Below, one piece after another: positions 1-64,000 of a stretch of 64,000 nucleotides of DNA. The DNA lies in assembly GCA_021323655.1 (NCBI GenBank), contig JAJPKO010000018.1, positions 62,001 through 126,000 on the forward strand. Direction: 5' to 3'. The stretch's first letter is position 1, and each line of letters opens with the position of its first letter. A program made the translations under genes and the position numbers. Origin of the DNA: Acidobacteriaceae bacterium. Lineage in GTDB: Bacteria; Acidobacteriota; Terriglobia; Terriglobales; Acidobacteriaceae. Under the pieces are notes generated by a model. The model worked only from the letters and a program-made list of their open reading frames with translations. It had not been told where the DNA came from and did no database searches.

Positions 1-29
1 TTTCCGTCACCGGAGAGAAAACAGCATGA
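1..29 (+). CDS. C-terminal end of an ABC transporter ATPase (partial)
   Basis: The frame ending in TGA at 27-29 reads SVTGEKTA before the stop. This resembles the usual end of ABC-2 type drug or polysaccharide exporter ATPases (a '..L.LTG..' tail). Its stop overlaps the ATG of the permease at 26 as ATGA, the normal arrangement for a translationally coupled ATPase-permease pair. Only eight residues are visible, so the call rests mainly on context. Confidence 0.5.
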
Positions 30-772
30 GTGCGATTTACGTCTTGTGGTTGCGGGAGCTGAAGCGTTATCTGCGTTCGCGCGTGCAGATCATCGGTTCG
101 CTCGCGCAACCTGCTTTTTACCTGCTGGCCCTTGGTTTCGGTTTTAATTATGTTTTTGAAAAAGCAGGGCAGGGCAGCTACATGCAGTTCATGGCGCCCG
201 GCATGATCGGCATGACCGTGCTCCTCAGCGCCATCTTCTCCGGAGTCACCATGCTCTGGGATCGCCAGTTTGGCGTGCTCAAGGCCGCCCTCGTTTCTCC
301 CGTCCCGCGTCTCTCCATCATGTTAGGGCGCACACTCGGCGGAGCAACCGTCGGTGTCTTTCAGGGCGTTCTCATCCTGCTCCTGTGCATGCTTGCCGGC
401 TTTCGTCCGCAGCATTGGTTTGCTGTTGTTTCCGCATTCGGTTTCGTTGCCGCCATCTCTCTCTCTTTTGCCGCACTCGGAACCATGATCGGCTCCGCGG
501 TCAAGGACATGCAGAGCTTTCAGGTCATCGGCAACTTTATGGTCATGCCCATGGTCTTTCTCTCTGGCGCGCTCTATCCGCTGAGTCATCAGCCCAAAGT
601 CCTCACCATCATCACTACCCTTAACCCGCTCTCTTATGGAGTGGACGGCCTCCGCGGAACACTCATCGGCTCATGGCACTTCAGTTATCTTCTGGACATG
701 GGTCTGCTCACCTGCCTGGGAACACTCTTTCTCGTCCTGGGCGCGTGGTTCTTTTCACGGCTGGAAATTTAA
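26..772 (+). CDS. ABC-2 type transporter permease
   Basis: This 248-residue inner-membrane protein has six hydrophobic segments, at roughly residues 22-44, 56-76, 106-127, 131-158, 168-187 and 220-243. The loop DRQFGVLKAALVSPVPR (79-95) and the NPLSYGVDGLR segment (200-210) match ABC-2 family exporters such as DrrB and NodJ. GGAGAG lies ahead of the ATG, which overlaps the upstream ATPase stop. It probably forms the channel of a two-component exporter of a drug, lipid or glycolipid. The glycosyltransferase 12 bp downstream could make the exported glycoside, but that is inference. The substrate is unknown. Confidence 0.88.
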   Translation: MSAIYVLWLRELKRYLRSRVQIIGSLAQPAFYLLALGFGFNYVFEKAGQGSYMQFMAPGMIGMTVLLSAIFSGVTMLWDRQFGVLKAALVSPVPRLSIMLGRTLGGATVGVFQGVLILLLCMLAGFRPQHWFAVVSAFGFVAAISLSFAALGTMIGSAVKDMQSFQVIGNFMVMPMVFLSGALYPLSHQPKVLTIITTLNPLSYGVDGLRGTLIGSWHFSYLLDMGLLTCLGTLFLVLGAWFFSRLEI

Positions 773-784
773 GGCGCCCGCATC

Positions 785-2071
785 ATGAAGGTCATCCTCT
801 TTGCTGCCGGGTCCGATGGCGAAATCCACCCTCATCTCGGAATTGGCCGCGCTCTCATGGAACGTGGCCATCACATCGTCTTCATCACCACGTTTAACTA
901 TGTCGCCGCGGCGCAGCAATGCGGCTTTGAAGTACTCAGTTTTCTCGGCGAAGATGAAAAGCAGGATTTTCTCAGCAGCACAAACCACCTTGGTACCATC
1001 GCGAAAGTAAGAAGCTATCTTCGCTTCCTGGCGCGCAAGGCCGCTGAAATCTGCGATCTCGCTGCCAGCCACCTCGATGAGCAGACACTGCTCGTGGGCC
1101 CGCCATTCTTTTATGTCATCGCAAGGCTGTTGCACGCCCGCTATGGAACTCCTTACGCCTCGACCGTGCTGGTTCCCGCGCATCTTTATTCGTTGAAGGA
1201 CCCTCCGGCCTTCAAGTCCCTGCGGTGGTTCTCTTCACTGCCGTACTTCCTTCGCAAGCCCGTCTTTCAGGCTGGAGAACGTCTGCTCATAGATCCCTTC
1301 TTCCGCACGCTGCTGAAGAGGCCCTGTAAACAAATGGCCCTGCCCCTGCCGCGCCGCGTCATCAGCAGGTGGTGGTATTCTCCGCAAAAGATCGTCGCCT
1401 TGTTCTATGACTGGTTCTCTCCGGCCCCGGAAGATTGGCCTGATCAGATCGCATTCGCCGGGTTTCCTCTGTTTCATCCGGTTGCGGACAGCCAGTTGAG
1501 CGTGGGCCTGTCGCATTTCCTCAATGCCGGACCGCCTCCCATAGTTTTCAATCCCGGGACCGAAACGCAAAATCCGCGCCTGTTTTTTCAAGCCACCCTC
1601 GCAGCCGTGCAAAAGCTGGGAGCGCGTGGCGTCTTCCTCACCCGCTTTGCGGATCAGCTGCCGGACCTGCCCGAAACCGTGTGGCATGAGACCTACACGT
1701 CCCTGCCGCAGTTACTGCCAAGGGCCAGCGCGCTGGTGCATCATGGCGGAATCGGTACCATCGCCCTCGCGCTCCAGGCAGGTCTTCCGCAGCTCGTGCT
1801 GCCCACCTGGACCGACCAGCTCGACAATGGACAACGCGTCGAACGCCTCGGTTGTGGTCTCGTGCAGCTCGCTCCATTCGACACTGACGCTCTCACCACA
1901 AAGCTCCACCACCTGCTCACTTCATCACAGGTACAGCAGGCTTGCCGCTCCATCCAGCCCCAAATCGAACCAGGCGAGACCGTATGCGGCCGTATCGCGG
2001 AAATACTCCAACAGGAATTTGACCGCCAGTCCTCCCACCGGCCCGGTGCGGCCGCGCCTGAAAATCCTTAA
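785..2071 (+). CDS. Glycosyltransferase, GT1/MGT family
   Basis: This 428-residue protein has the GT-B fold pattern of UDP-glycosyltransferases. The N-terminal acceptor half starts KVILFAAGSDGEIHPHLGIG, and the C-terminal donor half carries LVHHGGIGT (317-325) followed by a W-x-DQ..N segment that contacts the nucleotide sugar. It lies 12 bp after the ABC-2 permease and 12 bp before mnmG, so it probably shares their transcript. Enzymes of this group glycosylate lipids, macrolides or carotenoids; the acceptor cannot be read from sequence. No signal peptide is visible, so it should act in the cytoplasm or at the membrane face. Confidence 0.85.
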   Translation: MKVILFAAGSDGEIHPHLGIGRALMERGHHIVFITTFNYVAAAQQCGFEVLSFLGEDEKQDFLSSTNHLGTIAKVRSYLRFLARKAAEICDLAASHLDEQTLLVGPPFFYVIARLLHARYGTPYASTVLVPAHLYSLKDPPAFKSLRWFSSLPYFLRKPVFQAGERLLIDPFFRTLLKRPCKQMALPLPRRVISRWWYSPQKIVALFYDWFSPAPEDWPDQIAFAGFPLFHPVADSQLSVGLSHFLNAGPPPIVFNPGTETQNPRLFFQATLAAVQKLGARGVFLTRFADQLPDLPETVWHETYTSLPQLLPRASALVHHGGIGTIALALQAGLPQLVLPTWTDQLDNGQRVERLGCGLVQLAPFDTDALTTKLHHLLTSSQVQQACRSIQPQIEPGETVCGRIAEILQQEFDRQSSHRPGAAAPENP

Positions 2072-2083
2072 AATAAAAGCAGG

Positions 2084-4153
2084 ATGCCCTTCACCGAGCA
2101 ATATGATGTGGTCGTCGTAGGCGCCGGACACGCCGGCTGCGAAGCGGCCATGGCTGCGGCCCGCATGGGCCTGCGCACCGCCCTGTTCACGCTCAACCTC
2201 GACCTCATCGCGCAGATGTCCTGCAATCCCGCTATTGGAGGCATCGCCAAAGGCCATCTCGTCCGCGAGGTAGACGCGCTCGGTGGCATTATGGGCGAAG
2301 TCGCCGACGCCGTTGGCATCCAGTTCCGCCTGCTCAACACCTCGCGCGGCCCCGCCGTCTGGTCTCCCCGCGCCCAGTGTGACAAGCAGCAGTATCGCGT
2401 AAAGATGCGCGAAGTGCTCGAATCGCAGCCCAATCTTTTCATCAAGCAGGCTGAAGTCGCCGACGTTGTATTCGGCAATAATTCAGCTCCCAGCGGGAGC
2501 GGCATATCAACCCCTGCCGCCAGGGTGCCCCATGCTTCGCACAGCGAAGGGTGGGAAAGCAATGGACCAGGCCAGCCACTCAAAATCAATGGAGTCAAAC
2601 TCCGCGATGGCCGCATCGTCCACGCCGGGGCCGTCGTCATCACCACCGGAACATTTCTCAACGGCCTCATCCACTGTGGTGAAGAAAACTACCCCGCCGG
2701 ACGCAGCGGTGAGCCGCCCTCCGTCCTTCTGGGTGAAGCACTCAAACGGCTCGGCCTCCGCGGATGCCGCCTCAAGACCGGAACGCCGCCGCGCCTCGAC
2801 GGCCGCACCATCGACTGGTCGAAGTTCGAGGAGCAGCCCGGCGATGCCGACCCCACACCCTTCAGCTTCCGCACAAAGAAGATCACCCAGCGGCAGATCT
2901 CCTGCCACATCGCCTACACCACGCCTGAGACATTGCGCCTCATTCGCGAGAACGTGCACCGTTCCCCCATGTACTCCGGGCAAATCCAGGCCATTGGGCC
3001 GCGCTACTGCCCATCTATTGAGGACAAGGTCGTCAAGTTTCCAGACAAGGAGCAGCACCAGTTCTTCCTCGAACCCGAAGGGCTGAACACGCACGAGGTC
3101 TACGTCAACGGCATGTCCACCTCGCTGCCCATGGAGGTCCAGTGGCAGATCGTCCACTCCATCCCCGGCCTTGAAAATGCCGAGATGCTGCGTCCCGGCT
3201 ACGCCATCGAATACGATGCGATTGATCCAACGGAGCTCGACCGCAGCCTCCGCGTAAAGAAGTTTTCAGGTCTCTATCTCGCCGGCCAGATCAACGGCAC
3301 ATCAGGCTATGAAGAGGCCGCCTGCCAGGGCATCATGGCTGGCATCAATGCCGCGCTTTACGTCAAAGGCGAAAAGCCCTTCACGCTCGACCGCACCGAG
3401 GCATACACCGGCATCCTCATAGACGATCTCATCAGCAAGGGCACCAACGAGCCTTACCGCATGTTTACTTCGCGTGCGGAATTCCGCCTGCACCTGCGCA
3501 TTGACAACGCTGACCGCCGCCTCACCCCCTACGGTCGCCGCCTCGGCCTCATTCGCGACGGCGCCTGGGTTGACTACGAAGCGAAACAGGCGCGCGCCGT
3601 CGCACTGGAAAAACTGCTGGCAACAAAAAAGGTAGGTCCCGAGCGGATCGCCGCCCTCGCGCCAGACCTGCAACTGACCGGCATCGCCGGGCAGACCTAT
3701 GCCCAGCTCCTCAAGCGGCCTGAAGTGACCATTGAAAAACTCTTCCCCGCAATCCGTGAAGAACTTGCCAACGCAGAGAGCGCGCTGTTTGCATCATGGC
3801 TCAGCCACGAGGCCGCCTCGAGCACAAATGAAGGACCTGCTTTTCTCCCAGCCCACATTTCCAACGAGCTCAAGTCCGTCGAAACCGAAATCAAATACTC
3901 CGGCTATCTCGACCAGCAGAAGAAGGCCATCGAAAAGCTGAAGAAATCCGAAGAGCGCATCATCCCCGATTGGTTCGATTACAAAAACGTCAGCGGCCTC
4001 TCACGCGAGATGCAGGAGAAGCTCATCCGCGTCCGTCCGCAAACCATCGGACAAGCCAGCCGCATCCCCGGCATCACTCCGGCGGCCCTGTCGCTCATTA
4101 ATGTGTATATCGAAATTCAGGCTCGGCGTACCAACGCAACCCCGGCCACGTAG
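2084..4153 (+). CDS. mnmG: tRNA uridine-5-carboxymethylaminomethyl modification enzyme MnmG (GidA)
   Basis: With MnmE, this FAD enzyme installs the cmnm5 group on U34 of tRNAs reading NNA and NNG codons. The FAD-binding GAGHAG is at residues 13-18, followed by [14 protein letters not shown], a [14 protein letters not shown] segment, and a typical GidA-associated C-terminal helical domain. At 689 residues it is longer than usual (about 620-630). Part of the excess is an insert at about residues 134-166 (NNSAPSGSG to GQPL) between two strands of the conserved core. The DNA of that insert contains a dispersed palindrome (2523-2555) that keeps the frame. The insert is rich in Gly, Ser and Pro, so it may be a tolerated surface loop. 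Confidence 0.97.
2523..2555. repeat. Dispersed GGGTGCCCCA palindrome inserted in mnmG
   Basis: The 33 bp begin GGGTGCCCCATGCTTCGC and end GCGAAGGGTGGG. The arms CCCATGCTTCGC and GCGAAGGGTGGG pair with two mismatches around a 3-nt loop. The minus-strand copy at 48287-48319 has the same length and matches at 25 of 33 positions by hand alignment. The copy at 32865-32900 shares GGGTGCCCC plus a CCC-TTTCG palindrome. Being 33 bp, it adds eleven codons without a frameshift. Confidence 0.85.
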
Positions 4154-4321
4154 AAAGAGAGCCGCTTCACCGAAAGCGGATGGAAAAATCCTTGTCAACC
4201 CCCTTCTGCTTCCAATTTCCAGACAAGCTATACAAAACAAAGCATTTATTTTTTTTGAGAGATGGCCGGTAATTTCCACCCAATTTGATATCCTGATCTT
4301 AAAGAACTTGAGTTTCATGGA

Positions 4322-4348
4322 AAAACGCCCGCTGAAAGCGGGCGTTTT
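4322..4348. terminator. Bidirectional rho-independent terminator between mnmG and ispF
   Basis: A perfect stem AAAACGCCCGC / GCGGGCGTTTT closes on the loop TGAAA. The T-run on the plus strand and the A-run on the other side let it serve both converging genes. It is 169 bp after the mnmG stop. Confidence 0.9.
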
Positions 4349-4361
4349 AACAGACCCTCTC

Positions 4362-4500
4362 GTAAGTTGTTGAAAATACTAAGACGCAGTTAACTTAAGC
4401 AGAATCAATAGGATAGCGGGGGATGATCCCCCGCTAAGTCATTGAAAACAAAGAAAAGGCTCCTGGGCAGGGGGAGGGGATACCCCCCGCACCCGCCTCC
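4362..4500 (+). repeat. Intergenic repeat module (TAAGTnnTTGAAAA units plus G-rich tail)
   Basis: Two short units, TAAGTTGTTGAAAATAC (from 4363) and TAAGTCATTGAAAACAAAG (from 4435), flank a perfect hairpin TAGCGGGGGA-TGA-TCCCCCGCTA at 4414-4436. A tail rich in G then C (AGGGGGAGGGGATACCCCCC) follows. A related arrangement lies in reverse orientation at about 52695-52790. The rest of the 355-bp mnmG-ispF gap shows no gene. Confidence 0.6.
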
Positions 4501-4508
4501 AGGTGCCT

Positions 4509-5120
4509 CTAGGTAATGTCCTCGGTATCGAAGGTTTTCTTGCGTTCAATCGGGGCGCCATGCACCTCGCTCACCAGGTCGCGCACAATGTCTTCCAGTT
4601 GACGCTGGCTTTCAATCACCTCGCTCATGCTCTTTAACTCAGACGGGTCTTCCACCTTCTCAAGCAGGACGACGGCATGGGCCTGGGCCACGTGGTCGGC
4701 GCTCAGGCCTTCGGGCGTTTTTGCCTTGATGCTGACTGCATTTGGCTTCACGTCAAGAAGCTCAGCCACGTGCTCGCGCAACTCGCCGGCAATGGGAGAA
4801 ATTTTCGGCGCCGCAAGGACCAGTGTCGTATCCACATTTAGAATGCGGTAACCGGCGTTCTGTATTTCTTCGAGCGCAAGGTTCAAGAAAATGGCGGAGT
4901 CTGCGCCCTTCCATCGCGGATCACCTGGTGGGAAAAAGCTCCCGATGTCGCCTGCGGAAACTGCGCCGAGGAGCGCATCTGTAATGGCATGCAGCAGCAC
5001 GTCGCCGTCCGAGTGTCCGGCAAGTCCCTCGGGATGGTCAAGTAATACTCCGCCGATCTTTAAAGGCACACCTGCTTTGAAGGCGTGCGAGTCCCATCCA
5101 AATCCAATCCGCATGCTCAT
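4509..5120 (-). CDS. ispF: 2-C-methyl-D-erythritol 2,4-cyclodiphosphate synthase
   Basis: This is the fifth step of the MEP isoprenoid pathway, cyclising CDP-ME phosphate to MEcPP with loss of CMP. The metal ligands are visible as D10-x-H12 (GFGWDSHAF) and H44 (GHSDGDVLLHA). Length is 203 residues against about 160 usual; the excess is a charged tail from about residue 158. The segment KAKTPEGLSADHVAQAHAV (132-150) replaces the usual KATT.E.LGFTGR.EGIAA, so the GR.EG residues lining the E. coli trimer channel are missing. It lies 26 bp downstream of ispD in the same operon. The function is secure; the variant loop is the unusual feature. Confidence 0.93.
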   Translation of the reverse strand: MSMRIGFGWDSHAFKAGVPLKIGGVLLDHPEGLAGHSDGDVLLHAITDALLGAVSAGDIGSFFPPGDPRWKGADSAIFLNLALEEIQNAGYRILNVDTTLVLAAPKISPIAGELREHVAELLDVKPNAVSIKAKTPEGLSADHVAQAHAVVLLEKVEDPSELKSMSEVIESQRQLEDIVRDLVSEVHGAPIERKKTFDTEDIT

Positions 5121-5146
5121 AATCTCTTCTTATTAATGTACTAGGG

Positions 5147-5842
5147 CTATCGGCGGGAAAGATAAAACTCCGCCAGTTCCAGATCGCCCGGCTGCGTGAT
5201 CTTGATGTTCGCAGGCGAGCCAGGAACAACGAACACCTGCGCACCGGAGCGCTCCACGATGCTCGCTTCATCTGTGCCGGTAAACCCATCGGCCAGCGCC
5301 TCGGCGAAGGCCCGCTTCAGCAGCCCGCAGCGAAAGCCCTGCGGCGTCTGCGCCAGCACAATATACTCGCGCGGAATCGTAGCTGTAATCATTGCGCCGT
5401 CTGCTGTGCGCTCCACCTGCTTGATCGTGTCAATCGCAGGCAGCCCGACGAGCGCTGCATCGTGTTTCTCTACCGCCTCGATGGTACGCGCGATGGTTCC
5501 AGCATCAATTAGCGGACGCACCGCATCATGCACCAGCACGATGTCGTCGTCCGCGCATTCGAGTGTATTCAGGGCGTTGGCCACGCTCTCCTGCCGCGTG
5601 TCGCCGCCCGGAACAATCCTCACTTTTTCTGCAAACCCGTGCTCTCGCACCTGTGTTTCCACTCGGTCCTGCTCGCTGGGCCGCACCGCCACATAGATTG
5701 CAGCCACTTGCGGCACCTGCGCAAAGGCGCTAAGGCTGTGGATCAGGATCGGCGCTCCTGCCAGTTCGAGGAACTGCTTTGGCTGGCCCGCTGCCATGCG
5801 CGTACCCAGTCCCGCTGCCGGAAGTATGACGAAAACCCGCAT
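5147..5842 (-). CDS. ispD: 2-C-methyl-D-erythritol 4-phosphate cytidylyltransferase
   Basis: IspD transfers CMP from CTP to MEP, the third step of the MEP pathway. The protein is 231 residues, the normal length. The nucleotide-binding signature PAAGLGTRM (8-16) with QPKQF just after it, the VHDAVRPL motif, the TPQGFR segment and the TDEASIVE segment are all present. It is the first gene of an ispD-ispF pair reading leftwards, and starts 21 bp downstream of the oxidoreductase, so the three genes may be co-transcribed. Confidence 0.95.
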   Translation of the reverse strand: MRVFVILPAAGLGTRMAAGQPKQFLELAGAPILIHSLSAFAQVPQVAAIYVAVRPSEQDRVETQVREHGFAEKVRIVPGGDTRQESVANALNTLECADDDIVLVHDAVRPLIDAGTIARTIEAVEKHDAALVGLPAIDTIKQVERTADGAMITATIPREYIVLAQTPQGFRCGLLKRAFAEALADGFTGTDEASIVERSGAQVFVVPGSPANIKITQPGDLELAEFYLSRR

Positions 5843-5863
5843 AATATCAATCCAAAACTATGA

Positions 5864-7471
5864 CTATACAGGAAGCCGGGCGGAGGCTGCTCCCAGGTCG
5901 CGCAGCACTGCCATCGCGGCATTCCGCCCGTTGATGCCAATGACGCTTCCTCCCGGATGCGTGCATGCTCCACATAAATAGACGCCCCGCATGGGCGTTC
6001 GCGCACTCAGGCGATTGGCCCACATATATTCCGGCAGGCACTCGCCCTGAAAGATGTGTCCGCCGGTAAGGCCAACCTTCTCTTCAATGTCAGGAGGGCC
6101 AAGCACCTGCGCATCTACAACCGCATCGGGAATATTGGTGCAGAAGCGCGCCAGCGAATGGAGCGCCAGGTCTCGCACTTCTTCTCGACGCTCGCTCCAC
6201 GTACCTTTTGCGAAGCTGTACGGAACATACTGCGCAAAGACACTCATGGTGTGGTACCCGCGCGGAGCAACGCTGTCGTCATGCACGCTCTGAAAGTACA
6301 GTTCGCACCAGAGATGTTCGGGCAACTGCCCCGCGCGTGCTGCCGCAAATCCCTGCTTCCACTCAGCTTTGGTGAGCGGCGCATTGATCTGCCCGAAGTG
6401 ATGTGGCGCCAGCTTACCCGGACGAGCGCTGAAATCGGGCAGCTCACTTAAGAGCACATTCAGCTTTACTGTGCAGCCCTCGATCGGCACCGATTCAATT
6501 TTCGCCTTCCATGCAGGATCAGCGGCAGGGCCTAGCATGGCCAGCGTACGTTTTGGATCGGCATTGGAAACCACAACCGGTGCGTGAATGCGCTCGCCGC
6601 CCTCGATCATGACGCCTTCTCCCGGCAGAATCGCAGAAACAGGAACGCCCGCTGCAACCACAGCTCCGGCTTCACGTGCCGCATCGCAGAGGTAAAACGA
6701 GACCATGCCCATTCCACCTTTTACGTATCCCCACATGCCGGGCATTCCGCCGAGCCGCCCGGAAGAATGATGAAAGCGAATCGAAGCCGTCCCAGCATCA
6801 AACGGGCTCGCGTTTGTGCCGATCACTCCTTGCCCCAGCAGGGCAATTTGCAGCCGCTCGTCTTTGAGATAGCGCTCCGCAAACTCGGCCATAGACCAGG
6901 TGAAGAGCACATTCCTGGCCTCTTCATCGCTGCCCAGGCGTTCTTCTATCTGTTCGCGTGTGGGCGCATCGCCTATCCAGACATCATCGTCGCCTTCAGG
7001 GCGCAGCGCATCCCGCAGCCGGCGAACTACATCGCACATCGCCTTCCACCCATCTACATCACCACGGCTGAAGCGGCGGATCTCCTCTTCACAGCGGGCA
7101 TCATCGTCGCACAGCTGCACACTCGACCCATCCAGAAACGGCACAAACAGGCCGTTGACGGCCGGCGTCCATTCGAAGCCGCGCTGCGGCAGATCCAGTT
7201 CCTCAACCACACGCGGATGAAGCAAGCCTGCAAGATACGCGCATGGAGACATACGCACACCAGGGAACGGTTCTTCGATCGTGCATGCTCCGCCAATTCG
7301 CTCGCGTGATTCGAGAACCAACACCCGCTTGCCTGCGCGCGCCAGATACGTGGCACACGCAAGCCCGTTGTGCCCCGCGCCGACCACGACCACGTCCCAT
7401 CTGCGCTCCGCAAGTTCTGCCACCGGCATCGGCAGTCCGATTTTCCCCAATACCTGCGCTGTCTCTGACAT
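5864..7471 (-). CDS. FAD-dependent oxidoreductase, phytoene dehydrogenase / PYROXD2-like
   Basis: This 535-residue protein begins after a short leader with a Rossmann FAD motif [14 protein letters not shown] (27-40) and the family segment ESRERIGGACTIEE. The C-terminal FAD-contact region contains GGHIFQGEC and GVYLCGACTHPGGSVIGING. This pattern matches the bacterial relatives of human PYROXD2, a branch of the phytoene desaturase superfamily whose substrate is mostly unknown. The adjacent MEP genes hint at isoprenoid or carotenoid chemistry, but no other carotenoid gene is in view. It is transcribed away from the ABC ATPase at 7629. Confidence 0.85.
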   Translation of the reverse strand: MSETAQVLGKIGLPMPVAELAERRWDVVVVGAGHNGLACATYLARAGKRVLVLESRERIGGACTIEEPFPGVRMSPCAYLAGLLHPRVVEELDLPQRGFEWTPAVNGLFVPFLDGSSVQLCDDDARCEEEIRRFSRGDVDGWKAMCDVVRRLRDALRPEGDDDVWIGDAPTREQIEERLGSDEEARNVLFTWSMAEFAERYLKDERLQIALLGQGVIGTNASPFDAGTASIRFHHSSGRLGGMPGMWGYVKGGMGMVSFYLCDAAREAGAVVAAGVPVSAILPGEGVMIEGGERIHAPVVVSNADPKRTLAMLGPAADPAWKAKIESVPIEGCTVKLNVLLSELPDFSARPGKLAPHHFGQINAPLTKAEWKQGFAAARAGQLPEHLWCELYFQSVHDDSVAPRGYHTMSVFAQYVPYSFAKGTWSERREEVRDLALHSLARFCTNIPDAVVDAQVLGPPDIEEKVGLTGGHIFQGECLPEYMWANRLSARTPMRGVYLCGACTHPGGSVIGINGRNAAMAVLRDLGAASARLPV

Positions 7472-7628
7472 CTGTTAGCAAGCAGCTTACATGAGAGCGA
7501 ACCGCTCGTGCACTTCATAGCGGTGGAAGCATCTTTCCTCAACCGGTGAATCAGCCAAAGAGTTGGCCCTTCAGGCGAGGGCTTTCCCAAAGAAACAGCC
7601 AACCCGGCTCCTCCTTTACAATCAAAGA

Positions 7629-8348
7629 GTGCAGCCGATCATCACCGCTGAGAATCTTTCCAAGAAATACCACGTGGGCAAGATTGACGTCCTCGCTCTC
7701 CGTAACGCGACATTCAGCGTAGAGCGCGGTGAGTTCGTCAGCATCGTCGGCCCTTCCGGGAGCGGTAAATCCACGCTCTTTTACATCCTCGGGGGTCTCA
7801 CGCGCCCCACCTCCGGCCGCGTCATGATTGATGGAGCGGACTTCAGCACACTGGACGATTCCGAGCGCACTGCCATGCGTAAGTCAAAAATCGGCTTCGT
7901 CTTCCAGCGATTCAATCTGTTGCCTACCCTCAGCGCTCTTCAGAACATAGAGATTGCCTACGAAATCTCAGGACGCAAAGAGCCACTCGACCGCAGCTAC
8001 CTGGACCACCTCACCGACCTGCTCGGCATTCGCGGGCGCCTCTCGCACCGCCCCGCTGAGCTTTCCGGAGGCGAGCAGCAGCGTGTCGCCATGGCCCGTG
8101 CGCTGATTACGCATCCGGCCATTATTCTCGCCGACGAACCGACAGGCAACCTCGACAGCAAGAACTCTGAGGCCGTCCTTGACATGCTCATGCGTTCGAA
8201 TCGCGAGCTGAACCAGACCATCCTCATGATCACGCACAATCCTGAGGCGGCCGTCATCGCCGATCGCATCCTGCATATGAGGGACGGCGAAATCATCAGT
8301 ATTGAGGCCGGAAAAGGCGAGGGCCGCGTCAGTTACGTCGGAATGTAG
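7629..8348 (+). CDS. ABC transporter ATP-binding protein (LolD/MacB type)
   Basis: Starting at the GTG at 7629 gives 239 residues that begin exactly where the family homology begins ([13 protein letters not shown]). An in-frame TTG at 7563 would add 22 unconserved residues. Walker [10 protein letters not shown] is at 41-49, the signature LSGGEQQR at 145-152, Walker B IILADE at 165-170 and the switch His at 203. The Q-loop segment [10 protein letters not shown] and the interval lengths fit the LolD/MacB/FtsE class, which works with FtsX-like permeases in lipoprotein release or macrolide efflux. No permease lies beside it: downstream DNA holds a pseudogene. Its partner must be encoded elsewhere or has been lost. 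Confidence 0.9.
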
Positions 8349-8350
8349 CC

Positions 8351-8744
8351 TCACTTCTGCGGAGCTTCCGGGACCAGCAGGACCTTTCCCCAGAATCCCC
8401 GAAGGCAGCGGCTCCAGATGGTCCAACGTCGTAATCAACGAACACGCTGCAAAAACTCATCTGGAAGATACGGGTAGTTCTTCACGTTGCTGTGCGGATC
8501 ATCGAGCGCCAGCGCATAGACCGGCTGTATCTCCACGCCGCCAATGCCGCCCTGCTTCATCACACGCAGCTCGCGTTCCAGTTCGCTGTTCTCTGCAGCG
8601 GGACCGGACCACCACCCAGCGCATCACGCGCGCGTCATCAGGAGGATGCACAAATTGGCGATACAACGACTGTGCATTTGCAGGCAGAGCAAAAGACAAA
8701 AGAAAGGCATACAGCAGAGAAAAATGCCAGCGGGTACGACTCAT
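8351..8744 (-). pseudogene. Degraded GH106-like alpha-L-rhamnosidase, internally deleted
   Basis: The start is intact: ATG at 8744, a signal peptide (SLLYAFLLSFALPANAQ) and a mature start FVHPPDDARVM. Near 8615 an extra G shifts the frame. Dropping it restores RWWWSGPA then ELERELRVMKQGGIGGVE, IQPVYALALDD and NYPYLPDEFLQR, the typical N-terminal catalytic-domain start of GH106-like glycosidases. This stops at 8435-8437. In other frames the remaining DNA to 8351 reads HLEPLPSGILGK and VLLVPEAPQK before a stop, which looks like the family's C-terminus. About 100 N-terminal and 25 C-terminal residues remain of a protein that is normally near 1000. Confidence 0.7.
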
Positions 8745-8774
8745 CGGAAATTTCGTCTCGAAAAAAGGAAAAGT

Positions 8775-9056
8775 TCAGGCCGACTGCAAGAAGGCCACCG
8801 ACTGTACTCCCGCTACTTCAAATGACTTACGGCAACGGATGTTTTTGCACGCCACCTTGTCTTCCTTGCGCACCATATATGACTGCGCTTTGGCGAAGCG
8901 TGCGCGGTCGCGCTCATCCGCATGGCGTGGCAGCGATGCTTTTTTCTGGCGTACAATCCACCCCAGCTGGTATTCGTCTGACTTGCCGCAGTGCGGACAG
9001 GTCAGAACATGGGTACGGTGCTCATGTGTTTCGTTAAAAAATTCCCGTTCTTCCAT
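8775..9056 (-). CDS. Small zinc-ribbon-like protein
   Basis: This 93-residue protein has two cysteine pairs, C20-PH-C23 and C70-x4-C75, spaced like a four-Cys zinc ribbon. The region between them is strongly charged (RQKKASLPRHADERDRARF). The start is backed by a strong Shine-Dalgarno, GGGAGGT, a few bases before the ATG. It is divergent from the 58-residue basic protein at 9119, and both promoters must lie in the 62 bp between them. I recognise no named family. A nucleic-acid-binding or ribosome-associated role is possible but is inference. Confidence 0.7.
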   Translation of the reverse strand: MEEREFFNETHEHRTHVLTCPHCGKSDEYQLGWIVRQKKASLPRHADERDRARFAKAQSYMVRKEDKVACKNIRCRKSFEVAGVQSVAFLQSA

Positions 9057-9118
9057 GGCGACCTCCCTTTTTGACTAACGAGGAAAGTATTTCACAATAA
9101 AAATAAAAGAGGGCGCGC

Positions 9119-9295
9119 ATGGCGAAAAAGAAATCAAAAAAATTCTCAACGGTCAAGGCGGTCAAAGCCAATGCGCGCGAGCGCGTAGGCCAGCCAAAAC
9201 CGGAGCGCGTCATGGAAGAAAAACCGTCGCGCGAGTCCCGTAAAGCGAAACACAAGCCCACAATGGGAGAAATCTTGCAGGGAGAAGATTTCTAA
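9119..9295 (+). CDS. Small highly basic protein, 58 residues
   Basis: ATG 9119 to TAA 9293-9295 encodes 58 residues starting MAKKKSKKFSTVKAVKANAR and ending EILQGEDF. About a quarter of residues are Lys or Arg. The tail HKPTMGEILQGEDF is less basic and looks like a conserved motif. AGAGGG lies five bases before the ATG. It starts 62 bp from the divergent zinc-ribbon gene and is followed by a stem-loop at 9353-9390. The ordered K-rich head and short acidic tail suggest an RNA- or DNA-binding protein. I know no name for it. Confidence 0.65.
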   Translation: MAKKKSKKFSTVKAVKANARERVGQPKPERVMEEKPSRESRKAKHKPTMGEILQGEDF

Positions 9296-9352
9296 CTTTA
9301 AAGGGCTGTACAAACAGGGTAGGTCCACTGAGTGCAGGGTCCAAATCCGGGT

Positions 9353-9390
9353 ACCCCAGGTTCGCAAAGCCGAAGGCGCTAACCTGGGTT
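9353..9390. repeat. Palindrome with ACCCCAGGTT / AACCTGGGTT arms
   Basis: The arms ACCCCAGGTT (9353-9362) and AACCTGGGTT (9381-9390) pair with one mismatch around an 18-nt spacer containing TTCGC-type bases. It sits between the converging 58-residue gene and the APC permease. It could end either transcript, but there is no clean T-run and it looks more like a dispersed REP-type element. Confidence 0.5.
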
Positions 9391-9432
9391 TATTCAGTCT
9401 GCGCCAAGCGCACTCCATGGTCCCCGCATCCT

Positions 9433-10842
9433 TTAGCTTGAATACGCCTCATTCCTGCGCTTCTTCCGCTCTGAGGCAACATACACCGCCACGCCCGCGC
9501 CTACCAGAAACAGCGTTGAGACAATCACCTTGATCACAGCCAGCCACTTATGCGGCTCCTCTTCCGCAGGAATCACCGAAAGCACAATTGTGAGCAGCGT
9601 CGTCAACAGTCCGATAGCAGCCACTACTTTTCCTCCAGGGATCCGAACCGCGCCCTCGGCCACCGGCTCGCGCTGCAATCGAATCATTGAAGCAAACAGA
9701 AACAGAAATGGAATGAAGTAAGTAATGATGGCCATGCTCACCAGCGCGTCGTAGGCGCTGCGCACCGTACTTCCAGCCTGACTCAGCAGCGCGCATAGCA
9801 TCCCGGCCAACCCGTAAAAGCCAATCGCTACCCATGGCGTGTGCCATCGCGAATGCACCCGCCCGAACACCGGAGGCAGATAACGGGCAATGCCCGCAAC
9901 GAACGGCAGCCGCGAAGTGGAAGACAGAAACGCCGCCGCCCCGCCAATGCTGTTCAGCACAATCAGCACCATCACCGGAATCACCAGCCACGGCAGATGC
10001 AACCGTGCGCTCAAAGTCTCCACCGCACTCGCGAACCCTCTCACGCCAGTGATGGACGAACTGGGCAGCGCCAGCAGCATCGCAATCGTTCCTGCAATGT
10101 AGCAGAGAGCCATCACAGCTCCGGCAAGGACCAGTGCCCGCGGGATCGTGCGCCGGGCATCTTTGATCTCCTCACTCATAAACGATCCCGTCTCGCATCC
10201 ACCAAACGCAAAAAAAATAGTGGACCAGAAGATCGCATTTCTCAGGTCCAGATGAGGAACAAGCTGATGAAGGGAGAAATCTGTCGCCGTGCCATATTTG
10301 CCGGCCGACACACAAGCCAGCGCAATCAGCACAGCTACGGAAATCCACGCTCCCATCGCGCAGATGTTGTTCAGCCACTTGCCTTGTTTCAGCCCGGCAA
10401 TATTGAGCGCTGTAATTACAACCAGCCATCCCAGTGCAAACAGCAGATAATACGCGCTGTTGTTTGCCAGATGCTCGCCGCGCCTGCCTGCGGCAAACAG
10501 CGCGCTGCCCGCGCCAAAGTAGAGCACTGCAGGGAAGTAAGGCAGGTTGCTCATCCAGTAGGTCCACGCCGCAATAAATCCTGCAAAATCGCCAAACGCG
10601 CGCTGCGTCCACACATACAGGCCGCCTTCCTGCGGATAGCGCGACGAAAGCTCCAGCACGCTGCCCGCCAGCGGCAGAAAGAAAAAGCAGCAAGCCAGGA
10701 TCCAGACCACGATCGTGCCCGGTCCCGCCGCAGCCGCTGTCGAAATCCAGCGCAGGCTCAGTCCTCCCGACAGGTAGAAGAGGACCAGGTCGCGAAACGT
10801 AAGCTCGCGCGCGAGGCCGGACGTGACAGATTTCTGCGGCAT
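9433..10842 (-). CDS. Amino acid permease, APC superfamily
   Basis: The chosen ATG at 10842 (MPQKSVTSGLARELTFRDLV) follows GAAGGCGG and gives 469 residues; the longer frame to 11052 adds 70 residues without family character. About twelve hydrophobic segments follow. The segment LVLFYLSGGLSLRWISTAAAAGP matches the APC TM1 pattern in spirit but lacks the usual GxG turn. The loop SRYPQEGGLYVW and the FFAFGGCETGSFMSEEIKDARR region are typical of the glutamate/GABA antiporter and YjeM-like branch. Substrate is not predictable. It is divergent from the heparinase-like gene, with 115 bp between starts. Confidence 0.87.
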   Translation of the reverse strand: MPQKSVTSGLARELTFRDLVLFYLSGGLSLRWISTAAAAGPGTIVVWILACCFFFLPLAGSVLELSSRYPQEGGLYVWTQRAFGDFAGFIAAWTYWMSNLPYFPAVLYFGAGSALFAAGRRGEHLANNSAYYLLFALGWLVVITALNIAGLKQGKWLNNICAMGAWISVAVLIALACVSAGKYGTATDFSLHQLVPHLDLRNAIFWSTIFFAFGGCETGSFMSEEIKDARRTIPRALVLAGAVMALCYIAGTIAMLLALPSSSITGVRGFASAVETLSARLHLPWLVIPVMVLIVLNSIGGAAAFLSSTSRLPFVAGIARYLPPVFGRVHSRWHTPWVAIGFYGLAGMLCALLSQAGSTVRSAYDALVSMAIITYFIPFLFLFASMIRLQREPVAEGAVRIPGGKVVAAIGLLTTLLTIVLSVIPAEEEPHKWLAVIKVIVSTLFLVGAGVAVYVASERKKRRNEAYSS

Positions 10843-10957
10843 ACCGCCTTCGCGCCAGCATACTTCCTGCCATGCTGTTTCGCATAGCAATACAGAAGCG
10901 CGCCACGGTCTGCAACGCGTTGGTAAGCTGAATGCGCCAGCAAAGGAGCCAGTGAAC

Positions 10958-12832
10958 ATGCATGTCAGGAGGGCCATTTTTCTCGCAGCCACATTGTGGA
11001 TCGCCGCTTTCTCAGTACACGCGCAGTATGCCGAGCTTTCGCCGGAGCGCATCCATCAGATTGAGGCAATGTTGCCCGCCGCCCCTGCTGGTTTCGGACA
11101 GCCCTGTTCTGACCGCGCCGCATGGCAGCCGCTCGCCGCGCAGCTTGCTCCCCAAGTCAGGCGTGCAGAAACACTGCTCACGCAGCCTTTTCCCGCGTGG
11201 AGTGACGATGCTTATCTCAACTTCAAGCGCACCGGAGACCGCATCGTTGGCGAAAAGATGATGCTTGCCCGGCAGGACTGGCTTCCCACTCTGGTACTCG
11301 CCGAGTGTGCCGAAGGCCGCGGACGTTTCATCGCACGCATCGCCATGGTGCTGGACGAACTTGCGTCGCAGAAATCCTGGACGCTGCCCGCGCATGATGG
11401 TAACCTCGACAGTTTTAGCGGCAGGCATTATTTCGTCGAGCTGAACTCCGCCGATCTCGCTCACACCATCTCCGAAACACTCTATCTGCTCGGGCCGCAG
11501 TTGCCCCAGGCCACGCGCGCTCACGTAATGGCCGCACTCGAGCAGCGCATCTTTGCTCCTATGCGCGAGTCATACAAAAACGGAAAGGGAAATGAATGGC
11601 TCCGCAGGAAAATGAACTGGAACTCCGTTTGCCTCGATGGAGTCACAGGCGCGGCCCTCACCGCCTTACCCAACCGCAAAGATCGCGCACTCTTTGCTGC
11701 TGCCGGTGAACATTATGTGCAGTATTATCTCCAGGGTTTTCAAGACGACGGCTACGGCGTTGAAGGCATGGGCTATTGGAATTACGGTTTCTCACACTTC
11801 GTAAAGTTGCGCGAGACGCTCTGGCAGGCCACACAAGGAAAGGTCGATCTTTTCTCGAGCGAAAAAGCAAAGAAGATCGCCCTCTTCGGCGCACAGTTCC
11901 CTATGTTTCCCGGCAATGTTGCCTCCTTTGAAGACGCGCATTACATGGTCGGTCCCGACCCGGAACTGATGCGATACGTGGAGCGCGTCTTCGGCTTAAG
12001 GCCTGTAGGCAATGAGGCGAACGCCAAGCCCGGCAAGATCGAAGCAACCGGGCTGACTACCCTCACATGGGTAGTTATGACTCTGTTTCCCAACCATGCC
12101 GCGGAGCTTCACAACACCATTCCCGGCGGAGATGTAGTCGGCCTTCGCACGTACTATCCGCAGTCGCAGGTGCTCGTCTCAAGGCCCAATCCCGGCGGGA
12201 AGCTGGCCATCACCATCAAAGGTGGAGGCAACACCACGTACAGCCACAATGACATTGGTTCTTTTGTCATCGGGCTCGGTGCCACGCAACCCGTGGGCGA
12301 TCCTGGCGGCCCATCGTATTACACTGCGGAAACCTTCAGTAAAAACCGCCTGCAATCGCGCCTTCTCAACTCTTACGGACACCCGGTCCCAGTCATTGAT
12401 GGCCATCTGCAACTGGATGCGACTACAGTCACCGCACAAATCACCGCTACAAAATTTACCAACGCGCAGGACTCCATCACACTCGACGTAACCCATGCGT
12501 ACAACACGCCACTCCTGCGCAAATACCTGCGCACCATGCGGTATTCACGCGAAGGCGCAGGCTCTGTCGAAATGGAAGACCACTTCGATCTCACCGGCCC
12601 TGCTGAAATTGAAGAATCTCTCCCCACGCACGGAAGCTGGGGCCAAATAGATGACAAAACCATCGAATTTACCGCTGGCGAAGAGCGTCTGTGCGTTGTC
12701 ATCCATGCGCCGGGAAGGCTGGCATTTTCCGCAGATAAAGTAGATGATTACGGCAATCCATTTACGCGCGTCGCTGCGCGTTTTCACCTGGAGCATTCCG
12801 GCACGGTGAAGTTAATATTCACCCCGAAATAA
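10958..12832 (+). CDS. Secreted heparinase II/III-like protein
   Basis: ATG 10958 follows AAAGGAG and starts a clear signal peptide (RRAIFLAATLWIAAFSVHAQ). Upstream in-frame codons to 10823 overlap the divergent permease and are not credible. The 624-residue product has an N-terminal alpha-helical toroid with NSVCLDGVTGAALTAL and GYGVEGMGYWNYGFSHFV, then a C-terminal beta-rich region (GGGNTTYSHNDIGSFVIGLG), as in heparinase II/III-type polysaccharide lyases and oligoalginate lyases. The family's His and Tyr catalytic pattern is plausible but I cannot assign residues. It probably degrades an acidic polysaccharide in the periplasm. Confidence 0.78.
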   Translation: MHVRRAIFLAATLWIAAFSVHAQYAELSPERIHQIEAMLPAAPAGFGQPCSDRAAWQPLAAQLAPQVRRAETLLTQPFPAWSDDAYLNFKRTGDRIVGEKMMLARQDWLPTLVLAECAEGRGRFIARIAMVLDELASQKSWTLPAHDGNLDSFSGRHYFVELNSADLAHTISETLYLLGPQLPQATRAHVMAALEQRIFAPMRESYKNGKGNEWLRRKMNWNSVCLDGVTGAALTALPNRKDRALFAAAGEHYVQYYLQGFQDDGYGVEGMGYWNYGFSHFVKLRETLWQATQGKVDLFSSEKAKKIALFGAQFPMFPGNVASFEDAHYMVGPDPELMRYVERVFGLRPVGNEANAKPGKIEATGLTTLTWVVMTLFPNHAAELHNTIPGGDVVGLRTYYPQSQVLVSRPNPGGKLAITIKGGGNTTYSHNDIGSFVIGLGATQPVGDPGGPSYYTAETFSKNRLQSRLLNSYGHPVPVIDGHLQLDATTVTAQITATKFTNAQDSITLDVTHAYNTPLLRKYLRTMRYSREGAGSVEMEDHFDLTGPAEIEESLPTHGSWGQIDDKTIEFTAGEERLCVVIHAPGRLAFSADKVDDYGNPFTRVAARFHLEHSGTVKLIFTPK

Positions 12833-12929
12833 AACAATCCATGTTCAAACCCGGCTTCCTGAAAAAAGATTCCGGAAACTTTCATCTCCGTATGCCGTTC
12901 ATTCCATCGTGCCATGGAGGTGGAATGAG

Positions 12930-13268
12930 ATGAGGTTCAGCACCGCTGGAATTCTTTTACTTGCCGCGCTTGCTCTTTTTGCCGGATGCGCTAGTCATCC
13001 TGCCTATTATGTTGCGCCGCCGCCTCCGTCCGTTGCCGCATATGTTCCGCCTGTGGTTCAGGTCGCGCATCAGAATGGATACGCCGACGGTCTGCGCATT
13101 GGCGAACGCGACCGCATCGAAGGCCACAGCTTCCGCCCGACTTACAGCGAACATTACGCCAATACTCCCGGATACAGCCCTCAGCTCGGCGGCCCATTCT
13201 GGCAGTATCAGTCTGAATATCGCCAGGCCTATATGCGCGGATATCGCCGCGGCTATGCACAAGGGTGA
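12930..13268 (+). CDS. Small lipoprotein of unknown function
   Basis: The ATG at 12930 follows GGAGGTG by seven bases, so it is preferred to the GTG at 12909. The 112-residue product has a lipobox LFAGC with the modified cysteine at 20. A Pro-rich stretch (APPPPSVAAYVPPVV) is followed by a Tyr/Gly/Arg-rich C-terminal half (YRQAYMRGYRRGYAQG). Such repeats occur in small acidobacterial envelope lipoproteins without assigned function. It overlaps the longest reading of the next gene by 4 bp and is probably co-transcribed with it. Confidence 0.8.
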   Translation: MRFSTAGILLLAALALFAGCASHPAYYVAPPPPSVAAYVPPVVQVAHQNGYADGLRIGERDRIEGHSFRPTYSEHYANTPGYSPQLGGPFWQYQSEYRQAYMRGYRRGYAQG

Positions 13269-13300
13269 CCGTGTATAGTCCTTACAGGAGCGGATACGCC

Positions 13301-14056
13301 ATGCAAAGTCGCATTCAGGGAACCACCATGCCAGTGCTTGAGCTGCTGCTTGAGCCAAACGAATCTGTCATCTCAGAGGCGGGCGAGCTTTCCTGGATGA
13401 GCAGCTCCATCCAGATGACCACCCACACGCAGATGGCCGGCGGCGGTGGCTTCTTCGGCGCCATCAAGCGCGTGGTGGGTGGCGGCACGCTCTTCATGAC
13501 CGAGTATCGCGCCATCGGAGCAGCAGGCGAGGTCGCCTTCGCCACAAAGGTCCCCGGACACATCGTTCCGGTCGAAGTCAGCGGCGGTCACGAATATTAC
13601 ATTCATCGCCACGGCTTCCTCTGCGCTACTTCGCATATCCAGCTGGGTGTGGGCTTCCAGCAATCGCTCGGCGCAGGCATCTTTGGCGGCGACGGTTTCA
13701 TTCTGCAAAAAGTCAGCGGAACAGGCATGGCATGGCTGGAGCTTTCCGGCGAGCTGATTGTGAAAGACCTCGCTCCCGGAGAAATGCTGCGCGTGCATCC
13801 CGGCCATGTCGGCGCATTCCAGGGCACGGTGTCCTTCCAGATCACGCGCGTCCCCGGCATCCGCAATATGATCTTCGGTGGCGATGGCATCTTTCTCGCC
13901 GCGCTCACCGGTCCCGGCCGCATCTGGCTCCAGACCCTGCCCATCTCCCGGCTTGCGCACCAGCTTATGCAGTACATGCCCTCAGAGCAATCCCGCGAAG
14001 CCACGGAAACCGGAGTTGTCGGCGGCCTTGTCGGTTCTATTCTGAAAGGGATGTAG
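13301..14056 (+). CDS. AIM24 / TIGR00266 family protein
   Basis: ATG 13301 follows ACAGGAG; a GTG at 13265 would overlap the lipoprotein stop and add 12 residues. The 251-residue product shows the repeated beta-strand and Gly-rich turns of the family: GGGGFFGAIKRVVGGGTLFM, the PGHIVPVEV segment, FGGDGFILQKVSGTG and NMIFGGDGIFLAALTGPG. AIM24 in yeast is a mitochondrial inner-membrane protein; bacterial members have no settled role. Its last 20 bp overlap the 3' end of tgt on the other strand. Confidence 0.85.
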   Translation: MQSRIQGTTMPVLELLLEPNESVISEAGELSWMSSSIQMTTHTQMAGGGGFFGAIKRVVGGGTLFMTEYRAIGAAGEVAFATKVPGHIVPVEVSGGHEYYIHRHGFLCATSHIQLGVGFQQSLGAGIFGGDGFILQKVSGTGMAWLELSGELIVKDLAPGEMLRVHPGHVGAFQGTVSFQITRVPGIRNMIFGGDGIFLAALTGPGRIWLQTLPISRLAHQLMQYMPSEQSREATETGVVGGLVGSILKGM

Positions 14057-15191
14057 CCTCCAGCCGCTCGCGCAGCTTGCGCATCGTATCCATGTAGTAC
14101 GCCAGGTTGTGCAGCGTGTTCAGCACCGCCGCCAGCGGCTCCTGTGACGCCATCAGGTGCCGCAAATAAGCGCGGCTGTATCGCTGGCACACCATGCAGT
14201 GGCATTCCGGATCAGCCGGCCCCTGGTCTTCAGCAAAGCGCCTGTTCTTAATGTTGAGGCGGCCTTCCGAAGTGAACAAAAGTCCATGCCGTGCTGCGCG
14301 TGTCGGCAGCACGCAGTCCATCATGTCCACACCCATCTCCGCGTACTTCACAATCTCGTCCGGATAGCCAACACCCATCACATAGCGCGGTCTATCTTTC
14401 GGCAGAAAGGGAAGGACCTCAGCGATGATCTCGCGGGTCAGCTCGCGAGGTTCGCCTACACTCAGGCCGCCAATGGCATAGCCTGGGAAATCCATCTCTA
14501 CCAGGCGCTCCGCCGACTCGCGCCGCAGGTCTTTATACATCCCTCCCTGCACTATGCCAAAAAGACTGGGGTACAGCTCCGAATTTTCTGCGCCCTGTCC
14601 CCCCCACGGACGCTCATGCTTATGCGCATCAAAGTGTCGCTTGCTCCGCTCGGCCCAGCGGAGCGTCAGGTCCAGCGACTTGCGCGCCCGCTCATAATCC
14701 GCCGGATATTCTGTGCATTCATCAAACGCCATGGCAATGTCAGAGCCGAGCGCAATCTGCACATCCATCGAGTGCTCCGGCGAGAAGAAATGCAGCCCGC
14801 CATCCAGATGTGAACGGAATTGCACGCCTTCCTCAGTGACCTTGCGCAGCTCATTCAGGCTGAAGACCTGAAACCCGCCCGAATCGGTAAGAATGGAACG
14901 GCGCCAGCTCATAAAGCGGTGCAGTCCCCCCATGCGCCGTACAAGTTCATGACCGGGTCGAAGATAAAGATGATAGGTGTTGCTCAGGATGATCTGCGCA
15001 TTCAGTTCTTCCAGCAGATGCTGTGGAACAGCCTTGACGGAAGCCACCGTCCCTACCGGCATGAATACCGGCGTTTCAACCGCCCCATGCGGCAGAGTCA
15101 TGGTGGCACGTCGCGCATTTCCGCTCGTAGAGTGGAGTTGGAATTTCAGTGACACGTATCCCAGCTTAAACAACTGCGGGCCTGCGCGCAC
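14037..15191 (-). CDS. tgt: tRNA-guanine transglycosylase
   Basis: Tgt exchanges G34 for preQ1 (queuosine pathway) in tRNAs with GUN anticodons. Visible features are LTDSGGFQVFSL (101-112, active-site Asp103), the second catalytic Asp in VDMMDCVLPTR, and the zinc site DPECHCMVC with a later His in TLHNLAYY. Length is 384 with the GTG at 15191; a GTG at 15155 (VSLKFQLHSTSG) gives 372 residues and matches the family start better, so the start is uncertain. It is tail-to-tail with the AIM24 gene, with a 20-bp overlap. No other queuosine gene is in the window. Confidence 0.96.
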   Translation of the reverse strand: MRAGPQLFKLGYVSLKFQLHSTSGNARRATMTLPHGAVETPVFMPVGTVASVKAVPQHLLEELNAQIILSNTYHLYLRPGHELVRRMGGLHRFMSWRRSILTDSGGFQVFSLNELRKVTEEGVQFRSHLDGGLHFFSPEHSMDVQIALGSDIAMAFDECTEYPADYERARKSLDLTLRWAERSKRHFDAHKHERPWGGQGAENSELYPSLFGIVQGGMYKDLRRESAERLVEMDFPGYAIGGLSVGEPRELTREIIAEVLPFLPKDRPRYVMGVGYPDEIVKYAEMGVDMMDCVLPTRAARHGLLFTSEGRLNIKNRRFAEDQGPADPECHCMVCQRYSRAYLRHLMASQEPLAAVLNTLHNLAYYMDTMRKLRERLEATSLSE

Positions 15192-15230
15192 TCCTGAAGC
15201 AGGTGCCCCATATCCTGAAGAGATGTGGGA

Positions 15231-16484
15231 TCAAAGAGGCTGGAGAAAATCGGCTGCGACCGGGTTCTCGTATAACGAATAGTCCCGTGTGACAACAGTC
15301 AGCCCTGAAGGCGTCACAAAATAATTACGGCGATCTTCATTCTGGTCGTAGCCAATCACCGTGCCTTCCGGAATATGTACATCACGATCAATGATCGCAC
15401 GCCGAATCCGGCAGTGCCGCCCGATATTCACATGCGAAAAGATGATGCTCGAATCCACTTCTGTATACGAGTTCACGCGAACATCCTGGGACAGCACGCT
15501 GTTACGCACCAGCGCGCCGGACACAATACATCCAGCCGATACAATCGAATTGATCGCCATGCCCGTGCGACCCGGCTCGCCAAAAACAAACTTTGCCGGT
15601 GGATACTGCCGCACACGCGTCCGCATTGGCCAGTTCTTGTCATACAGATTGAAGATAGGCGAGACGGAGGCCACATCCATATTGGCCTCAAAATACGCCT
15701 CCAGTGTGCCCACATCGCGCCAGTACAGGGCGTCCTGCTGGTTCTCGTCTACAAAATTGTAGGCATACATCTTGTACTTGCCCAGCAGCCCGGGGAGAAT
15801 ATTGTGTCCAAAGTCGTGCTTTGATCCCGGATCTTCGGCGTCCTTAATCAGCGCAGGCAGCAACACATCTGTATTGAACAGATAGATGCCCATCGAAGCA
15901 TCCACCATCGTTGGATTGAACGGCGAACGCAGCTCAGTCGTCTTCGGCTTTTCCTGAAAGCCGATGACCTCGCCCGAGCGCGCCACTTCCACCACTCCGA
16001 AACGCGATACTTCAGAAGGATCAATCGGCAGCGTCGCGAGCGTCACGTCTGCGCCCGAATCAAGGTGCTGCTGCAGCATCTTGCCGTAGTCCATTTTGTA
16101 AATGTGGTCGCCCGACAAGATCAGCACATGCTTCGGTTGCTCCGCGCCAATCGAGTAAATGTTTTGATACACGGCATCCGCTGTGCCCATATACCAGTTC
16201 GGGCTTACGCGCTGCATCGGCGGCAGAATTTCAATAAACTCACCGAGCTCATGCGCCACCACGCTGGTCCAGCCTTCGCGAATATGCCGGTTCAGAGACA
16301 AGGCCTTGTACTGCGTCAGAATGTAGACCTTCCGCAGATCAGAATTGATGCAGTTCGACAGCGTGATATCAATAATGCGGTAATTTCCGGCGAAAGGAAC
16401 GGCCGGTTTCGCGCGATCGCGGGTCAGAGGGAAGAGGCGCTCACCCGCCCCACCTGCCAGAAGTACGCCCAGAGTGTCTTTCAT
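15231..16484 (-). CDS. glgC: Glucose-1-phosphate adenylyltransferase
   Basis: GlgC makes ADP-glucose, the committed step of glycogen synthesis. The 417-residue protein carries LLAGGAGERLFPLTRDRAKPAV-type N-terminal pyrophosphorylase residues, the FAGNYRIIDITLSNCINS segment, and a C-terminal left-handed beta-helix region (SAGCIVSGALVRNSVLSQDV). The length is normal. The start ATG at 16484 gives MKDTLGVLLAGG. No glgA, glgB or glgP is near, so it appears to be transcribed alone from the 80-bp gap before it. Confidence 0.95.
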   Translation of the reverse strand: MKDTLGVLLAGGAGERLFPLTRDRAKPAVPFAGNYRIIDITLSNCINSDLRKVYILTQYKALSLNRHIREGWTSVVAHELGEFIEILPPMQRVSPNWYMGTADAVYQNIYSIGAEQPKHVLILSGDHIYKMDYGKMLQQHLDSGADVTLATLPIDPSEVSRFGVVEVARSGEVIGFQEKPKTTELRSPFNPTMVDASMGIYLFNTDVLLPALIKDAEDPGSKHDFGHNILPGLLGKYKMYAYNFVDENQQDALYWRDVGTLEAYFEANMDVASVSPIFNLYDKNWPMRTRVRQYPPAKFVFGEPGRTGMAINSIVSAGCIVSGALVRNSVLSQDVRVNSYTEVDSSIIFSHVNIGRHCRIRRAIIDRDVHIPEGTVIGYDQNEDRRNYFVTPSGLTVVTRDYSLYENPVAADFLQPL

Positions 16485-16564
16485 CGGCTTATGACGCCCT
16501 TTTTGCTGTTGTTTTCGCTACAAGCTGTTATTAACCTAAAACAGCGGTAGAGGGCAATAAGCCC

Positions 16565-16864
16565 TTATTCCTCTCGTTCGTCGTCCTGCACCGCAATTCG
16601 CAGGGAACGCAGAAAGTGGACGTCCTGCGAGGAAAAAGCACCGCTGCCATCTATTGGCTGATCAAGGGCATTCGATGTCTCCAGAGCACCTTCGGGTTGC
16701 TGTTCCAGTTCATTCAGGCCAATCGTTGCTTCCAGCATCAGAAGCACTTCAAAGCCTTGTCTGCGAATGTCCTGCACTACACCGGCAATGTGCTCAGATT
16801 CCGAAACGGTTTCGTGTATGGCTTCCCCCAATTGTTGAACGAGTTTTCGCAGGTTTGCGTTCAA
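16565..16864 (-). CDS. Conserved hypothetical protein, 99 residues
   Basis: The soluble, acidic product has an N-terminal helical half with heptad-like spacing (LRKLVQQLGEAIHETVSESE) and a Glu/Asp-rich C-terminus (AVQDDEREE). No signal peptide, membrane segment or metal motif is visible. It lies 80 bp upstream of glgC in the same direction. I recognise no family. The coding call rests on length, on composition like that of its neighbours, and on lack of a better overlapping frame. Confidence 0.6.
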   Translation of the reverse strand: MNANLRKLVQQLGEAIHETVSESEHIAGVVQDIRRQGFEVLLMLEATIGLNELEQQPEGALETSNALDQPIDGSGAFSSQDVHFLRSLRIAVQDDEREE

Positions 16865-16966
16865 GGTGAATGTCTCCGTTTCCGCAGGCGCACTGGAATA
16901 GTCCTACATTACTTCTGATGTCCGCAACCGGCAAGGAAGATTCGAGCAGGCTGCTAAACTTTTTTT

Positions 16967-17416
16967 ATGGAGCCGAACACCGTCGGCCGCAAATTCGGAA
17001 TCGGCCTCCGCGTGGCCTCCAGAATGCTCATGGAGCGCGCAGCGCAGTCCGGTCAAAAGACCGCGCGTGCCGAAGCTTCCCGCCAGAAAGATCAGCAGAA
17101 GTCCGCGCCTCTGCCTCAAGTGTACGCCCACCGCGGCAAGGCTGTCGCCCGCGGCGCCCGCAAATTTGGCGAGGCCATCTGGAAACCCGTCGTCCACGCC
17201 AGCGGCATCATCTGGCTTCAGATCACCGGACTGTTCTTCTCTGTTTTCGCCCTCGTGTTTGCCTCCAATACATATAAGCTGCGCCAGAACTGGTCCGCCG
17301 GACCAGGCCACGCGCGCTTCATCACCTACGCCATTGTTGCTCTCATCTTCGCTTACTTTGCCGGTAGCTCGTTTTACCGCGCGAGCAAGCGTCAACGCGG
17401 CAAATCCAGGCACTGA
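16967..17416 (+). CDS. Membrane protein of unknown function
   Basis: This 149-residue protein has a long basic cytoplasmic N-terminus (to about 72, with [18 protein letters not shown]) and two predicted membrane helices, about 80-100 ([21 protein letters not shown]) and 120-138 ([17 protein letters not shown]), followed by a basic end [12 protein letters not shown]. It starts 53 bp before the mutase gene ends its leader, in the same direction, but a link to that enzyme is only positional. No family recognised. Confidence 0.7.
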
Positions 17417-17469
17417 GCCCCCTAAGCTGGGCCCTGACCCCCGCACCCTGTTATCCTTCTTCGTTCACC

Positions 17470-19038
17470 ATGTCCGCCGAGCAGAAGTCCGTTTACACCC
17501 GCAAAGACCTCGAATCCATCGGCTTCGATCCACTCAGCGATCTTGGCTTTCCCGGTGAATTTCCCTTCACCCGCGGCATCCAGCCCACAATGTACCGAGG
17601 TCGTCTCTGGACCATGCGTCAGTACGCCGGAATGGGCGACGCCGAAGAAAGCAACCGTCGCTATAAATTTCTTCTGGAGCAGGGGACCGCGGGGCTCTCC
17701 GTCGCCTTCGATCTCCCCACACAGATTGGCTATGACTCCGACGATCCCATGTCTCTCGGCGAAGTTGGCAAAGTCGGCGTCGCCATTGACTCCATCGAAG
17801 ACATGGAGCGGCTCTTCGATGGCATCCCGCTCGACCGCATCTCCACTTCGATGACAATCAATGCCACCGCCAGCATTCTGCTCGCATTCTACGTCGCCGT
17901 GGCGCGCCGCGCCGGTGCGGACGTGAAAAAGCTTTCCGGCACCGTGCAGAACGACATCCTCAAAGAATACATCGCGCGCGGGACCTACATCTATCCCATC
18001 CGGCACGCCATGCGCATCATCACCGATATGTTCGCGTGGGCCAATCAGGAAGTCCCCGAGTGGAACACTATCTCCATCTCCGGTTACCACATGCGCGAAG
18101 CCGGTTCGACCGCCGCGCAGGAAGTCGCCTTCACCCTCGCCGATGGAATGACCTACGTCCAGGCCGCCATAGATGCAGGCCTGGATGTAGACAAGTTCGC
18201 GCCACGCCTTTCCTTCTTCTTCAACGCGCACAATAATTTTCTTGAAGAAGTGGCAAAGTTCCGCTGTGCGCGCCGCGTATGGGCGCACATCATGCGCGAC
18301 CACTTCCGCGCAAACAACCCGCGTTCCTGGATGCTCCGCTTTCACACCCAGACCGCCGGTTCCACGCTCACAGCGCAGCAGCCTGAGAACAACATCGTCC
18401 GCACCGCCATCCAGGCCTTGTCCGCCGTGCTTGGCGGCACGCAGTCGCTGCACACCAACGGGTACGACGAAGCTCTCGCCCTTCCCACCGAAGAAGCGGC
18501 CCGCATCGCCCTGCGCACGCAGCAGATCATTGCCAGCGAATCCGGTGTCGCCCAGACCATAGACCCCTTCGCCGGCTCGTATTACATTGAATCACTCACG
18601 CATCAGCTCGAGCAGCAGGTCAATGCCTATCTCGACCGCATCGCTACTCTCGGAGGTATGCTCCGCGCCATCGAGCAGGGATGGGTGCAGCAGGAAATCC
18701 AGAACGCCGCCTACGATTATCAGCGTGCCGTTGACACAGGCGAGGCCGTTGTCGTCGGCGTCAATCGCTTCACGCGCGCCGAAGAACCGCCCATTCCCAT
18801 CCAGCGCATTGATGAAGCCCTGGAGCGCAGGCAAGTCGAGCGCCTTCGCGCCATGCGCCAACGCAGAGACACGTTGCGCTGGCAATCCGCCATCAACCAG
18901 GTCAAAGACCACGCCCGTTCCGGCGCCAACCTCATGCCCGCCATCCTCAATGCCGTAGAGAGCTATGCCACCGTCGGTGAGATTGCCGCAGCCCTGCGCG
19001 AAATCTTTGGCGAGTATCACGAATCGGTAGTGATTTGA
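17470..19038 (+). CDS. Acyl-CoA mutase large subunit (methylmalonyl-CoA mutase family)
   Basis: The 522-residue protein is the TIM-barrel catalytic half of an adenosylcobalamin-dependent acyl-CoA mutase. It has the substrate-tunnel segment [22 protein letters not shown] (split by position 36-57), then [14 protein letters not shown] and the histidine-containing [16 protein letters not shown]. It ends near residue 522 and has no DxHxxG cobalamin-binding domain, so it needs a separate small subunit, as in isobutyryl-CoA mutase (IcmA/IcmB) and related enzymes. No small subunit, MeaB-type GTPase or epimerase gene is in the window. Substrate could be methylmalonyl-, isobutyryl- or ethylmalonyl-CoA. 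Confidence 0.9.
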
Positions 19039-19094
19039 ATGGCTTTAAGCGATATGCTTCTCCTGCATAGAAAACGTTCTCTTCAAGGGGATTC

Positions 19095-20450
19095 ATGGAA
19101 CGCGTATCGCTTTTCTCGCTCGTCCTTCTCAGCGCTTCTCTGCTCCTGCACGCTCAGACAAAAACTCCTCTGCTCGCTCCCACTCCGCCCATGGGCTGGA
19201 ACAGCTGGGACTCCTACGGCCTCACCATCACTGAAGATCAGTTCAAAGCCAACACCGATTGGCTCAATCAGCACCTCAAACAGTACGGCTGGAAATATGT
19301 CGTCATTGATGAAGGCTGGTATCTGCAGCATCCTGAAAAGGCCGCAACCAAAGGCGCCGACCAGGGCTACACGCTCGATCAGTACGGCCGCTACATCCCT
19401 GCGCCTAATCGCTTTCCGTCTTCTGTCAGCGGAGCTGGATTCAAGCCGCTCGCCAACTATGTGCATTCACTCGGTCTCAGGATCGGCGTCCATATCATCC
19501 GCGGAATTCCCAAACAGGCCGTAGACAAAAACCTTCCCATCGCCGGATCCAAGTTCCACGCCGCTGATGCCGCCGACAAGGCCGATACCTGCGCCTGGAA
19601 CCCCGACAACTACGGCATAAAAGACAACGCCGCAGGACAGGCCTACTACAACTCCATCGCGAAGCTATATGCGGGCTGGGGTCTTGACTTCATCAAGGTG
19701 GACTGCATCTCATCGCCCTATAAAGCCGACGAAATCCGCATGGTCAGCGCTGGGCTTAAAAATAGTGGCCGCGCCATCGTGCTCAGCCTCTCGCCTGGCC
19801 CCACTCCGCCCTCTGAGGCCTCCGACGTCCGCAAGCACGCACAGATGTGGCGCATCTCCAATGACTTCTGGGACATCTGGAAAAAGCAGGAAGGCGAAGA
19901 GTGGACACCCCAGCCCCTCCTCGACCTGTTTCAGCTTCTCGCCTCCTGGTCGCCGCACATCGGGCCGGGCCACTGGCCAGACGCAGACATGCTGCCTCTC
20001 GGCTACATCGGTCCCATCCCGGGATGGGGAAAGCCGCGCCAATCCAGCTTCACTTCCGATGAAGCCAGGACCCTGCTCACGCTATGGTCCATCGCGCGCT
20101 CCCCGCTGGTGCTCGGTGCCAACCTCACCAAAATGGACAGCGCCACCGAATCTCTGCTGACCAATCCTGAAGTCATTGCCGTAGACCAGCACTCGCGGGA
20201 CAACAAGCCCGTTGTCCAGACCTCGACCACAGTCATCTGGACCGCAAAGGGCGCCGCCGGAAAGCAGTACGTCGCCGTCTTCAATATCAGCGACCAGCCG
20301 CAGCAGGTCTCGCATTCCTGGAAAGAACTCGGCCTGCCCAAGGCCAGTTATAAGGTCCGCGACCTGTGGCTCAAAAAGGACAGCGGCTCAGCCTCCGGCC
20401 TGAAAGTCTCTCTCGCCCCGCACGCCTCTGTACTCTACGCTGTCGAATAA
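19095..20450 (+). CDS. Secreted alpha-galactosidase, glycoside hydrolase family 27
   Basis: A signal peptide (about 1-20, LFSLVLLSASLLLHA) precedes a GH27 barrel starting PPMGWNSWDSYG (31-42). The nucleophile is D203 in DFIKVDC and the acid/base is D257 in WRISND. A C-terminal beta-sandwich ends the 451 residues. AAGGGGA precedes the ATG. GH27 enzymes release alpha-linked galactose, or N-acetylgalactosamine or arabinopyranose in some members. The export signal indicates use on plant oligosaccharides or galactomannan in the periplasm or outside. The REP-type hairpin at 20466-20494 follows 15 bp after the stop. Confidence 0.92.
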   Translation: MERVSLFSLVLLSASLLLHAQTKTPLLAPTPPMGWNSWDSYGLTITEDQFKANTDWLNQHLKQYGWKYVVIDEGWYLQHPEKAATKGADQGYTLDQYGRYIPAPNRFPSSVSGAGFKPLANYVHSLGLRIGVHIIRGIPKQAVDKNLPIAGSKFHAADAADKADTCAWNPDNYGIKDNAAGQAYYNSIAKLYAGWGLDFIKVDCISSPYKADEIRMVSAGLKNSGRAIVLSLSPGPTPPSEASDVRKHAQMWRISNDFWDIWKKQEGEEWTPQPLLDLFQLLASWSPHIGPGHWPDADMLPLGYIGPIPGWGKPRQSSFTSDEARTLLTLWSIARSPLVLGANLTKMDSATESLLTNPEVIAVDQHSRDNKPVVQTSTTVIWTAKGAAGKQYVAVFNISDQPQQVSHSWKELGLPKASYKVRDLWLKKDSGSASGLKVSLAPHASVLYAVE

Positions 20451-20465
20451 ACGCTAAATAACTCC

Positions 20466-20494
20466 TCCACCCTTTCATAAAACGAAAGGGTGGA
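20466..20494. repeat. CCACCCTTTC palindrome (REP-like, possible terminator)
   Basis: Perfect 11-bp arms TCCACCCTTTC and GAAAGGGTGGA flank ATAAAAC. It lies between the converging GH27 and tsaE genes. It belongs to the same palindrome class as 32806-32834 and 32865-32900. Confidence 0.8.
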
Positions 20495-20537
20495 AGATCC
20501 ATCTGGCACAAGGCTTTCGGTGTAGCGGGACAGTACA

Positions 20538-21014
20538 CTAATCTCGCAGCGCGACCGTGATCTTGCGCGAATCGCCGCCCGTGGTCTTCATCACAATCTC
20601 GCCATTGGCGCGTTTCACCACAGAAGGGAACTTGTCACCCCATTCGACAAGTACAATGCTGTCGGGTGTGGATATTTCATCCAGTCCAAGCGTATCGAGC
20701 TGCCGCTCCTGTTCGATACGGTAAAGGTCCAGGTGATAGAGCATCACAGGCTCATCCTTGCCGCCTTCGTGTCGAGTACCTTCATACTCGTGGATCAGCG
20801 TAAATGTCGGGCTGGTGACCTCGTCTGGCTCGGCGGCATCGAGCGCTTCAGCAATGCCTTTCACGAGCGTCGTCTTGCCGGCCCCCAGGTCGCCTTTCAG
20901 AATGAGGAACTTTGGCGGTGCAAGCAGCTTCACAATCTCGCGGCCGACACGAATCGTATCTGCGGCGCTGCTGGTCTCGAATTCGTGGACGCGGGTTCCT
21001 GTAGCCTGGGTCAT
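20538..21014 (-). CDS. tsaE: tRNA threonylcarbamoyladenosine biosynthesis ATPase TsaE
   Basis: TsaE is the ATPase that helps TsaB-TsaD make t6A37. Taking the ATG at 21014 gives 158 residues; this ATG overlaps the nnrDE stop as ATGA, which favours it over the codon at 21035. Walker A GDLGAGKTT is at 41-49 and is followed by SPTFTLIHEYEG and the HLDLYRIE..LGLDE segment typical of the family. The VLVEWGDKFP stretch is also diagnostic. No tsaB or tsaD is nearby; linkage of tsaE to nnrD is common in bacteria. Confidence 0.94.
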   Translation of the reverse strand: MTQATGTRVHEFETSSAADTIRVGREIVKLLAPPKFLILKGDLGAGKTTLVKGIAEALDAAEPDEVTSPTFTLIHEYEGTRHEGGKDEPVMLYHLDLYRIEQERQLDTLGLDEISTPDSIVLVEWGDKFPSVVKRANGEIVMKTTGGDSRKITVALRD

Positions 21015-22600
21015 TGCGGCAATCCTTGTATCCAAAGATAACCGCCTTTGTCTTCCGCGCGAAAGCGAAAAGCTCGTGAAAGATGTGCGACGGTATCGGT
21101 GGCCAGCAGTGTATGTTCGTCCTGCTCCCGCACTGCCAGGTCCGCGGCCAGCCCATGCAGATACACTCCAGCGTTCACTGCTTCAGCTACAGTCTGCGGA
21201 TATTGAGCCACCATAGCCGCTAAGATGCCGGTCAGGATATCTCCGCTGCCCCCTTTGGCCATGCCCGGGTTCCCGGTCGTGTTGATCGCAATACATTTGT
21301 CCGGATGTGCAATCAGCGTGCGCCAGCCTTTCAGAACCAGAGTCACCTGGTGCTTTGCCGCAAAGTCCCGCGCCAGCGCTTCGCGGTTTGCCTGCACTTC
21401 CTGAATGCTCAACCCTGCCAGTCGCGCCATCTCGCCCGGATGCGGCGTAAGCACCATCACGCGCCCGCCGCCCGTGATCTTCTCGCGATGCCGCGCAAGC
21501 ATATTCAATGCATCTGCATCGAGAATGACTGGCAAGTCTGTGGCATCGAGCAGAGACAGCAGAAACTTCTCCGTTTCAGGATGTTGCCCCAGTCCTGGGC
21601 CAATCGCCAGCACTGTCTTTTTTTCAAGCAGTTCGTGCAGTGCCTCGCGATCCAGATTGCTGCTGCTGATTTCTCCATGCCCGCCAGCGCGGAGCGGAAG
21701 AGTCATCAGCTCAGGCGTAATCCGCGCAACGGATTCAAGAATCGGCTGAGGCACCGCAGCCGTGACCAACCCGGCACCCGCGCGCAAAGCAGCCAGGGAC
21801 GACATGGCCGCCGCGCCTGATTTGCCATATGATCCCGCGATCACCAGCACGTGGCCATACTTGCCCTTATTACTCTCTGCCGGGCGCGGGGCTTCCGCCA
21901 CCTTTTTCGACGCTCCCGCCCATGTAAGCCGCAGATTCGATTCGATCGCCTCTTCCGGCGACCCGATCGGCGCAACCACAATCGGTTTGTACGCACTGTT
22001 CGTCAGGTTCCCGCAGACATGCGCCAGCTTCGGCGCGGTGAAGGTCACAACAGCATCCGCTCGATACGCACCTTCCACCTGATATTCCCGCGAGTCCGCG
22101 TCCCATCCTGACGGCACATCCACAGCGACCACTGGGGCCGTCAGCGCGTTGATTCGGTCACGCAGGGCGGCTGCCACTCCACGCAGCGGCGGTTTGAAGC
22201 CAGTCCCCACAACCGCATCCAGAAAAAGCTCGGATTCCCGCAACAGCGCCGCGACCGGTTCAGAAGAAAGCGAGACTTCATCCGGCGCGAGCATTGGAAC
22301 GATCTCCATCTGCTCATACATTGCGGCGGCATCACCCTTCAGATCGGCGGCGAAGCCAAGAAGCAGCACACGAACCTCGCGTCCAGCCTGGCGCAGTGCG
22401 CGCGCAGCAACAAATCCATCACCGCCGTTGTTGCCCTTGCCGCAAAGAACAGTAATGCGCTTTGCCTCTGCGAACTCCCGCAATACAAAACACGCTACCG
22501 CCTGCCCGGCATGTTCCATCAGCGTAAGGGAAGAGACACCATACCGTTCCACTGTCGCCCGGTCGCAGGCGCGCATCTCGTCCGCAGTCAGGATTTTCAT
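21011..22600 (-). CDS. nnr: Bifunctional NAD(P)H-hydrate epimerase / dehydratase
   Basis: The enzyme repairs hydrated NADH and NADPH. The N-terminal epimerase domain (YjeF_N, about 1-215) has CGKGNNGGDGFVAAR and VDVPSGWDAD. The C-terminal ADP-dependent dehydratase domain (YjeF_C, ribokinase-like, about 235-515) has VIAGSYGKSGAA, AIGPGLGQ, LTPHPGEMARL and the catalytic GNPGMAKGGSGDILTG. The 529-residue length fits the fused form. It ends in a 4-bp overlap with tsaE. Confidence 0.95.
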   Translation of the reverse strand: MKILTADEMRACDRATVERYGVSSLTLMEHAGQAVACFVLREFAEAKRITVLCGKGNNGGDGFVAARALRQAGREVRVLLLGFAADLKGDAAAMYEQMEIVPMLAPDEVSLSSEPVAALLRESELFLDAVVGTGFKPPLRGVAAALRDRINALTAPVVAVDVPSGWDADSREYQVEGAYRADAVVTFTAPKLAHVCGNLTNSAYKPIVVAPIGSPEEAIESNLRLTWAGASKKVAEAPRPAESNKGKYGHVLVIAGSYGKSGAAAMSSLAALRAGAGLVTAAVPQPILESVARITPELMTLPLRAGGHGEISSSNLDREALHELLEKKTVLAIGPGLGQHPETEKFLLSLLDATDLPVILDADALNMLARHREKITGGGRVMVLTPHPGEMARLAGLSIQEVQANREALARDFAAKHQVTLVLKGWRTLIAHPDKCIAINTTGNPGMAKGGSGDILTGILAAMVAQYPQTVAEAVNAGVYLHGLAADLAVREQDEHTLLATDTVAHLSRAFRFRAEDKGGYLWIQGLPQ

Positions 22601-22734
22601 CTCAGCCGCCCTCCCCAGTATAGACTTGTAAAGTCGTCATAACAGGTGAGTTGGATGCTGAAGTCGCACGAGATACTTTCTGTGGTTCTCTCAACTAAGC
22701 CAGATAAACTAAGTAATTGAGTGAAGACTTATAA

Positions 22735-22866
22735 CATTCACTTCCGCCCATCCACAAAGATCCGCTTGACCGGATGCTGGTCGCTCAGGCCAACGTCGAA
22801 GGCATCACTCTGCTCACAAACGACGGCGTAATGGCGCGTTATCCGGGGCCAATCCGCTTGGTATAA
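22735..22866 (+). pseudogene. C-terminal fragment of a VapC-like PIN-domain toxin
   Basis: A 43-codon open stretch after an in-frame TAA (22732) reads HSLPPIHKDPLDRMLVAQ and ends ARYPGPIRLV, stop 22864-22866. The order H-x-DP-DR-L-AQA-EG-T-L-T-D matches the last third of VapC toxins, including the late acidic residues of the PIN active site. The first two thirds and any vapB antitoxin are absent. It is on the plus strand in the 281-bp gap between nnr and the transpeptidase gene. It is probably a decayed toxin-antitoxin remnant. Confidence 0.7.
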
Positions 22867-22881
22867 GGACTGGGGGTAAGC

Positions 22882-24126
22882 CTACTGTGCGGATCCTGCC
22901 ATGGCTGGTTTTGCCGATGCCGTCTCCGTAGCAGGCTTGCTGGCAAAGTAGTTCTTGTCCCACAGATTGCGGTAGAACACACCGGTCAGCTCCGCCGCTT
23001 TGGGGCCGAAAGTAGGCCGTCCACCTTCGAGGAAGAACACTGTGACGATGCGCCCGTACTGAGTGTCGGCATAGGAAGCGAACCAGCCATAACGCGTGCC
23101 GTTGTTCGAGCAGGTCCCGGTTTTTCCCAGGATGGGGAACTGATTGAAGTTGGCCCGCAGCGAACGGGCAGTGCCATATTCCACTGCCGCGTGCATTCCG
23201 TCCTGAATTTCAGGGAGGATCTTCGAAATATCCAGTGTGCGCTTCACCCGCGGCTGGAAGTTCAGCACGTCCTCTGGTGTCGTTGGGTGCTGGAGATAGT
23301 ACAGCGTTCCGCCGTTCGCAATGGCCGCCACCAGGGCCCCAAGTTGCAATGGGGTCATGGAAACGCCTTCGCCGAAAGAGCACATGCGGCCCACGCCGCC
23401 TTCACTGTCAGGAATCGGCTCGTCGGGATACGTACCCAGGTGCTCTCCGGGAATGTTGTAACCGGCCAGCTCGCCCAGCCCGAATTCGGTGGCGTAATGG
23501 CGCACGCGCTCAAAGCCAAGCCGTCGGCCCAGCGTTTCGAAATAGAGGTTATTGGAGTGGGCCAGCGCTTCGGTCAGGTTCATGCTGTAATGCCTGCCCA
23601 GATTCACCGGGGTGTCCTTCGTGATGATGCCTTCAGAAAGCGCCGCCAGCGCGACAGAAACCTTAATGGTGGAGCAGGGCTCAGCGCCACTTGAGAGCGC
23701 CAGCTTCTGGTTCACCATTGCCAGAATGCGCCCGTTGCTGGGGTCAATCGCGACGACCGTGCCGTTCATATTGCCCAGTGCGTCCACTGCGGCCTGGCGG
23801 ACCACCGGGTCTTCGCCGCCGGTCAGGTCCCCCGACGTGATTTCATCCAGGTCCGCAAAGGAGTTGCCGGTAAATCGCTCGCAGTACCGGTGCCGGACAC
23901 GCAGGCTGGCGCGGCGCACGCGCCCATGCCGCACAGTGATCGAAGCTGTTTCCAGGTGCGCAACGCGTCGTGTATGTTGCAGATGCGTCATCCGCTGCCG
24001 TGCCCGCGAGGACTCGACAACATGGGAGCGGCGTGAACTGTGGCGGGCCGTAGACGTGCTGCCCGCCATCAGAGAGACAGGGAGAGCGACCAGTCCCAGC
24101 AACAGAAGGTATGCGATGCGTTTCAT
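22882..24126 (-). CDS. Penicillin-binding transpeptidase domain protein
   Basis: ATG 24126 starts a signal-like helix (MKRIAYLLLLGLVALPVSLM); the longer frame adds 33 unlikely residues. The 414-residue product has the three penicillin-binding motifs: S152-TI-K155, S191-N-N193 and K335-T-G337. Between signal and catalytic domain lies a strikingly basic stretch (about 22-85) rich in Arg, His and Ser. There is no PBP dimerisation or PASTA domain, so this is a transpeptidase domain close to FtsI/PBP2 C-domains or class D beta-lactamases rather than a full division PBP. It follows ftsZ in the same direction after 258 bp. Confidence 0.88.
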   Translation of the reverse strand: MKRIAYLLLLGLVALPVSLMAGSTSTARHSSRRSHVVESSRARQRMTHLQHTRRVAHLETASITVRHGRVRRASLRVRHRYCERFTGNSFADLDEITSGDLTGGEDPVVRQAAVDALGNMNGTVVAIDPSNGRILAMVNQKLALSSGAEPCSTIKVSVALAALSEGIITKDTPVNLGRHYSMNLTEALAHSNNLYFETLGRRLGFERVRHYATEFGLGELAGYNIPGEHLGTYPDEPIPDSEGGVGRMCSFGEGVSMTPLQLGALVAAIANGGTLYYLQHPTTPEDVLNFQPRVKRTLDISKILPEIQDGMHAAVEYGTARSLRANFNQFPILGKTGTCSNNGTRYGWFASYADTQYGRIVTVFFLEGGRPTFGPKAAELTGVFYRNLWDKNYFASKPATETASAKPAMAGSAQ

Positions 24127-24326
24127 TCCGTATTCACCCCAGATCCAGCACCTGCAACTGCATCGTACAAGTTGAAAACCAGCCTGGAACTTCACTTGTG
24201 ACAACATTTTCCGGTCATAGTCCAAGAATGGGCACGCTTTCCCACTCTGAGATGGGGGCTACTTTCTATGGATGCTGACACGCTCCAGCCAGGAAAGATG
24301 CCCTTCATCATTATTCCTTATGAATG

Positions 24327-24381
24327 GCTTTCAGATGAGTAATATGTCCGTCGAATATCTTCAATATACCCATCTGAAAGC
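24327..24381. repeat. Inverted repeat directly after ftsZ
   Basis: Perfect 11-bp arms GCTTTCAGATG (24327-24337) and CATCTGAAAGC (24371-24381) enclose 33 nt, starting 3 bp beyond the ftsZ stop. In RNA this would be a stem-loop at the ftsZ 3' end. It lacks a T-run, so it may be a processing or stability element rather than a simple terminator. Confidence 0.5.
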
Positions 24382-24384
24382 GAT

Positions 24385-25689
24385 TTACAAGCCCCCGCGC
24401 CGCATAAATGCAGGAATGTCCAGTTCATCGCTGTGCTCTTCCGGCTGCACCTGGTGGAACACAGTCGCGGGCTGGGCCACCGGCTCGGCTACTGCCACCG
24501 TCACCGGCCCTGGTTCCGGCTCAGGCACGGCGACGGGAACAGGCGCCGGAGCTGGTGTGTTGACCGGAATTGCCGGACGCCATATTTCAGGCTCCTCTTC
24601 CTCGCTCATAAAGCGCGGAGTACCCTGTGCTACGGGTTCCACTTGCATGCGGGAGGCCATCGGCTCGCGCAGTGCCACGTTCAGCATGCGCTCCCGCCGC
24701 TCGGCCATCTCCTGTTTAAAGCCGGTGGCGATGACCGTGATCTTCACCTCGTCGCCCATGTTCTCATCGAGCACCGCACCAAAGATGATGTTCGCGTCTT
24801 CGTGCGCTGCGTTCTGGATCAGTGTCGATGCCTCATTCACCTCGCTCAGCTTCAGCGAGCTTGAGCCGGTAATGTTGATCAGGATGCCCTTGGCCCCGTC
24901 AATGGCGCCGGCCTCCAGCAGCGGAGAAGACATCGCCGCCTGCGCCGCCTGGAGAGCGCGATTTTCACCCTTGCCAATCGCCGTGCCCATCACCGCATAG
25001 CCCATGCCCGCCATGGTGGTCTTTACATCGGCAAAGTCACGGTTAATGATGCCCGGAATCGTGATGATGTCCGAGATGCCCTGCACGCCTTGGCGCAACA
25101 CATCATCTGCAATGCGGAAGGACTCGAAGAAGCCCGCATCTTTTGCCACCGCCAGCAGCTTTTCATTGGGGATTACGATCATCGTGTCCACCGACTCCAG
25201 CAGCTCTTCCATGCCGCGCTCGGCCTGCATCATGCGGCGCTTGCCTTCAAAGCCAAAGGGCCGCGTGATGACGGCAACCGTCAGCGCACCCATTTCGCTC
25301 GCCAGTGAAGCAATGACCGGGGCCGCGCCCGTACCGGTTCCGCCGCCCATGCCGGCAGTTACAAAGACCATGTCCGCGCCTTCCAGCGCCTCAATGATCT
25401 TTTCCGAGTCCTCAAGCGCAGCCCGCCGCCCCACGTCCGGATTGGCGCCCGCACCCAGGCCGCTTGTCAGCTTCAGGCCAAGCTGTAATTTCACCGGAGC
25501 ATGCGAAAGCTGCAGCGCCTGCGCATCAGTGTTGGCAACAATAAATTCCACGCCTTCCACGCGGGCGGCAATCATGCGATTTACTGCATTGCCTCCACCG
25601 CCGCCCACGCCGATGACCTTGATTTTCGCACCGCGCGGCACCTGTTCGTGATAGTGGATACGGATTTCTTCTGACGGATTCATGGGCAT
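24385..25689 (-). CDS. ftsZ: Cell division protein FtsZ
   Basis: FtsZ is the tubulin-like GTPase that forms the division ring. The 434-residue protein has the tubulin signature GGGTGTG at 115-121, the N-terminal [18 protein letters not shown] segment, and the NxDxxD-type T7 loop (NRDFADVKT). A linker of about 100 residues rich in Pro and Val ([18 protein letters not shown]) leads to the C-terminal peptide [10 protein letters not shown] (424-433) that binds FtsA. The chain order ftsQ-ftsA-ftsZ is kept, with 155 bp between ftsA and ftsZ, which may hold a separate ftsZ promoter. Confidence 0.98.
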
Positions 25690-25844
25690 TGGCTCCTGGA
25701 TACTTGGTGCAACTCTTTAGTTATGCAGAGACCCCGCGCCCCTGCAATCAACCGTTCTGTAAGGGCACAGCTTCAGCCGTGCGTTTGTACGTTTCTCCAC
25801 GGGGGTGTTGCCCCTGAGGGAATTCGCCTTCCTGAAAGTATCTC

Positions 25845-27062
25845 CTACACGCTTCCTGCAAATATGGCGCGCAGCTTGGCGCGCAGTCCCTGGTCTTCCG
25901 CCGCACGGGTCACGCTGGTGCGGTGGGCATACAAAAGCATTCCTGTCAGCACGGCATACTCGGGCGCCACCAGCTCTTCCGGCATTCTTGAAAGCGCCAC
26001 CGGAGTACCTACGCGCGCGGGCGTCCGCAAAAGGCTTTCCGCTGTGTCCAGAAGTCCCGGAAGGCGCGCACCGCCCCCAGTCAGCACGCAGCCTGCGCCC
26101 AGTGCCTCGAGCACGCCGCCCTGACGCAGGTTATCGCGCAGCAGATGAAACAGCTCACGTGCACGCGGCTCCAGAATCTCCGCCACAAAGCGCTGCCGCA
26201 CCGATCTCGGTCCGTGCCCCGGCATTCCGTACAGCTCAATCTCATTGCCTGAAGGAACGGAGGTCACCACCGCATGCCCATAATTGCACTTGATCCACTC
26301 CGCCTCTTCGACCGAGACGTGCAGGCCAACCGCGAGGTCATTCGTAAAGTGGTCGCCGCCCAGCGGAATCACCGCGGTATGTGCCACCGAGCCTTCAAAA
26401 AAGACCACCAGCTCCGTCGAGCCTGCGCCAATGTCCGCCAGGCAAACGCCCAGTTCGCGCTCATCGGCAGAGATCGTCGCCTCAGCCGCGGCAATCGCCT
26501 CAAAGACAGATTCGGTGGCTTCCAGCCCGGCCTTGTTCGCGCAGGTCACAATGCTTTGCAGGGCACTGGCCGAGGCCGTGGAAATATGCAGGTTCACTTC
26601 CAGCCGGTTCCCGATCATCCCCACAGGGTCATGGATACCCGGCTGCTCGTCCAGAATGAACTCCTGCGGCAACAGATGCAGAATCTCGCGGTCATTCGGC
26701 AGCGAAACCGAGCGCGCGCGGTCTACCGCTGCCCGCACATCCTCGCGCGTAATTTCGCGCATGCGCGTGCCCAGGCTGATGCCGCCCCGGCTGTTTACTC
26801 CGCGCACATGCCATCCGCCTACTCCGACCACGCAGCGGTCAATTGTCGCCTGGGCCATTGCCTCAGCCATCATGGCCGCATCATTCACGGATTTCGTCGC
26901 CTGCTTCAGTTCGGCAATCACGCCCTTGCGCATTCCTTTTGAGTCCGCGACGCCATGGGCACGGTAACGCAGCGCGCCCTCATAAAGCTCGGCCACCAGT
27001 ACGCGCGTCTTCGCGCTTCCCACGTCCAGCACTGTCAGCAAATCTTCTGTCTTCTGGCTCAT
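25845..27062 (-). CDS. ftsA: Cell division protein FtsA
   Basis: FtsA is the actin-like protein that anchors FtsZ to the membrane. The 405-residue product starts with the ATPase phosphate-1 segment LTVLDVGSAKTRVLV, has the SHS2/1C insertion between strands (GVGGWHVRGVNSRGGI), phosphate-2 CLADIGAGSTELVVF and the adenosine motif GCVLTGGGARLPG. Its ATG overlaps the ftsQ stop by 4 bp. The C-terminus (RAKLRAIFAGSV) is a short amphipathic stretch, as expected for the membrane-targeting helix. Confidence 0.96.
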   Translation of the reverse strand: MSQKTEDLLTVLDVGSAKTRVLVAELYEGALRYRAHGVADSKGMRKGVIAELKQATKSVNDAAMMAEAMAQATIDRCVVGVGGWHVRGVNSRGGISLGTRMREITREDVRAAVDRARSVSLPNDREILHLLPQEFILDEQPGIHDPVGMIGNRLEVNLHISTASASALQSIVTCANKAGLEATESVFEAIAAAEATISADERELGVCLADIGAGSTELVVFFEGSVAHTAVIPLGGDHFTNDLAVGLHVSVEEAEWIKCNYGHAVVTSVPSGNEIELYGMPGHGPRSVRQRFVAEILEPRARELFHLLRDNLRQGGVLEALGAGCVLTGGGARLPGLLDTAESLLRTPARVGTPVALSRMPEELVAPEYAVLTGMLLYAHRTSVTRAAEDQGLRAKLRAIFAGSV

Positions 27063-28153
27063 GCTCTCTTCCTGTGGGGATGGGCGGCCGCCCGCGCCTT
27101 TGCTTTTGCCACTTTCGTTGCCAGTTGCTGCTGCGGAACAGGGGCCGCATCCGGCACTTGTGCCGGATGGTTCGTCTCCGCAGTCTTTGACATATTCAGC
27201 ACCACCTGCCGGTCATAGCGCAGGTCTACTGAGGCAAGATTGGGATACTGCTGCTTCCACTCCGCCAGGTGCTCCTTGTATTCATTCCAGCGGTTCAGAA
27301 AATTGTCCTGACCAAAGTGCAGCAGAATGTCTGATCCATTGGCCGAAACCAGCCCCTGCACATCCTCCGGGTCAGAGATATCAATTTCGCTCAGTTGCTG
27401 TGACACCTTCTCGCTTCCGGTGTCAATGTCGTTCATAAACTTCTGGTAGAGCTTCATCCGCGGGCGCCGCACTGAAAGCGGGTCCTGCGGGTCAATGCCC
27501 GTCACCACCGGAAAAGAGTAGTGCTTTGCCGCAAGGGCAGCCGGGGCCATGTCCAGCAGCACGCCGTCCCCATCCACCAGCTTGATCTGGTTGCCGACGC
27601 GGGCAAAGGCCACCGGTACGCGCTCCACAATTGAGACGCGGAGCTGGTTTGGCAGAATCCGCATCACCGTGGCATGCGCCACCCACGGAAGCTGCTCCAG
27701 CTGCTCCCGCCGCTGCGTCAGCGGCACATAGAAAAGGTTGCGTCCGATGTCTGCCCCGAACACCGAGAGCAGCTCAGGCCGCGTCAGCTGGCTGTTGCCA
27801 TCAATCTGAATATTTGAGGCCGACTCAATCCGGAAATGCGGGTCATGGTTCAGAAAATTCTCGACCGCCATTACTGCCATCCACACCAGGACCACCACCA
27901 GCACTGCTGAGAAGCCCAGCAGCACACGTCCTGGAACCGTCCTGGTGAGGAAAGGAGGCAGCAGGCCCTTGCGCACAGGAACACGTTTGCGCGCGCGCAG
28001 GAACACCTCGTCTTCTACCGTGCCGTCATCGTCTATATGAGGACGGTACGGCAGAGGACGCGTCCGGACCTTCACCGCAGGACGCAGAAACTCGTCCAGC
28101 TGTTCCTGTTCCGTAACCGTGGGGCCGTCTTGATAAGAACCGATTTTCGCCAC
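27059..28153 (-). CDS. ftsQ: Cell division protein FtsQ
   Basis: FtsQ is a bitopic divisome protein. It has about 70 cytoplasmic residues rich in Arg, a single membrane helix around 80-100 (GFSAVLVVVLVWMAVMAV), a POTRA domain (FRIESASNIQIDGNSQLTRP onward) and a periplasmic beta domain with WVAHATVMRILPNQLRVSIVE. The C-terminal tail (about 335-364) is basic and Ala-rich. It is the first gene of the ftsQAZ unit. No murC, murB or ddl lies directly upstream, unlike many dcw clusters; a TetR gene in the same direction ends 130 bp downstream of none of them. Confidence 0.9.
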   Translation of the reverse strand: MAKIGSYQDGPTVTEQEQLDEFLRPAVKVRTRPLPYRPHIDDDGTVEDEVFLRARKRVPVRKGLLPPFLTRTVPGRVLLGFSAVLVVVLVWMAVMAVENFLNHDPHFRIESASNIQIDGNSQLTRPELLSVFGADIGRNLFYVPLTQRREQLEQLPWVAHATVMRILPNQLRVSIVERVPVAFARVGNQIKLVDGDGVLLDMAPAALAAKHYSFPVVTGIDPQDPLSVRRPRMKLYQKFMNDIDTGSEKVSQQLSEIDISDPEDVQGLVSANGSDILLHFGQDNFLNRWNEYKEHLAEWKQQYPNLASVDLRYDRQVVLNMSKTAETNHPAQVPDAAPVPQQQLATKVAKAKARAAAHPHRKRA

Positions 28154-28284
28154 GCCCGAGCCGAGTCGTGAGAGTCGCCACGTCTACTATAACGTGCAAC
28201 CTGCTGTGGATGGATGAATTTCCCCCGGGTGAATCTAAGAAGACAATCTCAAATCAGTTTTCGCGATCAAAACCACCAGCACCG

Positions 28285-28938
28285 TCATTTCGGCTCTCTC
28301 TGCCGCGCCAGCCGCTTCTTCACCTTGTCTGACAAGATCCACGCCTCCGTCACCCGCTCCAGTTCTCCGATCCTGTCTCCGCCCGCAATCACAATCCCCG
28401 ATAGCAGCGTTATCAGCAGCGAAAGCATCTCCTGCCGAGCAATGTCATTCCGGAAAACGCCGCTTGCGATTCCTTCCTGGATCATCTCTTCCAGCCCCTG
28501 CCTCCAATGGAAGTGCATCTCTTCCATCACGCGCTGCACCTCCGGATCGCGCTTGCCCCGCACTCCCAGCTCAAGGTTCACCAGTAACAGGCGTGGCTCG
28601 CAGGCAAAGTAATACCGCGAGTCCGAGAACTCCTGCCGCAGCCGGTCCAGCGCCGGAAATCCCGAAGGAGCGGGCTTCGGCCCGTGCACCACAATAAACT
28701 TTGCCTGAAGATACTGCGCCAGTCCCTGGATCAGGTCCTGTTTGGTAGGGAAGTAGTAGTGCAACGTGGCCACATTGACCCCGGCCAGCGACGCCACCGC
28801 CCGCGTGCGCAATCCCTCAAATCCGCTCTCGGCCACTGCATCAAAGGCCGCCCGCAGCAGCAGAAGCCGCTTCCTGCTGTGGTCGTCCCTGGGTTCTAGC
28901 CAGTGCTTGCACCATTCGGGTATCTGCGACTCATCCAT
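28285..28938 (-). CDS. TetR/AcrR family transcriptional regulator
   Basis: The 217-residue protein has an N-terminal TetR helix-turn-helix (about 22-68: LLLLRAAFDAVAESGFEGLR, then VASLAGVNVATLHYYFPTK) and a C-terminal ligand-binding helical domain. A 16-bp perfect palindrome lies 32 bp upstream of the start, which suggests autorepression. No transporter or enzyme gene is divergent from it, so the regulated target is not evident: hflX upstream reads in the same direction. Ligand unknown. Confidence 0.9.
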   Translation of the reverse strand: MDESQIPEWCKHWLEPRDDHSRKRLLLLRAAFDAVAESGFEGLRTRAVASLAGVNVATLHYYFPTKQDLIQGLAQYLQAKFIVVHGPKPAPSGFPALDRLRQEFSDSRYYFACEPRLLLVNLELGVRGKRDPEVQRVMEEMHFHWRQGLEEMIQEGIASGVFRNDIARQEMLSLLITLLSGIVIAGGDRIGELERVTEAWILSDKVKKRLARQREPK

Positions 28939-28949
28939 TGGAGGATGTT

Positions 28950-28987
28950 AATCAATCATTTGATCAGAGTCAATCAGCTGATTGATT
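28950..28987. promoter_or_regulatory. Putative TetR operator
   Basis: The perfect 16-bp palindrome TCAATCAGCTGATTGA spans 28970-28985. A second, overlapping inverted repeat AATCAATCA (28950-28958) / TGATTGATT (28979-28987) shares the same half-site. Position just upstream of the TetR start fits an autoregulatory operator. Confidence 0.65.
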
Positions 28988-29055
28988 TATTTCGAGAAAT
29001 CCTTCCGCATCAGAATCTCCTTGACTCGCCCCTGCCTGGGCGTAGACTGGACATA

Positions 29056-30480
29056 TCACCTATGACCCGGTTCAGGGTCCGACGGGCTGGATATTTGGGA
29101 ATCTCCACCGCTCCCACTTGTTCGGCCCGTTCTTGCATTCACCCGAAATTCCCGGTACCGGCCCAGCAGCGACGCAGGCCCGGCCACCGTCATCCGCACC
29201 AGGTTCCCGCGAAACTCCCGCTCGCGCAGCAGGCTCCCGGCACCCAGCGCAGCCAGAACATCCCCCCGCGACTGCGGAATCTCAAACGTCTGCTCCATCA
29301 CCGGATCGCCGACCAGGGCTTCATCCACGCGCTCGAGCAGCGCATTCAGGCCGGTTTCAAATTTTGCTGACACCAGTACCGCGCCATGGTTCAGCAGCAT
29401 CTCCCGCTCATGCTCAGTCAGCAGGTCTATTTTGTTCATGACTTCAATCCGTGGCTTCTTCAAAACATCGAGCTCAGCCAGCACCTTTTCAACTTCCGCC
29501 TTCTGCTCGTCCTTCACCCGGCTGGAAGCGTCGCGCACATGCAGCAGGACCTCGGCCTTCTGCACCTCTTCCAGGGTTGCTCGAAAGGACGTCACCAGCG
29601 TATGCGGCAGGTCCTGAATAAATCCCACTGTGTCCGACAGCAGAATCTTCCTGCGCGATGGCAGCAGGATCGCCTTCAGCTTGGGATCGAGCGTCGCAAA
29701 CATGCGTGCCGACTCGAGCACCCCTGCTCTTGTAAGCGCATTAAAAAGCGTGCTCTTGCCCGCGTTGGTATAGCCAACCAGCGCTACCGTCGGCACCGGG
29801 ACTGCCTCGCGTCGCTGCCGCTGCTGGCTGCGTACCCGCCGCACCGCCTCAAGTTCATGCCTCAGATGTACAAGACGTCGTTGAATCTTCCGCCGGTCAG
29901 TCTCAAGCTGCGTTTCGCCCGGCCCGCGCGTCCCGATGCCGCCGCCCAGTTGCGACATCGCCTTTCCCCGCCCAGCCAGTCGCGGCAGCATGTATTCAAG
30001 CTGCGCCAGCTCCACCTGCAGCTGGCCTTCACGGGTGCGTGCGTGGCGGGCAAAAATGTCGAGAATAAGCTGCGTTCGGTCCAGAACGCGACAGGGAAGT
30101 GCCGCTTCCAGGTTTCGCAGCTGGGTAGGGGTCAGGTCGTGATCAAACAGCACCACATTTGCGCCTGTGGAAGCAGCTACGCCAGCCAGCTCTTCCACCT
30201 TGCCGCTGCCAATCAGCGTTGCTGGATCAGGACGAGGACGCCGCTGCACGATCTCTCCGGCGATCTCCGCCCCGGCGCTCACCACCAGGTCGCGAAATTC
30301 GCTGAAAATGTCTTCTTCGTGCGCAGGGGGTGCTGGATGCAATTCTGCATTTGCCGCGCTGGAAGACAGCTTCTGTGTCTCCCGCGCCACTAAGGCAGAG
30401 GGCGGCAAAGGCAATTTTCGCGCGGAGAACTCCACCGCTACCAAAAGAGCGCGGTCTTCTGTGCGATGAAGTCCATCCAC
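29056..30480 (-). CDS. hflX: GTPase HflX
   Basis: HflX is a ribosome-associated GTPase that splits stalled or hibernating 70S ribosomes. With the GTG at 30480 it has 474 residues; a GTG at 30528 adds 16 residues and overlaps hfq by 32 bp. An N-terminal HflX domain with the signature [16 protein letters not shown] precedes the G domain with Walker [16 protein letters not shown] (G3) and NKIDLL (G4). The segment [11 protein letters not shown] is also typical. It follows hfq directly, the same order as in E. coli. Confidence 0.95.
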
Positions 30481-30496
30481 GAAATACTGTTTCCGG

Positions 30497-30802
30497 TTAT
30501 GCGCTCTGCTGTTCCGTCGCTGGAACACTGTTGCTCACAGTGGACTGCGCCGTGGTATGCGACGACGGTACCTTGTGCTCCGTATGCAGCACAGACCGCG
30601 AGCTTACCACCGTCGAAATGGCATGCTTGAAGATAAGCTGTTCCTGGTTGTTATTTTCCAGAAGCACTGAATACTTATCAAAAGAGCGAATCCGGCCTGT
30701 AAGCTTTACTCCGCTTACAAGGTAGATGGTGATGGGGGTTTTATCTTTCCGGACCGTATTGAGAAATGTGTCCTGAATATTTTGTGCCGGCTTGTTGTCC
30801 AT
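30497..30802 (-). CDS. hfq: RNA chaperone Hfq
   Basis: Hfq is the hexameric Sm-like protein that pairs small RNAs with mRNAs. The Sm1 segment [21 protein letters not shown] (positions about 22-42) and Sm2 segment [10 protein letters not shown] are both recognisable. The proximal-face residues Q8 and the KH pair of the uridine pocket are kept (NIQDTFL; FKHAIS). At 101 residues it carries a C-terminal Ser/Thr/Gln-rich tail of about 30 residues. AGGAGA precedes the ATG. It leads the hfq-hflX unit. Confidence 0.96.
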
Positions 30803-31250
30803 GTGCCGATCTCCTGTGCTTTTATCTTTAAGATTTTTACTGCGTTAAAAAACTCATGCCAAATGCCCGAAGGCAAATGCTTCTGTTCAGTTTAAGTAAA
30901 CACAATACGGGGTCTGCCTCAATCATGCAAATCCCGCCTACAACCCAAGGTGACGCGCAAACCACCTTAGACAAACTTAGATGCAGAATTTCCTCGCTGG
31001 ATGCTCGGGAAAAGTCCTGGCTGAAGGTGCAGACACCAGATAGTGAGTTTCCACCCGTCACCGTTGCAAAAATCTCTCGCCCAAGACGGGTGACCCCGCG
31101 TTCGCGAATCAAACGTGGGCCGAACTAGTTCGCACAAAGCGCGCTCCAAAGAGGCTTCAGCGCCACATTTGGTGTCACCCGTGACCTAACCTGGTTCCTC
31201 CTCCCATTTCCGACGCGTCTTCCACACACATTCGCAGTATCCTGAACAGC
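30803..31250. other. Gene-free interval upstream of hfq and the MBL hydrolase
   Basis: These 448 bp separate two divergent genes and must hold both promoters. An open frame of 90 codons on the plus strand (30856-31128) has no ribosome site and no protein-like pattern, and I do not call it. No tRNA-like T-arm and no clear terminator is visible. A small RNA could be present but nothing in the sequence demands it. Confidence 0.5.
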
Positions 31251-32231
31251 ATGGTTCGGATGACGGTGCTTGCCAGCGGTTCGAAAGGCAACAGCACCAT
31301 TGTCTCTACCTCAAAAACACGCATTCTCGTGGACGCCGGCCTTTCCTGCCGCGAGCTGTTCAAGCGCATGAGGTCAGTCAACGAAGACCCCACCACACTT
31401 GATGCCGTCCTCATCACCCACGAGCATCAGGACCACGTGCAGGGGCTTTCTGTTACCGCACGCAAGCTGGGAATCCCCGTCTACTTTACCGAGGCCACGC
31501 ATCGCGCCTGGATGCGCTGGATGACTCCCCGCAAGCGCCTCACCTATGCTGAATGGCTGGAGCAGCGCAGGCAGGAAGCAGAGAAGAAGAAGGCCGAAGC
31601 CGAAGCGCAAGGCGCCGAGCCCGCTCCGGAGATGGCCAATCCTTTCTATCGCGAGCAGCAACTCGCCGAATGCGCCGTCGAAGAAGAGGAACTCAAATCA
31701 GAAGAGAAGCAGGAGGCCGACCCCTGCGCCCTGCCCGCCGTTGAATATTTCCGCGCCGGCAGCCAGTTCTCCATCGGCGACATCACCATCAGCGCCTTCA
31801 CCATTCCGCATGACGCCATTGATCCCGTCGGGTTCGTCTTCCAGGCCGAGGGGGTCCGCATCGGTATTGCCACGGACCTGGGTTACATGCCGCCCAACGT
31901 CAGTTTGCAGTTGCGCGGCTGTGATGTTCTTATGCTGGAATCGAACCATGACCTCGAAATGCTGCGCGATGGCCCCTATCCCTGGTCCGTCAAACAGCGG
32001 GTCATGTCCCGCGTCGGTCACCTGTCAAATGACGCCGCCGCCAGTTTCCTGGAATCGCATTACGACGGAAATGCGTCTTATATAGTGTTGGCGCATTTAT
32101 CGGAAAGCAACAACCTTCCCGAACTTGCGCGGCTCTCAGCAGAGCATGCCTTGCGGGATCGTATGAGATTGCTGAGAAACAAGTTAGTGCTGGCTGAACA
32201 AAGTACGGCAATAGGGCCTATTCTTCTGTAG
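31251..32231 (+). CDS. MBL-fold metallohydrolase, YycJ/WalJ-like, with a charged insert
   Basis: The metal site THEHQDH (56-62) follows a start MTVLASGSKGNST typical of the YycJ/WalJ group, a predicted 5'-3' exonuclease family. Later ligand motifs include TIPHDAIDPVG, IATDLGY, LESNHD and VGHLSND. Homologues are about 260 residues; this has 326. The surplus is about residues 95-163, a Glu/Lys/Ala/Gln-rich stretch (EQRRQEAEKKKAEAEAQ) likely to be helical, placed between the core after RKRLTYAEW and the strand PAVEYF. It probably acts in DNA repair or cell-wall linked regulation, as for B. subtilis YycJ; the role here is inference. Confidence 0.88.
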   Translation: MVRMTVLASGSKGNSTIVSTSKTRILVDAGLSCRELFKRMRSVNEDPTTLDAVLITHEHQDHVQGLSVTARKLGIPVYFTEATHRAWMRWMTPRKRLTYAEWLEQRRQEAEKKKAEAEAQGAEPAPEMANPFYREQQLAECAVEEEELKSEEKQEADPCALPAVEYFRAGSQFSIGDITISAFTIPHDAIDPVGFVFQAEGVRIGIATDLGYMPPNVSLQLRGCDVLMLESNHDLEMLRDGPYPWSVKQRVMSRVGHLSNDAAASFLESHYDGNASYIVLAHLSESNNLPELARLSAEHALRDRMRLLRNKLVLAEQSTAIGPILL

Positions 32232-32355
32232 ACGGAAGTCGTTTTATACTAAGGGGAGTTACCCGCGGCTCTATTGTTTGTTTTTTGGAAACATCACGCA
32301 GCGGATTCTAAAGGCGTGATCGCCAGCAAACCGAATTGAAGCGGAGAAAAGCAAT

Positions 32356-32802
32356 ATGACATCCTGCACTGATCCAGTGGTTGGCGACATATTATCCAGT
32401 TGGAGATATGACATCTCCGGGATTTCCCCTGAGATGCGCACCGATTACGAACAGCATCTGGCTGAATGCCAGCATTGCCGCTCCCGCCAGCGCCTGCACC
32501 GCACCGTGGACGTCGTGCTCATTGGCTTGGCCACTGTCTCCTCTCTCGCCTTCCTGCTGGCGCTTGCCGTCATCCATCGCATTGAACCGCTGCGCAACTG
32601 GGCAGTGGTCAACCTGCACCTCCATCAGATGGATGTGGTGCTCACCCTGCAGGCCGCAGCCGTCTTCGGTCTGCTGGTCTCGATCCTCGCCTGGATTCTG
32701 GTGGCCATCGCCACCCCGGTTCCGGTCTATCTCACCAGTATGGCCCTGACCCAGGCCCGCGGACTGCATAACCGCAACCGCACCCCCAGCAAAGCCGCCT
32801 GA
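32356..32802 (+). CDS. Membrane protein with zinc-finger-like HxxxCxxC motif
   Basis: The 148-residue protein has H34-x3-C38-x2-C41 near its N-terminus (QHLAECQHCRSR), the zf-HC2 pattern of anti-sigma factors, then two or three membrane helices (about 52-72, 92-122) and a short basic tail. No sigma gene is adjacent, so an anti-sigma role is not shown. It is followed after 3 bp by the palindrome at 32806-32834, which may end its transcript. Confidence 0.75.
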   Translation: MTSCTDPVVGDILSSWRYDISGISPEMRTDYEQHLAECQHCRSRQRLHRTVDVVLIGLATVSSLAFLLALAVIHRIEPLRNWAVVNLHLHQMDVVLTLQAAAVFGLLVSILAWILVAIATPVPVYLTSMALTQARGLHNRNRTPSKAA

Positions 32803-32805
32803 TCT

Positions 32806-32834
32806 TTCCACCCTTTGCTCTGCAAAGGGTGGAA
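32806..32834. repeat. CCACCCTTTGC palindrome, REP-like and possible terminator
   Basis: Perfect 13-bp arms TTCCACCCTTTGC and GCAAAGGGTGGAA surround the loop TCT. It begins 3 bp after the 148-residue gene and would serve as a strong stem-loop for both converging transcripts. Confidence 0.85.
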
Positions 32835-32864
32835 GAACCAACTCTCAGAGGCTAGGAACAATCC

Positions 32865-32900
32865 GGGTGCCCCCACCCTTTCGCAAAACGAAAGGGGGAG
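32865..32900. repeat. GGGTGCCCCCACCC palindrome, REP-like
   Basis: GGGTGCCCC precedes arms CCCTTTCG (32876-32883) and CGAAAGGG (32889-32896). The leading GGGTGCCCC is shared with the copies in mnmG and at 48.3 kb. The rest of the 187-bp gap (to 32989) contains a G-rich stretch at 32976-32990 and no gene. Confidence 0.8.
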
Positions 32901-32989
32901 AAAGACCAAACTCTGAACCAGATGCCGGCGCACCAAATGACCTTCAACTCACATTAAATCAAGGCTTTAAAGGTAAAGTAGGGGGGCTC

Positions 32990-33364
32990 CTAACGCCCTC
33001 GGAGCCGCGCCAGCTGTCTACGATCGCGTTTGGAGGGCCTTCCTTCAAGAAAATCGAATTGAGGCATCGCCCTTCGTTCCTCGGCGAGCTTCTGGCGAAG
33101 CTCGCGGCTGGCCTCTGTCTCCTTGTAAAGCGTCTGAGCGGCGGAAGCCGGGCCGCGCACCTCGCTCAATTGCAGAACTTCGACCTGGAACTCACCACTG
33201 TCGTTCTTGATTTGCAGCAGGTCGCCCATACGCACTTCACGTGCCGGTTTGGCTGGCTGGCCATTCGCACTGATCCGGCCCAGCTCACACGCCCGTGAGG
33301 CAAGCGCGCGGGTCTTGAAGAATCGCGCAGCCCACAACCATTTGTCGATGCGTACACCAGTCAT
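32990..33364 (-). CDS. S4-domain RNA-binding protein, Hsp15-like
   Basis: Taking ATG 33364 gives 124 residues beginning MTGVRIDKWLWAARFFKTR, the canonical S4/Hsp15 start; a longer frame adds 42 residues that overlap the region upstream without family character. The S4 motif continues AELGRISANGQPAKPAREV-like with basic residues, followed by a C-terminal arm KLAEERRAMPQFDFLEG. Hsp15 in E. coli returns peptidyl-tRNA-blocked 50S subunits to translation. The product here is of similar size. Confidence 0.88.
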   Translation of the reverse strand: MTGVRIDKWLWAARFFKTRALASRACELGRISANGQPAKPAREVRMGDLLQIKNDSGEFQVEVLQLSEVRGPASAAQTLYKETEASRELRQKLAEERRAMPQFDFLEGRPSKRDRRQLARLRGR

Positions 33365-33398
33365 CCAGTGAAATTGTAATGGACGGACCACAGGGCCT

Positions 33399-34724
33399 TC
33401 AGACGCGCGGTTCCCAGCCCTTCTCATAAGTGCGGCGGCGCAGTTTCGTTGCCTCTTCGTCGCCGACAAAGGCGCTGGTTGCAGGATCAAGCTTCAGTTC
33501 GCGCTGCAGTTCCCAGGCGATGTTGGACATGAGCAGAATGCCGACCGAGATGCTGGCGTCTTCGATTGGTGAATCGAGCTTCGCTGCGGTACGGATGCCA
33601 TCCATCAGGTTCTTGAAGTGCAGCTGGGTCATTGAATCGCTGCCGACAAGGTCTGCGCTCGATGTTTTGCCTGCTTTGGGGACGCGATACTGGTCGATGA
33701 GCTTGCCATGCAGATCGCGGACTTCATATCCGTCTCGGTCCACGATGACTGTGCCCTCGGTGCCGTGAATCGCTGAGCCGCGGTCCCGATCGTAAAGCGG
33801 CATTCCGTTGCAGGACATGTTCTCCCAGGAAATCATCTTGTCGCCATACTCAAAGCTGGTGACGAGCGTGTCGTAGAACTGCCAGTCATCTTTGAACTGG
33901 TAGCGGCCTCCGGAAGAGGTGATACGCTCGGGCCATTTTGCATCGAGCGCCCAGCGACATACGTCAACTTCGTGCGTTCCGTTATTCAACGCCTCGCCTG
34001 TGCCATAAATGCGGAGCCAGTGCCAGTTGTAGGGGTGAATGTTGTCCTTATATGGGCGGCGCGGAGCAGGGCCTTGCCACAGGTCCCAGTCGAGGTTGGG
34101 CGGGACAGGCACCACTTTACCTGTGCCCATGGATTTCCGGGTGTTGCTATACCAGGCCTTAGCGAAGTAAGCGCGACCGATGAGGCCGGAGTGGATTTTC
34201 TGGACAATCTCGATGGTGTGCGGTGAAGAGCGCTGCTGGTTGCCCATCTGCACCAGCTTGTTGTATTTCTTCTGCGCCGCAACCAGCAGCTCGCACTCAT
34301 GCACGTTGTGGCTGCACGGCTTTTCCACGTACACATGCTTGCCGGCTTCGAGGGCAAGGATCGCCATAGGCGTATGCCAGTGGTCGGGCGTGGCAATGGT
34401 GAGCGCGTCCACGTCTTTTGATTCGAGGGTCTTGCGAAAGTCCTGGTCGGCCTGTGGGGCGGAGCCGGTGACCTTTTCCACAAAGCCCGCGTACTTCGCC
34501 AGGATGTTCTTGTCCACATCGGCCACATGCGTAATGCGCGCTGTGTCGCGGTTTGCATGCAGTCCGTCAAAATGCGCATAGGCGCGGCTGTTCAGACCGG
34601 CGACGGCGAAATTGATGCGCTCGTTTGCCCCGACAATCTGCGAATAGCTCTTCGCAGTTGTAGCAACGGCAATTCCGGCTGTGGTGGAGGCGAGTCCCTT
34701 GGCAAATTCGCGGCGTGTGAACAT
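33399..34724 (-). CDS. Gfo/Idh/MocA family oxidoreductase with Tat signal
   Basis: ATG 34724 follows CTGGAG and starts TRREFAKGLASTTAGIAVA, a twin-arginine signal (TRREFA); the frame to 34802 is longer but unconserved. The 441-residue protein has an N-terminal NAD(P)-binding domain (INFAVAGLNSRAYAH, ALTIATPDHWHTPMAILALE) and the dehydrogenase motif YVEKPCSHN. The C-terminal domain includes NGTHEVDVCRWALD. Exported members act on sugars or glycosides in the periplasm, often by reversible C3 oxidation. Neighbours give no pathway. Confidence 0.9.
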   Translation of the reverse strand: MFTRREFAKGLASTTAGIAVATTAKSYSQIVGANERINFAVAGLNSRAYAHFDGLHANRDTARITHVADVDKNILAKYAGFVEKVTGSAPQADQDFRKTLESKDVDALTIATPDHWHTPMAILALEAGKHVYVEKPCSHNVHECELLVAAQKKYNKLVQMGNQQRSSPHTIEIVQKIHSGLIGRAYFAKAWYSNTRKSMGTGKVVPVPPNLDWDLWQGPAPRRPYKDNIHPYNWHWLRIYGTGEALNNGTHEVDVCRWALDAKWPERITSSGGRYQFKDDWQFYDTLVTSFEYGDKMISWENMSCNGMPLYDRDRGSAIHGTEGTVIVDRDGYEVRDLHGKLIDQYRVPKAGKTSSADLVGSDSMTQLHFKNLMDGIRTAAKLDSPIEDASISVGILLMSNIAWELQRELKLDPATSAFVGDEEATKLRRRTYEKGWEPRV

Positions 34725-34863
34725 GGTTCTCCAGAAAGAATGATTGTAAAGCGTTGAAGGCGCAAAATTACGGCAGCGCTGGCGTGCTCGAAAATTCTGC
34801 AAGAACCAAGCCTACCAGCACCCAGGCCCGATGCGTACCGATAGCGGAAACAAGGGGCGAAAT

Positions 34864-34898
34864 GAAAGAAGCCACCCGGCAACAGGGCGGCTTCTTTC
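34864..34898. terminator. Hairpin terminator, probably for the DUF6599 transcript
   Basis: Arms GAAAGAAGCC (34864-34873) and GGCTTCTTTC (34889-34898) are perfect, with an inner GC-rich part, and are flanked by short A and T runs on both strands. It lies 269 bp beyond the minus-strand gene ending at 35168 and upstream of the oxidoreductase. The remaining 34725-35167 interval shows no gene. Confidence 0.7.
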
Positions 34899-35167
34899 GT
34901 TTAGGGAGAATAGTTCCAACGGAGGCAAAACCATCAGAACTTTCTGGCGAAATACTATGGGCACGCCGGAGGGGTGTCAAGGCAAAATCCCAGAAAGGTG
35001 TAAATCATTTTTTAATCAATCATTTAGATTGAGGAATTTTTAATAGGGAGTCAGGGTCCGCGTTCGCCTTTTGTTCTCCAAACATATGCCTTGTTTCATG
35101 CATGGCCTTTTTTATGTGTGGGTTAGACACACATTGCACCAGGTTTTGTGCAGTGTGCGATCTGGGG

Positions 35168-36280
35168 TCACTTCAATTTGAGCCGGATGAACTGATCGTC
35201 GCTGAGGGAAGACGCCGGTTTGCCTCTCATGCGTCGCACCAGCGCGCGGGCTCCACCGAAAAAGAATCCGAGGATGACAGCTGTGCCGCCGATGATTCCT
35301 GTTAATGCGGCGATGCCCAGAAGCAAGCGTGCTGTCTTCGATGATTCGCTGACATAGCCTTGCGGGCTTTCTACGGTGATGTCAGCGCGGTAATTGACTC
35401 CTTCGAGAAGCTTGTGCGCTTCGCTTGCAGAAAAATTTCCGCTGGTCACGGCGACGATGGGTCCGCTGCGGCGGACCTGAAGACTCTCTTTCAGGCTGTC
35501 AGTGAGCGGCTGCGGCCATTGTGAGTTGCCGCCTGCGTTCAGGAAATCAGTGAGCACCCTGGCGCGATTGATGGCGATCTGCGGTGTCGGATACATCAGC
35601 AGCGTAAGGGTGCCGTTACCGTGTGTGGTGGAATAGTGCGCAGTGACTGCCTCAGCGTCGCGATCGAAAGCTAATTCGTCCGGAGGAAGTACGCCTCCGC
35701 CCTGGCGGTAAGACTCGGTGCCGACGGCATAGCGGACGCTGCTGGCATCGAGCGATGCGGGTGGGAGGTAGCCCGGAAGCGGCGGAGCGATGGAACTGGG
35801 GCCGGAGATGCTGGGCAGGTCCTGTGCCAGCTCGCGCAACTGCGCAGCGGACATGGCGGTGATGTGATCGAAGGTGGCATCTACCAGGGTTGCGCCTTTC
35901 CAGAAGAGCACATGCGAACCGTCGAATGCGCCCTCGCTGCCAATGTCCTCTTTGCGCATCCCAGGACGACGATAAAACGTGAATGCTCCATAGGCGCCGG
36001 TAGCATCCTGAAAGCGGATGGCGCGGACGTTCAACTTGTTGTCCGGTTGAACATAGTTGGCGGAGGCAAACTCAGCAAACCCATACTCGCGCAGGACCGC
36101 GACATTTGCTTGGTCGGCGGCCTCGGCTGCTGTGCTTTGCTGTGCTGGTGCGGACTGGTGCCATCCTGCGAAATCAGAGGGCAGAATGGGAGACTGCTGA
36201 GAAGAAGGCGCGGCCTTTTGCGCCGAAAGCGAGGCAAAGGAGAACAGGGCGAGCGCAATGGAAAGCAAAGGGCGCGACAT
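35168..36280 (-). CDS. DUF6599-type exported protein
   Basis: The 370-residue protein has a signal peptide (LLSIALALFSFASLSAQ) and a body with FAGWHQSAPAQ, REYGFAEFASANYV and DATGAYGAFTFYRRPGM, the pattern I associate with the DUF6599 family common in Acidobacteriota. A C-terminal membrane helix lies at about 320-342 (LLLGIAALTGIIGGTAVILGF) followed by a basic tail (RRMRGKPASS), so most of the chain is periplasmic with a C-terminal anchor. Function unknown. Confidence 0.75.
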   Translation of the reverse strand: MSRPLLSIALALFSFASLSAQKAAPSSQQSPILPSDFAGWHQSAPAQQSTAAEAADQANVAVLREYGFAEFASANYVQPDNKLNVRAIRFQDATGAYGAFTFYRRPGMRKEDIGSEGAFDGSHVLFWKGATLVDATFDHITAMSAAQLRELAQDLPSISGPSSIAPPLPGYLPPASLDASSVRYAVGTESYRQGGGVLPPDELAFDRDAEAVTAHYSTTHGNGTLTLLMYPTPQIAINRARVLTDFLNAGGNSQWPQPLTDSLKESLQVRRSGPIVAVTSGNFSASEAHKLLEGVNYRADITVESPQGYVSESSKTARLLLGIAALTGIIGGTAVILGFFFGGARALVRRMRGKPASSLSDDQFIRLKLK

Positions 36281-36319
36281 AGAGTACTGCCTGTTTTGAG
36301 ACTACCACCGCGTCTTGCT

Positions 36320-37048
36320 TTATGGTTTGGGCTGCGTGGACTTCGCTTCTGGAATGCTTCTGCCAAAACGGTAGGCGAGTCCGATGGAAGCGCGCGTGCT
36401 CCAGCGGCTGTCCTTGAGGAGATCGTTGAACAGATGGTTGTAGACCTGGTCTGCCTGCAGACGTAGAACAATGTGCCGGGTGGCGTTCCAGTCGAAGCCA
36501 CCACCGAAGCCGTAGAAGCTGGCCCAGCTGATTTTATGTCCTGAGGGCGCGAGCTGGGAGACGATGAGTGCGGCAATGGGATCACGCGGATGCGGAGTGG
36601 CCACTTCGCGAATGGCACCGATGTCAGGACGCACAAACAAGGTGACTGGGACGAAGTGCCGGCAATTGAATTGTGTTCCTGCAGCGAATGTCTGGGTAGT
36701 GGAGTCAGTAGGCACGGAGAGTTGATAGCCGGGAGGAAGCAGGCCCTCGAGCGCCAGGTCCTTGAGTGCCGTTGTGATCTGGAGTTGCAGAGAATCAGTG
36801 AGCAGGTTAGCGGTGAGCGAGTTGTGTCCTGTGACTATGGAGTAGTCAAACCCAACGGTCAACATGCGGGTGGCGTTATATCCCGCCTGGAAGTGATAGC
36901 CGTGCTCGGCCAGGTTGAGGCTTGGCGAGTTTAAGAAGGTAAATCCAGAGTAGAGATCGAAGCGCTGGACATCTGTTTGCTGGGCGCTTGAAAGCAGTGA
37001 GCAGAAAAGGAATGCAGTGAGAAGGCCAGTCAGCAGTTTGCTTATCAT
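36320..37048 (-). CDS. Outer membrane beta-barrel protein
   Basis: The 242-residue product has a signal peptide (LLTGLLTAFLFCSLLSSAQ) and alternating hydrophobic/polar strands such as FDLYSGFTFLN, YHFQAGYNATRMLTVGFDYS, ISWASFYGFGGGFDWNATR and TRASIGLAYRFG. The penultimate strand ends in an aromatic residue (YRFG), but a tail of about 15 residues follows. It looks like an OmpA- or OmpW-like eight-stranded barrel. It is in line with the DUF6599 gene downstream, 39 bp apart. Confidence 0.72.
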   Translation of the reverse strand: MISKLLTGLLTAFLFCSLLSSAQQTDVQRFDLYSGFTFLNSPSLNLAEHGYHFQAGYNATRMLTVGFDYSIVTGHNSLTANLLTDSLQLQITTALKDLALEGLLPPGYQLSVPTDSTTQTFAAGTQFNCRHFVPVTLFVRPDIGAIREVATPHPRDPIAALIVSQLAPSGHKISWASFYGFGGGFDWNATRHIVLRLQADQVYNHLFNDLLKDSRWSTRASIGLAYRFGRSIPEAKSTQPKP

Positions 37049-37202
37049 GCAGTCCTCCTTGGGGGCAAAGAACAGCGCAGTTCTGAAAGAAAATCGAGAT
37101 TACTGACAAGAAGGGAGAGTTGGCAAGCGGGAATTTGCAGGTACTGAAACCTTTCTCTGTTTGTGTCCTCGAATGATCAGCCCGACAAAGACAAAATTGT
37201 AG

Positions 37203-38156
37203 TTACAGTTTCGTGATTGCTCTCACCAGGCGGAAATAGCGTTGCGCTTGCTTCACGTCGCGCAGGATTTGCTCCTTTAGCGCTTCGGGCGAGGGGAAGC
37301 GCATTTCAGATCGGATGCGGCGCAGGAAGGTGAGCTCAAGCGGTGTTGTTTTTGAAAGGTCTATCGGGCTGAAGTTCAGCAGATGGGTTTCTACGGCGAA
37401 GGAACCTTCACCGAAGGTTGGGCGATTGCCGATGTTTGTTACGGAATCGAAGGCTGCTACATCGCCGATTTTCATGCGAGTGATATAGACGCCGTTGGCC
37501 GGGAGCAGTTCCGAATACGGGGCAAGATTGATGGTTGGCACCGTTAGCTTAGAGCCGATGCCGCGTCCACGTGCAGGAGTGGAGCGGATGGAAAAAGGCC
37601 GCCCGAGCAGTGCGCGTGCCGCGGTCAGGCTTCCGGACGTGATCAGCTCGCGGACCTTACTGCTGGAAACAGGAAATCCGCGCACGATACGGGTGTGGTG
37701 AGCAATGACGGCGAAGCCCAGATGCTTGCCGAATTCGGCCAGCTCTGCAATGCCGGCCTGCGCCTGATGACCGAAGCGAAAGTTATCGCCCTCGTGGACC
37801 TCCACGGCATGCAGAGCATCGTGGAGCACGTTTTGGGCGAAGGCTTCGGCGGAAAGATGGGAGAACTCCTCCGTAAAGGGCAATACCACGGTGGCGTCGA
37901 GGCCTGTCTGTGCCAGCAGCCGCAGGCGCTCGGGCATGGGAGTAATCAGGCGCGGTGCAACTTCAGGGCGCAGGACGCGCACGGGGTGCGGATCAAACGT
38001 TACGGCGATACATCTGGCGCTGAGCTGGCTCGAACGCTGGCGGACGTGCTCGATAATCCAGCGATGGCCGCAATGTACTCCATCAAAATTGCCGATGGCA
38101 ATGACCGTGGGGCCGTAGCTGGCGGGAACTTGAGAAAGCGAACGAAAGACCTGCAT
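37203..38156 (-). CDS. ribF: Bifunctional riboflavin kinase / FAD synthetase
   Basis: RibF converts riboflavin to FMN and then FAD. The adenylyltransferase domain (about 1-185) shows IGNFDGVHCGHRWII and VTFDPHPVRVLRP, with SSSKVRELI near its end. The kinase domain (about 190-310) has ARGRGIGSKLTVPTINL and TNIGNRPTFGEG. The length of 317 is normal. It starts 2 bp after the stop of the PhnP-like gene and is clearly in its operon. Confidence 0.96.
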   Translation of the reverse strand: MQVFRSLSQVPASYGPTVIAIGNFDGVHCGHRWIIEHVRQRSSQLSARCIAVTFDPHPVRVLRPEVAPRLITPMPERLRLLAQTGLDATVVLPFTEEFSHLSAEAFAQNVLHDALHAVEVHEGDNFRFGHQAQAGIAELAEFGKHLGFAVIAHHTRIVRGFPVSSSKVRELITSGSLTAARALLGRPFSIRSTPARGRGIGSKLTVPTINLAPYSELLPANGVYITRMKIGDVAAFDSVTNIGNRPTFGEGSFAVETHLLNFSPIDLSKTTPLELTFLRRIRSEMRFPSPEALKEQILRDVKQAQRYFRLVRAITKL

Positions 38157-38158
38157 GG

Positions 38159-38956
38159 CTATAGCTCAAATGGAATGCGAAGTCTGTCATAAGCGAGGCG
38201 GACGTGCGGAGGAAGCTCATTTTCTGTTTCGGCGTGGTGAAGATCATGCGAGATGTGCGTGAACCACGCGCGCCGGGGTTGCAGGACCTCAATCCAGTGC
38301 AGGGCCTCCTCAATATTTGCGTGACTGGGGTGCGGCTTTTTGCGGAGCGCATCCATAATGACAATGTCCAATCCCTGAAGCAGCGGTAGACTCACGTCCG
38401 GAATGCGGTTCATGTCTGTGAGGTAAGCGGCGTTGCCGAAGCGAAAGCCCGCAGCTTCCTGTTCGCCATGGATCAGAGGCACGCGCTGGAACGTCACTCC
38501 CTGAACCTCGACGGATTTGGTCCCCTCCAGACGGTTCATCTTTACTCGCGCTCGCGTTGGATATGTCGACTCAGGAGAAAAGGTATAGTCGAAGACCTTT
38601 TCGATGATGCTCGCTGAGAAATCGTCGGCGTAAAGAGGAATGTGCCCGTTCGGGTGATGAAAGCTGAGCGGACGCAGGTCATCGAGACCCAGAATATGGT
38701 CAGCGTGCGAATGCGTGTAAAGCACAGCATCTATATGGCGAATGTTTTCCCGCATGGCCTGCATGCGGAAGTCGGGGCCGGTGTCAATCAGAACACAGTG
38801 ATCTTCCCACTGCACGGCAACGGACGGACGCGTGCGCTTGTCCCGCGGGTCGAGCGAAGTGCAGACGTGGCACTCGCATCCGAGCGTAGGTACGCCCATG
38901 GATGTGCCGCTGCCGAGTATGGTGAGAGTGGCTTGCATAGAAAACAGGTCCTGCAC
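38159..38956 (-). CDS. MBL-fold hydrolase, PhnP-like phosphodiesterase
   Basis: The protein (265 residues, or 259 from the ATG at 38938, where MQATLTILGSGTSMGVP begins) has the metal motif THSHADH and the later ligands HGEQ, LTDMNRIPD and HISHDLHH. Close to the start a cluster C-E-CHVC (LGCECHVCTSLDPRDKRTR) matches the structural zinc site of PhnP-type cyclic phosphate dihydrolases and LipB-like lactamases. No phn genes are present, so a broader nucleotide or cyclic phosphate repair role is more likely. It precedes ribF. Confidence 0.88.
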   Translation of the reverse strand: MQDLFSMQATLTILGSGTSMGVPTLGCECHVCTSLDPRDKRTRPSVAVQWEDHCVLIDTGPDFRMQAMRENIRHIDAVLYTHSHADHILGLDDLRPLSFHHPNGHIPLYADDFSASIIEKVFDYTFSPESTYPTRARVKMNRLEGTKSVEVQGVTFQRVPLIHGEQEAAGFRFGNAAYLTDMNRIPDVSLPLLQGLDIVIMDALRKKPHPSHANIEEALHWIEVLQPRRAWFTHISHDLHHAETENELPPHVRLAYDRLRIPFEL

Positions 38957-39007
38957 TTCACTCAGGATGAGAAATCATCAGAGAAAGCGAGGAGCGGCAT
39001 TGTTGGT

Positions 39008-39595
39008 TTACTTCTTTGGCGGCGGTGGTTGATGTGCTGATTTCGAGATTGCATTGGTGATCTCGACATACATCATGCGCAGGTCAAAAAGCGCGTTCTG
39101 CAACAAGCGCTGCTCTTTTTCTGTGAGATTGCCCTTTGTCTTCTGCTCCAGAACAGCGAGCATATCAATACTCTGACGTGCTCCGATGATGTCCACGCGT
39201 GCTTTCTGGCCCGGTTCTGTGCCTGCGCCCATGGCGACCAATGCGGAGAGATAGATGGACTGGATTACATGGTCGAAAGTGACCTCCTGCGGTGCGCCCA
39301 TTCCGGGATTGGCCTGACGCAGCATGTCATCTATTTCGCGCGTGGAGTGCTGATATGCCTGATGCTGGGCAGCAGACTCCTGAGCGGAAGGGCCGGCCGT
39401 TTCCTCGGCTGGCTGCGGCTCTGGCACGGTTGGCTTTGGCTCCTCCTGCTTAGGAGAAGGCATGGTGATGACGCGCGCGCTGGTTTCGGCAGGCTGCTCC
39501 TGCTGCTCGGACTTTGGCGCATCATCGCGCAATTCGCCTTCTGAGGTGAACTTGCGGCGGTCGGTGACGATAAAAGATGGTGGCTTCTCTTCCAT
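39008..39595 (-). CDS. DUF1844 domain protein
   Basis: This 195-residue protein has a disordered Pro/Glu/Gln-rich N-terminal half (to about 95) followed by the DUF1844 core: VTFDHVIQSIYLSALVAMG, then QKARVDIIGARQSIDMLAVL and NLTEKEQRLLQNALFDLRM. DUF1844 proteins are common in Acidobacteriota, often near ygfZ or coaBC genes, and their role is unknown. Here it sits 15 bp downstream of ygfZ and 51 bp before the PhnP-like gene. Confidence 0.88.
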   Translation of the reverse strand: MEEKPPSFIVTDRRKFTSEGELRDDAPKSEQQEQPAETSARVITMPSPKQEEPKPTVPEPQPAEETAGPSAQESAAQHQAYQHSTREIDDMLRQANPGMGAPQEVTFDHVIQSIYLSALVAMGAGTEPGQKARVDIIGARQSIDMLAVLEQKTKGNLTEKEQRLLQNALFDLRMMYVEITNAISKSAHQPPPPKK

Positions 39596-39610
39596 GATTT
39601 CCTTTCCTGA

Positions 39611-40690
39611 TCAGGGCAGGGCCAGCGGTGCAGCCAGAGGCGTTGCTGTGCCTCCGGCATATGTAATTCTGGCCTTGCGTTCCAGAACTTCGACGCGGAC
39701 AAACCCGAGACCGAGGGCCTGGGTAAAGCCCGGCAGCGCGTAATGCGATGCGCTGGTGATTTCGCCGATTGGCTTATCATCGCCTTCGGCATAAAGCTGT
39801 GTGCCCGGTGGCGGTAGTTTGCCATCCAGCGCAAATTGCTGCAATGTGCGGTGGACAGTGGCGCGGGAGCGGATGCGCTCGACAATCTCCTGACCGAGAT
39901 AACAACCTTTGTTGAAGTTCAGCGCGCGCATCTGGTTGGTTTCCTGCGGCAGAGAGCGGTCGGTAATGTCTGTGCCGTACTGGGGTGTTCCTTCATAGAT
40001 GCGCAATGCATCGAGGGCTGCACTTCCGGCCGGCTTTGCTCCCGCACTCGTAAGTGCCTGCCATATTTCTTTGGTGTGTTCTGCAGCAAGCCACAGTTCG
40101 AAGCGCGGAACCAGGACACGCCAGGCGTTGACCAGAGTGACCGGAATACCCTGGATGCTGGTTTGCGCAAAGGCCATTTCTTCCGGTATTTCCACGCCGA
40201 GCGATTCAAGGAGTGCTGGCGCCTCAGGGCCGGCGAGGCCAAGAGTCGTATCTGCTGCGTCTAACTCCTGTAGCTCCACATCATCCATGATGATGAAGTG
40301 GTCGAGGTGGGCAAGCAGGCGAGGTGATTGCTGGCGGTCGGTTTCAAAAATGTAATGGTCAGGCGAGCGGAACACCCAGCCGTCTCCCTGAATACGCCCC
40401 TGGGCATTCAGAACAAAGCTGTAGAGCCCGGTACCTTCGGCCATGTCGCGTGTGTTATTGGTGACCATTCCGTTGAGCCAGCGCACGCGATCTTTTCCTG
40501 TAATACGGATGCGTGTGAGGTACCCGAGATCGTAGATCGCGGCGGAGTGCATCAGGTGGCCGAGTTCGGTGGAGCAGTCTTCAAAAGACCGCGGGGTGAG
40601 CCGACCGAGGTGCATCTGGAGGTCAGGCGTGACGCCGAGAGCGGCCAACGGGGTGCGTTCGTTCTCAACCAATGGTGGCGTTTGGCCCAT
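39611..40690 (-). CDS. ygfZ: tRNA-modifying folate-binding protein YgfZ
   Basis: YgfZ is a GcvT-related folate-binding protein needed for Fe-S enzyme maintenance, including MiaB. The diagnostic motif KGCYLGQE is at 261-268, with the active cysteine at 263, followed by IVERIRSRATVHR. The N-terminal fold (YLTRIRITGKDRVRWLNGMV) is also typical. Length 359 is slightly above E. coli (326). It is the first gene of a minus-strand run ending with ribF, and is divergent from the HELTH peptidase with only 32 bp between starts. Confidence 0.93.
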   Translation of the reverse strand: MGQTPPLVENERTPLAALGVTPDLQMHLGRLTPRSFEDCSTELGHLMHSAAIYDLGYLTRIRITGKDRVRWLNGMVTNNTRDMAEGTGLYSFVLNAQGRIQGDGWVFRSPDHYIFETDRQQSPRLLAHLDHFIIMDDVELQELDAADTTLGLAGPEAPALLESLGVEIPEEMAFAQTSIQGIPVTLVNAWRVLVPRFELWLAAEHTKEIWQALTSAGAKPAGSAALDALRIYEGTPQYGTDITDRSLPQETNQMRALNFNKGCYLGQEIVERIRSRATVHRTLQQFALDGKLPPPGTQLYAEGDDKPIGEITSASHYALPGFTQALGLGFVRVEVLERKARITYAGGTATPLAAPLALP

Positions 40691-40722
40691 GACAAAATTA
40701 TAGTCGGGCGAGGATTTTTAGA

Positions 40723-42225
40723 ATGAAGATGGTATTACGGCTTGCTCTGGTAGTGATGATGACGGCAGGAATGTGTCTGGGGCAGGCCACGGACAGCGCC
40801 GCGACCCAGAAAACAAAGCCTTCTGAAACGCACATTACTCCGGCGCAGGCAAAAGAGCTGTTCCATTCAGTGGGAGTGATTCTGAAGTTTGCTTCCGATG
40901 ATACGGCGCTGCCGATCCGGCACGAGGTAAAACGCAAGCTGACCACGCGCGAGGCGGTAGAGAAATACCTTGTCGAAAAGATGAATGACGACAAGGACGC
41001 CAAGCGGATGGAGCGCTCTGAGATTGTGCTGAAAAAGTTTGGATTGCTGGACCGGGACTTTCAGCTTCGGCCATTTCTGCTTGCGCTTCTGAAAGAGCAG
41101 ATCGAGGCGTACTACGACAGCAAGACCAAGACTGTGAATCTGCTGGACTGGGCCACGCCGGACACGCAAAAGCCGGTGCTGGCGCATGAACTGACGCACG
41201 CCCTGCAGGACCAGCATGTGGATCTGGACAAGTGGGAGGATGTGACGAGCGAAGAACTCTCCCACAACGTTAAGCAGGACAATCAGCATATCCAGACCGA
41301 TGAGGCCGATACGGCGCGGGAGGCCGTGCTTGAAGGGCAGGCCATGGCGGTGTATGTGGACTATTCGCTTGCGCCCTCGGGCAAGAGCCTGTCAAATGCG
41401 CCCGATCTGGATACGGATGATCTGGGCGGAGATACGTCGGATTCCCCTGTGCTCTCTCGTGCTCCGCTGGTGCTGAAGGAGTCGCTGCTGTTTCCTTATC
41501 AGGATGGGCTGCACTTTGAGCAGGTGCTGATCAAAAGCGAAGGCAAGCAAGGCGCCTTTGCCGGCGTGCTGGACCGGCCGCCAGCATCGAGCTACGAAAT
41601 CATGAATCCACGCGCATATATAAGGAAGCAGAAGGTGCCCGTGCTGAACATGCCCGATGTGCATTCGCTGCTGGATGCCGATTACAACCCTTATGACGTA
41701 GGCGTGATGGGTCAGTTGGATGTACGGATGCTGACGGAGCTCTTTGGCGGGGAACAGTTGTCCAGGACAATTACTCCGGAGTGGGACGGTGGCATCTACT
41801 ACGCGGTGCAGAGCAAAAAGGCGAAGACAGACGCGGAAAAAGACTCGACGGCTTCGATTGGGCTGCTGTATCTCTCGCGCTGGAAGTCGGCGGAAGCCGC
41901 GAGCGCGTTTGCAAAAATGTACGCGGATGAACTGAGCAAAAAGTATTCCGGCGTGAAGCGTGACACTGACTCTGAAGCCGACCCGACGGAGCAGGTGTAT
42001 CAGACCAGCGAAGGCCCGGCGTTGATTGTTACGAAAGACAACATGGTCTTTATCAGTGAGAGCTTTGATTTGCCGCTGGCGCGCAAATTCGCATTTCTAA
42101 TGATCGGCGCACAGGGAGGAGAAGGCGGTCTTCAGGCTGCAAAGCTGGGTTCCACCCCTGAACTTGCCGCCAGCATGGTGCACTTCTTTGCGGGATGCGG
42201 CATGATGCGGGCAGAAGCGCAATAG
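40723..42225 (+). CDS. Secreted zinc metallopeptidase-like protein (HELTH)
   Basis: A signal peptide (LALVVMMTAGMCLGQA) precedes a 480-residue mature chain. H155-E-L-T-H159 in VLAHELTHALQDQH is a gluzincin-type zinc site, and the downstream AREAVLEGQAMAVYVDY (about 198-214) offers a Glu third ligand (E200 or E204). The remainder (IYYAVQSKKA, AEAASAFAKMYADEL) fits no named peptidase family that I recognise. It is likely periplasmic or surface-bound. No inhibitor or cognate regulator is adjacent; ygfZ is divergent. Confidence 0.72.
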   Translation: MKMVLRLALVVMMTAGMCLGQATDSAATQKTKPSETHITPAQAKELFHSVGVILKFASDDTALPIRHEVKRKLTTREAVEKYLVEKMNDDKDAKRMERSEIVLKKFGLLDRDFQLRPFLLALLKEQIEAYYDSKTKTVNLLDWATPDTQKPVLAHELTHALQDQHVDLDKWEDVTSEELSHNVKQDNQHIQTDEADTAREAVLEGQAMAVYVDYSLAPSGKSLSNAPDLDTDDLGGDTSDSPVLSRAPLVLKESLLFPYQDGLHFEQVLIKSEGKQGAFAGVLDRPPASSYEIMNPRAYIRKQKVPVLNMPDVHSLLDADYNPYDVGVMGQLDVRMLTELFGGEQLSRTITPEWDGGIYYAVQSKKAKTDAEKDSTASIGLLYLSRWKSAEAASAFAKMYADELSKKYSGVKRDTDSEADPTEQVYQTSEGPALIVTKDNMVFISESFDLPLARKFAFLMIGAQGGEGGLQAAKLGSTPELAASMVHFFAGCGMMRAEAQ

Positions 42226-42353
42226 CGCCATTCCGCTGTCACGCATAACGCAAGGGGGGCGAACTCTCGTAAACGCTTGTCTGGCCGAGGAGTTGCTCCT
42301 AAGAATAGACATACGCCGGCTCCTGGAATGAGGATGGATACGGGCAGAATTTG

Positions 42354-43271
42354 ATGCCAGTTATACTGGGAATTCACATTTCACATCCCTCGGAGCAAGT
42401 TTTGCAGCAGGCAGAAATTGGAATTATCGGGGGCAGTGGTCTGTATGACATGCCCGGTCTTACGAACACGCGTGAAGAGCGCGTGGAAACGCCATTCGGC
42501 CAGCCGAGCGATGCGTTCGTTTTGGGCGAACTGGAGGGGCGGAAGGTTGTTTTTCTGGCGCGGCATGGACGCGGGCACAAGCTGCTTCCTACAGAGCTGA
42601 ACTTTCGCGCCAATATTTATGCGATGAAGACGCTGGGTGTGGAGAGGATCATCTCCGTCTCCGCGGTTGGATCGCTCAAGGAAGAGCACAAGCCCACGGA
42701 CTTTGTTGTTCCAGACCAGTTTATTGACCGCACCTTTCATCGTGAATCCACGTTCTTCGGAAACGGAATTGTGGCACATGTAGCCTTTGGTGATCCGGTC
42801 TGTGCGACGGTTGCGAAGGCGATTGCTGATGGCTGCGATGCTTCTGCGGTTGTGGGTAAGCGTGGAGGAACGTACGTCTGCATGGAAGGGCCACAGTTTT
42901 CAACACGCGCGGAATCGAACCTCTATCGCAGCTGGGGCGCCGATGTAATTGGAATGACCAACCTGCAGGAAGCGAAGCTGGCGCGTGAGGCCGAGATTTG
43001 TTATGCCACAATGGCGATGGTGACCGACTATGATTGTTGGCACGAAGGTCACGATGATGTGACCGTGGAGCAGATCGTTGCCGTGCTGAACCAGAATGCC
43101 GCGAATGCCGCGAAGGTGGTGCGCGCGGCGGTGGCTGCAATGCCTGGAGAACGCAAGTGTGCGTGCGCATCGGCGCTGCAGTATGCGATTTTGACCAATC
43201 CGGCGGCAGTCCCGGCAGAGACGCGTGAGCGGATCGATCTGATTGTCGGTAAATATCTCAAAAAGGGCTAA
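42354..43271 (+). CDS. mtnP: S-methyl-5'-thioadenosine phosphorylase
   Basis: MtnP splits methylthioadenosine, the by-product of polyamine and homoserine-lactone synthesis, to adenine and MTR-1-phosphate. The family pattern is [35 protein letters not shown] (split), [16 protein letters not shown] and TDYDCWH. Start is uncertain: ATG 42354 gives 305 residues, while a TTG at 42402 after CGGAG would begin at [10 protein letters not shown], nearer the usual start. It lies 9 bp before the PfkB kinase. MtnP rather than purine nucleoside phosphorylase is favoured by TDYDCWH. Confidence 0.92.
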
Positions 43272-43280
43272 GGAACATTC

Positions 43281-44216
43281 ATGGCGATTCTGGTGGTGGG
43301 CAGTGTTGCGTTTGACAGCATAGAGACGCCTTCGGGCAAGGCGGAGCGCTGCCTTGGCGGGGCAGCTACGTACTTTTCGCTCTCTGCCAGTTACTTTACC
43401 GATGTGCGGGTAATCGCGGTAGTGGGCGAGGACTTTACGGCACAGGAAGAAGACGTGCTGAAGCGGCGCGGCATTGATACCAGAGGTCTGGAGCATGTTG
43501 CGGGCAAGAGTTTCTTCTGGCGCGGGTCATACATGAAGAACCTGAATGAAGCCCAGACCCACGAGACACAACTGAACGTCTTTGAGAGCTTTTCGCCGAA
43601 GATTCCGGTCGAGTACGCGGATTCGGAATTTCTTTTTCTGGCGAACATTGATCCGGTGTTGCAGGAGACTGTCCGCAAGCAAATGCCGAAGGTACGCATG
43701 GTGTGCGGCGACACGATGAATTACTGGATCACCGGGCATCGTGAAAATCTCGAAAGAGTGCTGAAAGGGCTGGATGGCCTGCTGATTAATGACGGCGAGG
43801 CCAAGCTGCTGGCGGCGGACAACAATCTGGTGCGCGCGGCGGAAAAAATTCTGAGGATGGGGCCGAAGAGCCTTATCGTGAAGCTCGGCGAATACGGAGC
43901 GACCGCCTTCTTCAGCGACCGGCTCTTTCCGGGAGAATCAAAGCATCTTTCGCTCCCGTTCCGCGCTCCTGCGCTGCCGTTGAGCGAGGTGGTGGACCCG
44001 ACGGGCGCGGGTGATTCCTTTGCCGGCGGGTTCTTCGGGTATCTGGCTTCACAGAAAGAAGTGACTCTGGCAGTATTCAAGCGCGCAATGTTTTATGGCG
44101 GCGTGATGGGTTCTTTTGCCGTGGAGCGTTTTGGCACAGAACGGTTGCAGAAACTGACGCGCGAAGAAATTGAGCAGCGCTTTGCGCTGTTCCGCGAGTT
44201 GTCTCACCTTGATTGA
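43281..44216 (+). CDS. PfkB-family carbohydrate/nucleoside kinase
   Basis: The 311-residue kinase has the second PfkB signature DPTGAGDSFAGGF with the catalytic Asp (about 241-253) and a Gly-rich start ILVVGSVAFDSIETPSG, LGGAATYFSLSASYF. Substrate is open: the C-terminal motif is shared by ribokinase, adenosine kinase and fructokinase. Immediate coupling to mtnP suggests a purine nucleoside or 5-methylthioribose-type substrate, which is inference. Its stop overlaps the start of the next gene. Confidence 0.88.
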   Translation: MAILVVGSVAFDSIETPSGKAERCLGGAATYFSLSASYFTDVRVIAVVGEDFTAQEEDVLKRRGIDTRGLEHVAGKSFFWRGSYMKNLNEAQTHETQLNVFESFSPKIPVEYADSEFLFLANIDPVLQETVRKQMPKVRMVCGDTMNYWITGHRENLERVLKGLDGLLINDGEAKLLAADNNLVRAAEKILRMGPKSLIVKLGEYGATAFFSDRLFPGESKHLSLPFRAPALPLSEVVDPTGAGDSFAGGFFGYLASQKEVTLAVFKRAMFYGGVMGSFAVERFGTERLQKLTREEIEQRFALFRELSHLD

Positions 44217-45792
44217 CAGCAAGACCGAAAGAGCAGATCTAAGCAGTGAAACATGGCTGGTGGCCTGCGCCGCGCTGGCGCTGTCCCTGATGGCCCTGGC
44301 GTATTGCTTCCCGCGCGGAATGCTGCTCCTCTATGGGGACGCGGTAGCGCATCTGCATATTGCACGGCGCGTTTTTGATTCGCTTGATCCCGGATATAAA
44401 CAGCTTGGCTCGGTATGGCTGCCGTTGTCGCATATTCTGCTGATTCCGTTTGTGCAGAAGATGTCCTGGTGGCAGACGGGGCTGGCTGGGGCGTGGCCTT
44501 CGATGGCCTGCTACGTGGCGGGCAGCGCGGGCATCTACCGGCTGGCTCGTATCTGGATGTGGCCCTCTGCGGCGTTGATTGCGGCTGCTTTTTATGCGCT
44601 CAATCCCGGGTTGCTCTATATGCAGACGACGGCGATGACGGAGCCGCTGTTTCTGGCAGAGATGGTATGGAGCGTACTGCTGCTGGCTGAGTTTGGCCAG
44701 GCGCTGAGATTTGAAGAGTCTGCGCGAGCCGCGCGATTGCTCATCTGCCTGGGACTGGTGCTGGTCTGCGCTGTCTATACCCGTTATGATGGTTGGATTT
44801 TTGCTTCATGTGCATGGCTGCTGGTGCTGTGGAAGCTGCGTGGACACTGGCGCACTTGCGCTGGCGGGGCTTTTCTGCTGTTTACGGCGATGCTGATTTT
44901 TGCGCCGCTTCTTTGGATGGCATATAACGCGCGCCAGTTTGGCGATCCACTGGATTTTTTGCGCGGGCCATATTCGGCGAAGGCGATTGAAGAGCGCACC
45001 GCAACTCCGGGAGCCCCGCATTATCCCGGATGGCACAGTATGCGGGTGGCGGCGCTGTATTTTCTGAAGGCGGCGGAACTGGGCGCTGCTCCGCTGCGAT
45101 TTGCAAACAAATTGTTCTGGTTAAGCGTGGCAGGAACCGTTGTTGCCGTGTGGAAATGGCAAGGGCAAGGTATTTCAGCTGCGCTGCTGCTGTGGGTGCC
45201 ACTGCCGTTTTACGCGTATTCCATTGCGTACGGATCAGTCCCGATTTTCATTCCGCTGTGGTGGCCGCACAGCTGGTACAACACACGCTATGGCATGGAG
45301 ATGCTGCCTGCGTTCGCGCTGTTTCTAGCGTTTCTTGCGGCATGGCTTGGCAAGCAGTGGCCGCGAGCGCTGAGGTGGACAGAGGCAGTTGTGCTGGTGC
45401 TGGTTGTGGCTGACAGCGCGGTGTTGATGCGCGCTCGCCCTTTGGTGCTGGCAGAAGCCTATGCCAATTCACGCACGCGGATTCCTTATGAAGCATCGCT
45501 GGCCGGGGCGCTGGATGCGCTGCCGCAGCAGGGCATGATTCTGATGTACACATCGGAGCACATCGGCGCGTTGCAGCGCGCGGGTATTCCGCTGAAGCGC
45601 ACAATCAATGAGACGGACTACTACCAGTGGCCTGCGGCATTAGAGCGTCCGGCGCAGGCAGCGAAGATTATTGTTGCAACGGACAATGATGCTGTGGCCA
45701 AGGCAGTCGTGGCGCATCCCGAGGGGCTGACGCTGGTTAACATTGTGTGTTCCACCGGGCAGCCTTGCGCCCGCATTTACGTTGCAAAATGA
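44209..45792 (+). CDS. Membrane glycosyltransferase, GT-C fold
   Basis: The protein has about eleven membrane helices and a first periplasmic loop containing YGDAVAHLHIARRVFDS, which fits the acidic-residue motif of GT-C enzymes using polyprenyl-phosphate sugars (ArnT and GT39 relatives). Start choice is uncertain: the TTG at 44209 overlaps the PfkB stop, whereas a TTG at 44170 overlaps it by 47 bp. With 44209 it has 527 residues. The acceptor (protein, lipid A or other) is unknown. Confidence 0.72.
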   Translation: MIDSKTERADLSSETWLVACAALALSLMALAYCFPRGMLLLYGDAVAHLHIARRVFDSLDPGYKQLGSVWLPLSHILLIPFVQKMSWWQTGLAGAWPSMACYVAGSAGIYRLARIWMWPSAALIAAAFYALNPGLLYMQTTAMTEPLFLAEMVWSVLLLAEFGQALRFEESARAARLLICLGLVLVCAVYTRYDGWIFASCAWLLVLWKLRGHWRTCAGGAFLLFTAMLIFAPLLWMAYNARQFGDPLDFLRGPYSAKAIEERTATPGAPHYPGWHSMRVAALYFLKAAELGAAPLRFANKLFWLSVAGTVVAVWKWQGQGISAALLLWVPLPFYAYSIAYGSVPIFIPLWWPHSWYNTRYGMEMLPAFALFLAFLAAWLGKQWPRALRWTEAVVLVLVVADSAVLMRARPLVLAEAYANSRTRIPYEASLAGALDALPQQGMILMYTSEHIGALQRAGIPLKRTINETDYYQWPAALERPAQAAKIIVATDNDAVAKAVVAHPEGLTLVNIVCSTGQPCARIYVAK

Positions 45793-46526
45793 TAGCATCA
45801 CGCTCAACAGCCATGACGATTCAAGCTCCTGGACACATGCTGAGCTTTAACGCGGTGGAAGAGGCCATTCTTACGGGCGGCGCCGCAGGACGCCTGCTGC
45901 TGGCTGCATTGCTTGGCGGCATGATTGGCCTTGACCGCGAGTACCATCACAAACCATCTGGCGTAAGAACGAACCTGCTGATCTGTTTTGGTTCGGCGTT
46001 GTTTACCTTCCTGTCCGCTGTTGTTGCGGGCGAAGGCAGCACAAACAAAGGACAAATTGCATCAAACATTGTGCAGGGGATCGGCTTTCTGGGTGCCGGG
46101 TTGATTCTGCATAATCGGGATCGCGTGAGCGGTTTGACGAGTGCTGCGACAGTATGGGCGGTCGCTTCGATTGGAATGGCCTGTGGCGCGGGGCTGTACA
46201 TTCCGGCGGTGTTCTCTGCAGTGCTGGTGTTGGTCGCGCTCGAAGGCGTAGGCGTGCTGGAGCGCTCGGCGAACCTGAAACTTTATGCTGTTATATATGA
46301 GGTGCGCGGTCCGGATGCAGTAAAGATGTCCACGGCGATTTTGCACGCGATGGACAGGATGAAGCGGCGGCTGGTGCATCTGGAGCAGGACAATATCGGC
46401 GAGCTGAACCGCATCAATTTTACGGTTTACGCCACGCGCAAAGGGCATGATCAATTGCAGGCCACGCTGAATGCGTCACCTGTAATTGATGAGGTCCTGA
46501 TGTTTCCTCACGTGGAGGATGATTGA
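45789..46526 (+). CDS. MgtC/SapB family membrane protein
   Basis: Starting at 45789, where ATG overlaps the previous stop as ATGA, the product has 245 residues with five or so membrane helices. The conserved segments LLGGMIGLDREYHHKPSGVRT (split), GFLGAGLI and GLTSAATVWAVASIGMA define MgtC/SapB. A C-terminal ACT-like domain follows (about 160-245). Members of this family act in Mg2+ limitation and intracellular survival in some pathogens; here the role is unknown. The next gene, dapF, starts at TTG 46523, overlapping the stop. Confidence 0.85.
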   Translation: MIASRSTAMTIQAPGHMLSFNAVEEAILTGGAAGRLLLAALLGGMIGLDREYHHKPSGVRTNLLICFGSALFTFLSAVVAGEGSTNKGQIASNIVQGIGFLGAGLILHNRDRVSGLTSAATVWAVASIGMACGAGLYIPAVFSAVLVLVALEGVGVLERSANLKLYAVIYEVRGPDAVKMSTAILHAMDRMKRRLVHLEQDNIGELNRINFTVYATRKGHDQLQATLNASPVIDEVLMFPHVEDD

Positions 46527-47326
46527 TTCGGTTTGTAAAGGCACATGCCTGCGGCAACGATTTTCTGGTGGTTGAAGCGAGGCAGATCAGCGCGGAAAGG
46601 CAGCGCGAGATGGCGATTCATCTTTGCGCGCGCAATACCGGAATTGGCGCGGATGGCGTTGAGTATCTGGAGTGGACAGGAGAACGCGCCGGACGGATTC
46701 GACTGTTCAATGCGGATGGCTCGATCGCGGAAATTTCTGGCAATGGAACGCGTTGCGTGGCGGCATGGATGGCGCATGAGAAGGGCCTCCAATGCGGAGA
46801 CATTCTGACGCTTGAAACGGATGCGGGGCCTCGGGAGTGCCGCATTGTGGATGCGTCCAGCAGCCACTATCAGATTGCATCGCGCATGGGTATACCGGAG
46901 ATCAGCATGCGCAGCGTGGATTTGAATGGAAAGCAGGTTGAGGGTGTGGTGGTATCGGTTGGCAATCCACATTTTGTCATCTTTGTGCCGGACGGGTCCT
47001 TCACCATTCTTGGCAGAAGCTGGCAGGAGATTGGGCAGGATATCTGCTTTCATCCTGATTTTCCGCAGCAAACCAATGTTGAGTTTGTCCATATTCTGAA
47101 TGTGAATGAAATAGAGTTTCGCATTTTTGAGCGCGGCGTCGGGCCGACGGCATCATCTGGGACGGGCGCGTGCGCATCAGCGGTGGCAACGATCTCGCAG
47201 CGCGGAGGAGCGAAGCACCTGCTGGCGCGCTCCCTTGGCGGTGAACAGCGGGTGGAGTGGGACCGTACAGGTGAAATTCTGCTTACCGGACCAGCGGAGC
47301 TGATTGCGCAAGGTGAGGCGTTCTGA
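46523..47326 (+). CDS. dapF: Diaminopimelate epimerase
   Basis: DapF converts LL-DAP to meso-DAP for lysine and peptidoglycan. The start is a TTG at 46523 preceded by GGAGG, and the stop overlaps ldcA by one base. Catalytic cysteines are C78 in SGNGTRCVA and C217 in SSGTGACASA. The N-terminal KAHACGNDFLVVEA and the GNPHFVIFV region are typical. Length 267 is normal. No other dap gene is here; the link is to peptidoglycan enzymes downstream. Confidence 0.95.
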   Translation: MIRFVKAHACGNDFLVVEARQISAERQREMAIHLCARNTGIGADGVEYLEWTGERAGRIRLFNADGSIAEISGNGTRCVAAWMAHEKGLQCGDILTLETDAGPRECRIVDASSSHYQIASRMGIPEISMRSVDLNGKQVEGVVVSVGNPHFVIFVPDGSFTILGRSWQEIGQDICFHPDFPQQTNVEFVHILNVNEIEFRIFERGVGPTASSGTGACASAVATISQRGGAKHLLARSLGGEQRVEWDRTGEILLTGPAELIAQGEAF

Positions 47327-48252
47327 TGCTGAAACCCGCTGCGGTTGCTCCAGATGCACGTGTGGCCGTGATTGCTCCGGCCAGCTCATCGAAACCCGAG
47401 CGGCTGGTGCGGGGTATTGAGGCGCTGCGCGCGCGTGGATATGATGCCGGGTTCGGCCAATTTGCGCAGGGGCGGCTTGCCCCCTATTTTTCCGGGACCC
47501 CAGAGGAGCGGCTCGCGGATCTTCATGCTGCTTTTGCTGATCCGGAGGTGCGGGCCATCTTCTGTACGCGGGGCGGATACGGGTCGAATTATCTGCTGGA
47601 AGACCTGGACCTCGACGTCGTGCGGGAGAATCCCAAGCCGCTCTTTGGATACAGCGATCTGACGGCGCTGCAGACGTGGCTCCTGGATGAGACGGGCCTG
47701 GTCGCTTTTCACGGCCCGATGGTAGCGGCTGATTTCGCAGTAGACAACGGTGTACACGACGCGAGTCTGGATGCGGCGCTGGATGGGGACCTGATTTCTA
47801 TTGGCGCCGCTGAGGGATTGCGCGTGCTGAAACCTGGCCGGGCACAGGGCACGATGTATGGGGGCTGCCTAAGTATCCTGACGTCAACGCTGGGAACGCG
47901 CTTTGCGCCGCAGACGGAAGGGAAGCTGTTGTTTCTGGAAGATGTGGGCGCGAAGCCTTATCAGATTGACCGGATGCTGCGACAGATGGTGCTGGCCGGA
48001 AAGTTTGATGGCGCGACGGGGTTCATTTTTGGAGAGATGCTGGAATGTGCATCGCCGGGAGCACCTTCGGACCTGGTGGCGCAGGTGATTCTGCGCGTGC
48101 TCGATTGGTTTGATGGGCCAATCGCGATCGGGCTGAGATCAGGCCATGTTTCGCACGGCAATGTGACGCTTCCATTGGGGATTGAGGCCGAACTGATGCT
48201 GGAGGATGTTCCGCGGTTGCGGTATCTTGAGGCGGCAGTAGAGAGTGAGTGA
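47326..48252 (+). CDS. LD-carboxypeptidase, S66 family
   Basis: The 308-residue protein has VAVIAPASSSKPERL, the TRGGYGSNYLLEDLD strand-loop and PLFGYSDLTALQTWL with the probable nucleophile S110. The C-terminal half carries LLFLEDVGAKPYQIDRML and GFIFGEML. S66 carboxypeptidases cut the terminal D-Ala from murein tetrapeptides (LdcA) or hydrolyse microcin C (MccF). Coupling with dapF and proximity to mpl favour LdcA. No signal peptide is seen, consistent with a cytoplasmic recycling role. Confidence 0.9.
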   Translation: MLKPAAVAPDARVAVIAPASSSKPERLVRGIEALRARGYDAGFGQFAQGRLAPYFSGTPEERLADLHAAFADPEVRAIFCTRGGYGSNYLLEDLDLDVVRENPKPLFGYSDLTALQTWLLDETGLVAFHGPMVAADFAVDNGVHDASLDAALDGDLISIGAAEGLRVLKPGRAQGTMYGGCLSILTSTLGTRFAPQTEGKLLFLEDVGAKPYQIDRMLRQMVLAGKFDGATGFIFGEMLECASPGAPSDLVAQVILRVLDWFDGPIAIGLRSGHVSHGNVTLPLGIEAELMLEDVPRLRYLEAAVESE

Positions 48253-48286
48253 AATGTTGATGCCAGGCGGGTGCGCTTCATTCCCT

Positions 48287-48360
48287 CCCATCCTTTACTG
48301 CGCAAAGAATGTGACACCCGGTTGAAGGCAGGTCTTTCGGCTGCGCTTCAGGATGACAAG
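48287..48360 (-). repeat. Degenerate GGGTGCCCCA palindrome plus a second dispersed repeat
   Basis: On the minus strand 48319-48287 reads GGGTGTCACATTCTTTGC then CAGTAAAGGATGGG, a diverged copy of the 33-bp element in mnmG. At 48328-48360 minus-strand CTTGTCATCCTGAAGCGC and AGCCGAAAGACCTGC look like another intergenic repeat of the CATCCTGAGCG class. Both fall in the 131-bp ldcA-mpl gap. Confidence 0.7.
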
Positions 48361-48383
48361 AACAGATAGGCACAAGATTACAA

Positions 48384-49802
48384 ATGCAGAGTAAACATAT
48401 ACATCTGATTGGGATTTGCGGCACAGCAATGGCTTCTCTCGCAGGATTGCTGCAACTGAAGGGGCATCGCGTTACTGGATCAGACCAGGCGGCATATCCG
48501 CCGATGTCTGATTTGCTGCGCAGCCTGCGGATTCCGGTAGCAGAGCCGTTTTCCGAAGAGAACCTGAAGCCACATCCGGATCTGGTCATTGTGGGGAATG
48601 CAATTTCGCGCGGCAACACCGAACTCGAATATGTACTGGACCATCGGCTGCCATTCACTTCGCTCGCCGCGCTGATACACTATGAGTTTTTGCGAGGGCG
48701 CGAGTCTCTGGTCGTGGCCGGAACGCACGGCAAAACAACGACGACTTCCATGCTGGCCTGGATTTATGAAGTGGCGGGGCTGGCTCCTTCGTTTCTGATT
48801 GGTGGTGTGGCGGAGAACTTCGGAACGAGCTTTCAGCTACATGAGAGTAAGCCCTTCATTCTGGAAGGAGACGAGTATGATACAGCCTTTTTCGATAAAG
48901 GCCCGAAGTTCATGCATTATTTTCCGGATGCGCTGGTTCTGACGCATGTAGAGTTTGACCATGCGGACATTTATCGCGATCTGGAACAGGTGAAGACGGC
49001 CTTTCAACGGCTGGTGAACCTTGTTCCGCGGCGCGGACGTATTGTGGCCTACGATGGCGACCCCAATGTAAGTGAGTGCGTGTCTCGCGCCTTCTGCAAA
49101 GTGGAGCGTTACGGGTTTGCTCCTGATTCCGCATGGCGGACGGAAAATCTGAATTTTGCCGAAGGTCAGACGCATTGGAACGTTCTGCATGATGGAAAAC
49201 CGTGGGCGGATCTCACGCTGAGTATGGCCGGTGAGCATAACGCTTTGAATGCAACCGCGGCTGCTGCGCTGGCTGCGGGCAATGGCGTTCCGGTGAGCGT
49301 GATTCAAAGGGCGCTGGCCACGTTCAAGAGCGTAAAGCGCAGGCTCGAGGTCCGGGCTGTGGTGGATGGCATTACGATCATTGATGATTTTGCGCATCAT
49401 CCTACGGCGATCCGCGAGACGCTGCGTGCTCTGCGGGCTGCGCATCCTGATGCGCGTTTGTGGGCCGTGCTTGAGCCGCGCTCGAATACACTGCGGCGAA
49501 ATGTTTTTGAGCGCGAGCTGGTAGAGAGTCTTTCGCTGGCAGACCGCATTGTGCTTGCCGGTGTCTTTAAGCTGGAGAGCATTCCGGAGGGTGAGCGGCT
49601 GCATCCGGAGGCCGTTGTTGCCGGACTCAGGCAGACAGGAAAGGATGCGGCGCTGTTTGCGAACGCAGACACGATTGTCGCAGCGATTACACCTGAGCTG
49701 CGGGCAGGTGATGTGGTGGCCATTCTCTCAAATGGTGGATTTGACGGCATCTATGAGAAACTGCCGCGGGCCCTGGAAGCGAGGACGCTCGTTCGTTTCT
49801 GA
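48384..49802 (+). CDS. mpl: UDP-N-acetylmuramate:tripeptide ligase Mpl
   Basis: Mpl joins the recycled peptide L-Ala-gamma-D-Glu-meso-DAP to UDP-MurNAc. The 472-residue Mur ligase has an N-terminal IHLIGICGTAMASLAGLL UDP-binding loop, the ATP P-loop VAGTHGKTTTTSM, and the SMAGEHNALNATAAAALA and IIDDFAHHPTAI motifs, with the late VLEPRSNTLRRNVFE typical of Mpl rather than MurC. It follows ldcA by 131 bp. Confidence 0.95.
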   Translation: MQSKHIHLIGICGTAMASLAGLLQLKGHRVTGSDQAAYPPMSDLLRSLRIPVAEPFSEENLKPHPDLVIVGNAISRGNTELEYVLDHRLPFTSLAALIHYEFLRGRESLVVAGTHGKTTTTSMLAWIYEVAGLAPSFLIGGVAENFGTSFQLHESKPFILEGDEYDTAFFDKGPKFMHYFPDALVLTHVEFDHADIYRDLEQVKTAFQRLVNLVPRRGRIVAYDGDPNVSECVSRAFCKVERYGFAPDSAWRTENLNFAEGQTHWNVLHDGKPWADLTLSMAGEHNALNATAAAALAAGNGVPVSVIQRALATFKSVKRRLEVRAVVDGITIIDDFAHHPTAIRETLRALRAAHPDARLWAVLEPRSNTLRRNVFERELVESLSLADRIVLAGVFKLESIPEGERLHPEAVVAGLRQTGKDAALFANADTIVAAITPELRAGDVVAILSNGGFDGIYEKLPRALEARTLVRF

Positions 49803-49805
49803 GTC

Positions 49806-50516
49806 ATGCTTTCAACCTTCGCCGTTTTACTGACTTATCTTCTCTTTGGCATTCCTGCTGCGATAGTGGGGCTGCCATGGACGCTGATGACTAGCGACAT
49901 TTCTCTGCTGTATCGCTGGTCCATGTGGATCGCCAGGAGCGGTATCCGGGCCGCTGGAATTCGCGTCGAGGTGGAGGGCCTTGAGCGCCTGGATCCAGAG
50001 CAGCGATACATTTTCATGTCAAACCACGTTTCCAATCTGGATCCGCCGATTCTGCTGCCACTGATTCCGGGGAGAACGTCGGTCTTCCTGAAGCGGTCAC
50101 TGATGAAGATTCCCGTTCTGGGGTATGCGATGCGGCTCGGAGACTTTATTCCTGTGGACCGCGATGGACGAGTGGAGAGCGCGAAGCAGAGTGTGGAGAA
50201 AGGCAGGGAAGTTCTTGCTTCAGGTCTCCAGGTAACTACGTTTGTGGAAGGGACCCGCTCGCGGGATGGCCGTCTGCTTCCCTTTAAGAAAGGCCCTTTT
50301 TATCTGGCCATCGAAACAGGTGCTCCGGTGGTGCCCGTCTCGATTTCGGGCACGGAAAGCATGATGAAGAAGGGCAGTATTCGCATTGCGCCGGGTACAG
50401 CACATGTGGTGTTTCATTCACCAGTGTGGCCGCATGATTATGCCACGCGCGAGGAACTGATGACGGCGGTGCGTTCTGCGATTGCCTCGGGCCTGCCGGA
50501 ATGGATGATCCGATAG
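49806..50516 (+). CDS. plsC: 1-acyl-sn-glycerol-3-phosphate acyltransferase
   Basis: The catalytic motif N73-H-V-S-N-L-D79 is followed by the FVEGTRS motif and PVVPVSISGTE, as in PlsC. The N-terminal 25 residues are a membrane segment. Length 236 is normal. It makes phosphatidic acid from lysophosphatidate and acyl-ACP or acyl-CoA. It begins 3 bp after mpl. Confidence 0.93.
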   Translation: MLSTFAVLLTYLLFGIPAAIVGLPWTLMTSDISLLYRWSMWIARSGIRAAGIRVEVEGLERLDPEQRYIFMSNHVSNLDPPILLPLIPGRTSVFLKRSLMKIPVLGYAMRLGDFIPVDRDGRVESAKQSVEKGREVLASGLQVTTFVEGTRSRDGRLLPFKKGPFYLAIETGAPVVPVSISGTESMMKKGSIRIAPGTAHVVFHSPVWPHDYATREELMTAVRSAIASGLPEWMIR

Positions 50517-50542
50517 CTTCCATTTTCGCCTGATTTTCGCCT

Positions 50543-51865
50543 ATGCTTAATGGCATGCAGTTGCCTGTTCCAGGACTGGTTCGCTGGCTTTATCTTGACC
50601 TGAACTCGTATTTCGCGTCGGTCGAGCAGCAATTGCGTCCCGAGTTACGCGACCGGCCCATAGCAGTCATTCCTGTGGAAGCTGAGACGACCTGCTGTAT
50701 TGCAGCCAGTTACGAGGCGAAAGCATTTGGAGTCAAGACAGGCACGGTAGTCAAAGAGGCGCGGCGACTATGCCCTGAAATTATGTTTGTGCCTGCGCGG
50801 CATAAGGAATATGTGCGCTTCCATCATCTTGTGCTGGAAGCTGTCAACCGCTGTACCCCTGTGGAGCGGGTGCTTTCAGTAGACGAGATTGCGTGCCGCC
50901 TGGTGGGCAGGGAATGCAAGCCGGAGAATGCTCTTGCGCTGGCGCGCGAAGTGAAGCAGCGGATACGGATGGATATAGGGGAGTATTTGCGCTGCTCCAT
51001 TGGGCTTGCCCCGAATGAATTGCTCGCCAAGATTGCCACGGACATGCAAAAGCCCAATGGGCTGGTGCGGCTGGATACGAGCGATTTGCCGAAGGCGCTC
51101 TATCCGCTGAAGCTGCGGGACATTCCGGGGATTGGCAGCCGTATGGAAGCGCGTCTGCGGGCGCAAGGCATCCACTCGGTGCAAAGTCTGCTGGAACTGG
51201 ATGCAAAACAGATGCGTTCGGTATGGGGCAGCCTGTATGGTGAGCGCTACTGGTATTGGCTCAGAGGGTATGATTTCGATCAACCCGCGTCCGTTCCGCA
51301 GAGTATTGGGCACCAGCATGTTTTACCACCTGAACTGCGCACCATGCAGAAAGCATTCGCGGTGGCCCAGAAACTGCTGGACCGTGCTACCGCGCGTCTA
51401 CGGGGAAGAGACCTCTGGGCGCGGGGACTTTCTGTCTATATGAGTTTCACCATGGGCCGCGAGAAGAAGATATGGGAGTGTCACACGCGCATGGTAGAGT
51501 CGCAGAATGTTTTTTCCGCGCTGGAAATGCTGAAGAAGATGTGGGCGGATTGTCCTCGGGGAACTCCCACATTTATAGGAGTGGACCTGTACGATCTGGT
51601 TCCTGGCACTCAGCACACAGAGGTCTTTTTTCCTGAAGAGCAGCGGCGGCAGAAACTGGCGCAGGCAATGAATGCGATCCATGCCCAGTTCGGAGAAAAG
51701 GTGCTGTATCTGGGTGGAACGCATGCAGTTCGAAATGCGGCGCCTGCTGCCATTGCTTTTGCTTCGATTCCGGAGAGCCATGAATTTCCTGAAAGCAAAC
51801 CGGCGAAGAATACGCATGGCGAATGGAGGAGCACATCGAAAAAAGCGAAGCGTCCTCCTGCTTAG
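50543..51865 (+). CDS. Y-family DNA polymerase, DinB-like
   Basis: The 440-residue product has the catalytic acidic residues D19 (WLYLDLNSYFASVEQQ) and D114-E115 (LSVDEIA), so it should be active rather than an ImuB-type pseudo-polymerase. The palm and thumb include CSIGLAPNELLAKIATDMQK and DIPGIGSRMEARL. The little-finger region (about 245-345) reads RGRDLWARGLSVYMSF. A basic C-terminal tail ends STSKKAKRPPA. No clear beta-clamp box is evident. Distance to plsC is 26 bp. Confidence 0.9.
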   Translation: MLNGMQLPVPGLVRWLYLDLNSYFASVEQQLRPELRDRPIAVIPVEAETTCCIAASYEAKAFGVKTGTVVKEARRLCPEIMFVPARHKEYVRFHHLVLEAVNRCTPVERVLSVDEIACRLVGRECKPENALALAREVKQRIRMDIGEYLRCSIGLAPNELLAKIATDMQKPNGLVRLDTSDLPKALYPLKLRDIPGIGSRMEARLRAQGIHSVQSLLELDAKQMRSVWGSLYGERYWYWLRGYDFDQPASVPQSIGHQHVLPPELRTMQKAFAVAQKLLDRATARLRGRDLWARGLSVYMSFTMGREKKIWECHTRMVESQNVFSALEMLKKMWADCPRGTPTFIGVDLYDLVPGTQHTEVFFPEEQRRQKLAQAMNAIHAQFGEKVLYLGGTHAVRNAAPAAIAFASIPESHEFPESKPAKNTHGEWRSTSKKAKRPPA

Positions 51866-51984
51866 AGGTTGATGAGCGGTGTTGTTAACAGCGGGGATGC
51901 AGGTGCATTGACAGGCGCCTGTAAGGTTGTCGAAGGCAGACATGCAGCTCGTGATGTTCCCGGGCTCCTGCGGCGGCGTTAGAT

Positions 51985-52650
51985 TTAACCTTGTTTCTGG
52001 AAGAGCGGTGTGAATTCGATTTCGACCACACCATCCAGTTCACCCACGGTTACATCATCCAGCGATTCGACGATCCAGTCGGCGTCTTTCAGGTCCTCTA
52101 CCGTGTGGGAGAAAAGGGTGGCGAGGACCTTGCATCCCGCTGCATGACCGGCCTTTGCTCCCGATGCTGAATCTTCGATGACCAGGCAGTCTTCGGGTTT
52201 CTGGCCGAGGAGGGCTGCGCCTTTGAGATAGGGTTCCGGACTGGGTTTGCCGTGGGTGACCATGTTGCCGGTGATGATGCGTTCCGGGATGGGGACACCG
52301 GCCTGCTTCAGGCGGACGCGAGCGATGCGGTCCGTGGCCGAAGTGACGATGGTCCAGTACTGCTGTGGAAGTGTGTCGAGGATACGGCAAACGCCCTGGA
52401 GGACCTCGATGTCTTCCTTGTCCTCGACCTCGATCTGCTCAATCAGGTTCAGTTCTTCGATGTCGTTGAGGTCGGGGCGGAGAAGGCGCACGGTTTCGAT
52501 GGCGCGGCGGCCGTGTGCCGTCCTGATGGCGAAAGCCGGATCCACACCCCGTTTTTCGGCCCATTTCCGCCAGCTACGCTCGACCGAGCCGAGTGAACTG
52601 ACGAGAACGCCATCCATATCGAAGAGAATTCCGCGGACGTGGAGCTTCAC
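51985..52650 (-). CDS. HAD superfamily hydrolase, beta-phosphoglucomutase-like
   Basis: Motif I is FDMDGVLVSS (residues about 10-19), motif II TSATDRI, motif III GKPSPEPYLKGA and motif IV VIEDSASGAKAG. The helical cap is inserted after motif I, which marks subfamily IA with a C1 cap. It resembles 2-deoxyglucose-6-phosphate and glycerol-3-phosphate phosphatases; substrate unknown. It is convergent with the polymerase, 119 bp away. Confidence 0.88.
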   Translation of the reverse strand: MKLHVRGILFDMDGVLVSSLGSVERSWRKWAEKRGVDPAFAIRTAHGRRAIETVRLLRPDLNDIEELNLIEQIEVEDKEDIEVLQGVCRILDTLPQQYWTIVTSATDRIARVRLKQAGVPIPERIITGNMVTHGKPSPEPYLKGAALLGQKPEDCLVIEDSASGAKAGHAAGCKVLATLFSHTVEDLKDADWIVESLDDVTVGELDGVVEIEFTPLFQKQG

Positions 52651-52689
52651 TTTTGAGCTTTCTCCCTTGGAAGTAGCCGTGAGCGGGTG

Positions 52690-52790
52690 GGAGCGTGCCC
52701 CTCCCTCTCTTTTGTACGGGGGTCGTTTATTTTCGGTAAGTTACAGCTCGTTGTTGTACGGAGGTTTTCTGTTTTCAACGGCTTAAATGT
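52690..52790 (-). repeat. Intergenic repeat module, reverse orientation
   Basis: On the minus strand this region has TAAGCCGTTGAAAACAG, GTAACTTACCGAAAATAAA and a GAGAGGGAGGGGCACGC tail, with two CCGTAC-containing direct units (GTACAACAACG; GTACAAAAGAG). The arrangement echoes 4362-4500. The rest of 52651-52982 has no gene. Confidence 0.5.
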
Positions 52791-52982
52791 AAGTGATTGA
52801 TTCCATTATGCTTGGCTAAGGACAGCACCAGCCACACTCTATACCTGCTTGATTCCAGCATAACATGCAGGCGGTTATTTTTCCGGTAATTCTATGTTTA
52901 AACGACAATGGAACGAAAGTCTCGCCGTGCAGGCTTGAACTGGCGCACCTTCGACGCTTCTGCTCTTCTATATTCAACAGAC

Positions 52983-54773
52983 ATGGGCGCCAGCTTCCAA
53001 TCGTTCGCAGAACTATGCCGGTCGTTGGCTGAGACTACAAAGAAGCTGGAAAAGCGCGCTCTTATTTCGCAATACCTCAGGTCGCTGCCCGCCGAAGACG
53101 CAGGCCGATCTGCGCTTTATCTTTCCGCACAACCCTTTGCGGAAACCGACAGCCGGGTGCTCAACGCAGGCGGATCGCTGCTGTCCAGAGCAGTTGTGCA
53201 ACTCTCCGGCGCCAGCCAGAGTGCGATGTATACCGCCTACCGCAGATACGGCGACATGGGCGGAGCGGTGCAGGACCTGCTCGCATCGCAGAACAGGTTC
53301 GCTCCTTCGCTGACGCTTGAAGAGGTAGAGCGCAGCTTTGCCGCAATTGCGGCAGCCCGCGGCCCATCCGCAAAACTGCAGCTCATCCTTGGTCTGCTAG
53401 GCAAGGCCACGCCTCTGGAAGCGAAGTACCTCGTCAAGCTCATTACTGGTGACATGCGGATCGGCGTCAAACAAAGCCTGGTGGAAGAAGCCATCGCACA
53501 CGCCTATGGCGCGGAAGTTGCCGATGTACGCCGTGCCGTGATGCTTACCGGAAACCTGTCCGAAGTTACGGCGATGGCCATGTCCCATTCGCTCCAGCAG
53601 GCACGGATGCGCCTCTTTCATGCGCTCGGATTCATGCTCGCCAGTCCAGTTGCTACGGTCGAGGAGGCGCTGGAACGCTTCGCCCAGGAAGTGGCAGAAG
53701 AGCATGGTGAATCTGGTGCGAAGCCGCAGGAAGCCATACAGGAAGCACAGCTTGAGGACAAATACGACGGTATCCGCGCGCAACTGCACTGCGGCGACCC
53801 GGAACAGCCAGGCCGTGTGGCGCTCTTCTCGCGCAATCGGGAAGACATCAGCGAAAGCTTCCCTGAACTGATCGAAGCGTTCACGCACATCTCCGGACCG
53901 GCCATTATTGATGGCGAAATCGTTGCCTGGAACACAACTGATGGCCGCGCCCTTCCGTTTACATCGCTTCAGCAGCGCCTGGGACGCAAGCGCGTTTCCC
54001 GTGAACTGCGCGAGCGCGCGCCCGTTGTTTTTGTCGCGTTTGATCTGCTCTATCAGAACGACGACCTGCTTCTGGAAGAGCCTTTGCGTGCACGAAGACA
54101 GAAGCTCGAAGTCTTCATTGCCCGCATCTCAGAAGCAACGGCCACTGCGCCGGAACAAGGCCAATCCCATCTCTTTGCCGATACGAACGCCACAACGCGT
54201 TTTCCACGTATTGTGCTTGCTCCGGCCATGCAACTCCGCAGCGCCGAACAACTCGATCGCGCCTACACGGAAGCCCGTGAGCGCGGCAACGAGGGCGTAA
54301 TGGTCAAGGCGTTGAACAGCACCTACCAGCCGGGCCGTCGAGGACTTGCATGGCTCAAGCTGAAGAGGGAGCTTGCAACGCTCGATGTAGTGGTGACCGG
54401 AGCTGAGTATGGGCATGGCAGGCGCATAGGAGTGCTTAGCGACTATACCTTCGCTGTCCGGGATGGCGATGAGCTGAAGAACATCGGCAAGGCCTACTCC
54501 GGGCTCACAGATGCGGAAATTGATGAGCTGACGCGCTTCTTCAAGCAGCACACGCTTGAGGATTATGGCCACTTCCGCACGGTCGAGCCACTCGTCGTTC
54601 TTGAAGTCGCCTTCAACAACATCATGCGCTCTGACCGCCACAGCAGCGGCTTTGCGCTGCGTTTTCCGCGTATCCTGCGCATCCGCAAAGACAAGCCTGC
54701 CAGCGAGATTGACACTCTGCAGCGGGCTGAGGAGATCTACAACTCCCAGCCCGATAAAGCAGTGGAAGAGTAA
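52983..54773 (+). CDS. lig: ATP-dependent DNA ligase
   Basis: The 596-residue form (ATG 52983) avoids an unconserved 25-residue extension from 52908. It carries an archaeal-type DNA-binding N-terminal domain (GDMRIGVKQSLVEEA), the adenylation lysine K260 in EDKYDGIRAQLH, motif III, and an OB-fold C-domain (LDVVVTGAEYGHGRR). Motif VI is present near AYSGLTDAEIDELTRFF. This is an ATP-dependent ligase in addition to the NAD type normally present in bacteria, and probably acts in repair. It lies well away from any ku or ligD gene. Confidence 0.93.
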   Translation: MGASFQSFAELCRSLAETTKKLEKRALISQYLRSLPAEDAGRSALYLSAQPFAETDSRVLNAGGSLLSRAVVQLSGASQSAMYTAYRRYGDMGGAVQDLLASQNRFAPSLTLEEVERSFAAIAAARGPSAKLQLILGLLGKATPLEAKYLVKLITGDMRIGVKQSLVEEAIAHAYGAEVADVRRAVMLTGNLSEVTAMAMSHSLQQARMRLFHALGFMLASPVATVEEALERFAQEVAEEHGESGAKPQEAIQEAQLEDKYDGIRAQLHCGDPEQPGRVALFSRNREDISESFPELIEAFTHISGPAIIDGEIVAWNTTDGRALPFTSLQQRLGRKRVSRELRERAPVVFVAFDLLYQNDDLLLEEPLRARRQKLEVFIARISEATATAPEQGQSHLFADTNATTRFPRIVLAPAMQLRSAEQLDRAYTEARERGNEGVMVKALNSTYQPGRRGLAWLKLKRELATLDVVVTGAEYGHGRRIGVLSDYTFAVRDGDELKNIGKAYSGLTDAEIDELTRFFKQHTLEDYGHFRTVEPLVVLEVAFNNIMRSDRHSSGFALRFPRILRIRKDKPASEIDTLQRAEEIYNSQPDKAVEE

Positions 54774-54941
54774 CTACTTTCCGGCATTTGCTGAAAACAG
54801 AGAGAGCGGGGCGCTGTTTGCCATTGCCGCCTGGCCTGCGGCGAAGGATGCAGATGGTCTCCGGAATCGAAGGCCGGAAACAGTCGCCTTCGAAAATATA
54901 CCTGTTTTTCCACGGCTGGGCCTCTGTTTCGCTTCCCAAAC

Positions 54942-54972
54942 GGAACCGTCCCCGGCGGAATTGCGTATTCTG
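54942..54972 (+). promoter_or_regulatory. Candidate ECF-type promoter ahead of the sigma factor
   Basis: GGAACC at 54942-54947 is a good -35 for many ECF factors, and GTATTC follows 17-18 bp downstream as a weak -10. This would support autoregulation of the sigma gene. No biochemical support is visible. Confidence 0.3.
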
Positions 54973-55111
54973 TTGCATGAGCGCAGCCGGCACCATAACG
55001 TGGAGTGAATGGACGCCCAGACCCGCGACTGTGAGGCGGGAATCATTGGGGCCATACAACGCAGGCGTGCGCGAAACAAACCGTCTGCAGGGCAAGGCTG
55101 GAGAGAGGCGT

Positions 55112-55711
55112 TTGGAAGCGGATTGGCAAGTGGTGGTGCGGCGATGCCTGGACGGGGATTCCCTCGCCTGGACGGAACTGGTCAAGGCGCATCACCGCCG
55201 CGTCTATGCACTCTGCTATCGCTTTACCGGTTCGCCGCATGACGCTGAAGACCTTACCCAGGAAGTTTTCCTGAAGATATACGGGAACCTGGCCGCCTTC
55301 GATCTGGCCAAGGGCAGCTTTCCTACGTGGATCACAACCCTGACCCGGAATCTTCTGGTGGACCACTTCCGTCGTTCCAGACAGCAACGCATAACAGATT
55401 CTATGGACGCGAACTGGGACGGTGGAGAAGACCAGCAGGGCAGCCCGTTGTCTGAGCGCATCTCAGACCCAGGGCCCACACCGCACGAACAGGCGGCAAG
55501 AAAAGAATTAGAAAAAATGGTGCAGCAGGCGCTGACGCAGGTCTCGCCCGAGCTGCGCGAAGCAGTCATACTGCGCGATCTGCAAGACATGGACTACAAA
55601 GAAATCGCGCAGGTTTTACGTATTCCTGAAGGGACCGTGAAGTCGCGCATCAGCCGCGGAAGAGCAGAGCTGGCACGTCTTCTCGATCGTAGTGGAAGGC
55701 AGGTGGTTTAA
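55112..55711 (+). CDS. RNA polymerase ECF sigma factor, RpoE-like
   Basis: The TTG at 55112 after GGAGAG gives 199 residues starting immediately before the sigma-2 region (LEADWQVVVRRCLDGDSLAW); an ATG at 54977 would add 45 residues without family character. Region 2 shows HRRVYALCYRFTGSPHDAEDLTQEVFLKIY and WITTLTRNLLVDHFRR (split), region 4 has LREAVILRDLQDMDYKEIAQ and IPEGTVKSRISRGRAELA. The next gene is its likely anti-sigma factor, starting at the next base. Confidence 0.93.
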   Translation: MEADWQVVVRRCLDGDSLAWTELVKAHHRRVYALCYRFTGSPHDAEDLTQEVFLKIYGNLAAFDLAKGSFPTWITTLTRNLLVDHFRRSRQQRITDSMDANWDGGEDQQGSPLSERISDPGPTPHEQAARKELEKMVQQALTQVSPELREAVILRDLQDMDYKEIAQVLRIPEGTVKSRISRGRAELARLLDRSGRQVV

Positions 55712-56578
55712 ATGTCTGAGCGTAATCCATTCCGTCAAAATACAGGGGGCCCGCTTGAGTGCGAAGAGTGGGAGGCCCTTCTCGCCGATGCCCTGGACGG
55801 TGCCCTTTCGGCCAGTGATCAGGCTGCATTCACCATGCACAGCAAAGATTGCGGGGCGTGCGCAGAAATGCTGGCCCAGGCAAAGCAGGGTCGCGAATGG
55901 ATGCAGTTCCTGCACGAAGAGCCGGCCGCCCCGGATGATCTGGTCACCAAAATTCTTGGCCGCACCAGCGGCGCCTCCTTGCCGCAGCTGGCCGTGGCAG
56001 GTGGCGCGGTCCAGCCCATGGCCCCGCACATTGCCCAGGTTGCCATGCGGCGCGCGTTTCATGACTCGCGCCTGCTGATGACCGTAGCGATGGCCTTCTT
56101 CTCCATTGCTCTCACGCTGAACATGCTGGGCGTGAATCTGAGGGGCATGCACCTTGCAGACCTCAAGCCCTCAGCGCTGCAAACCACCATAGCCCGCCAG
56201 TTCTATGGCGCAAAAAAGCAGGTGGTCAGCTATTACGAAAACCTGCGCTTTGTCTATGAGCTCGATTCCAGGCTGCGCGAGCTGCGCCGCGAGGTGGAAA
56301 CAGAACAGCCACAGCAGAAAGACCAGAAAAACGATAAGCAGTCCCACAAGAATGGTGGAAAGATGATGACTCCCAGGGACGTCATTGTTCCTCCGGATGT
56401 GTTGCTGGGGCAACGGGTGCTCGCGGACCTGACAGTATGCCACCCCGAGCCGCACTCCACTGATATTTATAATTCTGAAAATTCCGAGGGCCGGAACGAT
56501 GCAAATCAGAAGACATCAGAGGTAAATGAATTGGCTGGCAGATTTTTGGCAGCCCAGGCAGAAAGGAGCCTGGCATGA
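55712..56578 (+). CDS. Anti-sigma factor with zinc-finger domain
   Basis: H43-x3-C47-x2-C50 (MHSKDCGAC) forms the zf-HC2 anti-sigma domain that clamps the sigma factor. One membrane helix follows at about 115-135 (SRLLMTVAMAFFSIALTL), leaving an outside domain of about 150 residues with a Lys/Gln/Glu-rich stretch and a late segment CHPEPHSTDIYNSENSEG. It overlaps the next gene by 4 bp. Release by proteolysis after an envelope signal is the usual mode but is inference here. Confidence 0.86.
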   Translation: MSERNPFRQNTGGPLECEEWEALLADALDGALSASDQAAFTMHSKDCGACAEMLAQAKQGREWMQFLHEEPAAPDDLVTKILGRTSGASLPQLAVAGGAVQPMAPHIAQVAMRRAFHDSRLLMTVAMAFFSIALTLNMLGVNLRGMHLADLKPSALQTTIARQFYGAKKQVVSYYENLRFVYELDSRLRELRREVETEQPQQKDQKNDKQSHKNGGKMMTPRDVIVPPDVLLGQRVLADLTVCHPEPHSTDIYNSENSEGRNDANQKTSEVNELAGRFLAAQAERSLA

Positions 56579-57405
56579 ACTGCGCAAACCATCCTGAAAT
56601 TCCGGTTGCGGCCTATTGCCAGAACTGCGGCAAACCGCTTTGCTCTCAATGCGTACGCTCGGTTTCCGGCGTAGTTTATTGCGAACAGTGCCTTGCGGCA
56701 AAACTCGGCATCGGTGGGACCGCCTACAGCTCCTCAGGCACCACGCCCGCCGGTGAGACCTATAACATCAGCGGCGTTGCTCCGGCGCCGTCGCAGCCCG
56801 ACATTCCCAATCCCGGCCTGGCCGCTCTGCTCGGATTTATCCCCGGCGTGGGCGCTATGTACAACGGCCAGTTCATCAAGGCGCTGGTCCATGTGCTGGT
56901 GTTTGTCGTGCTCATCGGCATTACCGGTGACCACGGCATCTTCGGCGTCTTTATCGCCGCCTGGGTCTTTTATCAGGTCTTTGACGCGCACCAGACCGCC
57001 AAAGCGCGCCGCGATGGCCTGCCTTTGCCTGATCCCTTCGGCCTGAATGAGCTGGGCCAGAGGCTCGGCATCCCCAACCGCGCGTGGCCTCCTGCCGCTC
57101 CCCATGTACCCCCGGTTTCCGGAGCAGTACCTCCGGTGCCGCCTACGCCTCCTCCACCGGGATACGAGCCGGTTCCGCCTGTGCCGCCCGTTCCTCCTGA
57201 CCAGGCGACGTGTTGTGGTCCTTTCGGGCGGCGGCCTGAGCCTGTCGGCGCCATTGTGCTCATTGCTGTAGGCATGCTCTTTCTCTTCAGTACACTGGGC
57301 ATTCTTCGTTTTGACTGGATTGGCCGCGGATGGCCCATCATCGTCATCGTTGTGGGCGCATGGCTTCTGTTTCGCCATATGCGGGAAAGTGGAGGCGCGC
57401 AATGA
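56575..57405 (+). CDS. B-box/zinc-binding membrane protein with LiaF-like helices
   Basis: The ATG overlaps the anti-sigma stop (ATGA). The N-terminal 40 residues bind zinc through C3, H6, C15, C18, C23, C26, C36 and C39 (B-box pattern). A membrane hairpin at about 85-140 (LAALLGFIPGVGAMYNGQF, LVFVVLIGI) is followed by a Pro-rich linker (PPVPPTPPPPGYEPVPPVPP) and a second two-helix block at about 223-266 (GAIVLIAVGMLFLFSTLG, PIIVIVVGAWLLF). The last block matches LiaI/LiaF-type DUF5668 helices. Function unknown. Confidence 0.82.
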   Translation: MNCANHPEIPVAAYCQNCGKPLCSQCVRSVSGVVYCEQCLAAKLGIGGTAYSSSGTTPAGETYNISGVAPAPSQPDIPNPGLAALLGFIPGVGAMYNGQFIKALVHVLVFVVLIGITGDHGIFGVFIAAWVFYQVFDAHQTAKARRDGLPLPDPFGLNELGQRLGIPNRAWPPAAPHVPPVSGAVPPVPPTPPPPGYEPVPPVPPVPPDQATCCGPFGRRPEPVGAIVLIAVGMLFLFSTLGILRFDWIGRGWPIIVIVVGAWLLFRHMRESGGAQ

Positions 57406-57695
57406 ACCAGTACATCTTCTTACAGCGTATTACCGGTCCGGCGATGATCCTCACCTTCGGCGTCACGGCGCTGCTTGATGAGTGGCACATCATGAGCTAC
57501 GGAAAAAGCTGGCCGCTGTACCTTATCGTTCTTGGTGTGATTAAGCTGGCACAGAGGGCTGCTCTGGCCAACGCCGAGCCGCCCGCGTACGTGCCGCCTG
57601 GTTCTCCTGCCGGGTACACGCAGCCCTATCCGCCCGCGCCCCCGGCACCCACAACTCCGGCCCCGACAGAAAACACTTCCGGAGAGGGGAGGTAA
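57402..57695 (+). CDS. Small membrane protein with a LiaI/LiaF-like helix pair
   Basis: ATG 57402 overlaps the previous stop as ATGA and opens MNQYIFLQRITGPAMILTFG. Two helices (about 8-24 and 36-48, with LLDEWHIMSYGKSWPLYLIV) make a minimal DUF5668-type module. A C-terminal Pro-rich tail (PPGSPAGYTQPYPPAPPAP) completes the 97 residues. Another copy of the helix pair is found in each neighbour. It lies 3 bp before the DUF4097 gene. Confidence 0.8.
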   Translation: MNQYIFLQRITGPAMILTFGVTALLDEWHIMSYGKSWPLYLIVLGVIKLAQRAALANAEPPAYVPPGSPAGYTQPYPPAPPAPTTPAPTENTSGEGR

Positions 57696-57698
57696 ATC

Positions 57699-59258
57699 AT
57701 GGCAGCCGCGCCTCCGCCCTATGATCCCCGGACTGTAAAGCAGCAATGGAAAGATTATGCCCGCGCACAGAAGCAGGCCGCCCGCGCCCGCAGTTTCTAC
57801 TGGCGGTATTATCATCGCTCATCCGTTGCTGGCCCATTGCTTTTGCTGGCCGTCGGGCTTGTCGCCCTGCTGATTGAAACCGGACGCATAAGTGCGGCAC
57901 GTTTCTGGGTATGGTATGCACAGTGGTGGCCAGTGATCCTGATCGGCATTGGCATTGTTCTGTTGCTTGAATACTTCCTCGACCGTAACAGTCCCTATGC
58001 CGGACGGCGCACGTTCGGCGGTTTCGGCTGGATCATTCTGCTGGTACTCTTCAGCGCCTGGGGAACGCACGCAGCGCATGTCTGGGGCCCATTAAGCGAC
58101 CAGTTTTCTGACAATGGCGACGACTTCTGGTCCATGATGGGCGAGGAGCACGACAACGATGTCGAGATCAGCAACGCTATCGCGCCAAATGCCGCTGTGC
58201 AGATCCAGAATCCGCGCGGCAGCATCACCATCACTGCTTCCAGTGACGCTCAGGCCCATGTCCGTGCCCATCAGATCGTGCATACTTCCTCGGACGATCA
58301 GGCACAGAAAGTCTTCAATGAGATCAAACCCAAGCTGATTGTTTCCGGATCGAGCGCGGTCCTCAGCGTGGAAGGCCGGAACAACGCGCGCGTGGACCTG
58401 ACCGTGGAGCTGCCTGCGGGCGTGACCACCGTCGTAAATGCGGGCCACGGTGATGTAGCCATAGATGGACTGAAGGGTACTTCGGACATCACCACCAGTC
58501 ACGGCGACGTGAAGTTTGACAACATGGGCGGCAATGTCCACGCCCGTATGGACCATGGAGACTTTTCCGCCCACCAGATCACAGGCGATGTCGCGGTAGA
58601 TGGACATGCCGGCGACATCACGCTCTCGGAGATCAAAGGCAACATTACGCTGGACGGGGATTTCTTCGGCGATACGCACGTGGAACAAGCGGGATCAGCT
58701 GTTCACTTCCACTCCAGTCGTACCGATCTTGCCATTCCCCGGCTCGCCGGTGACATGACCATGGATGCAAGCGATCTCAGCATCACCCAGGCAAGCGGCC
58801 CGGTGCGTGTGGTCACGCGTTCCAAAAATATTGACCTTTCTCAGATTGCCGGCGATGCTCACGTCGAAAACAACAATGGCGACATTACCTTCATCGCCGC
58901 CGTACCTCTGGGGAATGTGCAGATCACCAACCGAACAGGCAATATCTCGGTCACGGTGCCAGACAACGCGAGCTTTTCTGTGACCGCGGCCAACAACGAT
59001 GGCGATCTCACTACGGACTTCCCCATCAGCGTGAATGGTTCTGAAGGGCACAAATCAGCGCAGGGCCAGGTGGGTAGCGGCGGTCCGCATCTCGAATTGA
59101 CCACCTATCATGGCGACATCGTCCTGCGGAAAGGCGGCCCGGGAGAGATCGTGCCGTCAGCGTCTCCAAAAGTGCCTGCTCCGCCTACCCCTCCCGCGGG
59201 GCCGATGAAGCATCTACGTGGCTCGCATGACCGTGGTGAGCATCCAGCCGAGCAGTAA
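57699..59258 (+). CDS. LiaF-like membrane anchor plus DUF4097 beta-repeat protein
   Basis: Two N-terminal helix pairs (about 44-66 and 74-92, then 105-125) precede about 350 residues outside. The outer part has regular strands and Gly/Asp turns (DVKFDNMGGNVHARMDHGDF, HVEQAGSAVHFHS), as in DUF4097 beta-helical adhesin-like domains. The first 130 residues carry another LiaI/LiaF-type helix module (PLLLLAVGLVALLIETG). The last 74 bp overlap the cmk 3' end. A 25-residue Pro/His/Arg tail closes it. Confidence 0.82.
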   Translation: MAAAPPPYDPRTVKQQWKDYARAQKQAARARSFYWRYYHRSSVAGPLLLLAVGLVALLIETGRISAARFWVWYAQWWPVILIGIGIVLLLEYFLDRNSPYAGRRTFGGFGWIILLVLFSAWGTHAAHVWGPLSDQFSDNGDDFWSMMGEEHDNDVEISNAIAPNAAVQIQNPRGSITITASSDAQAHVRAHQIVHTSSDDQAQKVFNEIKPKLIVSGSSAVLSVEGRNNARVDLTVELPAGVTTVVNAGHGDVAIDGLKGTSDITTSHGDVKFDNMGGNVHARMDHGDFSAHQITGDVAVDGHAGDITLSEIKGNITLDGDFFGDTHVEQAGSAVHFHSSRTDLAIPRLAGDMTMDASDLSITQASGPVRVVTRSKNIDLSQIAGDAHVENNNGDITFIAAVPLGNVQITNRTGNISVTVPDNASFSVTAANNDGDLTTDFPISVNGSEGHKSAQGQVGSGGPHLELTTYHGDIVLRKGGPGEIVPSASPKVPAPPTPPAGPMKHLRGSHDRGEHPAEQ

Positions 59259-59913
59259 CCAGGGACTCAATCCTTGCGACGACCTGGTCCAGAGTCAGGT
59301 TTGTCGAATCAATCACCACCGCATCGGGCGCAGGCTTTAATGGGGACTGTGCCCGTGTCCGGTCCCGCTCATCCCGTTCGCGAATCTCCCTGAGAATAGC
59401 TTCCTGTGAACCCGCGCCTCCGGCCTGGGCGTAGCGGCGTTCACTGCGCGCTTCCGGCGATGCATCAAGAAAGACCTTGATGTCGGCATGAGGAAAGACC
59501 ACTGTGCCAATGTCGCGGCCTTCCATCACAATGCCGCCTCCGGCCCCCAGCTCGCGCTGCAAATCCACCATCCATCGGCGAATGGCCGGATGCACGCTCA
59601 CCTGCGAAGCGGCCTGCGTCACATCCGGCTGTCGAATGCGCGCAGTTACATCAATATCATCCAGCAGCACCCGGTTTCCTGAAGGTGTGGGCTCCAGCCG
59701 GATATTGGTGCTGGCCGCGAGCTGCTCCAGGGCCGCGCCGTTGGTGGGTTCAATGTGCTGTTCCAGCGCCTTCAGGGCGAAGGCGCGGTACATGGCTCCG
59801 GTCTCCAGATTCAGCAATCCAAATCGCGACGCGAGCCGCGCGGCGACCGTGCTTTTGCCTGCTCCGGCTGGGCCGTCAATCGCAATGATGAGTGGACAAG
59901 GCTCCGTGCTCAT
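59185..59913 (-). CDS. cmk: Cytidylate kinase
   Basis: Cmk phosphorylates CMP and dCMP. P-loop GPAGAGKST is at 14-22, then MEGRDIGTVVFPHADIKVFL and SPLKPAPDAVVIDST, the usual Cmk residues. The 242 residues include a C-terminal extension of about 18 residues (DAHHGHASHVDASSAPREG) beyond the usual end, in the region overlapping the DUF4097 gene. It is coupled by 4 bp to the upstream 501-residue gene. Confidence 0.96.
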   Translation of the reverse strand: MSTEPCPLIIAIDGPAGAGKSTVAARLASRFGLLNLETGAMYRAFALKALEQHIEPTNGAALEQLAASTNIRLEPTPSGNRVLLDDIDVTARIRQPDVTQAASQVSVHPAIRRWMVDLQRELGAGGGIVMEGRDIGTVVFPHADIKVFLDASPEARSERRYAQAGGAGSQEAILREIRERDERDRTRAQSPLKPAPDAVVIDSTNLTLDQVVARIESLVTARLDAHHGHASHVDASSAPREG

Positions 59914-61415
59914 TCGCCAGAGTCGTCCTTTCTCTTGGGTGGAAATTTCCTGCCGCCAGGCCTCGGCCCAGACCTGGGCCCAAACTTTCCGCCCTGCTTT
60001 GCGCCAAATCTGCCGGATTTTGGCCCAGACTTTCCGCCGAATTTCGATCCGGACTTCGCGCCCGACCTGGGACTAAACCTGGTGGCGGACTTGGGAGCTA
60101 AACTCCCGCCGGAGCGCCCGCTGAACTTCGAGCCAAATTTTCCGGGGCGCGATTCGGAGCGGAAATCGCTGCCTTCGCTCCCAGGCCGCTTGCGTTCCTC
60201 GCCCTCCTGCTCAGAAGAGCGTTTGCGGAATGGCCGCTCTTCCCGCTTGAATGGCTTTTTCTTGTCAAAATCGCCCGTCTTGCGGAACGGCCGCCCACCC
60301 TCTTTATGGTCGGTTCGCGGCTTCCATTCGCGCCGTTGTCCCGTTTCAGGGCGGTCTTCACCTCTTTTCCATGCGGGGCGCTCTGCTCCGCCATCGCGAC
60401 GGGGAGCGTGAAGGCCGCCCTGTGGCCTCGGCTTTCCACGAAATTCGCGCTTCTCGCCACCGCGTTCCGGACGCGGGCCCTTTCTTTGCTTCGGTCGCGG
60501 CGTAAATGCTTTGCGCGGATGCTCCGTAGCCGGAGAAGCGGACAGCGCGGCCGGTTCAGGTGCAGCTTCCACTAGCGCTTCAACCGCAGGAAATTCCGGC
60601 AGCCCTCCCGTAATGTAGAGCAGAGACTGCGTTCCCAAAGTCAGCGTGCTCAACTGGCGCGTAGCCAGCAGGCCGCGCGCCACTTCACGAATGCGCGAGC
60701 GGGGCGCTAGCGGCGAGAGGAAAGTCTCAATCTCTTCAGCGCTCGCCACAATCACGGAGTCAAGGTAAAGCGAAATCAGCGCAGACAGCGCCGTGGTCTG
60801 TCCTGCTCCGCCGCCCATCTGCATCGCTTTCTGGTTGGTCTCCTCCAAAAGCGACCATGTGGTCGGAGCACTTTCTGAATAAACGGGAACAACGTACATT
60901 GCTCCCCACAACTCCGTCAGCGCGCGAAGCACAGCCGCTTCGCTTACGCCTCGCCCAAGCTTGTCCTGCAACTCCAGTGCGGTAAGTGCGCCATCCTTCT
61001 TCAGTAATTTCCAGATGTCGGCAGCCAGTTGCGAGCCTTTGCCCGGGCCGCGCTTCCAGTTGCGGTCTCCCCGCAATGAGAAAACATAAGGAAGGGCCTC
61101 AGGCGAAACGAAAAAGTCCGGCTGTTCTGAGACCGTCCCCAGCAGATTCAACGGAACAGCGCCACCTGAGTTGAACAGGCGGACTGCCAGCAGAAATGCC
61201 TCGTGGATTTCTGTCATCCCCGGTCTGGCCAAGCTCATGCCGATAAATGCTTCTACAAACGATGGTGCAGGCGCATGGAACTGTCCACGCCGCGGCACAA
61301 AGAAGCAGAGGCCCATAGACTCGACCCACTGCGCCGCATCTTCCAGCGTAAGAACCGGGACTCCGAGTTGGCGCCAGCGCTCTGCGCGCGCCGCGTGAAG
61401 CTGCTCTAAGGTCAA
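59910..61415 (-). CDS. Winged-helix-like protein with a long basic low-complexity tail
   Basis: Of 501 residues, about the first 290 are folded, with helix-rich segments (LQDKLGRGVSEAAVLRALTE), an MSLARPGMTEIHEAFL segment and SLLYITGGLPEFPAVEALV. The fold order suggests a winged-helix DNA-binding protein such as the AlkZ/YcaQ class, but I do not find a firm motif. The last ~205 residues are rich in Arg, Lys, Gly, Ser and Pro with a repeated KFGxKSG-type unit, likely disordered and RNA/DNA-binding. It shares an ATGA overlap with cmk. Confidence 0.7.
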   Translation of the reverse strand: MTLEQLHAARAERWRQLGVPVLTLEDAAQWVESMGLCFFVPRRGQFHAPAPSFVEAFIGMSLARPGMTEIHEAFLLAVRLFNSGGAVPLNLLGTVSEQPDFFVSPEALPYVFSLRGDRNWKRGPGKGSQLAADIWKLLKKDGALTALELQDKLGRGVSEAAVLRALTELWGAMYVVPVYSESAPTTWSLLEETNQKAMQMGGGAGQTTALSALISLYLDSVIVASAEEIETFLSPLAPRSRIREVARGLLATRQLSTLTLGTQSLLYITGGLPEFPAVEALVEAAPEPAALSASPATEHPRKAFTPRPKQRKGPRPERGGEKREFRGKPRPQGGLHAPRRDGGAERPAWKRGEDRPETGQRREWKPRTDHKEGGRPFRKTGDFDKKKPFKREERPFRKRSSEQEGEERKRPGSEGSDFRSESRPGKFGSKFSGRSGGSLAPKSATRFSPRSGAKSGSKFGGKSGPKSGRFGAKQGGKFGPRSGPRPGGRKFPPKRKDDSGE

Positions 61416-61559
61416 TGAAATCCTTCTTGATAAACGAATTGTCTACATTTCACGCCAGGGGCTGAAACAGAAACAAAAGATATTCAAGTTTAACGCAGGA
61501 GACAGAGCTACCAAAAACTGCCGCATCATGACACAATCTCATCCATATTCCAAGCGAAG

Positions 61560-62402
61560 ATGCCCGACCGCCGTAATTTCCTCAAGTCCTCCCTTGCTGC
61601 CGCCGTACTGGCCAGAGTGCCGGAAACGAACCAGGTGCAGCGCAAGGGCCGCATCCGCCAGTCTGTCGCCCGCTGGTGCTATCAGCAGATCCCTCTGGAC
61701 CAGCTTTGCGCAGCTGCCGTCCGGATCGGACTCAAAGGCATTGACCTGCTTCAGATGGAGGAATGGGAGGTCCCGCGCCGCTATGGTCTTATCTGCACCA
61801 TAGGTTATGCCGGAGGAGGCACCATCTCCGATGCGCTCAACCGCCTCGAAAACCACGATGCCATCGAGGCCGCATTCCGCAAGAACATCCCTCTCGCCGC
61901 AAAGGCCGGTGTTCCCAATGTAATCACATTCTCCGGAAACCGCCGTGGCATGTCTGATGAGGAAGGCGCGCGCAACACCATCACCGGGTTAAACCGCCTG
62001 AAGAAAATCGCCGAAGACAATGGCGTCAATATCTGCCTTGAACTGCTCAACAGCAAGCGCAATCATCCTGACTACATGGCCGATCACACCGCCTGGGGAA
62101 CGCGCGTTGTGGGTGAAGTCAATTCACCGCGCGTGAAGCTGCTCTATGACATCTACCACATGCAGATCATGGAAGGTGATCTGATCACCACCATCTCTCA
62201 GAACATGGATAAAATCGGCCACTTCCATACGGGAGGCGTTCCCGGCCGACATGAGATTGACTCGACCCAGGAGATCCAGTACGTGGCCGTCATGAAGGCC
62301 ATTGCCGACCTGAACTACAAAGGCTATGTGGCGCACGAGTTCATTCCAAAAGGCGACCCGCTCACCTCGCTGCGTCAGGCCGTTGAGTTGTGTGACGTGT
62401 AA
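61560..62402 (+). CDS. Tat-exported TIM-barrel isomerase, hydroxypyruvate isomerase-like
   Basis: A twin-arginine signal (DRRNFLKSSLAAAVLA) leads into a xylose isomerase-like barrel with RIGLKGIDLLQMEEW, NVITFSGNRRGMSDEEGA, the metal ligand segment ICLELLNSK and YDIYHMQIMEGDL, and GHFHTGGVPGRHEID. Those Glu/Asp/His positions fit Hyi. Hyi converts hydroxypyruvate to tartronate semialdehyde, but exported relatives often act on other sugars. Length 280 includes the signal. The AhpD-like gene follows 53 bp later. Confidence 0.84.
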   Translation: MPDRRNFLKSSLAAAVLARVPETNQVQRKGRIRQSVARWCYQQIPLDQLCAAAVRIGLKGIDLLQMEEWEVPRRYGLICTIGYAGGGTISDALNRLENHDAIEAAFRKNIPLAAKAGVPNVITFSGNRRGMSDEEGARNTITGLNRLKKIAEDNGVNICLELLNSKRNHPDYMADHTAWGTRVVGEVNSPRVKLLYDIYHMQIMEGDLITTISQNMDKIGHFHTGGVPGRHEIDSTQEIQYVAVMKAIADLNYKGYVAHEFIPKGDPLTSLRQAVELCDV

Positions 62403-62455
62403 AGCCTGCGACGAAAACCAGCGCCCGGCATCTCTCTACTGAGGAGAATGTTTGT

Positions 62456-62926
62456 ATGGAGCCACGTCTGGATTATCAGCACGCATTTCCCGAGGGGTAT
62501 CAGGGCATGCTTCATCTTGAGGCCATCATCCGCCGCAGTGGGCTTGAGCCTTCCTTAATAGAGCTGGTCAAGATTCGCGCCTCGCAGTTGAATGGCTGCG
62601 CATTTTGTTTGGACATGCACACAAAGGATGCACGCGCCCACGGTGAAACAGAGCAGCGCATCTACGCACTTACCGCATGGCATGAGGCGCCCTTTTTCAC
62701 CGAGCGGGAACGCGCCGCTCTGGCATGGACCGAGGCCATCACCAATATTCAGCAAGGACATGCATCAGAAGATGCCTATGCGCAGGTACGACTGCAATTC
62801 AGCGAAGAAGAACTGGTAAAGCTCACCTACGCCATCACGCAGATCAATAGCTGGAACCGCATTGCCATCGCGTTTCGCCCGGAGGTCGGCAGCTACCAGC
62901 CGCCCAAAGCTACAGCAAAGGCCTGA
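62456..62926 (+). CDS. Carboxymuconolactone decarboxylase / AhpD-like protein
   Basis: The 156-residue protein carries C48-AF-C51 and H55 in NGCAFCLDMHTKDARAHG (47-63), the peroxidatic CxxC...H motif of AhpD-like proteins. The N-terminal part (FPEGYQGMLHLEAIIRRSGL) also fits. It may act as a peroxiredoxin-like alkyl hydroperoxide reductase or a general redox protein; no AhpC is nearby. The hairpin at 62944-62979 ends its transcript. Confidence 0.9.
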   Translation: MEPRLDYQHAFPEGYQGMLHLEAIIRRSGLEPSLIELVKIRASQLNGCAFCLDMHTKDARAHGETEQRIYALTAWHEAPFFTERERAALAWTEAITNIQQGHASEDAYAQVRLQFSEEELVKLTYAITQINSWNRIAIAFRPEVGSYQPPKATAKA

Positions 62927-62943
62927 ACCAGTGTTTGTCGGAA

Positions 62944-62979
62944 AAGAACAGGCATGCCATCCGAGCCATGCCTGTTCTT
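62944..62979. terminator. Rho-independent terminator after the AhpD-like gene
   Basis: Perfect 13-bp arms AAGAACAGGCATG and CATGCCTGTTCTT are separated by 10 nt, 18 bp after the stop codon. The right arm ends in a T-rich stretch (TTCTTCCTGTTTC), and the A-rich left flank also allows use by the converging YidB gene. Confidence 0.85.
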
Positions 62980-63023
62980 CCTGTTTCATGCAAGCCGCTG
63001 TTACTGTGCAGCAGCAATGGATG

Positions 63024-63383
63024 TTAAGCCTGCTCGACCTTTCCCGCCGGGGTAAGCCTGTCAATAATAGACGGCAGGAACTGCGCCAGTTTTGCAGATG
63101 CTTCTTCAGGAGGAATGCCGAGCCTGGAAGCGATGGCATTCACCCGCTCCTGACCCACAACCTGTTCGATCTGCTGTGCTGTGATGGCCTGATTGTCCTG
63201 ATTACTTACCCAGGAGCTGACCACGCCGCCCAGCCCTTTGTCATGAAACTGCTGCACAAATCCCTGCAACCCTCCGGTCGCTGGATTGTTCACCATCTCC
63301 ATGACGTGGCCCAGAAGTCCGGCTTCTTCGCCCTGCGCTGCCTGACCGCCGACCATCTGCTTTACGTTATCCAGAAGAGACAT
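63024..63383 (-). CDS. YidB/DUF937 family protein
   Basis: The ATG at 63383, five bases after GGAGG, is better placed than the GTG at 63389. The 119-residue product shows the DUF937/YidB pattern: MSLLDNVKQMVGG, then GLQGFVQQFHDKGLGGVVSS and GQERVNAIASRLGIPPEEAS. These proteins are abundant, cytoplasmic and of unknown role. It follows the HhH protein 11 bp later in the same direction. Confidence 0.9.
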   Translation of the reverse strand: MSLLDNVKQMVGGQAAQGEEAGLLGHVMEMVNNPATGGLQGFVQQFHDKGLGGVVSSWVSNQDNQAITAQQIEQVVGQERVNAIASRLGIPPEEASAKLAQFLPSIIDRLTPAGKVEQA

Positions 63384-63394
63384 GCGCACCTCCG

Positions 63395-63727
63395 TTACTT
63401 CGACTGTTTCGCGACAACCTTGCTGGCAATCTTGTTGTATGTCGCCTGCGGAATGATCTTTTTCCGCACAAGGTCGGTCTTTTTAGCATAAGGACGCCCG
63501 TCTACGATCTTCTGGGCATAAGCATCACCAATGCCGGGAAGCGCCTTCAGTTGGTCCAGGCTGGCCGTGTTCAGGTCCACCAGGTCAGACGATTGCGTCT
63601 GCGCCGATGCCGCCTTCGCCGAGGATTTCGTGGACTTCGCCGTGGACTGCGCAAAACCCATATTGGTTCCGAACAGCAGTGCTACAGCCAGCGCCACCGC
63701 TGTCATCCATGAATATTTCCGTTTCAT
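63395..63727 (-). CDS. Secreted helix-hairpin-helix protein, ComEA-like
   Basis: A signal peptide (WMTAVALAVALLFGTNMGFA) and a short Ser/Ala/Lys linker precede a helix-hairpin-helix DNA-binding motif at about 49-70 (LVDLNTASLDQLKALPGIG) and GRPYAKKTDLVRKKI. ComEA-type proteins bind DNA in the periplasm for uptake; shorter relatives like this are common in Acidobacteriota and have unproven function. It is 110 residues, and lies 31 bp after the next gene upstream in the same direction. Confidence 0.86.
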   Translation of the reverse strand: MKRKYSWMTAVALAVALLFGTNMGFAQSTAKSTKSSAKAASAQTQSSDLVDLNTASLDQLKALPGIGDAYAQKIVDGRPYAKKTDLVRKKIIPQATYNKIASKVVAKQSK

Positions 63728-63758
63728 TCCTGTTCTTTCTCCTTAAAGTGAGGGGGGA

Positions 63759-64000
63759 TTACTGCTTGGCTGGTTTATATCCGGCCTTGACTGCATCCTG
63801 CTCCGTCATCCATTTGCCCTGCTTGGTCTTTCCATACCACCGCGATCCGGCCTTGTGATACACACCCGAATCCGTATTCACCCAGACCATTCCCGGCGAA
63901 GGCGGCGTCTGCGCCTGCACAGAGCTGGCCGAGCTCTTTGCTTTATGCGTGGAGGCAGTAGTGGATGAAGAGGCTGCTGTAGAAGAACTGGCCGGAGCGC
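63759..64000 (-). CDS. Small conserved protein, 5' end cut by the window edge
   Basis: The stop TAA is at 63761-63759 and the frame runs open to 64000. The visible part (about 79 residues) has a Ser/Ala/Thr-rich linker and the C-terminal core GMVWVNTDSGVYHKAGSRWY then KTKQGKWMTEQDAVKAGYK. This W/Y/G pattern is a small exported-protein domain seen in Acidobacteriota, with no assigned role. It precedes the ComEA-like gene, with which it probably shares a transcript. Confidence 0.72.
   Translation of the reverse strand, partial: APASSSTAASSSTTASTHKAKSSASSVQAQTPPSPGMVWVNTDSGVYHKAGSRWYGKTKQGKWMTEQDAVKAGYKPAKQ

Follow-up and report, generated by a model that had tools for sequence, protein, structure and literature searches.

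Why does a block of about 20 kb carry a GC skew opposite to that of the DNA on both of its sides? The window, i.e. the whole stretch of 64,000 nucleotides that was analysed, corresponds to bases 62001-126000 of contig C32 (172,409 bases), part of a draft genome of 4.59 Mb in 65 contigs. Judged from its relatives, the host genome is of the Acidobacteriaceae type. By ribF, the closest named relatives are an Acidobacteriales MAG (75%), Acidobacterium sp. S8 (74%), Paracidobacterium acidisoli (68%) and Acidipila rosea (66%). A single congener (G001) was found for comparison, as one contig of 3,686,523 bases.

GC skew takes values of about -0.09 left of the block, +0.14 at ~34-52.8 kb, and -0.07 on the right. 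All 1-kb windows inside 33.5-52.5 kb are positive (+0.06 to +0.22), and those ending by 33.5 kb are negative, with 23.0-24.0 kb (+0.015) as the sole exception. Segmentation of the 172-kb contig returned five segments, the end segments being weakly positive. In window coordinates, the others run from -53.8 to 34.0 kb (-0.090, 87.8 kb long), from 34.0 to 52.8 kb (+0.137), and from there to 82.4 kb (-0.070, 29.6 kb long). The profile is thus not smooth, and changes sign at both borders in the window and on the contig. With four block sizes and 2000 permutations for each, no shuffle reached the best positive skew run, though the margin was small for blocks of 4 kb (largest shuffle 1403, observed 1476). 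The skew is opposite to that of both flanks for either gene direction, and third codon positions show the same reversal. Scored on the plus strand in 48 genes that we chose, third-position skew was positive in 17 of 18 block genes (7/8 on the minus strand, 10/10 on the plus strand), and negative in 19 of 21 genes to the left and 7 of 9 to the right. The ~20 kb of reversed skew in both gene directions, from which the original prediction started, is therefore borne out by 1-kb windows, segmentation, permutations and third positions.

Borders near 33 and 52.8 kb had been proposed as well, and here the two sides differ. At the left the step is found near 33 kb, more precisely at ~33.4-34.0 kb. This is 0.4-1.0 kb inside the gene-order break relative to the congener, and the plus strand remains C-rich in the gene at 32996-33370 (-0.088). 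The right step lies at ~52.7 kb, but this edge is softer: the nearest 3.5 kb, at 53-56.5 kb, is close to zero, and the best-scoring run stops at 55.9 kb. The features of the block and its flanks are listed in Table 1.

Table 1. Features of the reversed-skew block and its flanks, in window positions
Feature	Coordinates	Strand	Remarks
HflX		-	in left flank, 29056..32802
MBL hydrolase	31251-32231	+	left flank
148-aa protein	32356-32802	+	left flank, last gene before the left border gap
Left border gap	32803..32995		just past the 148-aa gene; two CCACCCTTT..AAAGGG hairpins, at ~32811 and 32876
Reversed-composition segment, ~19.7 kb	32996..52650		skew; gene-order break relative to G001 between the 148-aa gene and the gene at 32996
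Small conserved protein beside left border	32996..33370	-	84% identical to G001 2247204-2247575
Gfo/Idh/MocA-type dehydrogenase (GFO)	33399..34802	-	in the neighbourhood of ribF only in this genome and G001
DUF6599 protein and weak beta-barrel match (OMP_b-brl, below Pfam cut-off)	35168..37048	-
ribF (FAD synthetase), MBL hydrolase, DUF1844, GcvT-like	37203..40690	-	one arm of the conserved cluster
500-aa protein without Pfam match, PNP-type phosphorylase, PfkB kinase, weak PMT_2 match, MgtC, diaminopimelate epimerase, LD-carboxypeptidase, Mur ligase, acyltransferase	40723..50516	+	other arm of the conserved cluster
Y-family DNA polymerase (impB/mucB/samB family)	50543..51865	+	adjoins the cluster only here among 20 genomes with a match
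HAD hydrolase	51985..52650	-	final block gene
Right border gap	52651..52907		without significant match to the left gap
Right flank: ATP-dependent DNA ligase, then sigma factor / zf-HC2 / toastrack group, cytidylate kinase, AlkZ-related protein	52908..61415

We take the small protein beside the left border to be an S4-type RNA-binding protein, the Mur ligase to be Mpl, and the acyltransferase to be plsC; the Y-family polymerase is presumably DinB-like. The DUF6599 and barrel-like proteins are 70% and 77% identical to their counterparts in the congener. Within the window no RNA family reached its gathering score, and a tRNA-linked insertion was rejected, as no tRNA was found.

Palindromes had been claimed at 32.8-32.9 kb, and they are real: two hairpins lie at ~32.81-32.83 and 32.87-32.90 kb. 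Their placement, after a stop codon or between convergent frames, suggests that they are terminator-like. They have no clear T-run, and a terminator scan of 31.0-35.5 kb did not report them. The claim of matching repeats at the two borders fared less well. The gaps share only a 15-base match (87%, E 0.37), and neither inverted nor direct repeats linking them were found beyond chance. Long repeats of the border-gap sequence were absent from the 548 kb of this genome that were compared. The pattern CCACCCTTT-N(2-20)-AAAGGG has five strand matches at three places genome-wide, all on C32 (the third site is at 20470), and zero in the congener. With the exact pattern at these three places only, the hairpins were rejected as dispersed recombination sites, and dispersed-repeat recombination at the borders is, also for lack of a significant shared repeat, unsupported. 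A site-specific invertible element found no support either: no recombinase occurs among the Pfam matches of the scanned block genes, and the borders share no inverted sites.

The comparison with the congener covered 1.22 of its 3.69 Mb, so some frames may match a paralogue. At cut-offs of at least 50% identity and at least 60% coverage, 62 of the 148 called frames of C32 were mapped and 86 had no such match; identities range from 50 to 96% (median 82%). The mapped units are called reading frames, at least one of which (32392-32841) lies on the antisense strand of the genuine 148-aa gene. The orientation is the same as in the congener for 8 of 38 mapped frames on the left and 18 of 19 in the block. 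On the right it is the same for 2 of 5, which are too few for an orientation call, and the opposite orientation thus applies to the left flank only. With 18/19 block frames forward and 30/38 left frames reversed, the block is turned opposite to its left flank. Once the frames are placed in the orientation of the congener, the skew has the same sign in 50 of 62 (left 30/38, block 17/19, right 3/5; r = 0.55) and disagrees in 12, DinB included. This indicates that the skew mostly travels with the DNA and records an older orientation. Both findings, the reversal relative to the left flank and the retained skew, are shown by comparison with this one congener.

We consider it probable that a native piece of ~20 kb was moved, fairly recently, into an orientation opposite to its neighbours by at least one chromosomal rearrangement, which would be an inversion, or a move plus an inversion. 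While in the other orientation, replication-linked mutation would have given the piece a G-rich plus strand. After the flip, the old bias would not yet have been overwritten, leaving an island of reversed skew. The replication-linked cause and the recency are what we infer. That the block has the "wrong" sign would follow from the sign of the longer stretch, C32 being unplaced relative to the origin, with dnaA on another contig.

The original prediction was more specific, namely a simple inversion in place of 33-52.8 kb through inverted repeats at its ends. The opposite orientation of block and left flank relative to the congener is the part that stood, and a clean flip in place between border repeats is the part that did not. 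The skew steps at both ends are sharp and the left gap contains hairpins, both in favour of such an event, but an inverted repeat pair joining the gaps is missing. The adjacencies that it predicts, of the 148-aa gene with HAD and of the GFO side with the ligase, are not seen in the relatives compared. In G001 and G019 these genes are far apart or on different contigs, and G035, in which HAD was outside the search, has MBL, ligase, DinB and the cluster in separate places. HAD next to the ligase, as in the window, was absent from every genome in which both were found; HAD was searched in 36 relatives and, for G023-G036, in the stretches examined there. In G034, HAD does lie between the 148-aa gene (~22 kb off) and ribF (~5 kb off), in the predicted orientation, though the cluster is not inverted there; in the window HAD closes the block at its opposite end. 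In the congener, the neighbours map to at least four sites far from one another. Those at the right border are scattered over three (DinB at 2.60 Mb, HAD at 0.27 Mb, ligase at 1.65 Mb), and the 62 mapped frames split into 22 collinear runs, defined by the same orientation and spacing within 10 kb. The cluster is split as well: its parts at 33.0-42.2 kb and 42.4-50.5 kb map to 2247-2256 kb and 1944-1952 kb, respectively. A simple flip in place is therefore quite unlikely.

The core of the block is conserved in other relatives. The cluster at 37.2-50.5 kb (ribF to plsC) has collinear counterparts in G035, G019, G034, S8 and ZG23-2. It is also collinear in G031, without matches for DUF1844 and MgtC, and the G033 contig stops inside it. 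Collinearity of the ribF-plsC core across several genera indicates that the block is native. A bounded block of different skew could also be a foreign island or a mobile element with its own composition. However, ribF, the DAP epimerase and the Mur ligase are collinear in several genera, most block genes share 68-91% identity with the congener, and the GC content (56.8%, versus 58.1% on the left and 58.5% on the right) is within 2 points of the flanks. Further, no recombinase, integrase or phage family was found among the Pfam matches of the scanned block genes. We give a foreign origin almost no chance. A genomic island, understood as foreign genes or composition absent from relatives, was likewise rejected.

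The two borders differ in how far their gene order is shared. Acidipila rosea has the MBL-148-aa pair next to ribF, ordered and oriented as in the window; HflX follows a few kb beyond, with two other genes separating it from MBL. The order and orientation are also kept in G034 and G031, with start-to-start distances of ~30 and 37 kb between MBL-148-aa and ribF. In the congener, HflX-MBL-148-aa is collinear and reversed, at 2360.8-2364.4 kb. On the right flank, 54.8-61.4 kb are retained as a group in Acidobacterium sp. S8. According to the original prediction, gene adjacency should not be conserved across both borders. It is conserved in part at the left border, in Acidipila rosea, G034 and G031, and not at the right one in any genome with both HAD and ligase. 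Given the recurrence on the left, a fresh break is not evident at that border. The left linkage is old, though the skew step says that its two sides spent time in opposite polarity.

The same linkage bears on the quality of the assembly. The block could have been misjoined in the 65-contig draft, and it is known that breaks in skew can mark misassemblies (SkewIT, PMC7717575). Like the errors described in the part of that work used here, the block is a local disruption of skew with sharp borders. What differs is that the left linkage recurs in another genus, in the assembly of Acidipila rosea, which argues against an error at that border; the right border is without such support. The border gaps also lack long repeats in the 548 kb compared. 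Overall, a chimera is very unlikely.

An old linkage that carries a skew step could have arisen by a flip and a return. The left linkage, ancestral to the family, would have been undone within the genus, as in the congener, for long enough that the skew changed, and then remade here by the reverse inversion. In the congener, the two sides of the left border are 113 kb apart in an inverted layout (148-aa gene at 2360.8 kb, small gene at 2247.2 kb), and inverting the stretch at 2247.2-2360.8 kb would yield the junction seen here. Moreover, Acidipila rosea has MBL-148-aa-ribF in the order of the window without a change of skew sign there. On the other hand, none of the 75 reading frames of the congener from 2256.4-2360.7 kb matches C32 at E 1e-20, and a single flip is therefore insufficient. 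Here, the 148-aa gene and ribF are separated by five called genes (32996 to 37048), none of which was mapped to that place in Acidipila. They comprise four annotated units (small gene, GFO, DUF6599 and barrel-like) and a doubtful short frame. Such a flip-back may reconcile the old linkage with the skew step, but a chance rejoining may do so too, and we consider the flip-back unlikely. Slightly less likely still is the wider reading of a recurrent inversion, with the ribF-side edge of the cluster as a reused breakpoint, the segment flipped from and back to MBL-148-aa within the history of the family, the block as its present state, and the skew recording the earlier one.

The left border could instead be a native replication boundary near an origin-type skew minimum, with only the right border as a break. 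The change from negative to positive at 33 kb is origin-like, and one of three sign changes in 136 kb of S8 falls at the same cluster edge, beside a different neighbour. In the congener, dnaA (1907.7-1909.1 kb) lies ~36 kb from the arm that runs from phosphorylase to acyltransferase (1944-1952 kb), and the skew shifts weakly at 1939 kb, from -0.014 to +0.045. However, the ribF arm of the congener is 340 kb from dnaA, within one positive segment, and the distance between cluster and dnaA is 0.9 Mb in G031 and ~3.1 Mb by coordinate in G032. In the genome studied here dnaA is on contig C61, and the 8 DnaA-box-like sites of the window are no excess over chance (6.8 expected). A replication boundary is accordingly highly improbable.

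How common are such reversals? With ribF set on the minus strand, 22 relatives have a positive skew near ribF and 5 a negative one, while 2 lie no further than 0.02 from zero; these are the 29 relatives with loci returned, of 58 matching, and the values are whole-sequence skews of ~4-kb loci. The polarity of the block is thus the commoner one. The cluster has the opposite polarity in G031 and G033. Elsewhere in this genome, 5 strong sign changes were found in 291,853 sampled bases, and 5 of 13 full 20-kb stretches carry both a 4-kb bin of at least +0.07 and one of -0.07 or below. This background consists of 15 stretches of 15-20 kb, excluding one 3.9-kb contig and four joined stretches beside dnaA. 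The congener has 4 sign changes in 860 kb, and the stretches examined in G035 and G019 have none; bin sizes and cut-offs differ between this genome and its relatives. Reversed-skew islands are common in this genome and rarer in some relatives.

Rearrangement of a native piece, our preferred reading, is in keeping with this background. The block is most likely the product of an ordinary rearrangement, one of several: a normal trace of a reshuffled chromosome, and no new type of element. It serves as an example of skew and gene order pointing the same way, in that the DNA still carries the strand bias it had in an earlier orientation. It also illustrates that members of a genus can be similar in sequence (median 82%) and yet share little long-range order; in the compared part, 62 frames fall into 22 runs. 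If the flip-back were true, the locus would be a site for testing the reuse of bacterial breakpoints.

Among the publications found on Acidobacteria that deal with GC skew, synteny or rearrangement, none evidently concerns this case, to go by the opening lines of their abstracts. The phenomenon itself has been published, and the block is a new instance of it, to which gene-order support and third-position data are added. Reversed GC skew was used to infer past inversions by Merrikh and Merrikh 2018 (PMC6220195), a use that is debated (PMC9098844). In the part of the critique relied on here, support beyond whole-gene skew is asked for, such as gene order or third positions. Like this block, the segments of Merrikh and Merrikh, as described in the part of their paper used here, have a skew opposite to their replication arm that is taken as retained. 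Their analysis uses whole-gene GC skew, whereas here the gene order of a congener and third-position skew were added. Unlike these authors, we claim no benefit for the inversion. In the comparison with the inversion landscapes of prokaryotes (PMC5850607), symmetry about the origin is beyond the reach of a 65-contig draft. What they share with the present locus is that inversions shape bacterial gene order.

The ribF-plsC gene cluster inside the block of reversed GC skew, although conserved otherwise, is broken in the congener G001 at the junction of the 500-aa and phosphorylase genes, which are neighbours in the window. Elsewhere in the genome studied here, on contig C56 (about 61.3-66.3 kb), adjoining genes have their G001 sites about 660 kb apart, and this juxtaposition of two distant sites is a further sign of heavy shuffling.

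Coordinates of rearranged genes and of hairpins
Feature	Sequence	Position	n
Halves of the split ribF-plsC cluster	G001, C1	1944-1952 kb and 2247-2256 kb	
G001 sites of genes adjoining on C56	G001	1651-1653 kb and 2314-2317 kb	
CCACCCTTT..AAAGGG hairpins	window	20470, 32811, 32876	3

The two genes that separate the MBL hydrolase gene from HflX in Acidipila rosea lie about 90 kb away in this genome, at the left end of the window's contig, C32 (1-2.7 kb), and one of them is also close to MBL in the relative G034.

A search of the whole genome for the exact pattern found the CCACCCTTT..AAAGGG hairpins on C32 only, two of the three sharing CCCTTTC(AT/GC)AAAACGAAAGGG.

To the right, a strip of near-zero skew (window 53000-56500) separates the block from the negative flank, and is possibly an older segment, partly re-equilibrated.

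In Acidobacterium sp. S8, too, the skew changes sign at the ribF-side cluster edge (contig C5, about 44 kb); the gene adjoining this switch differs from the neighbour in the window, and its relative lies at 26.4-29.8 kb of C32.
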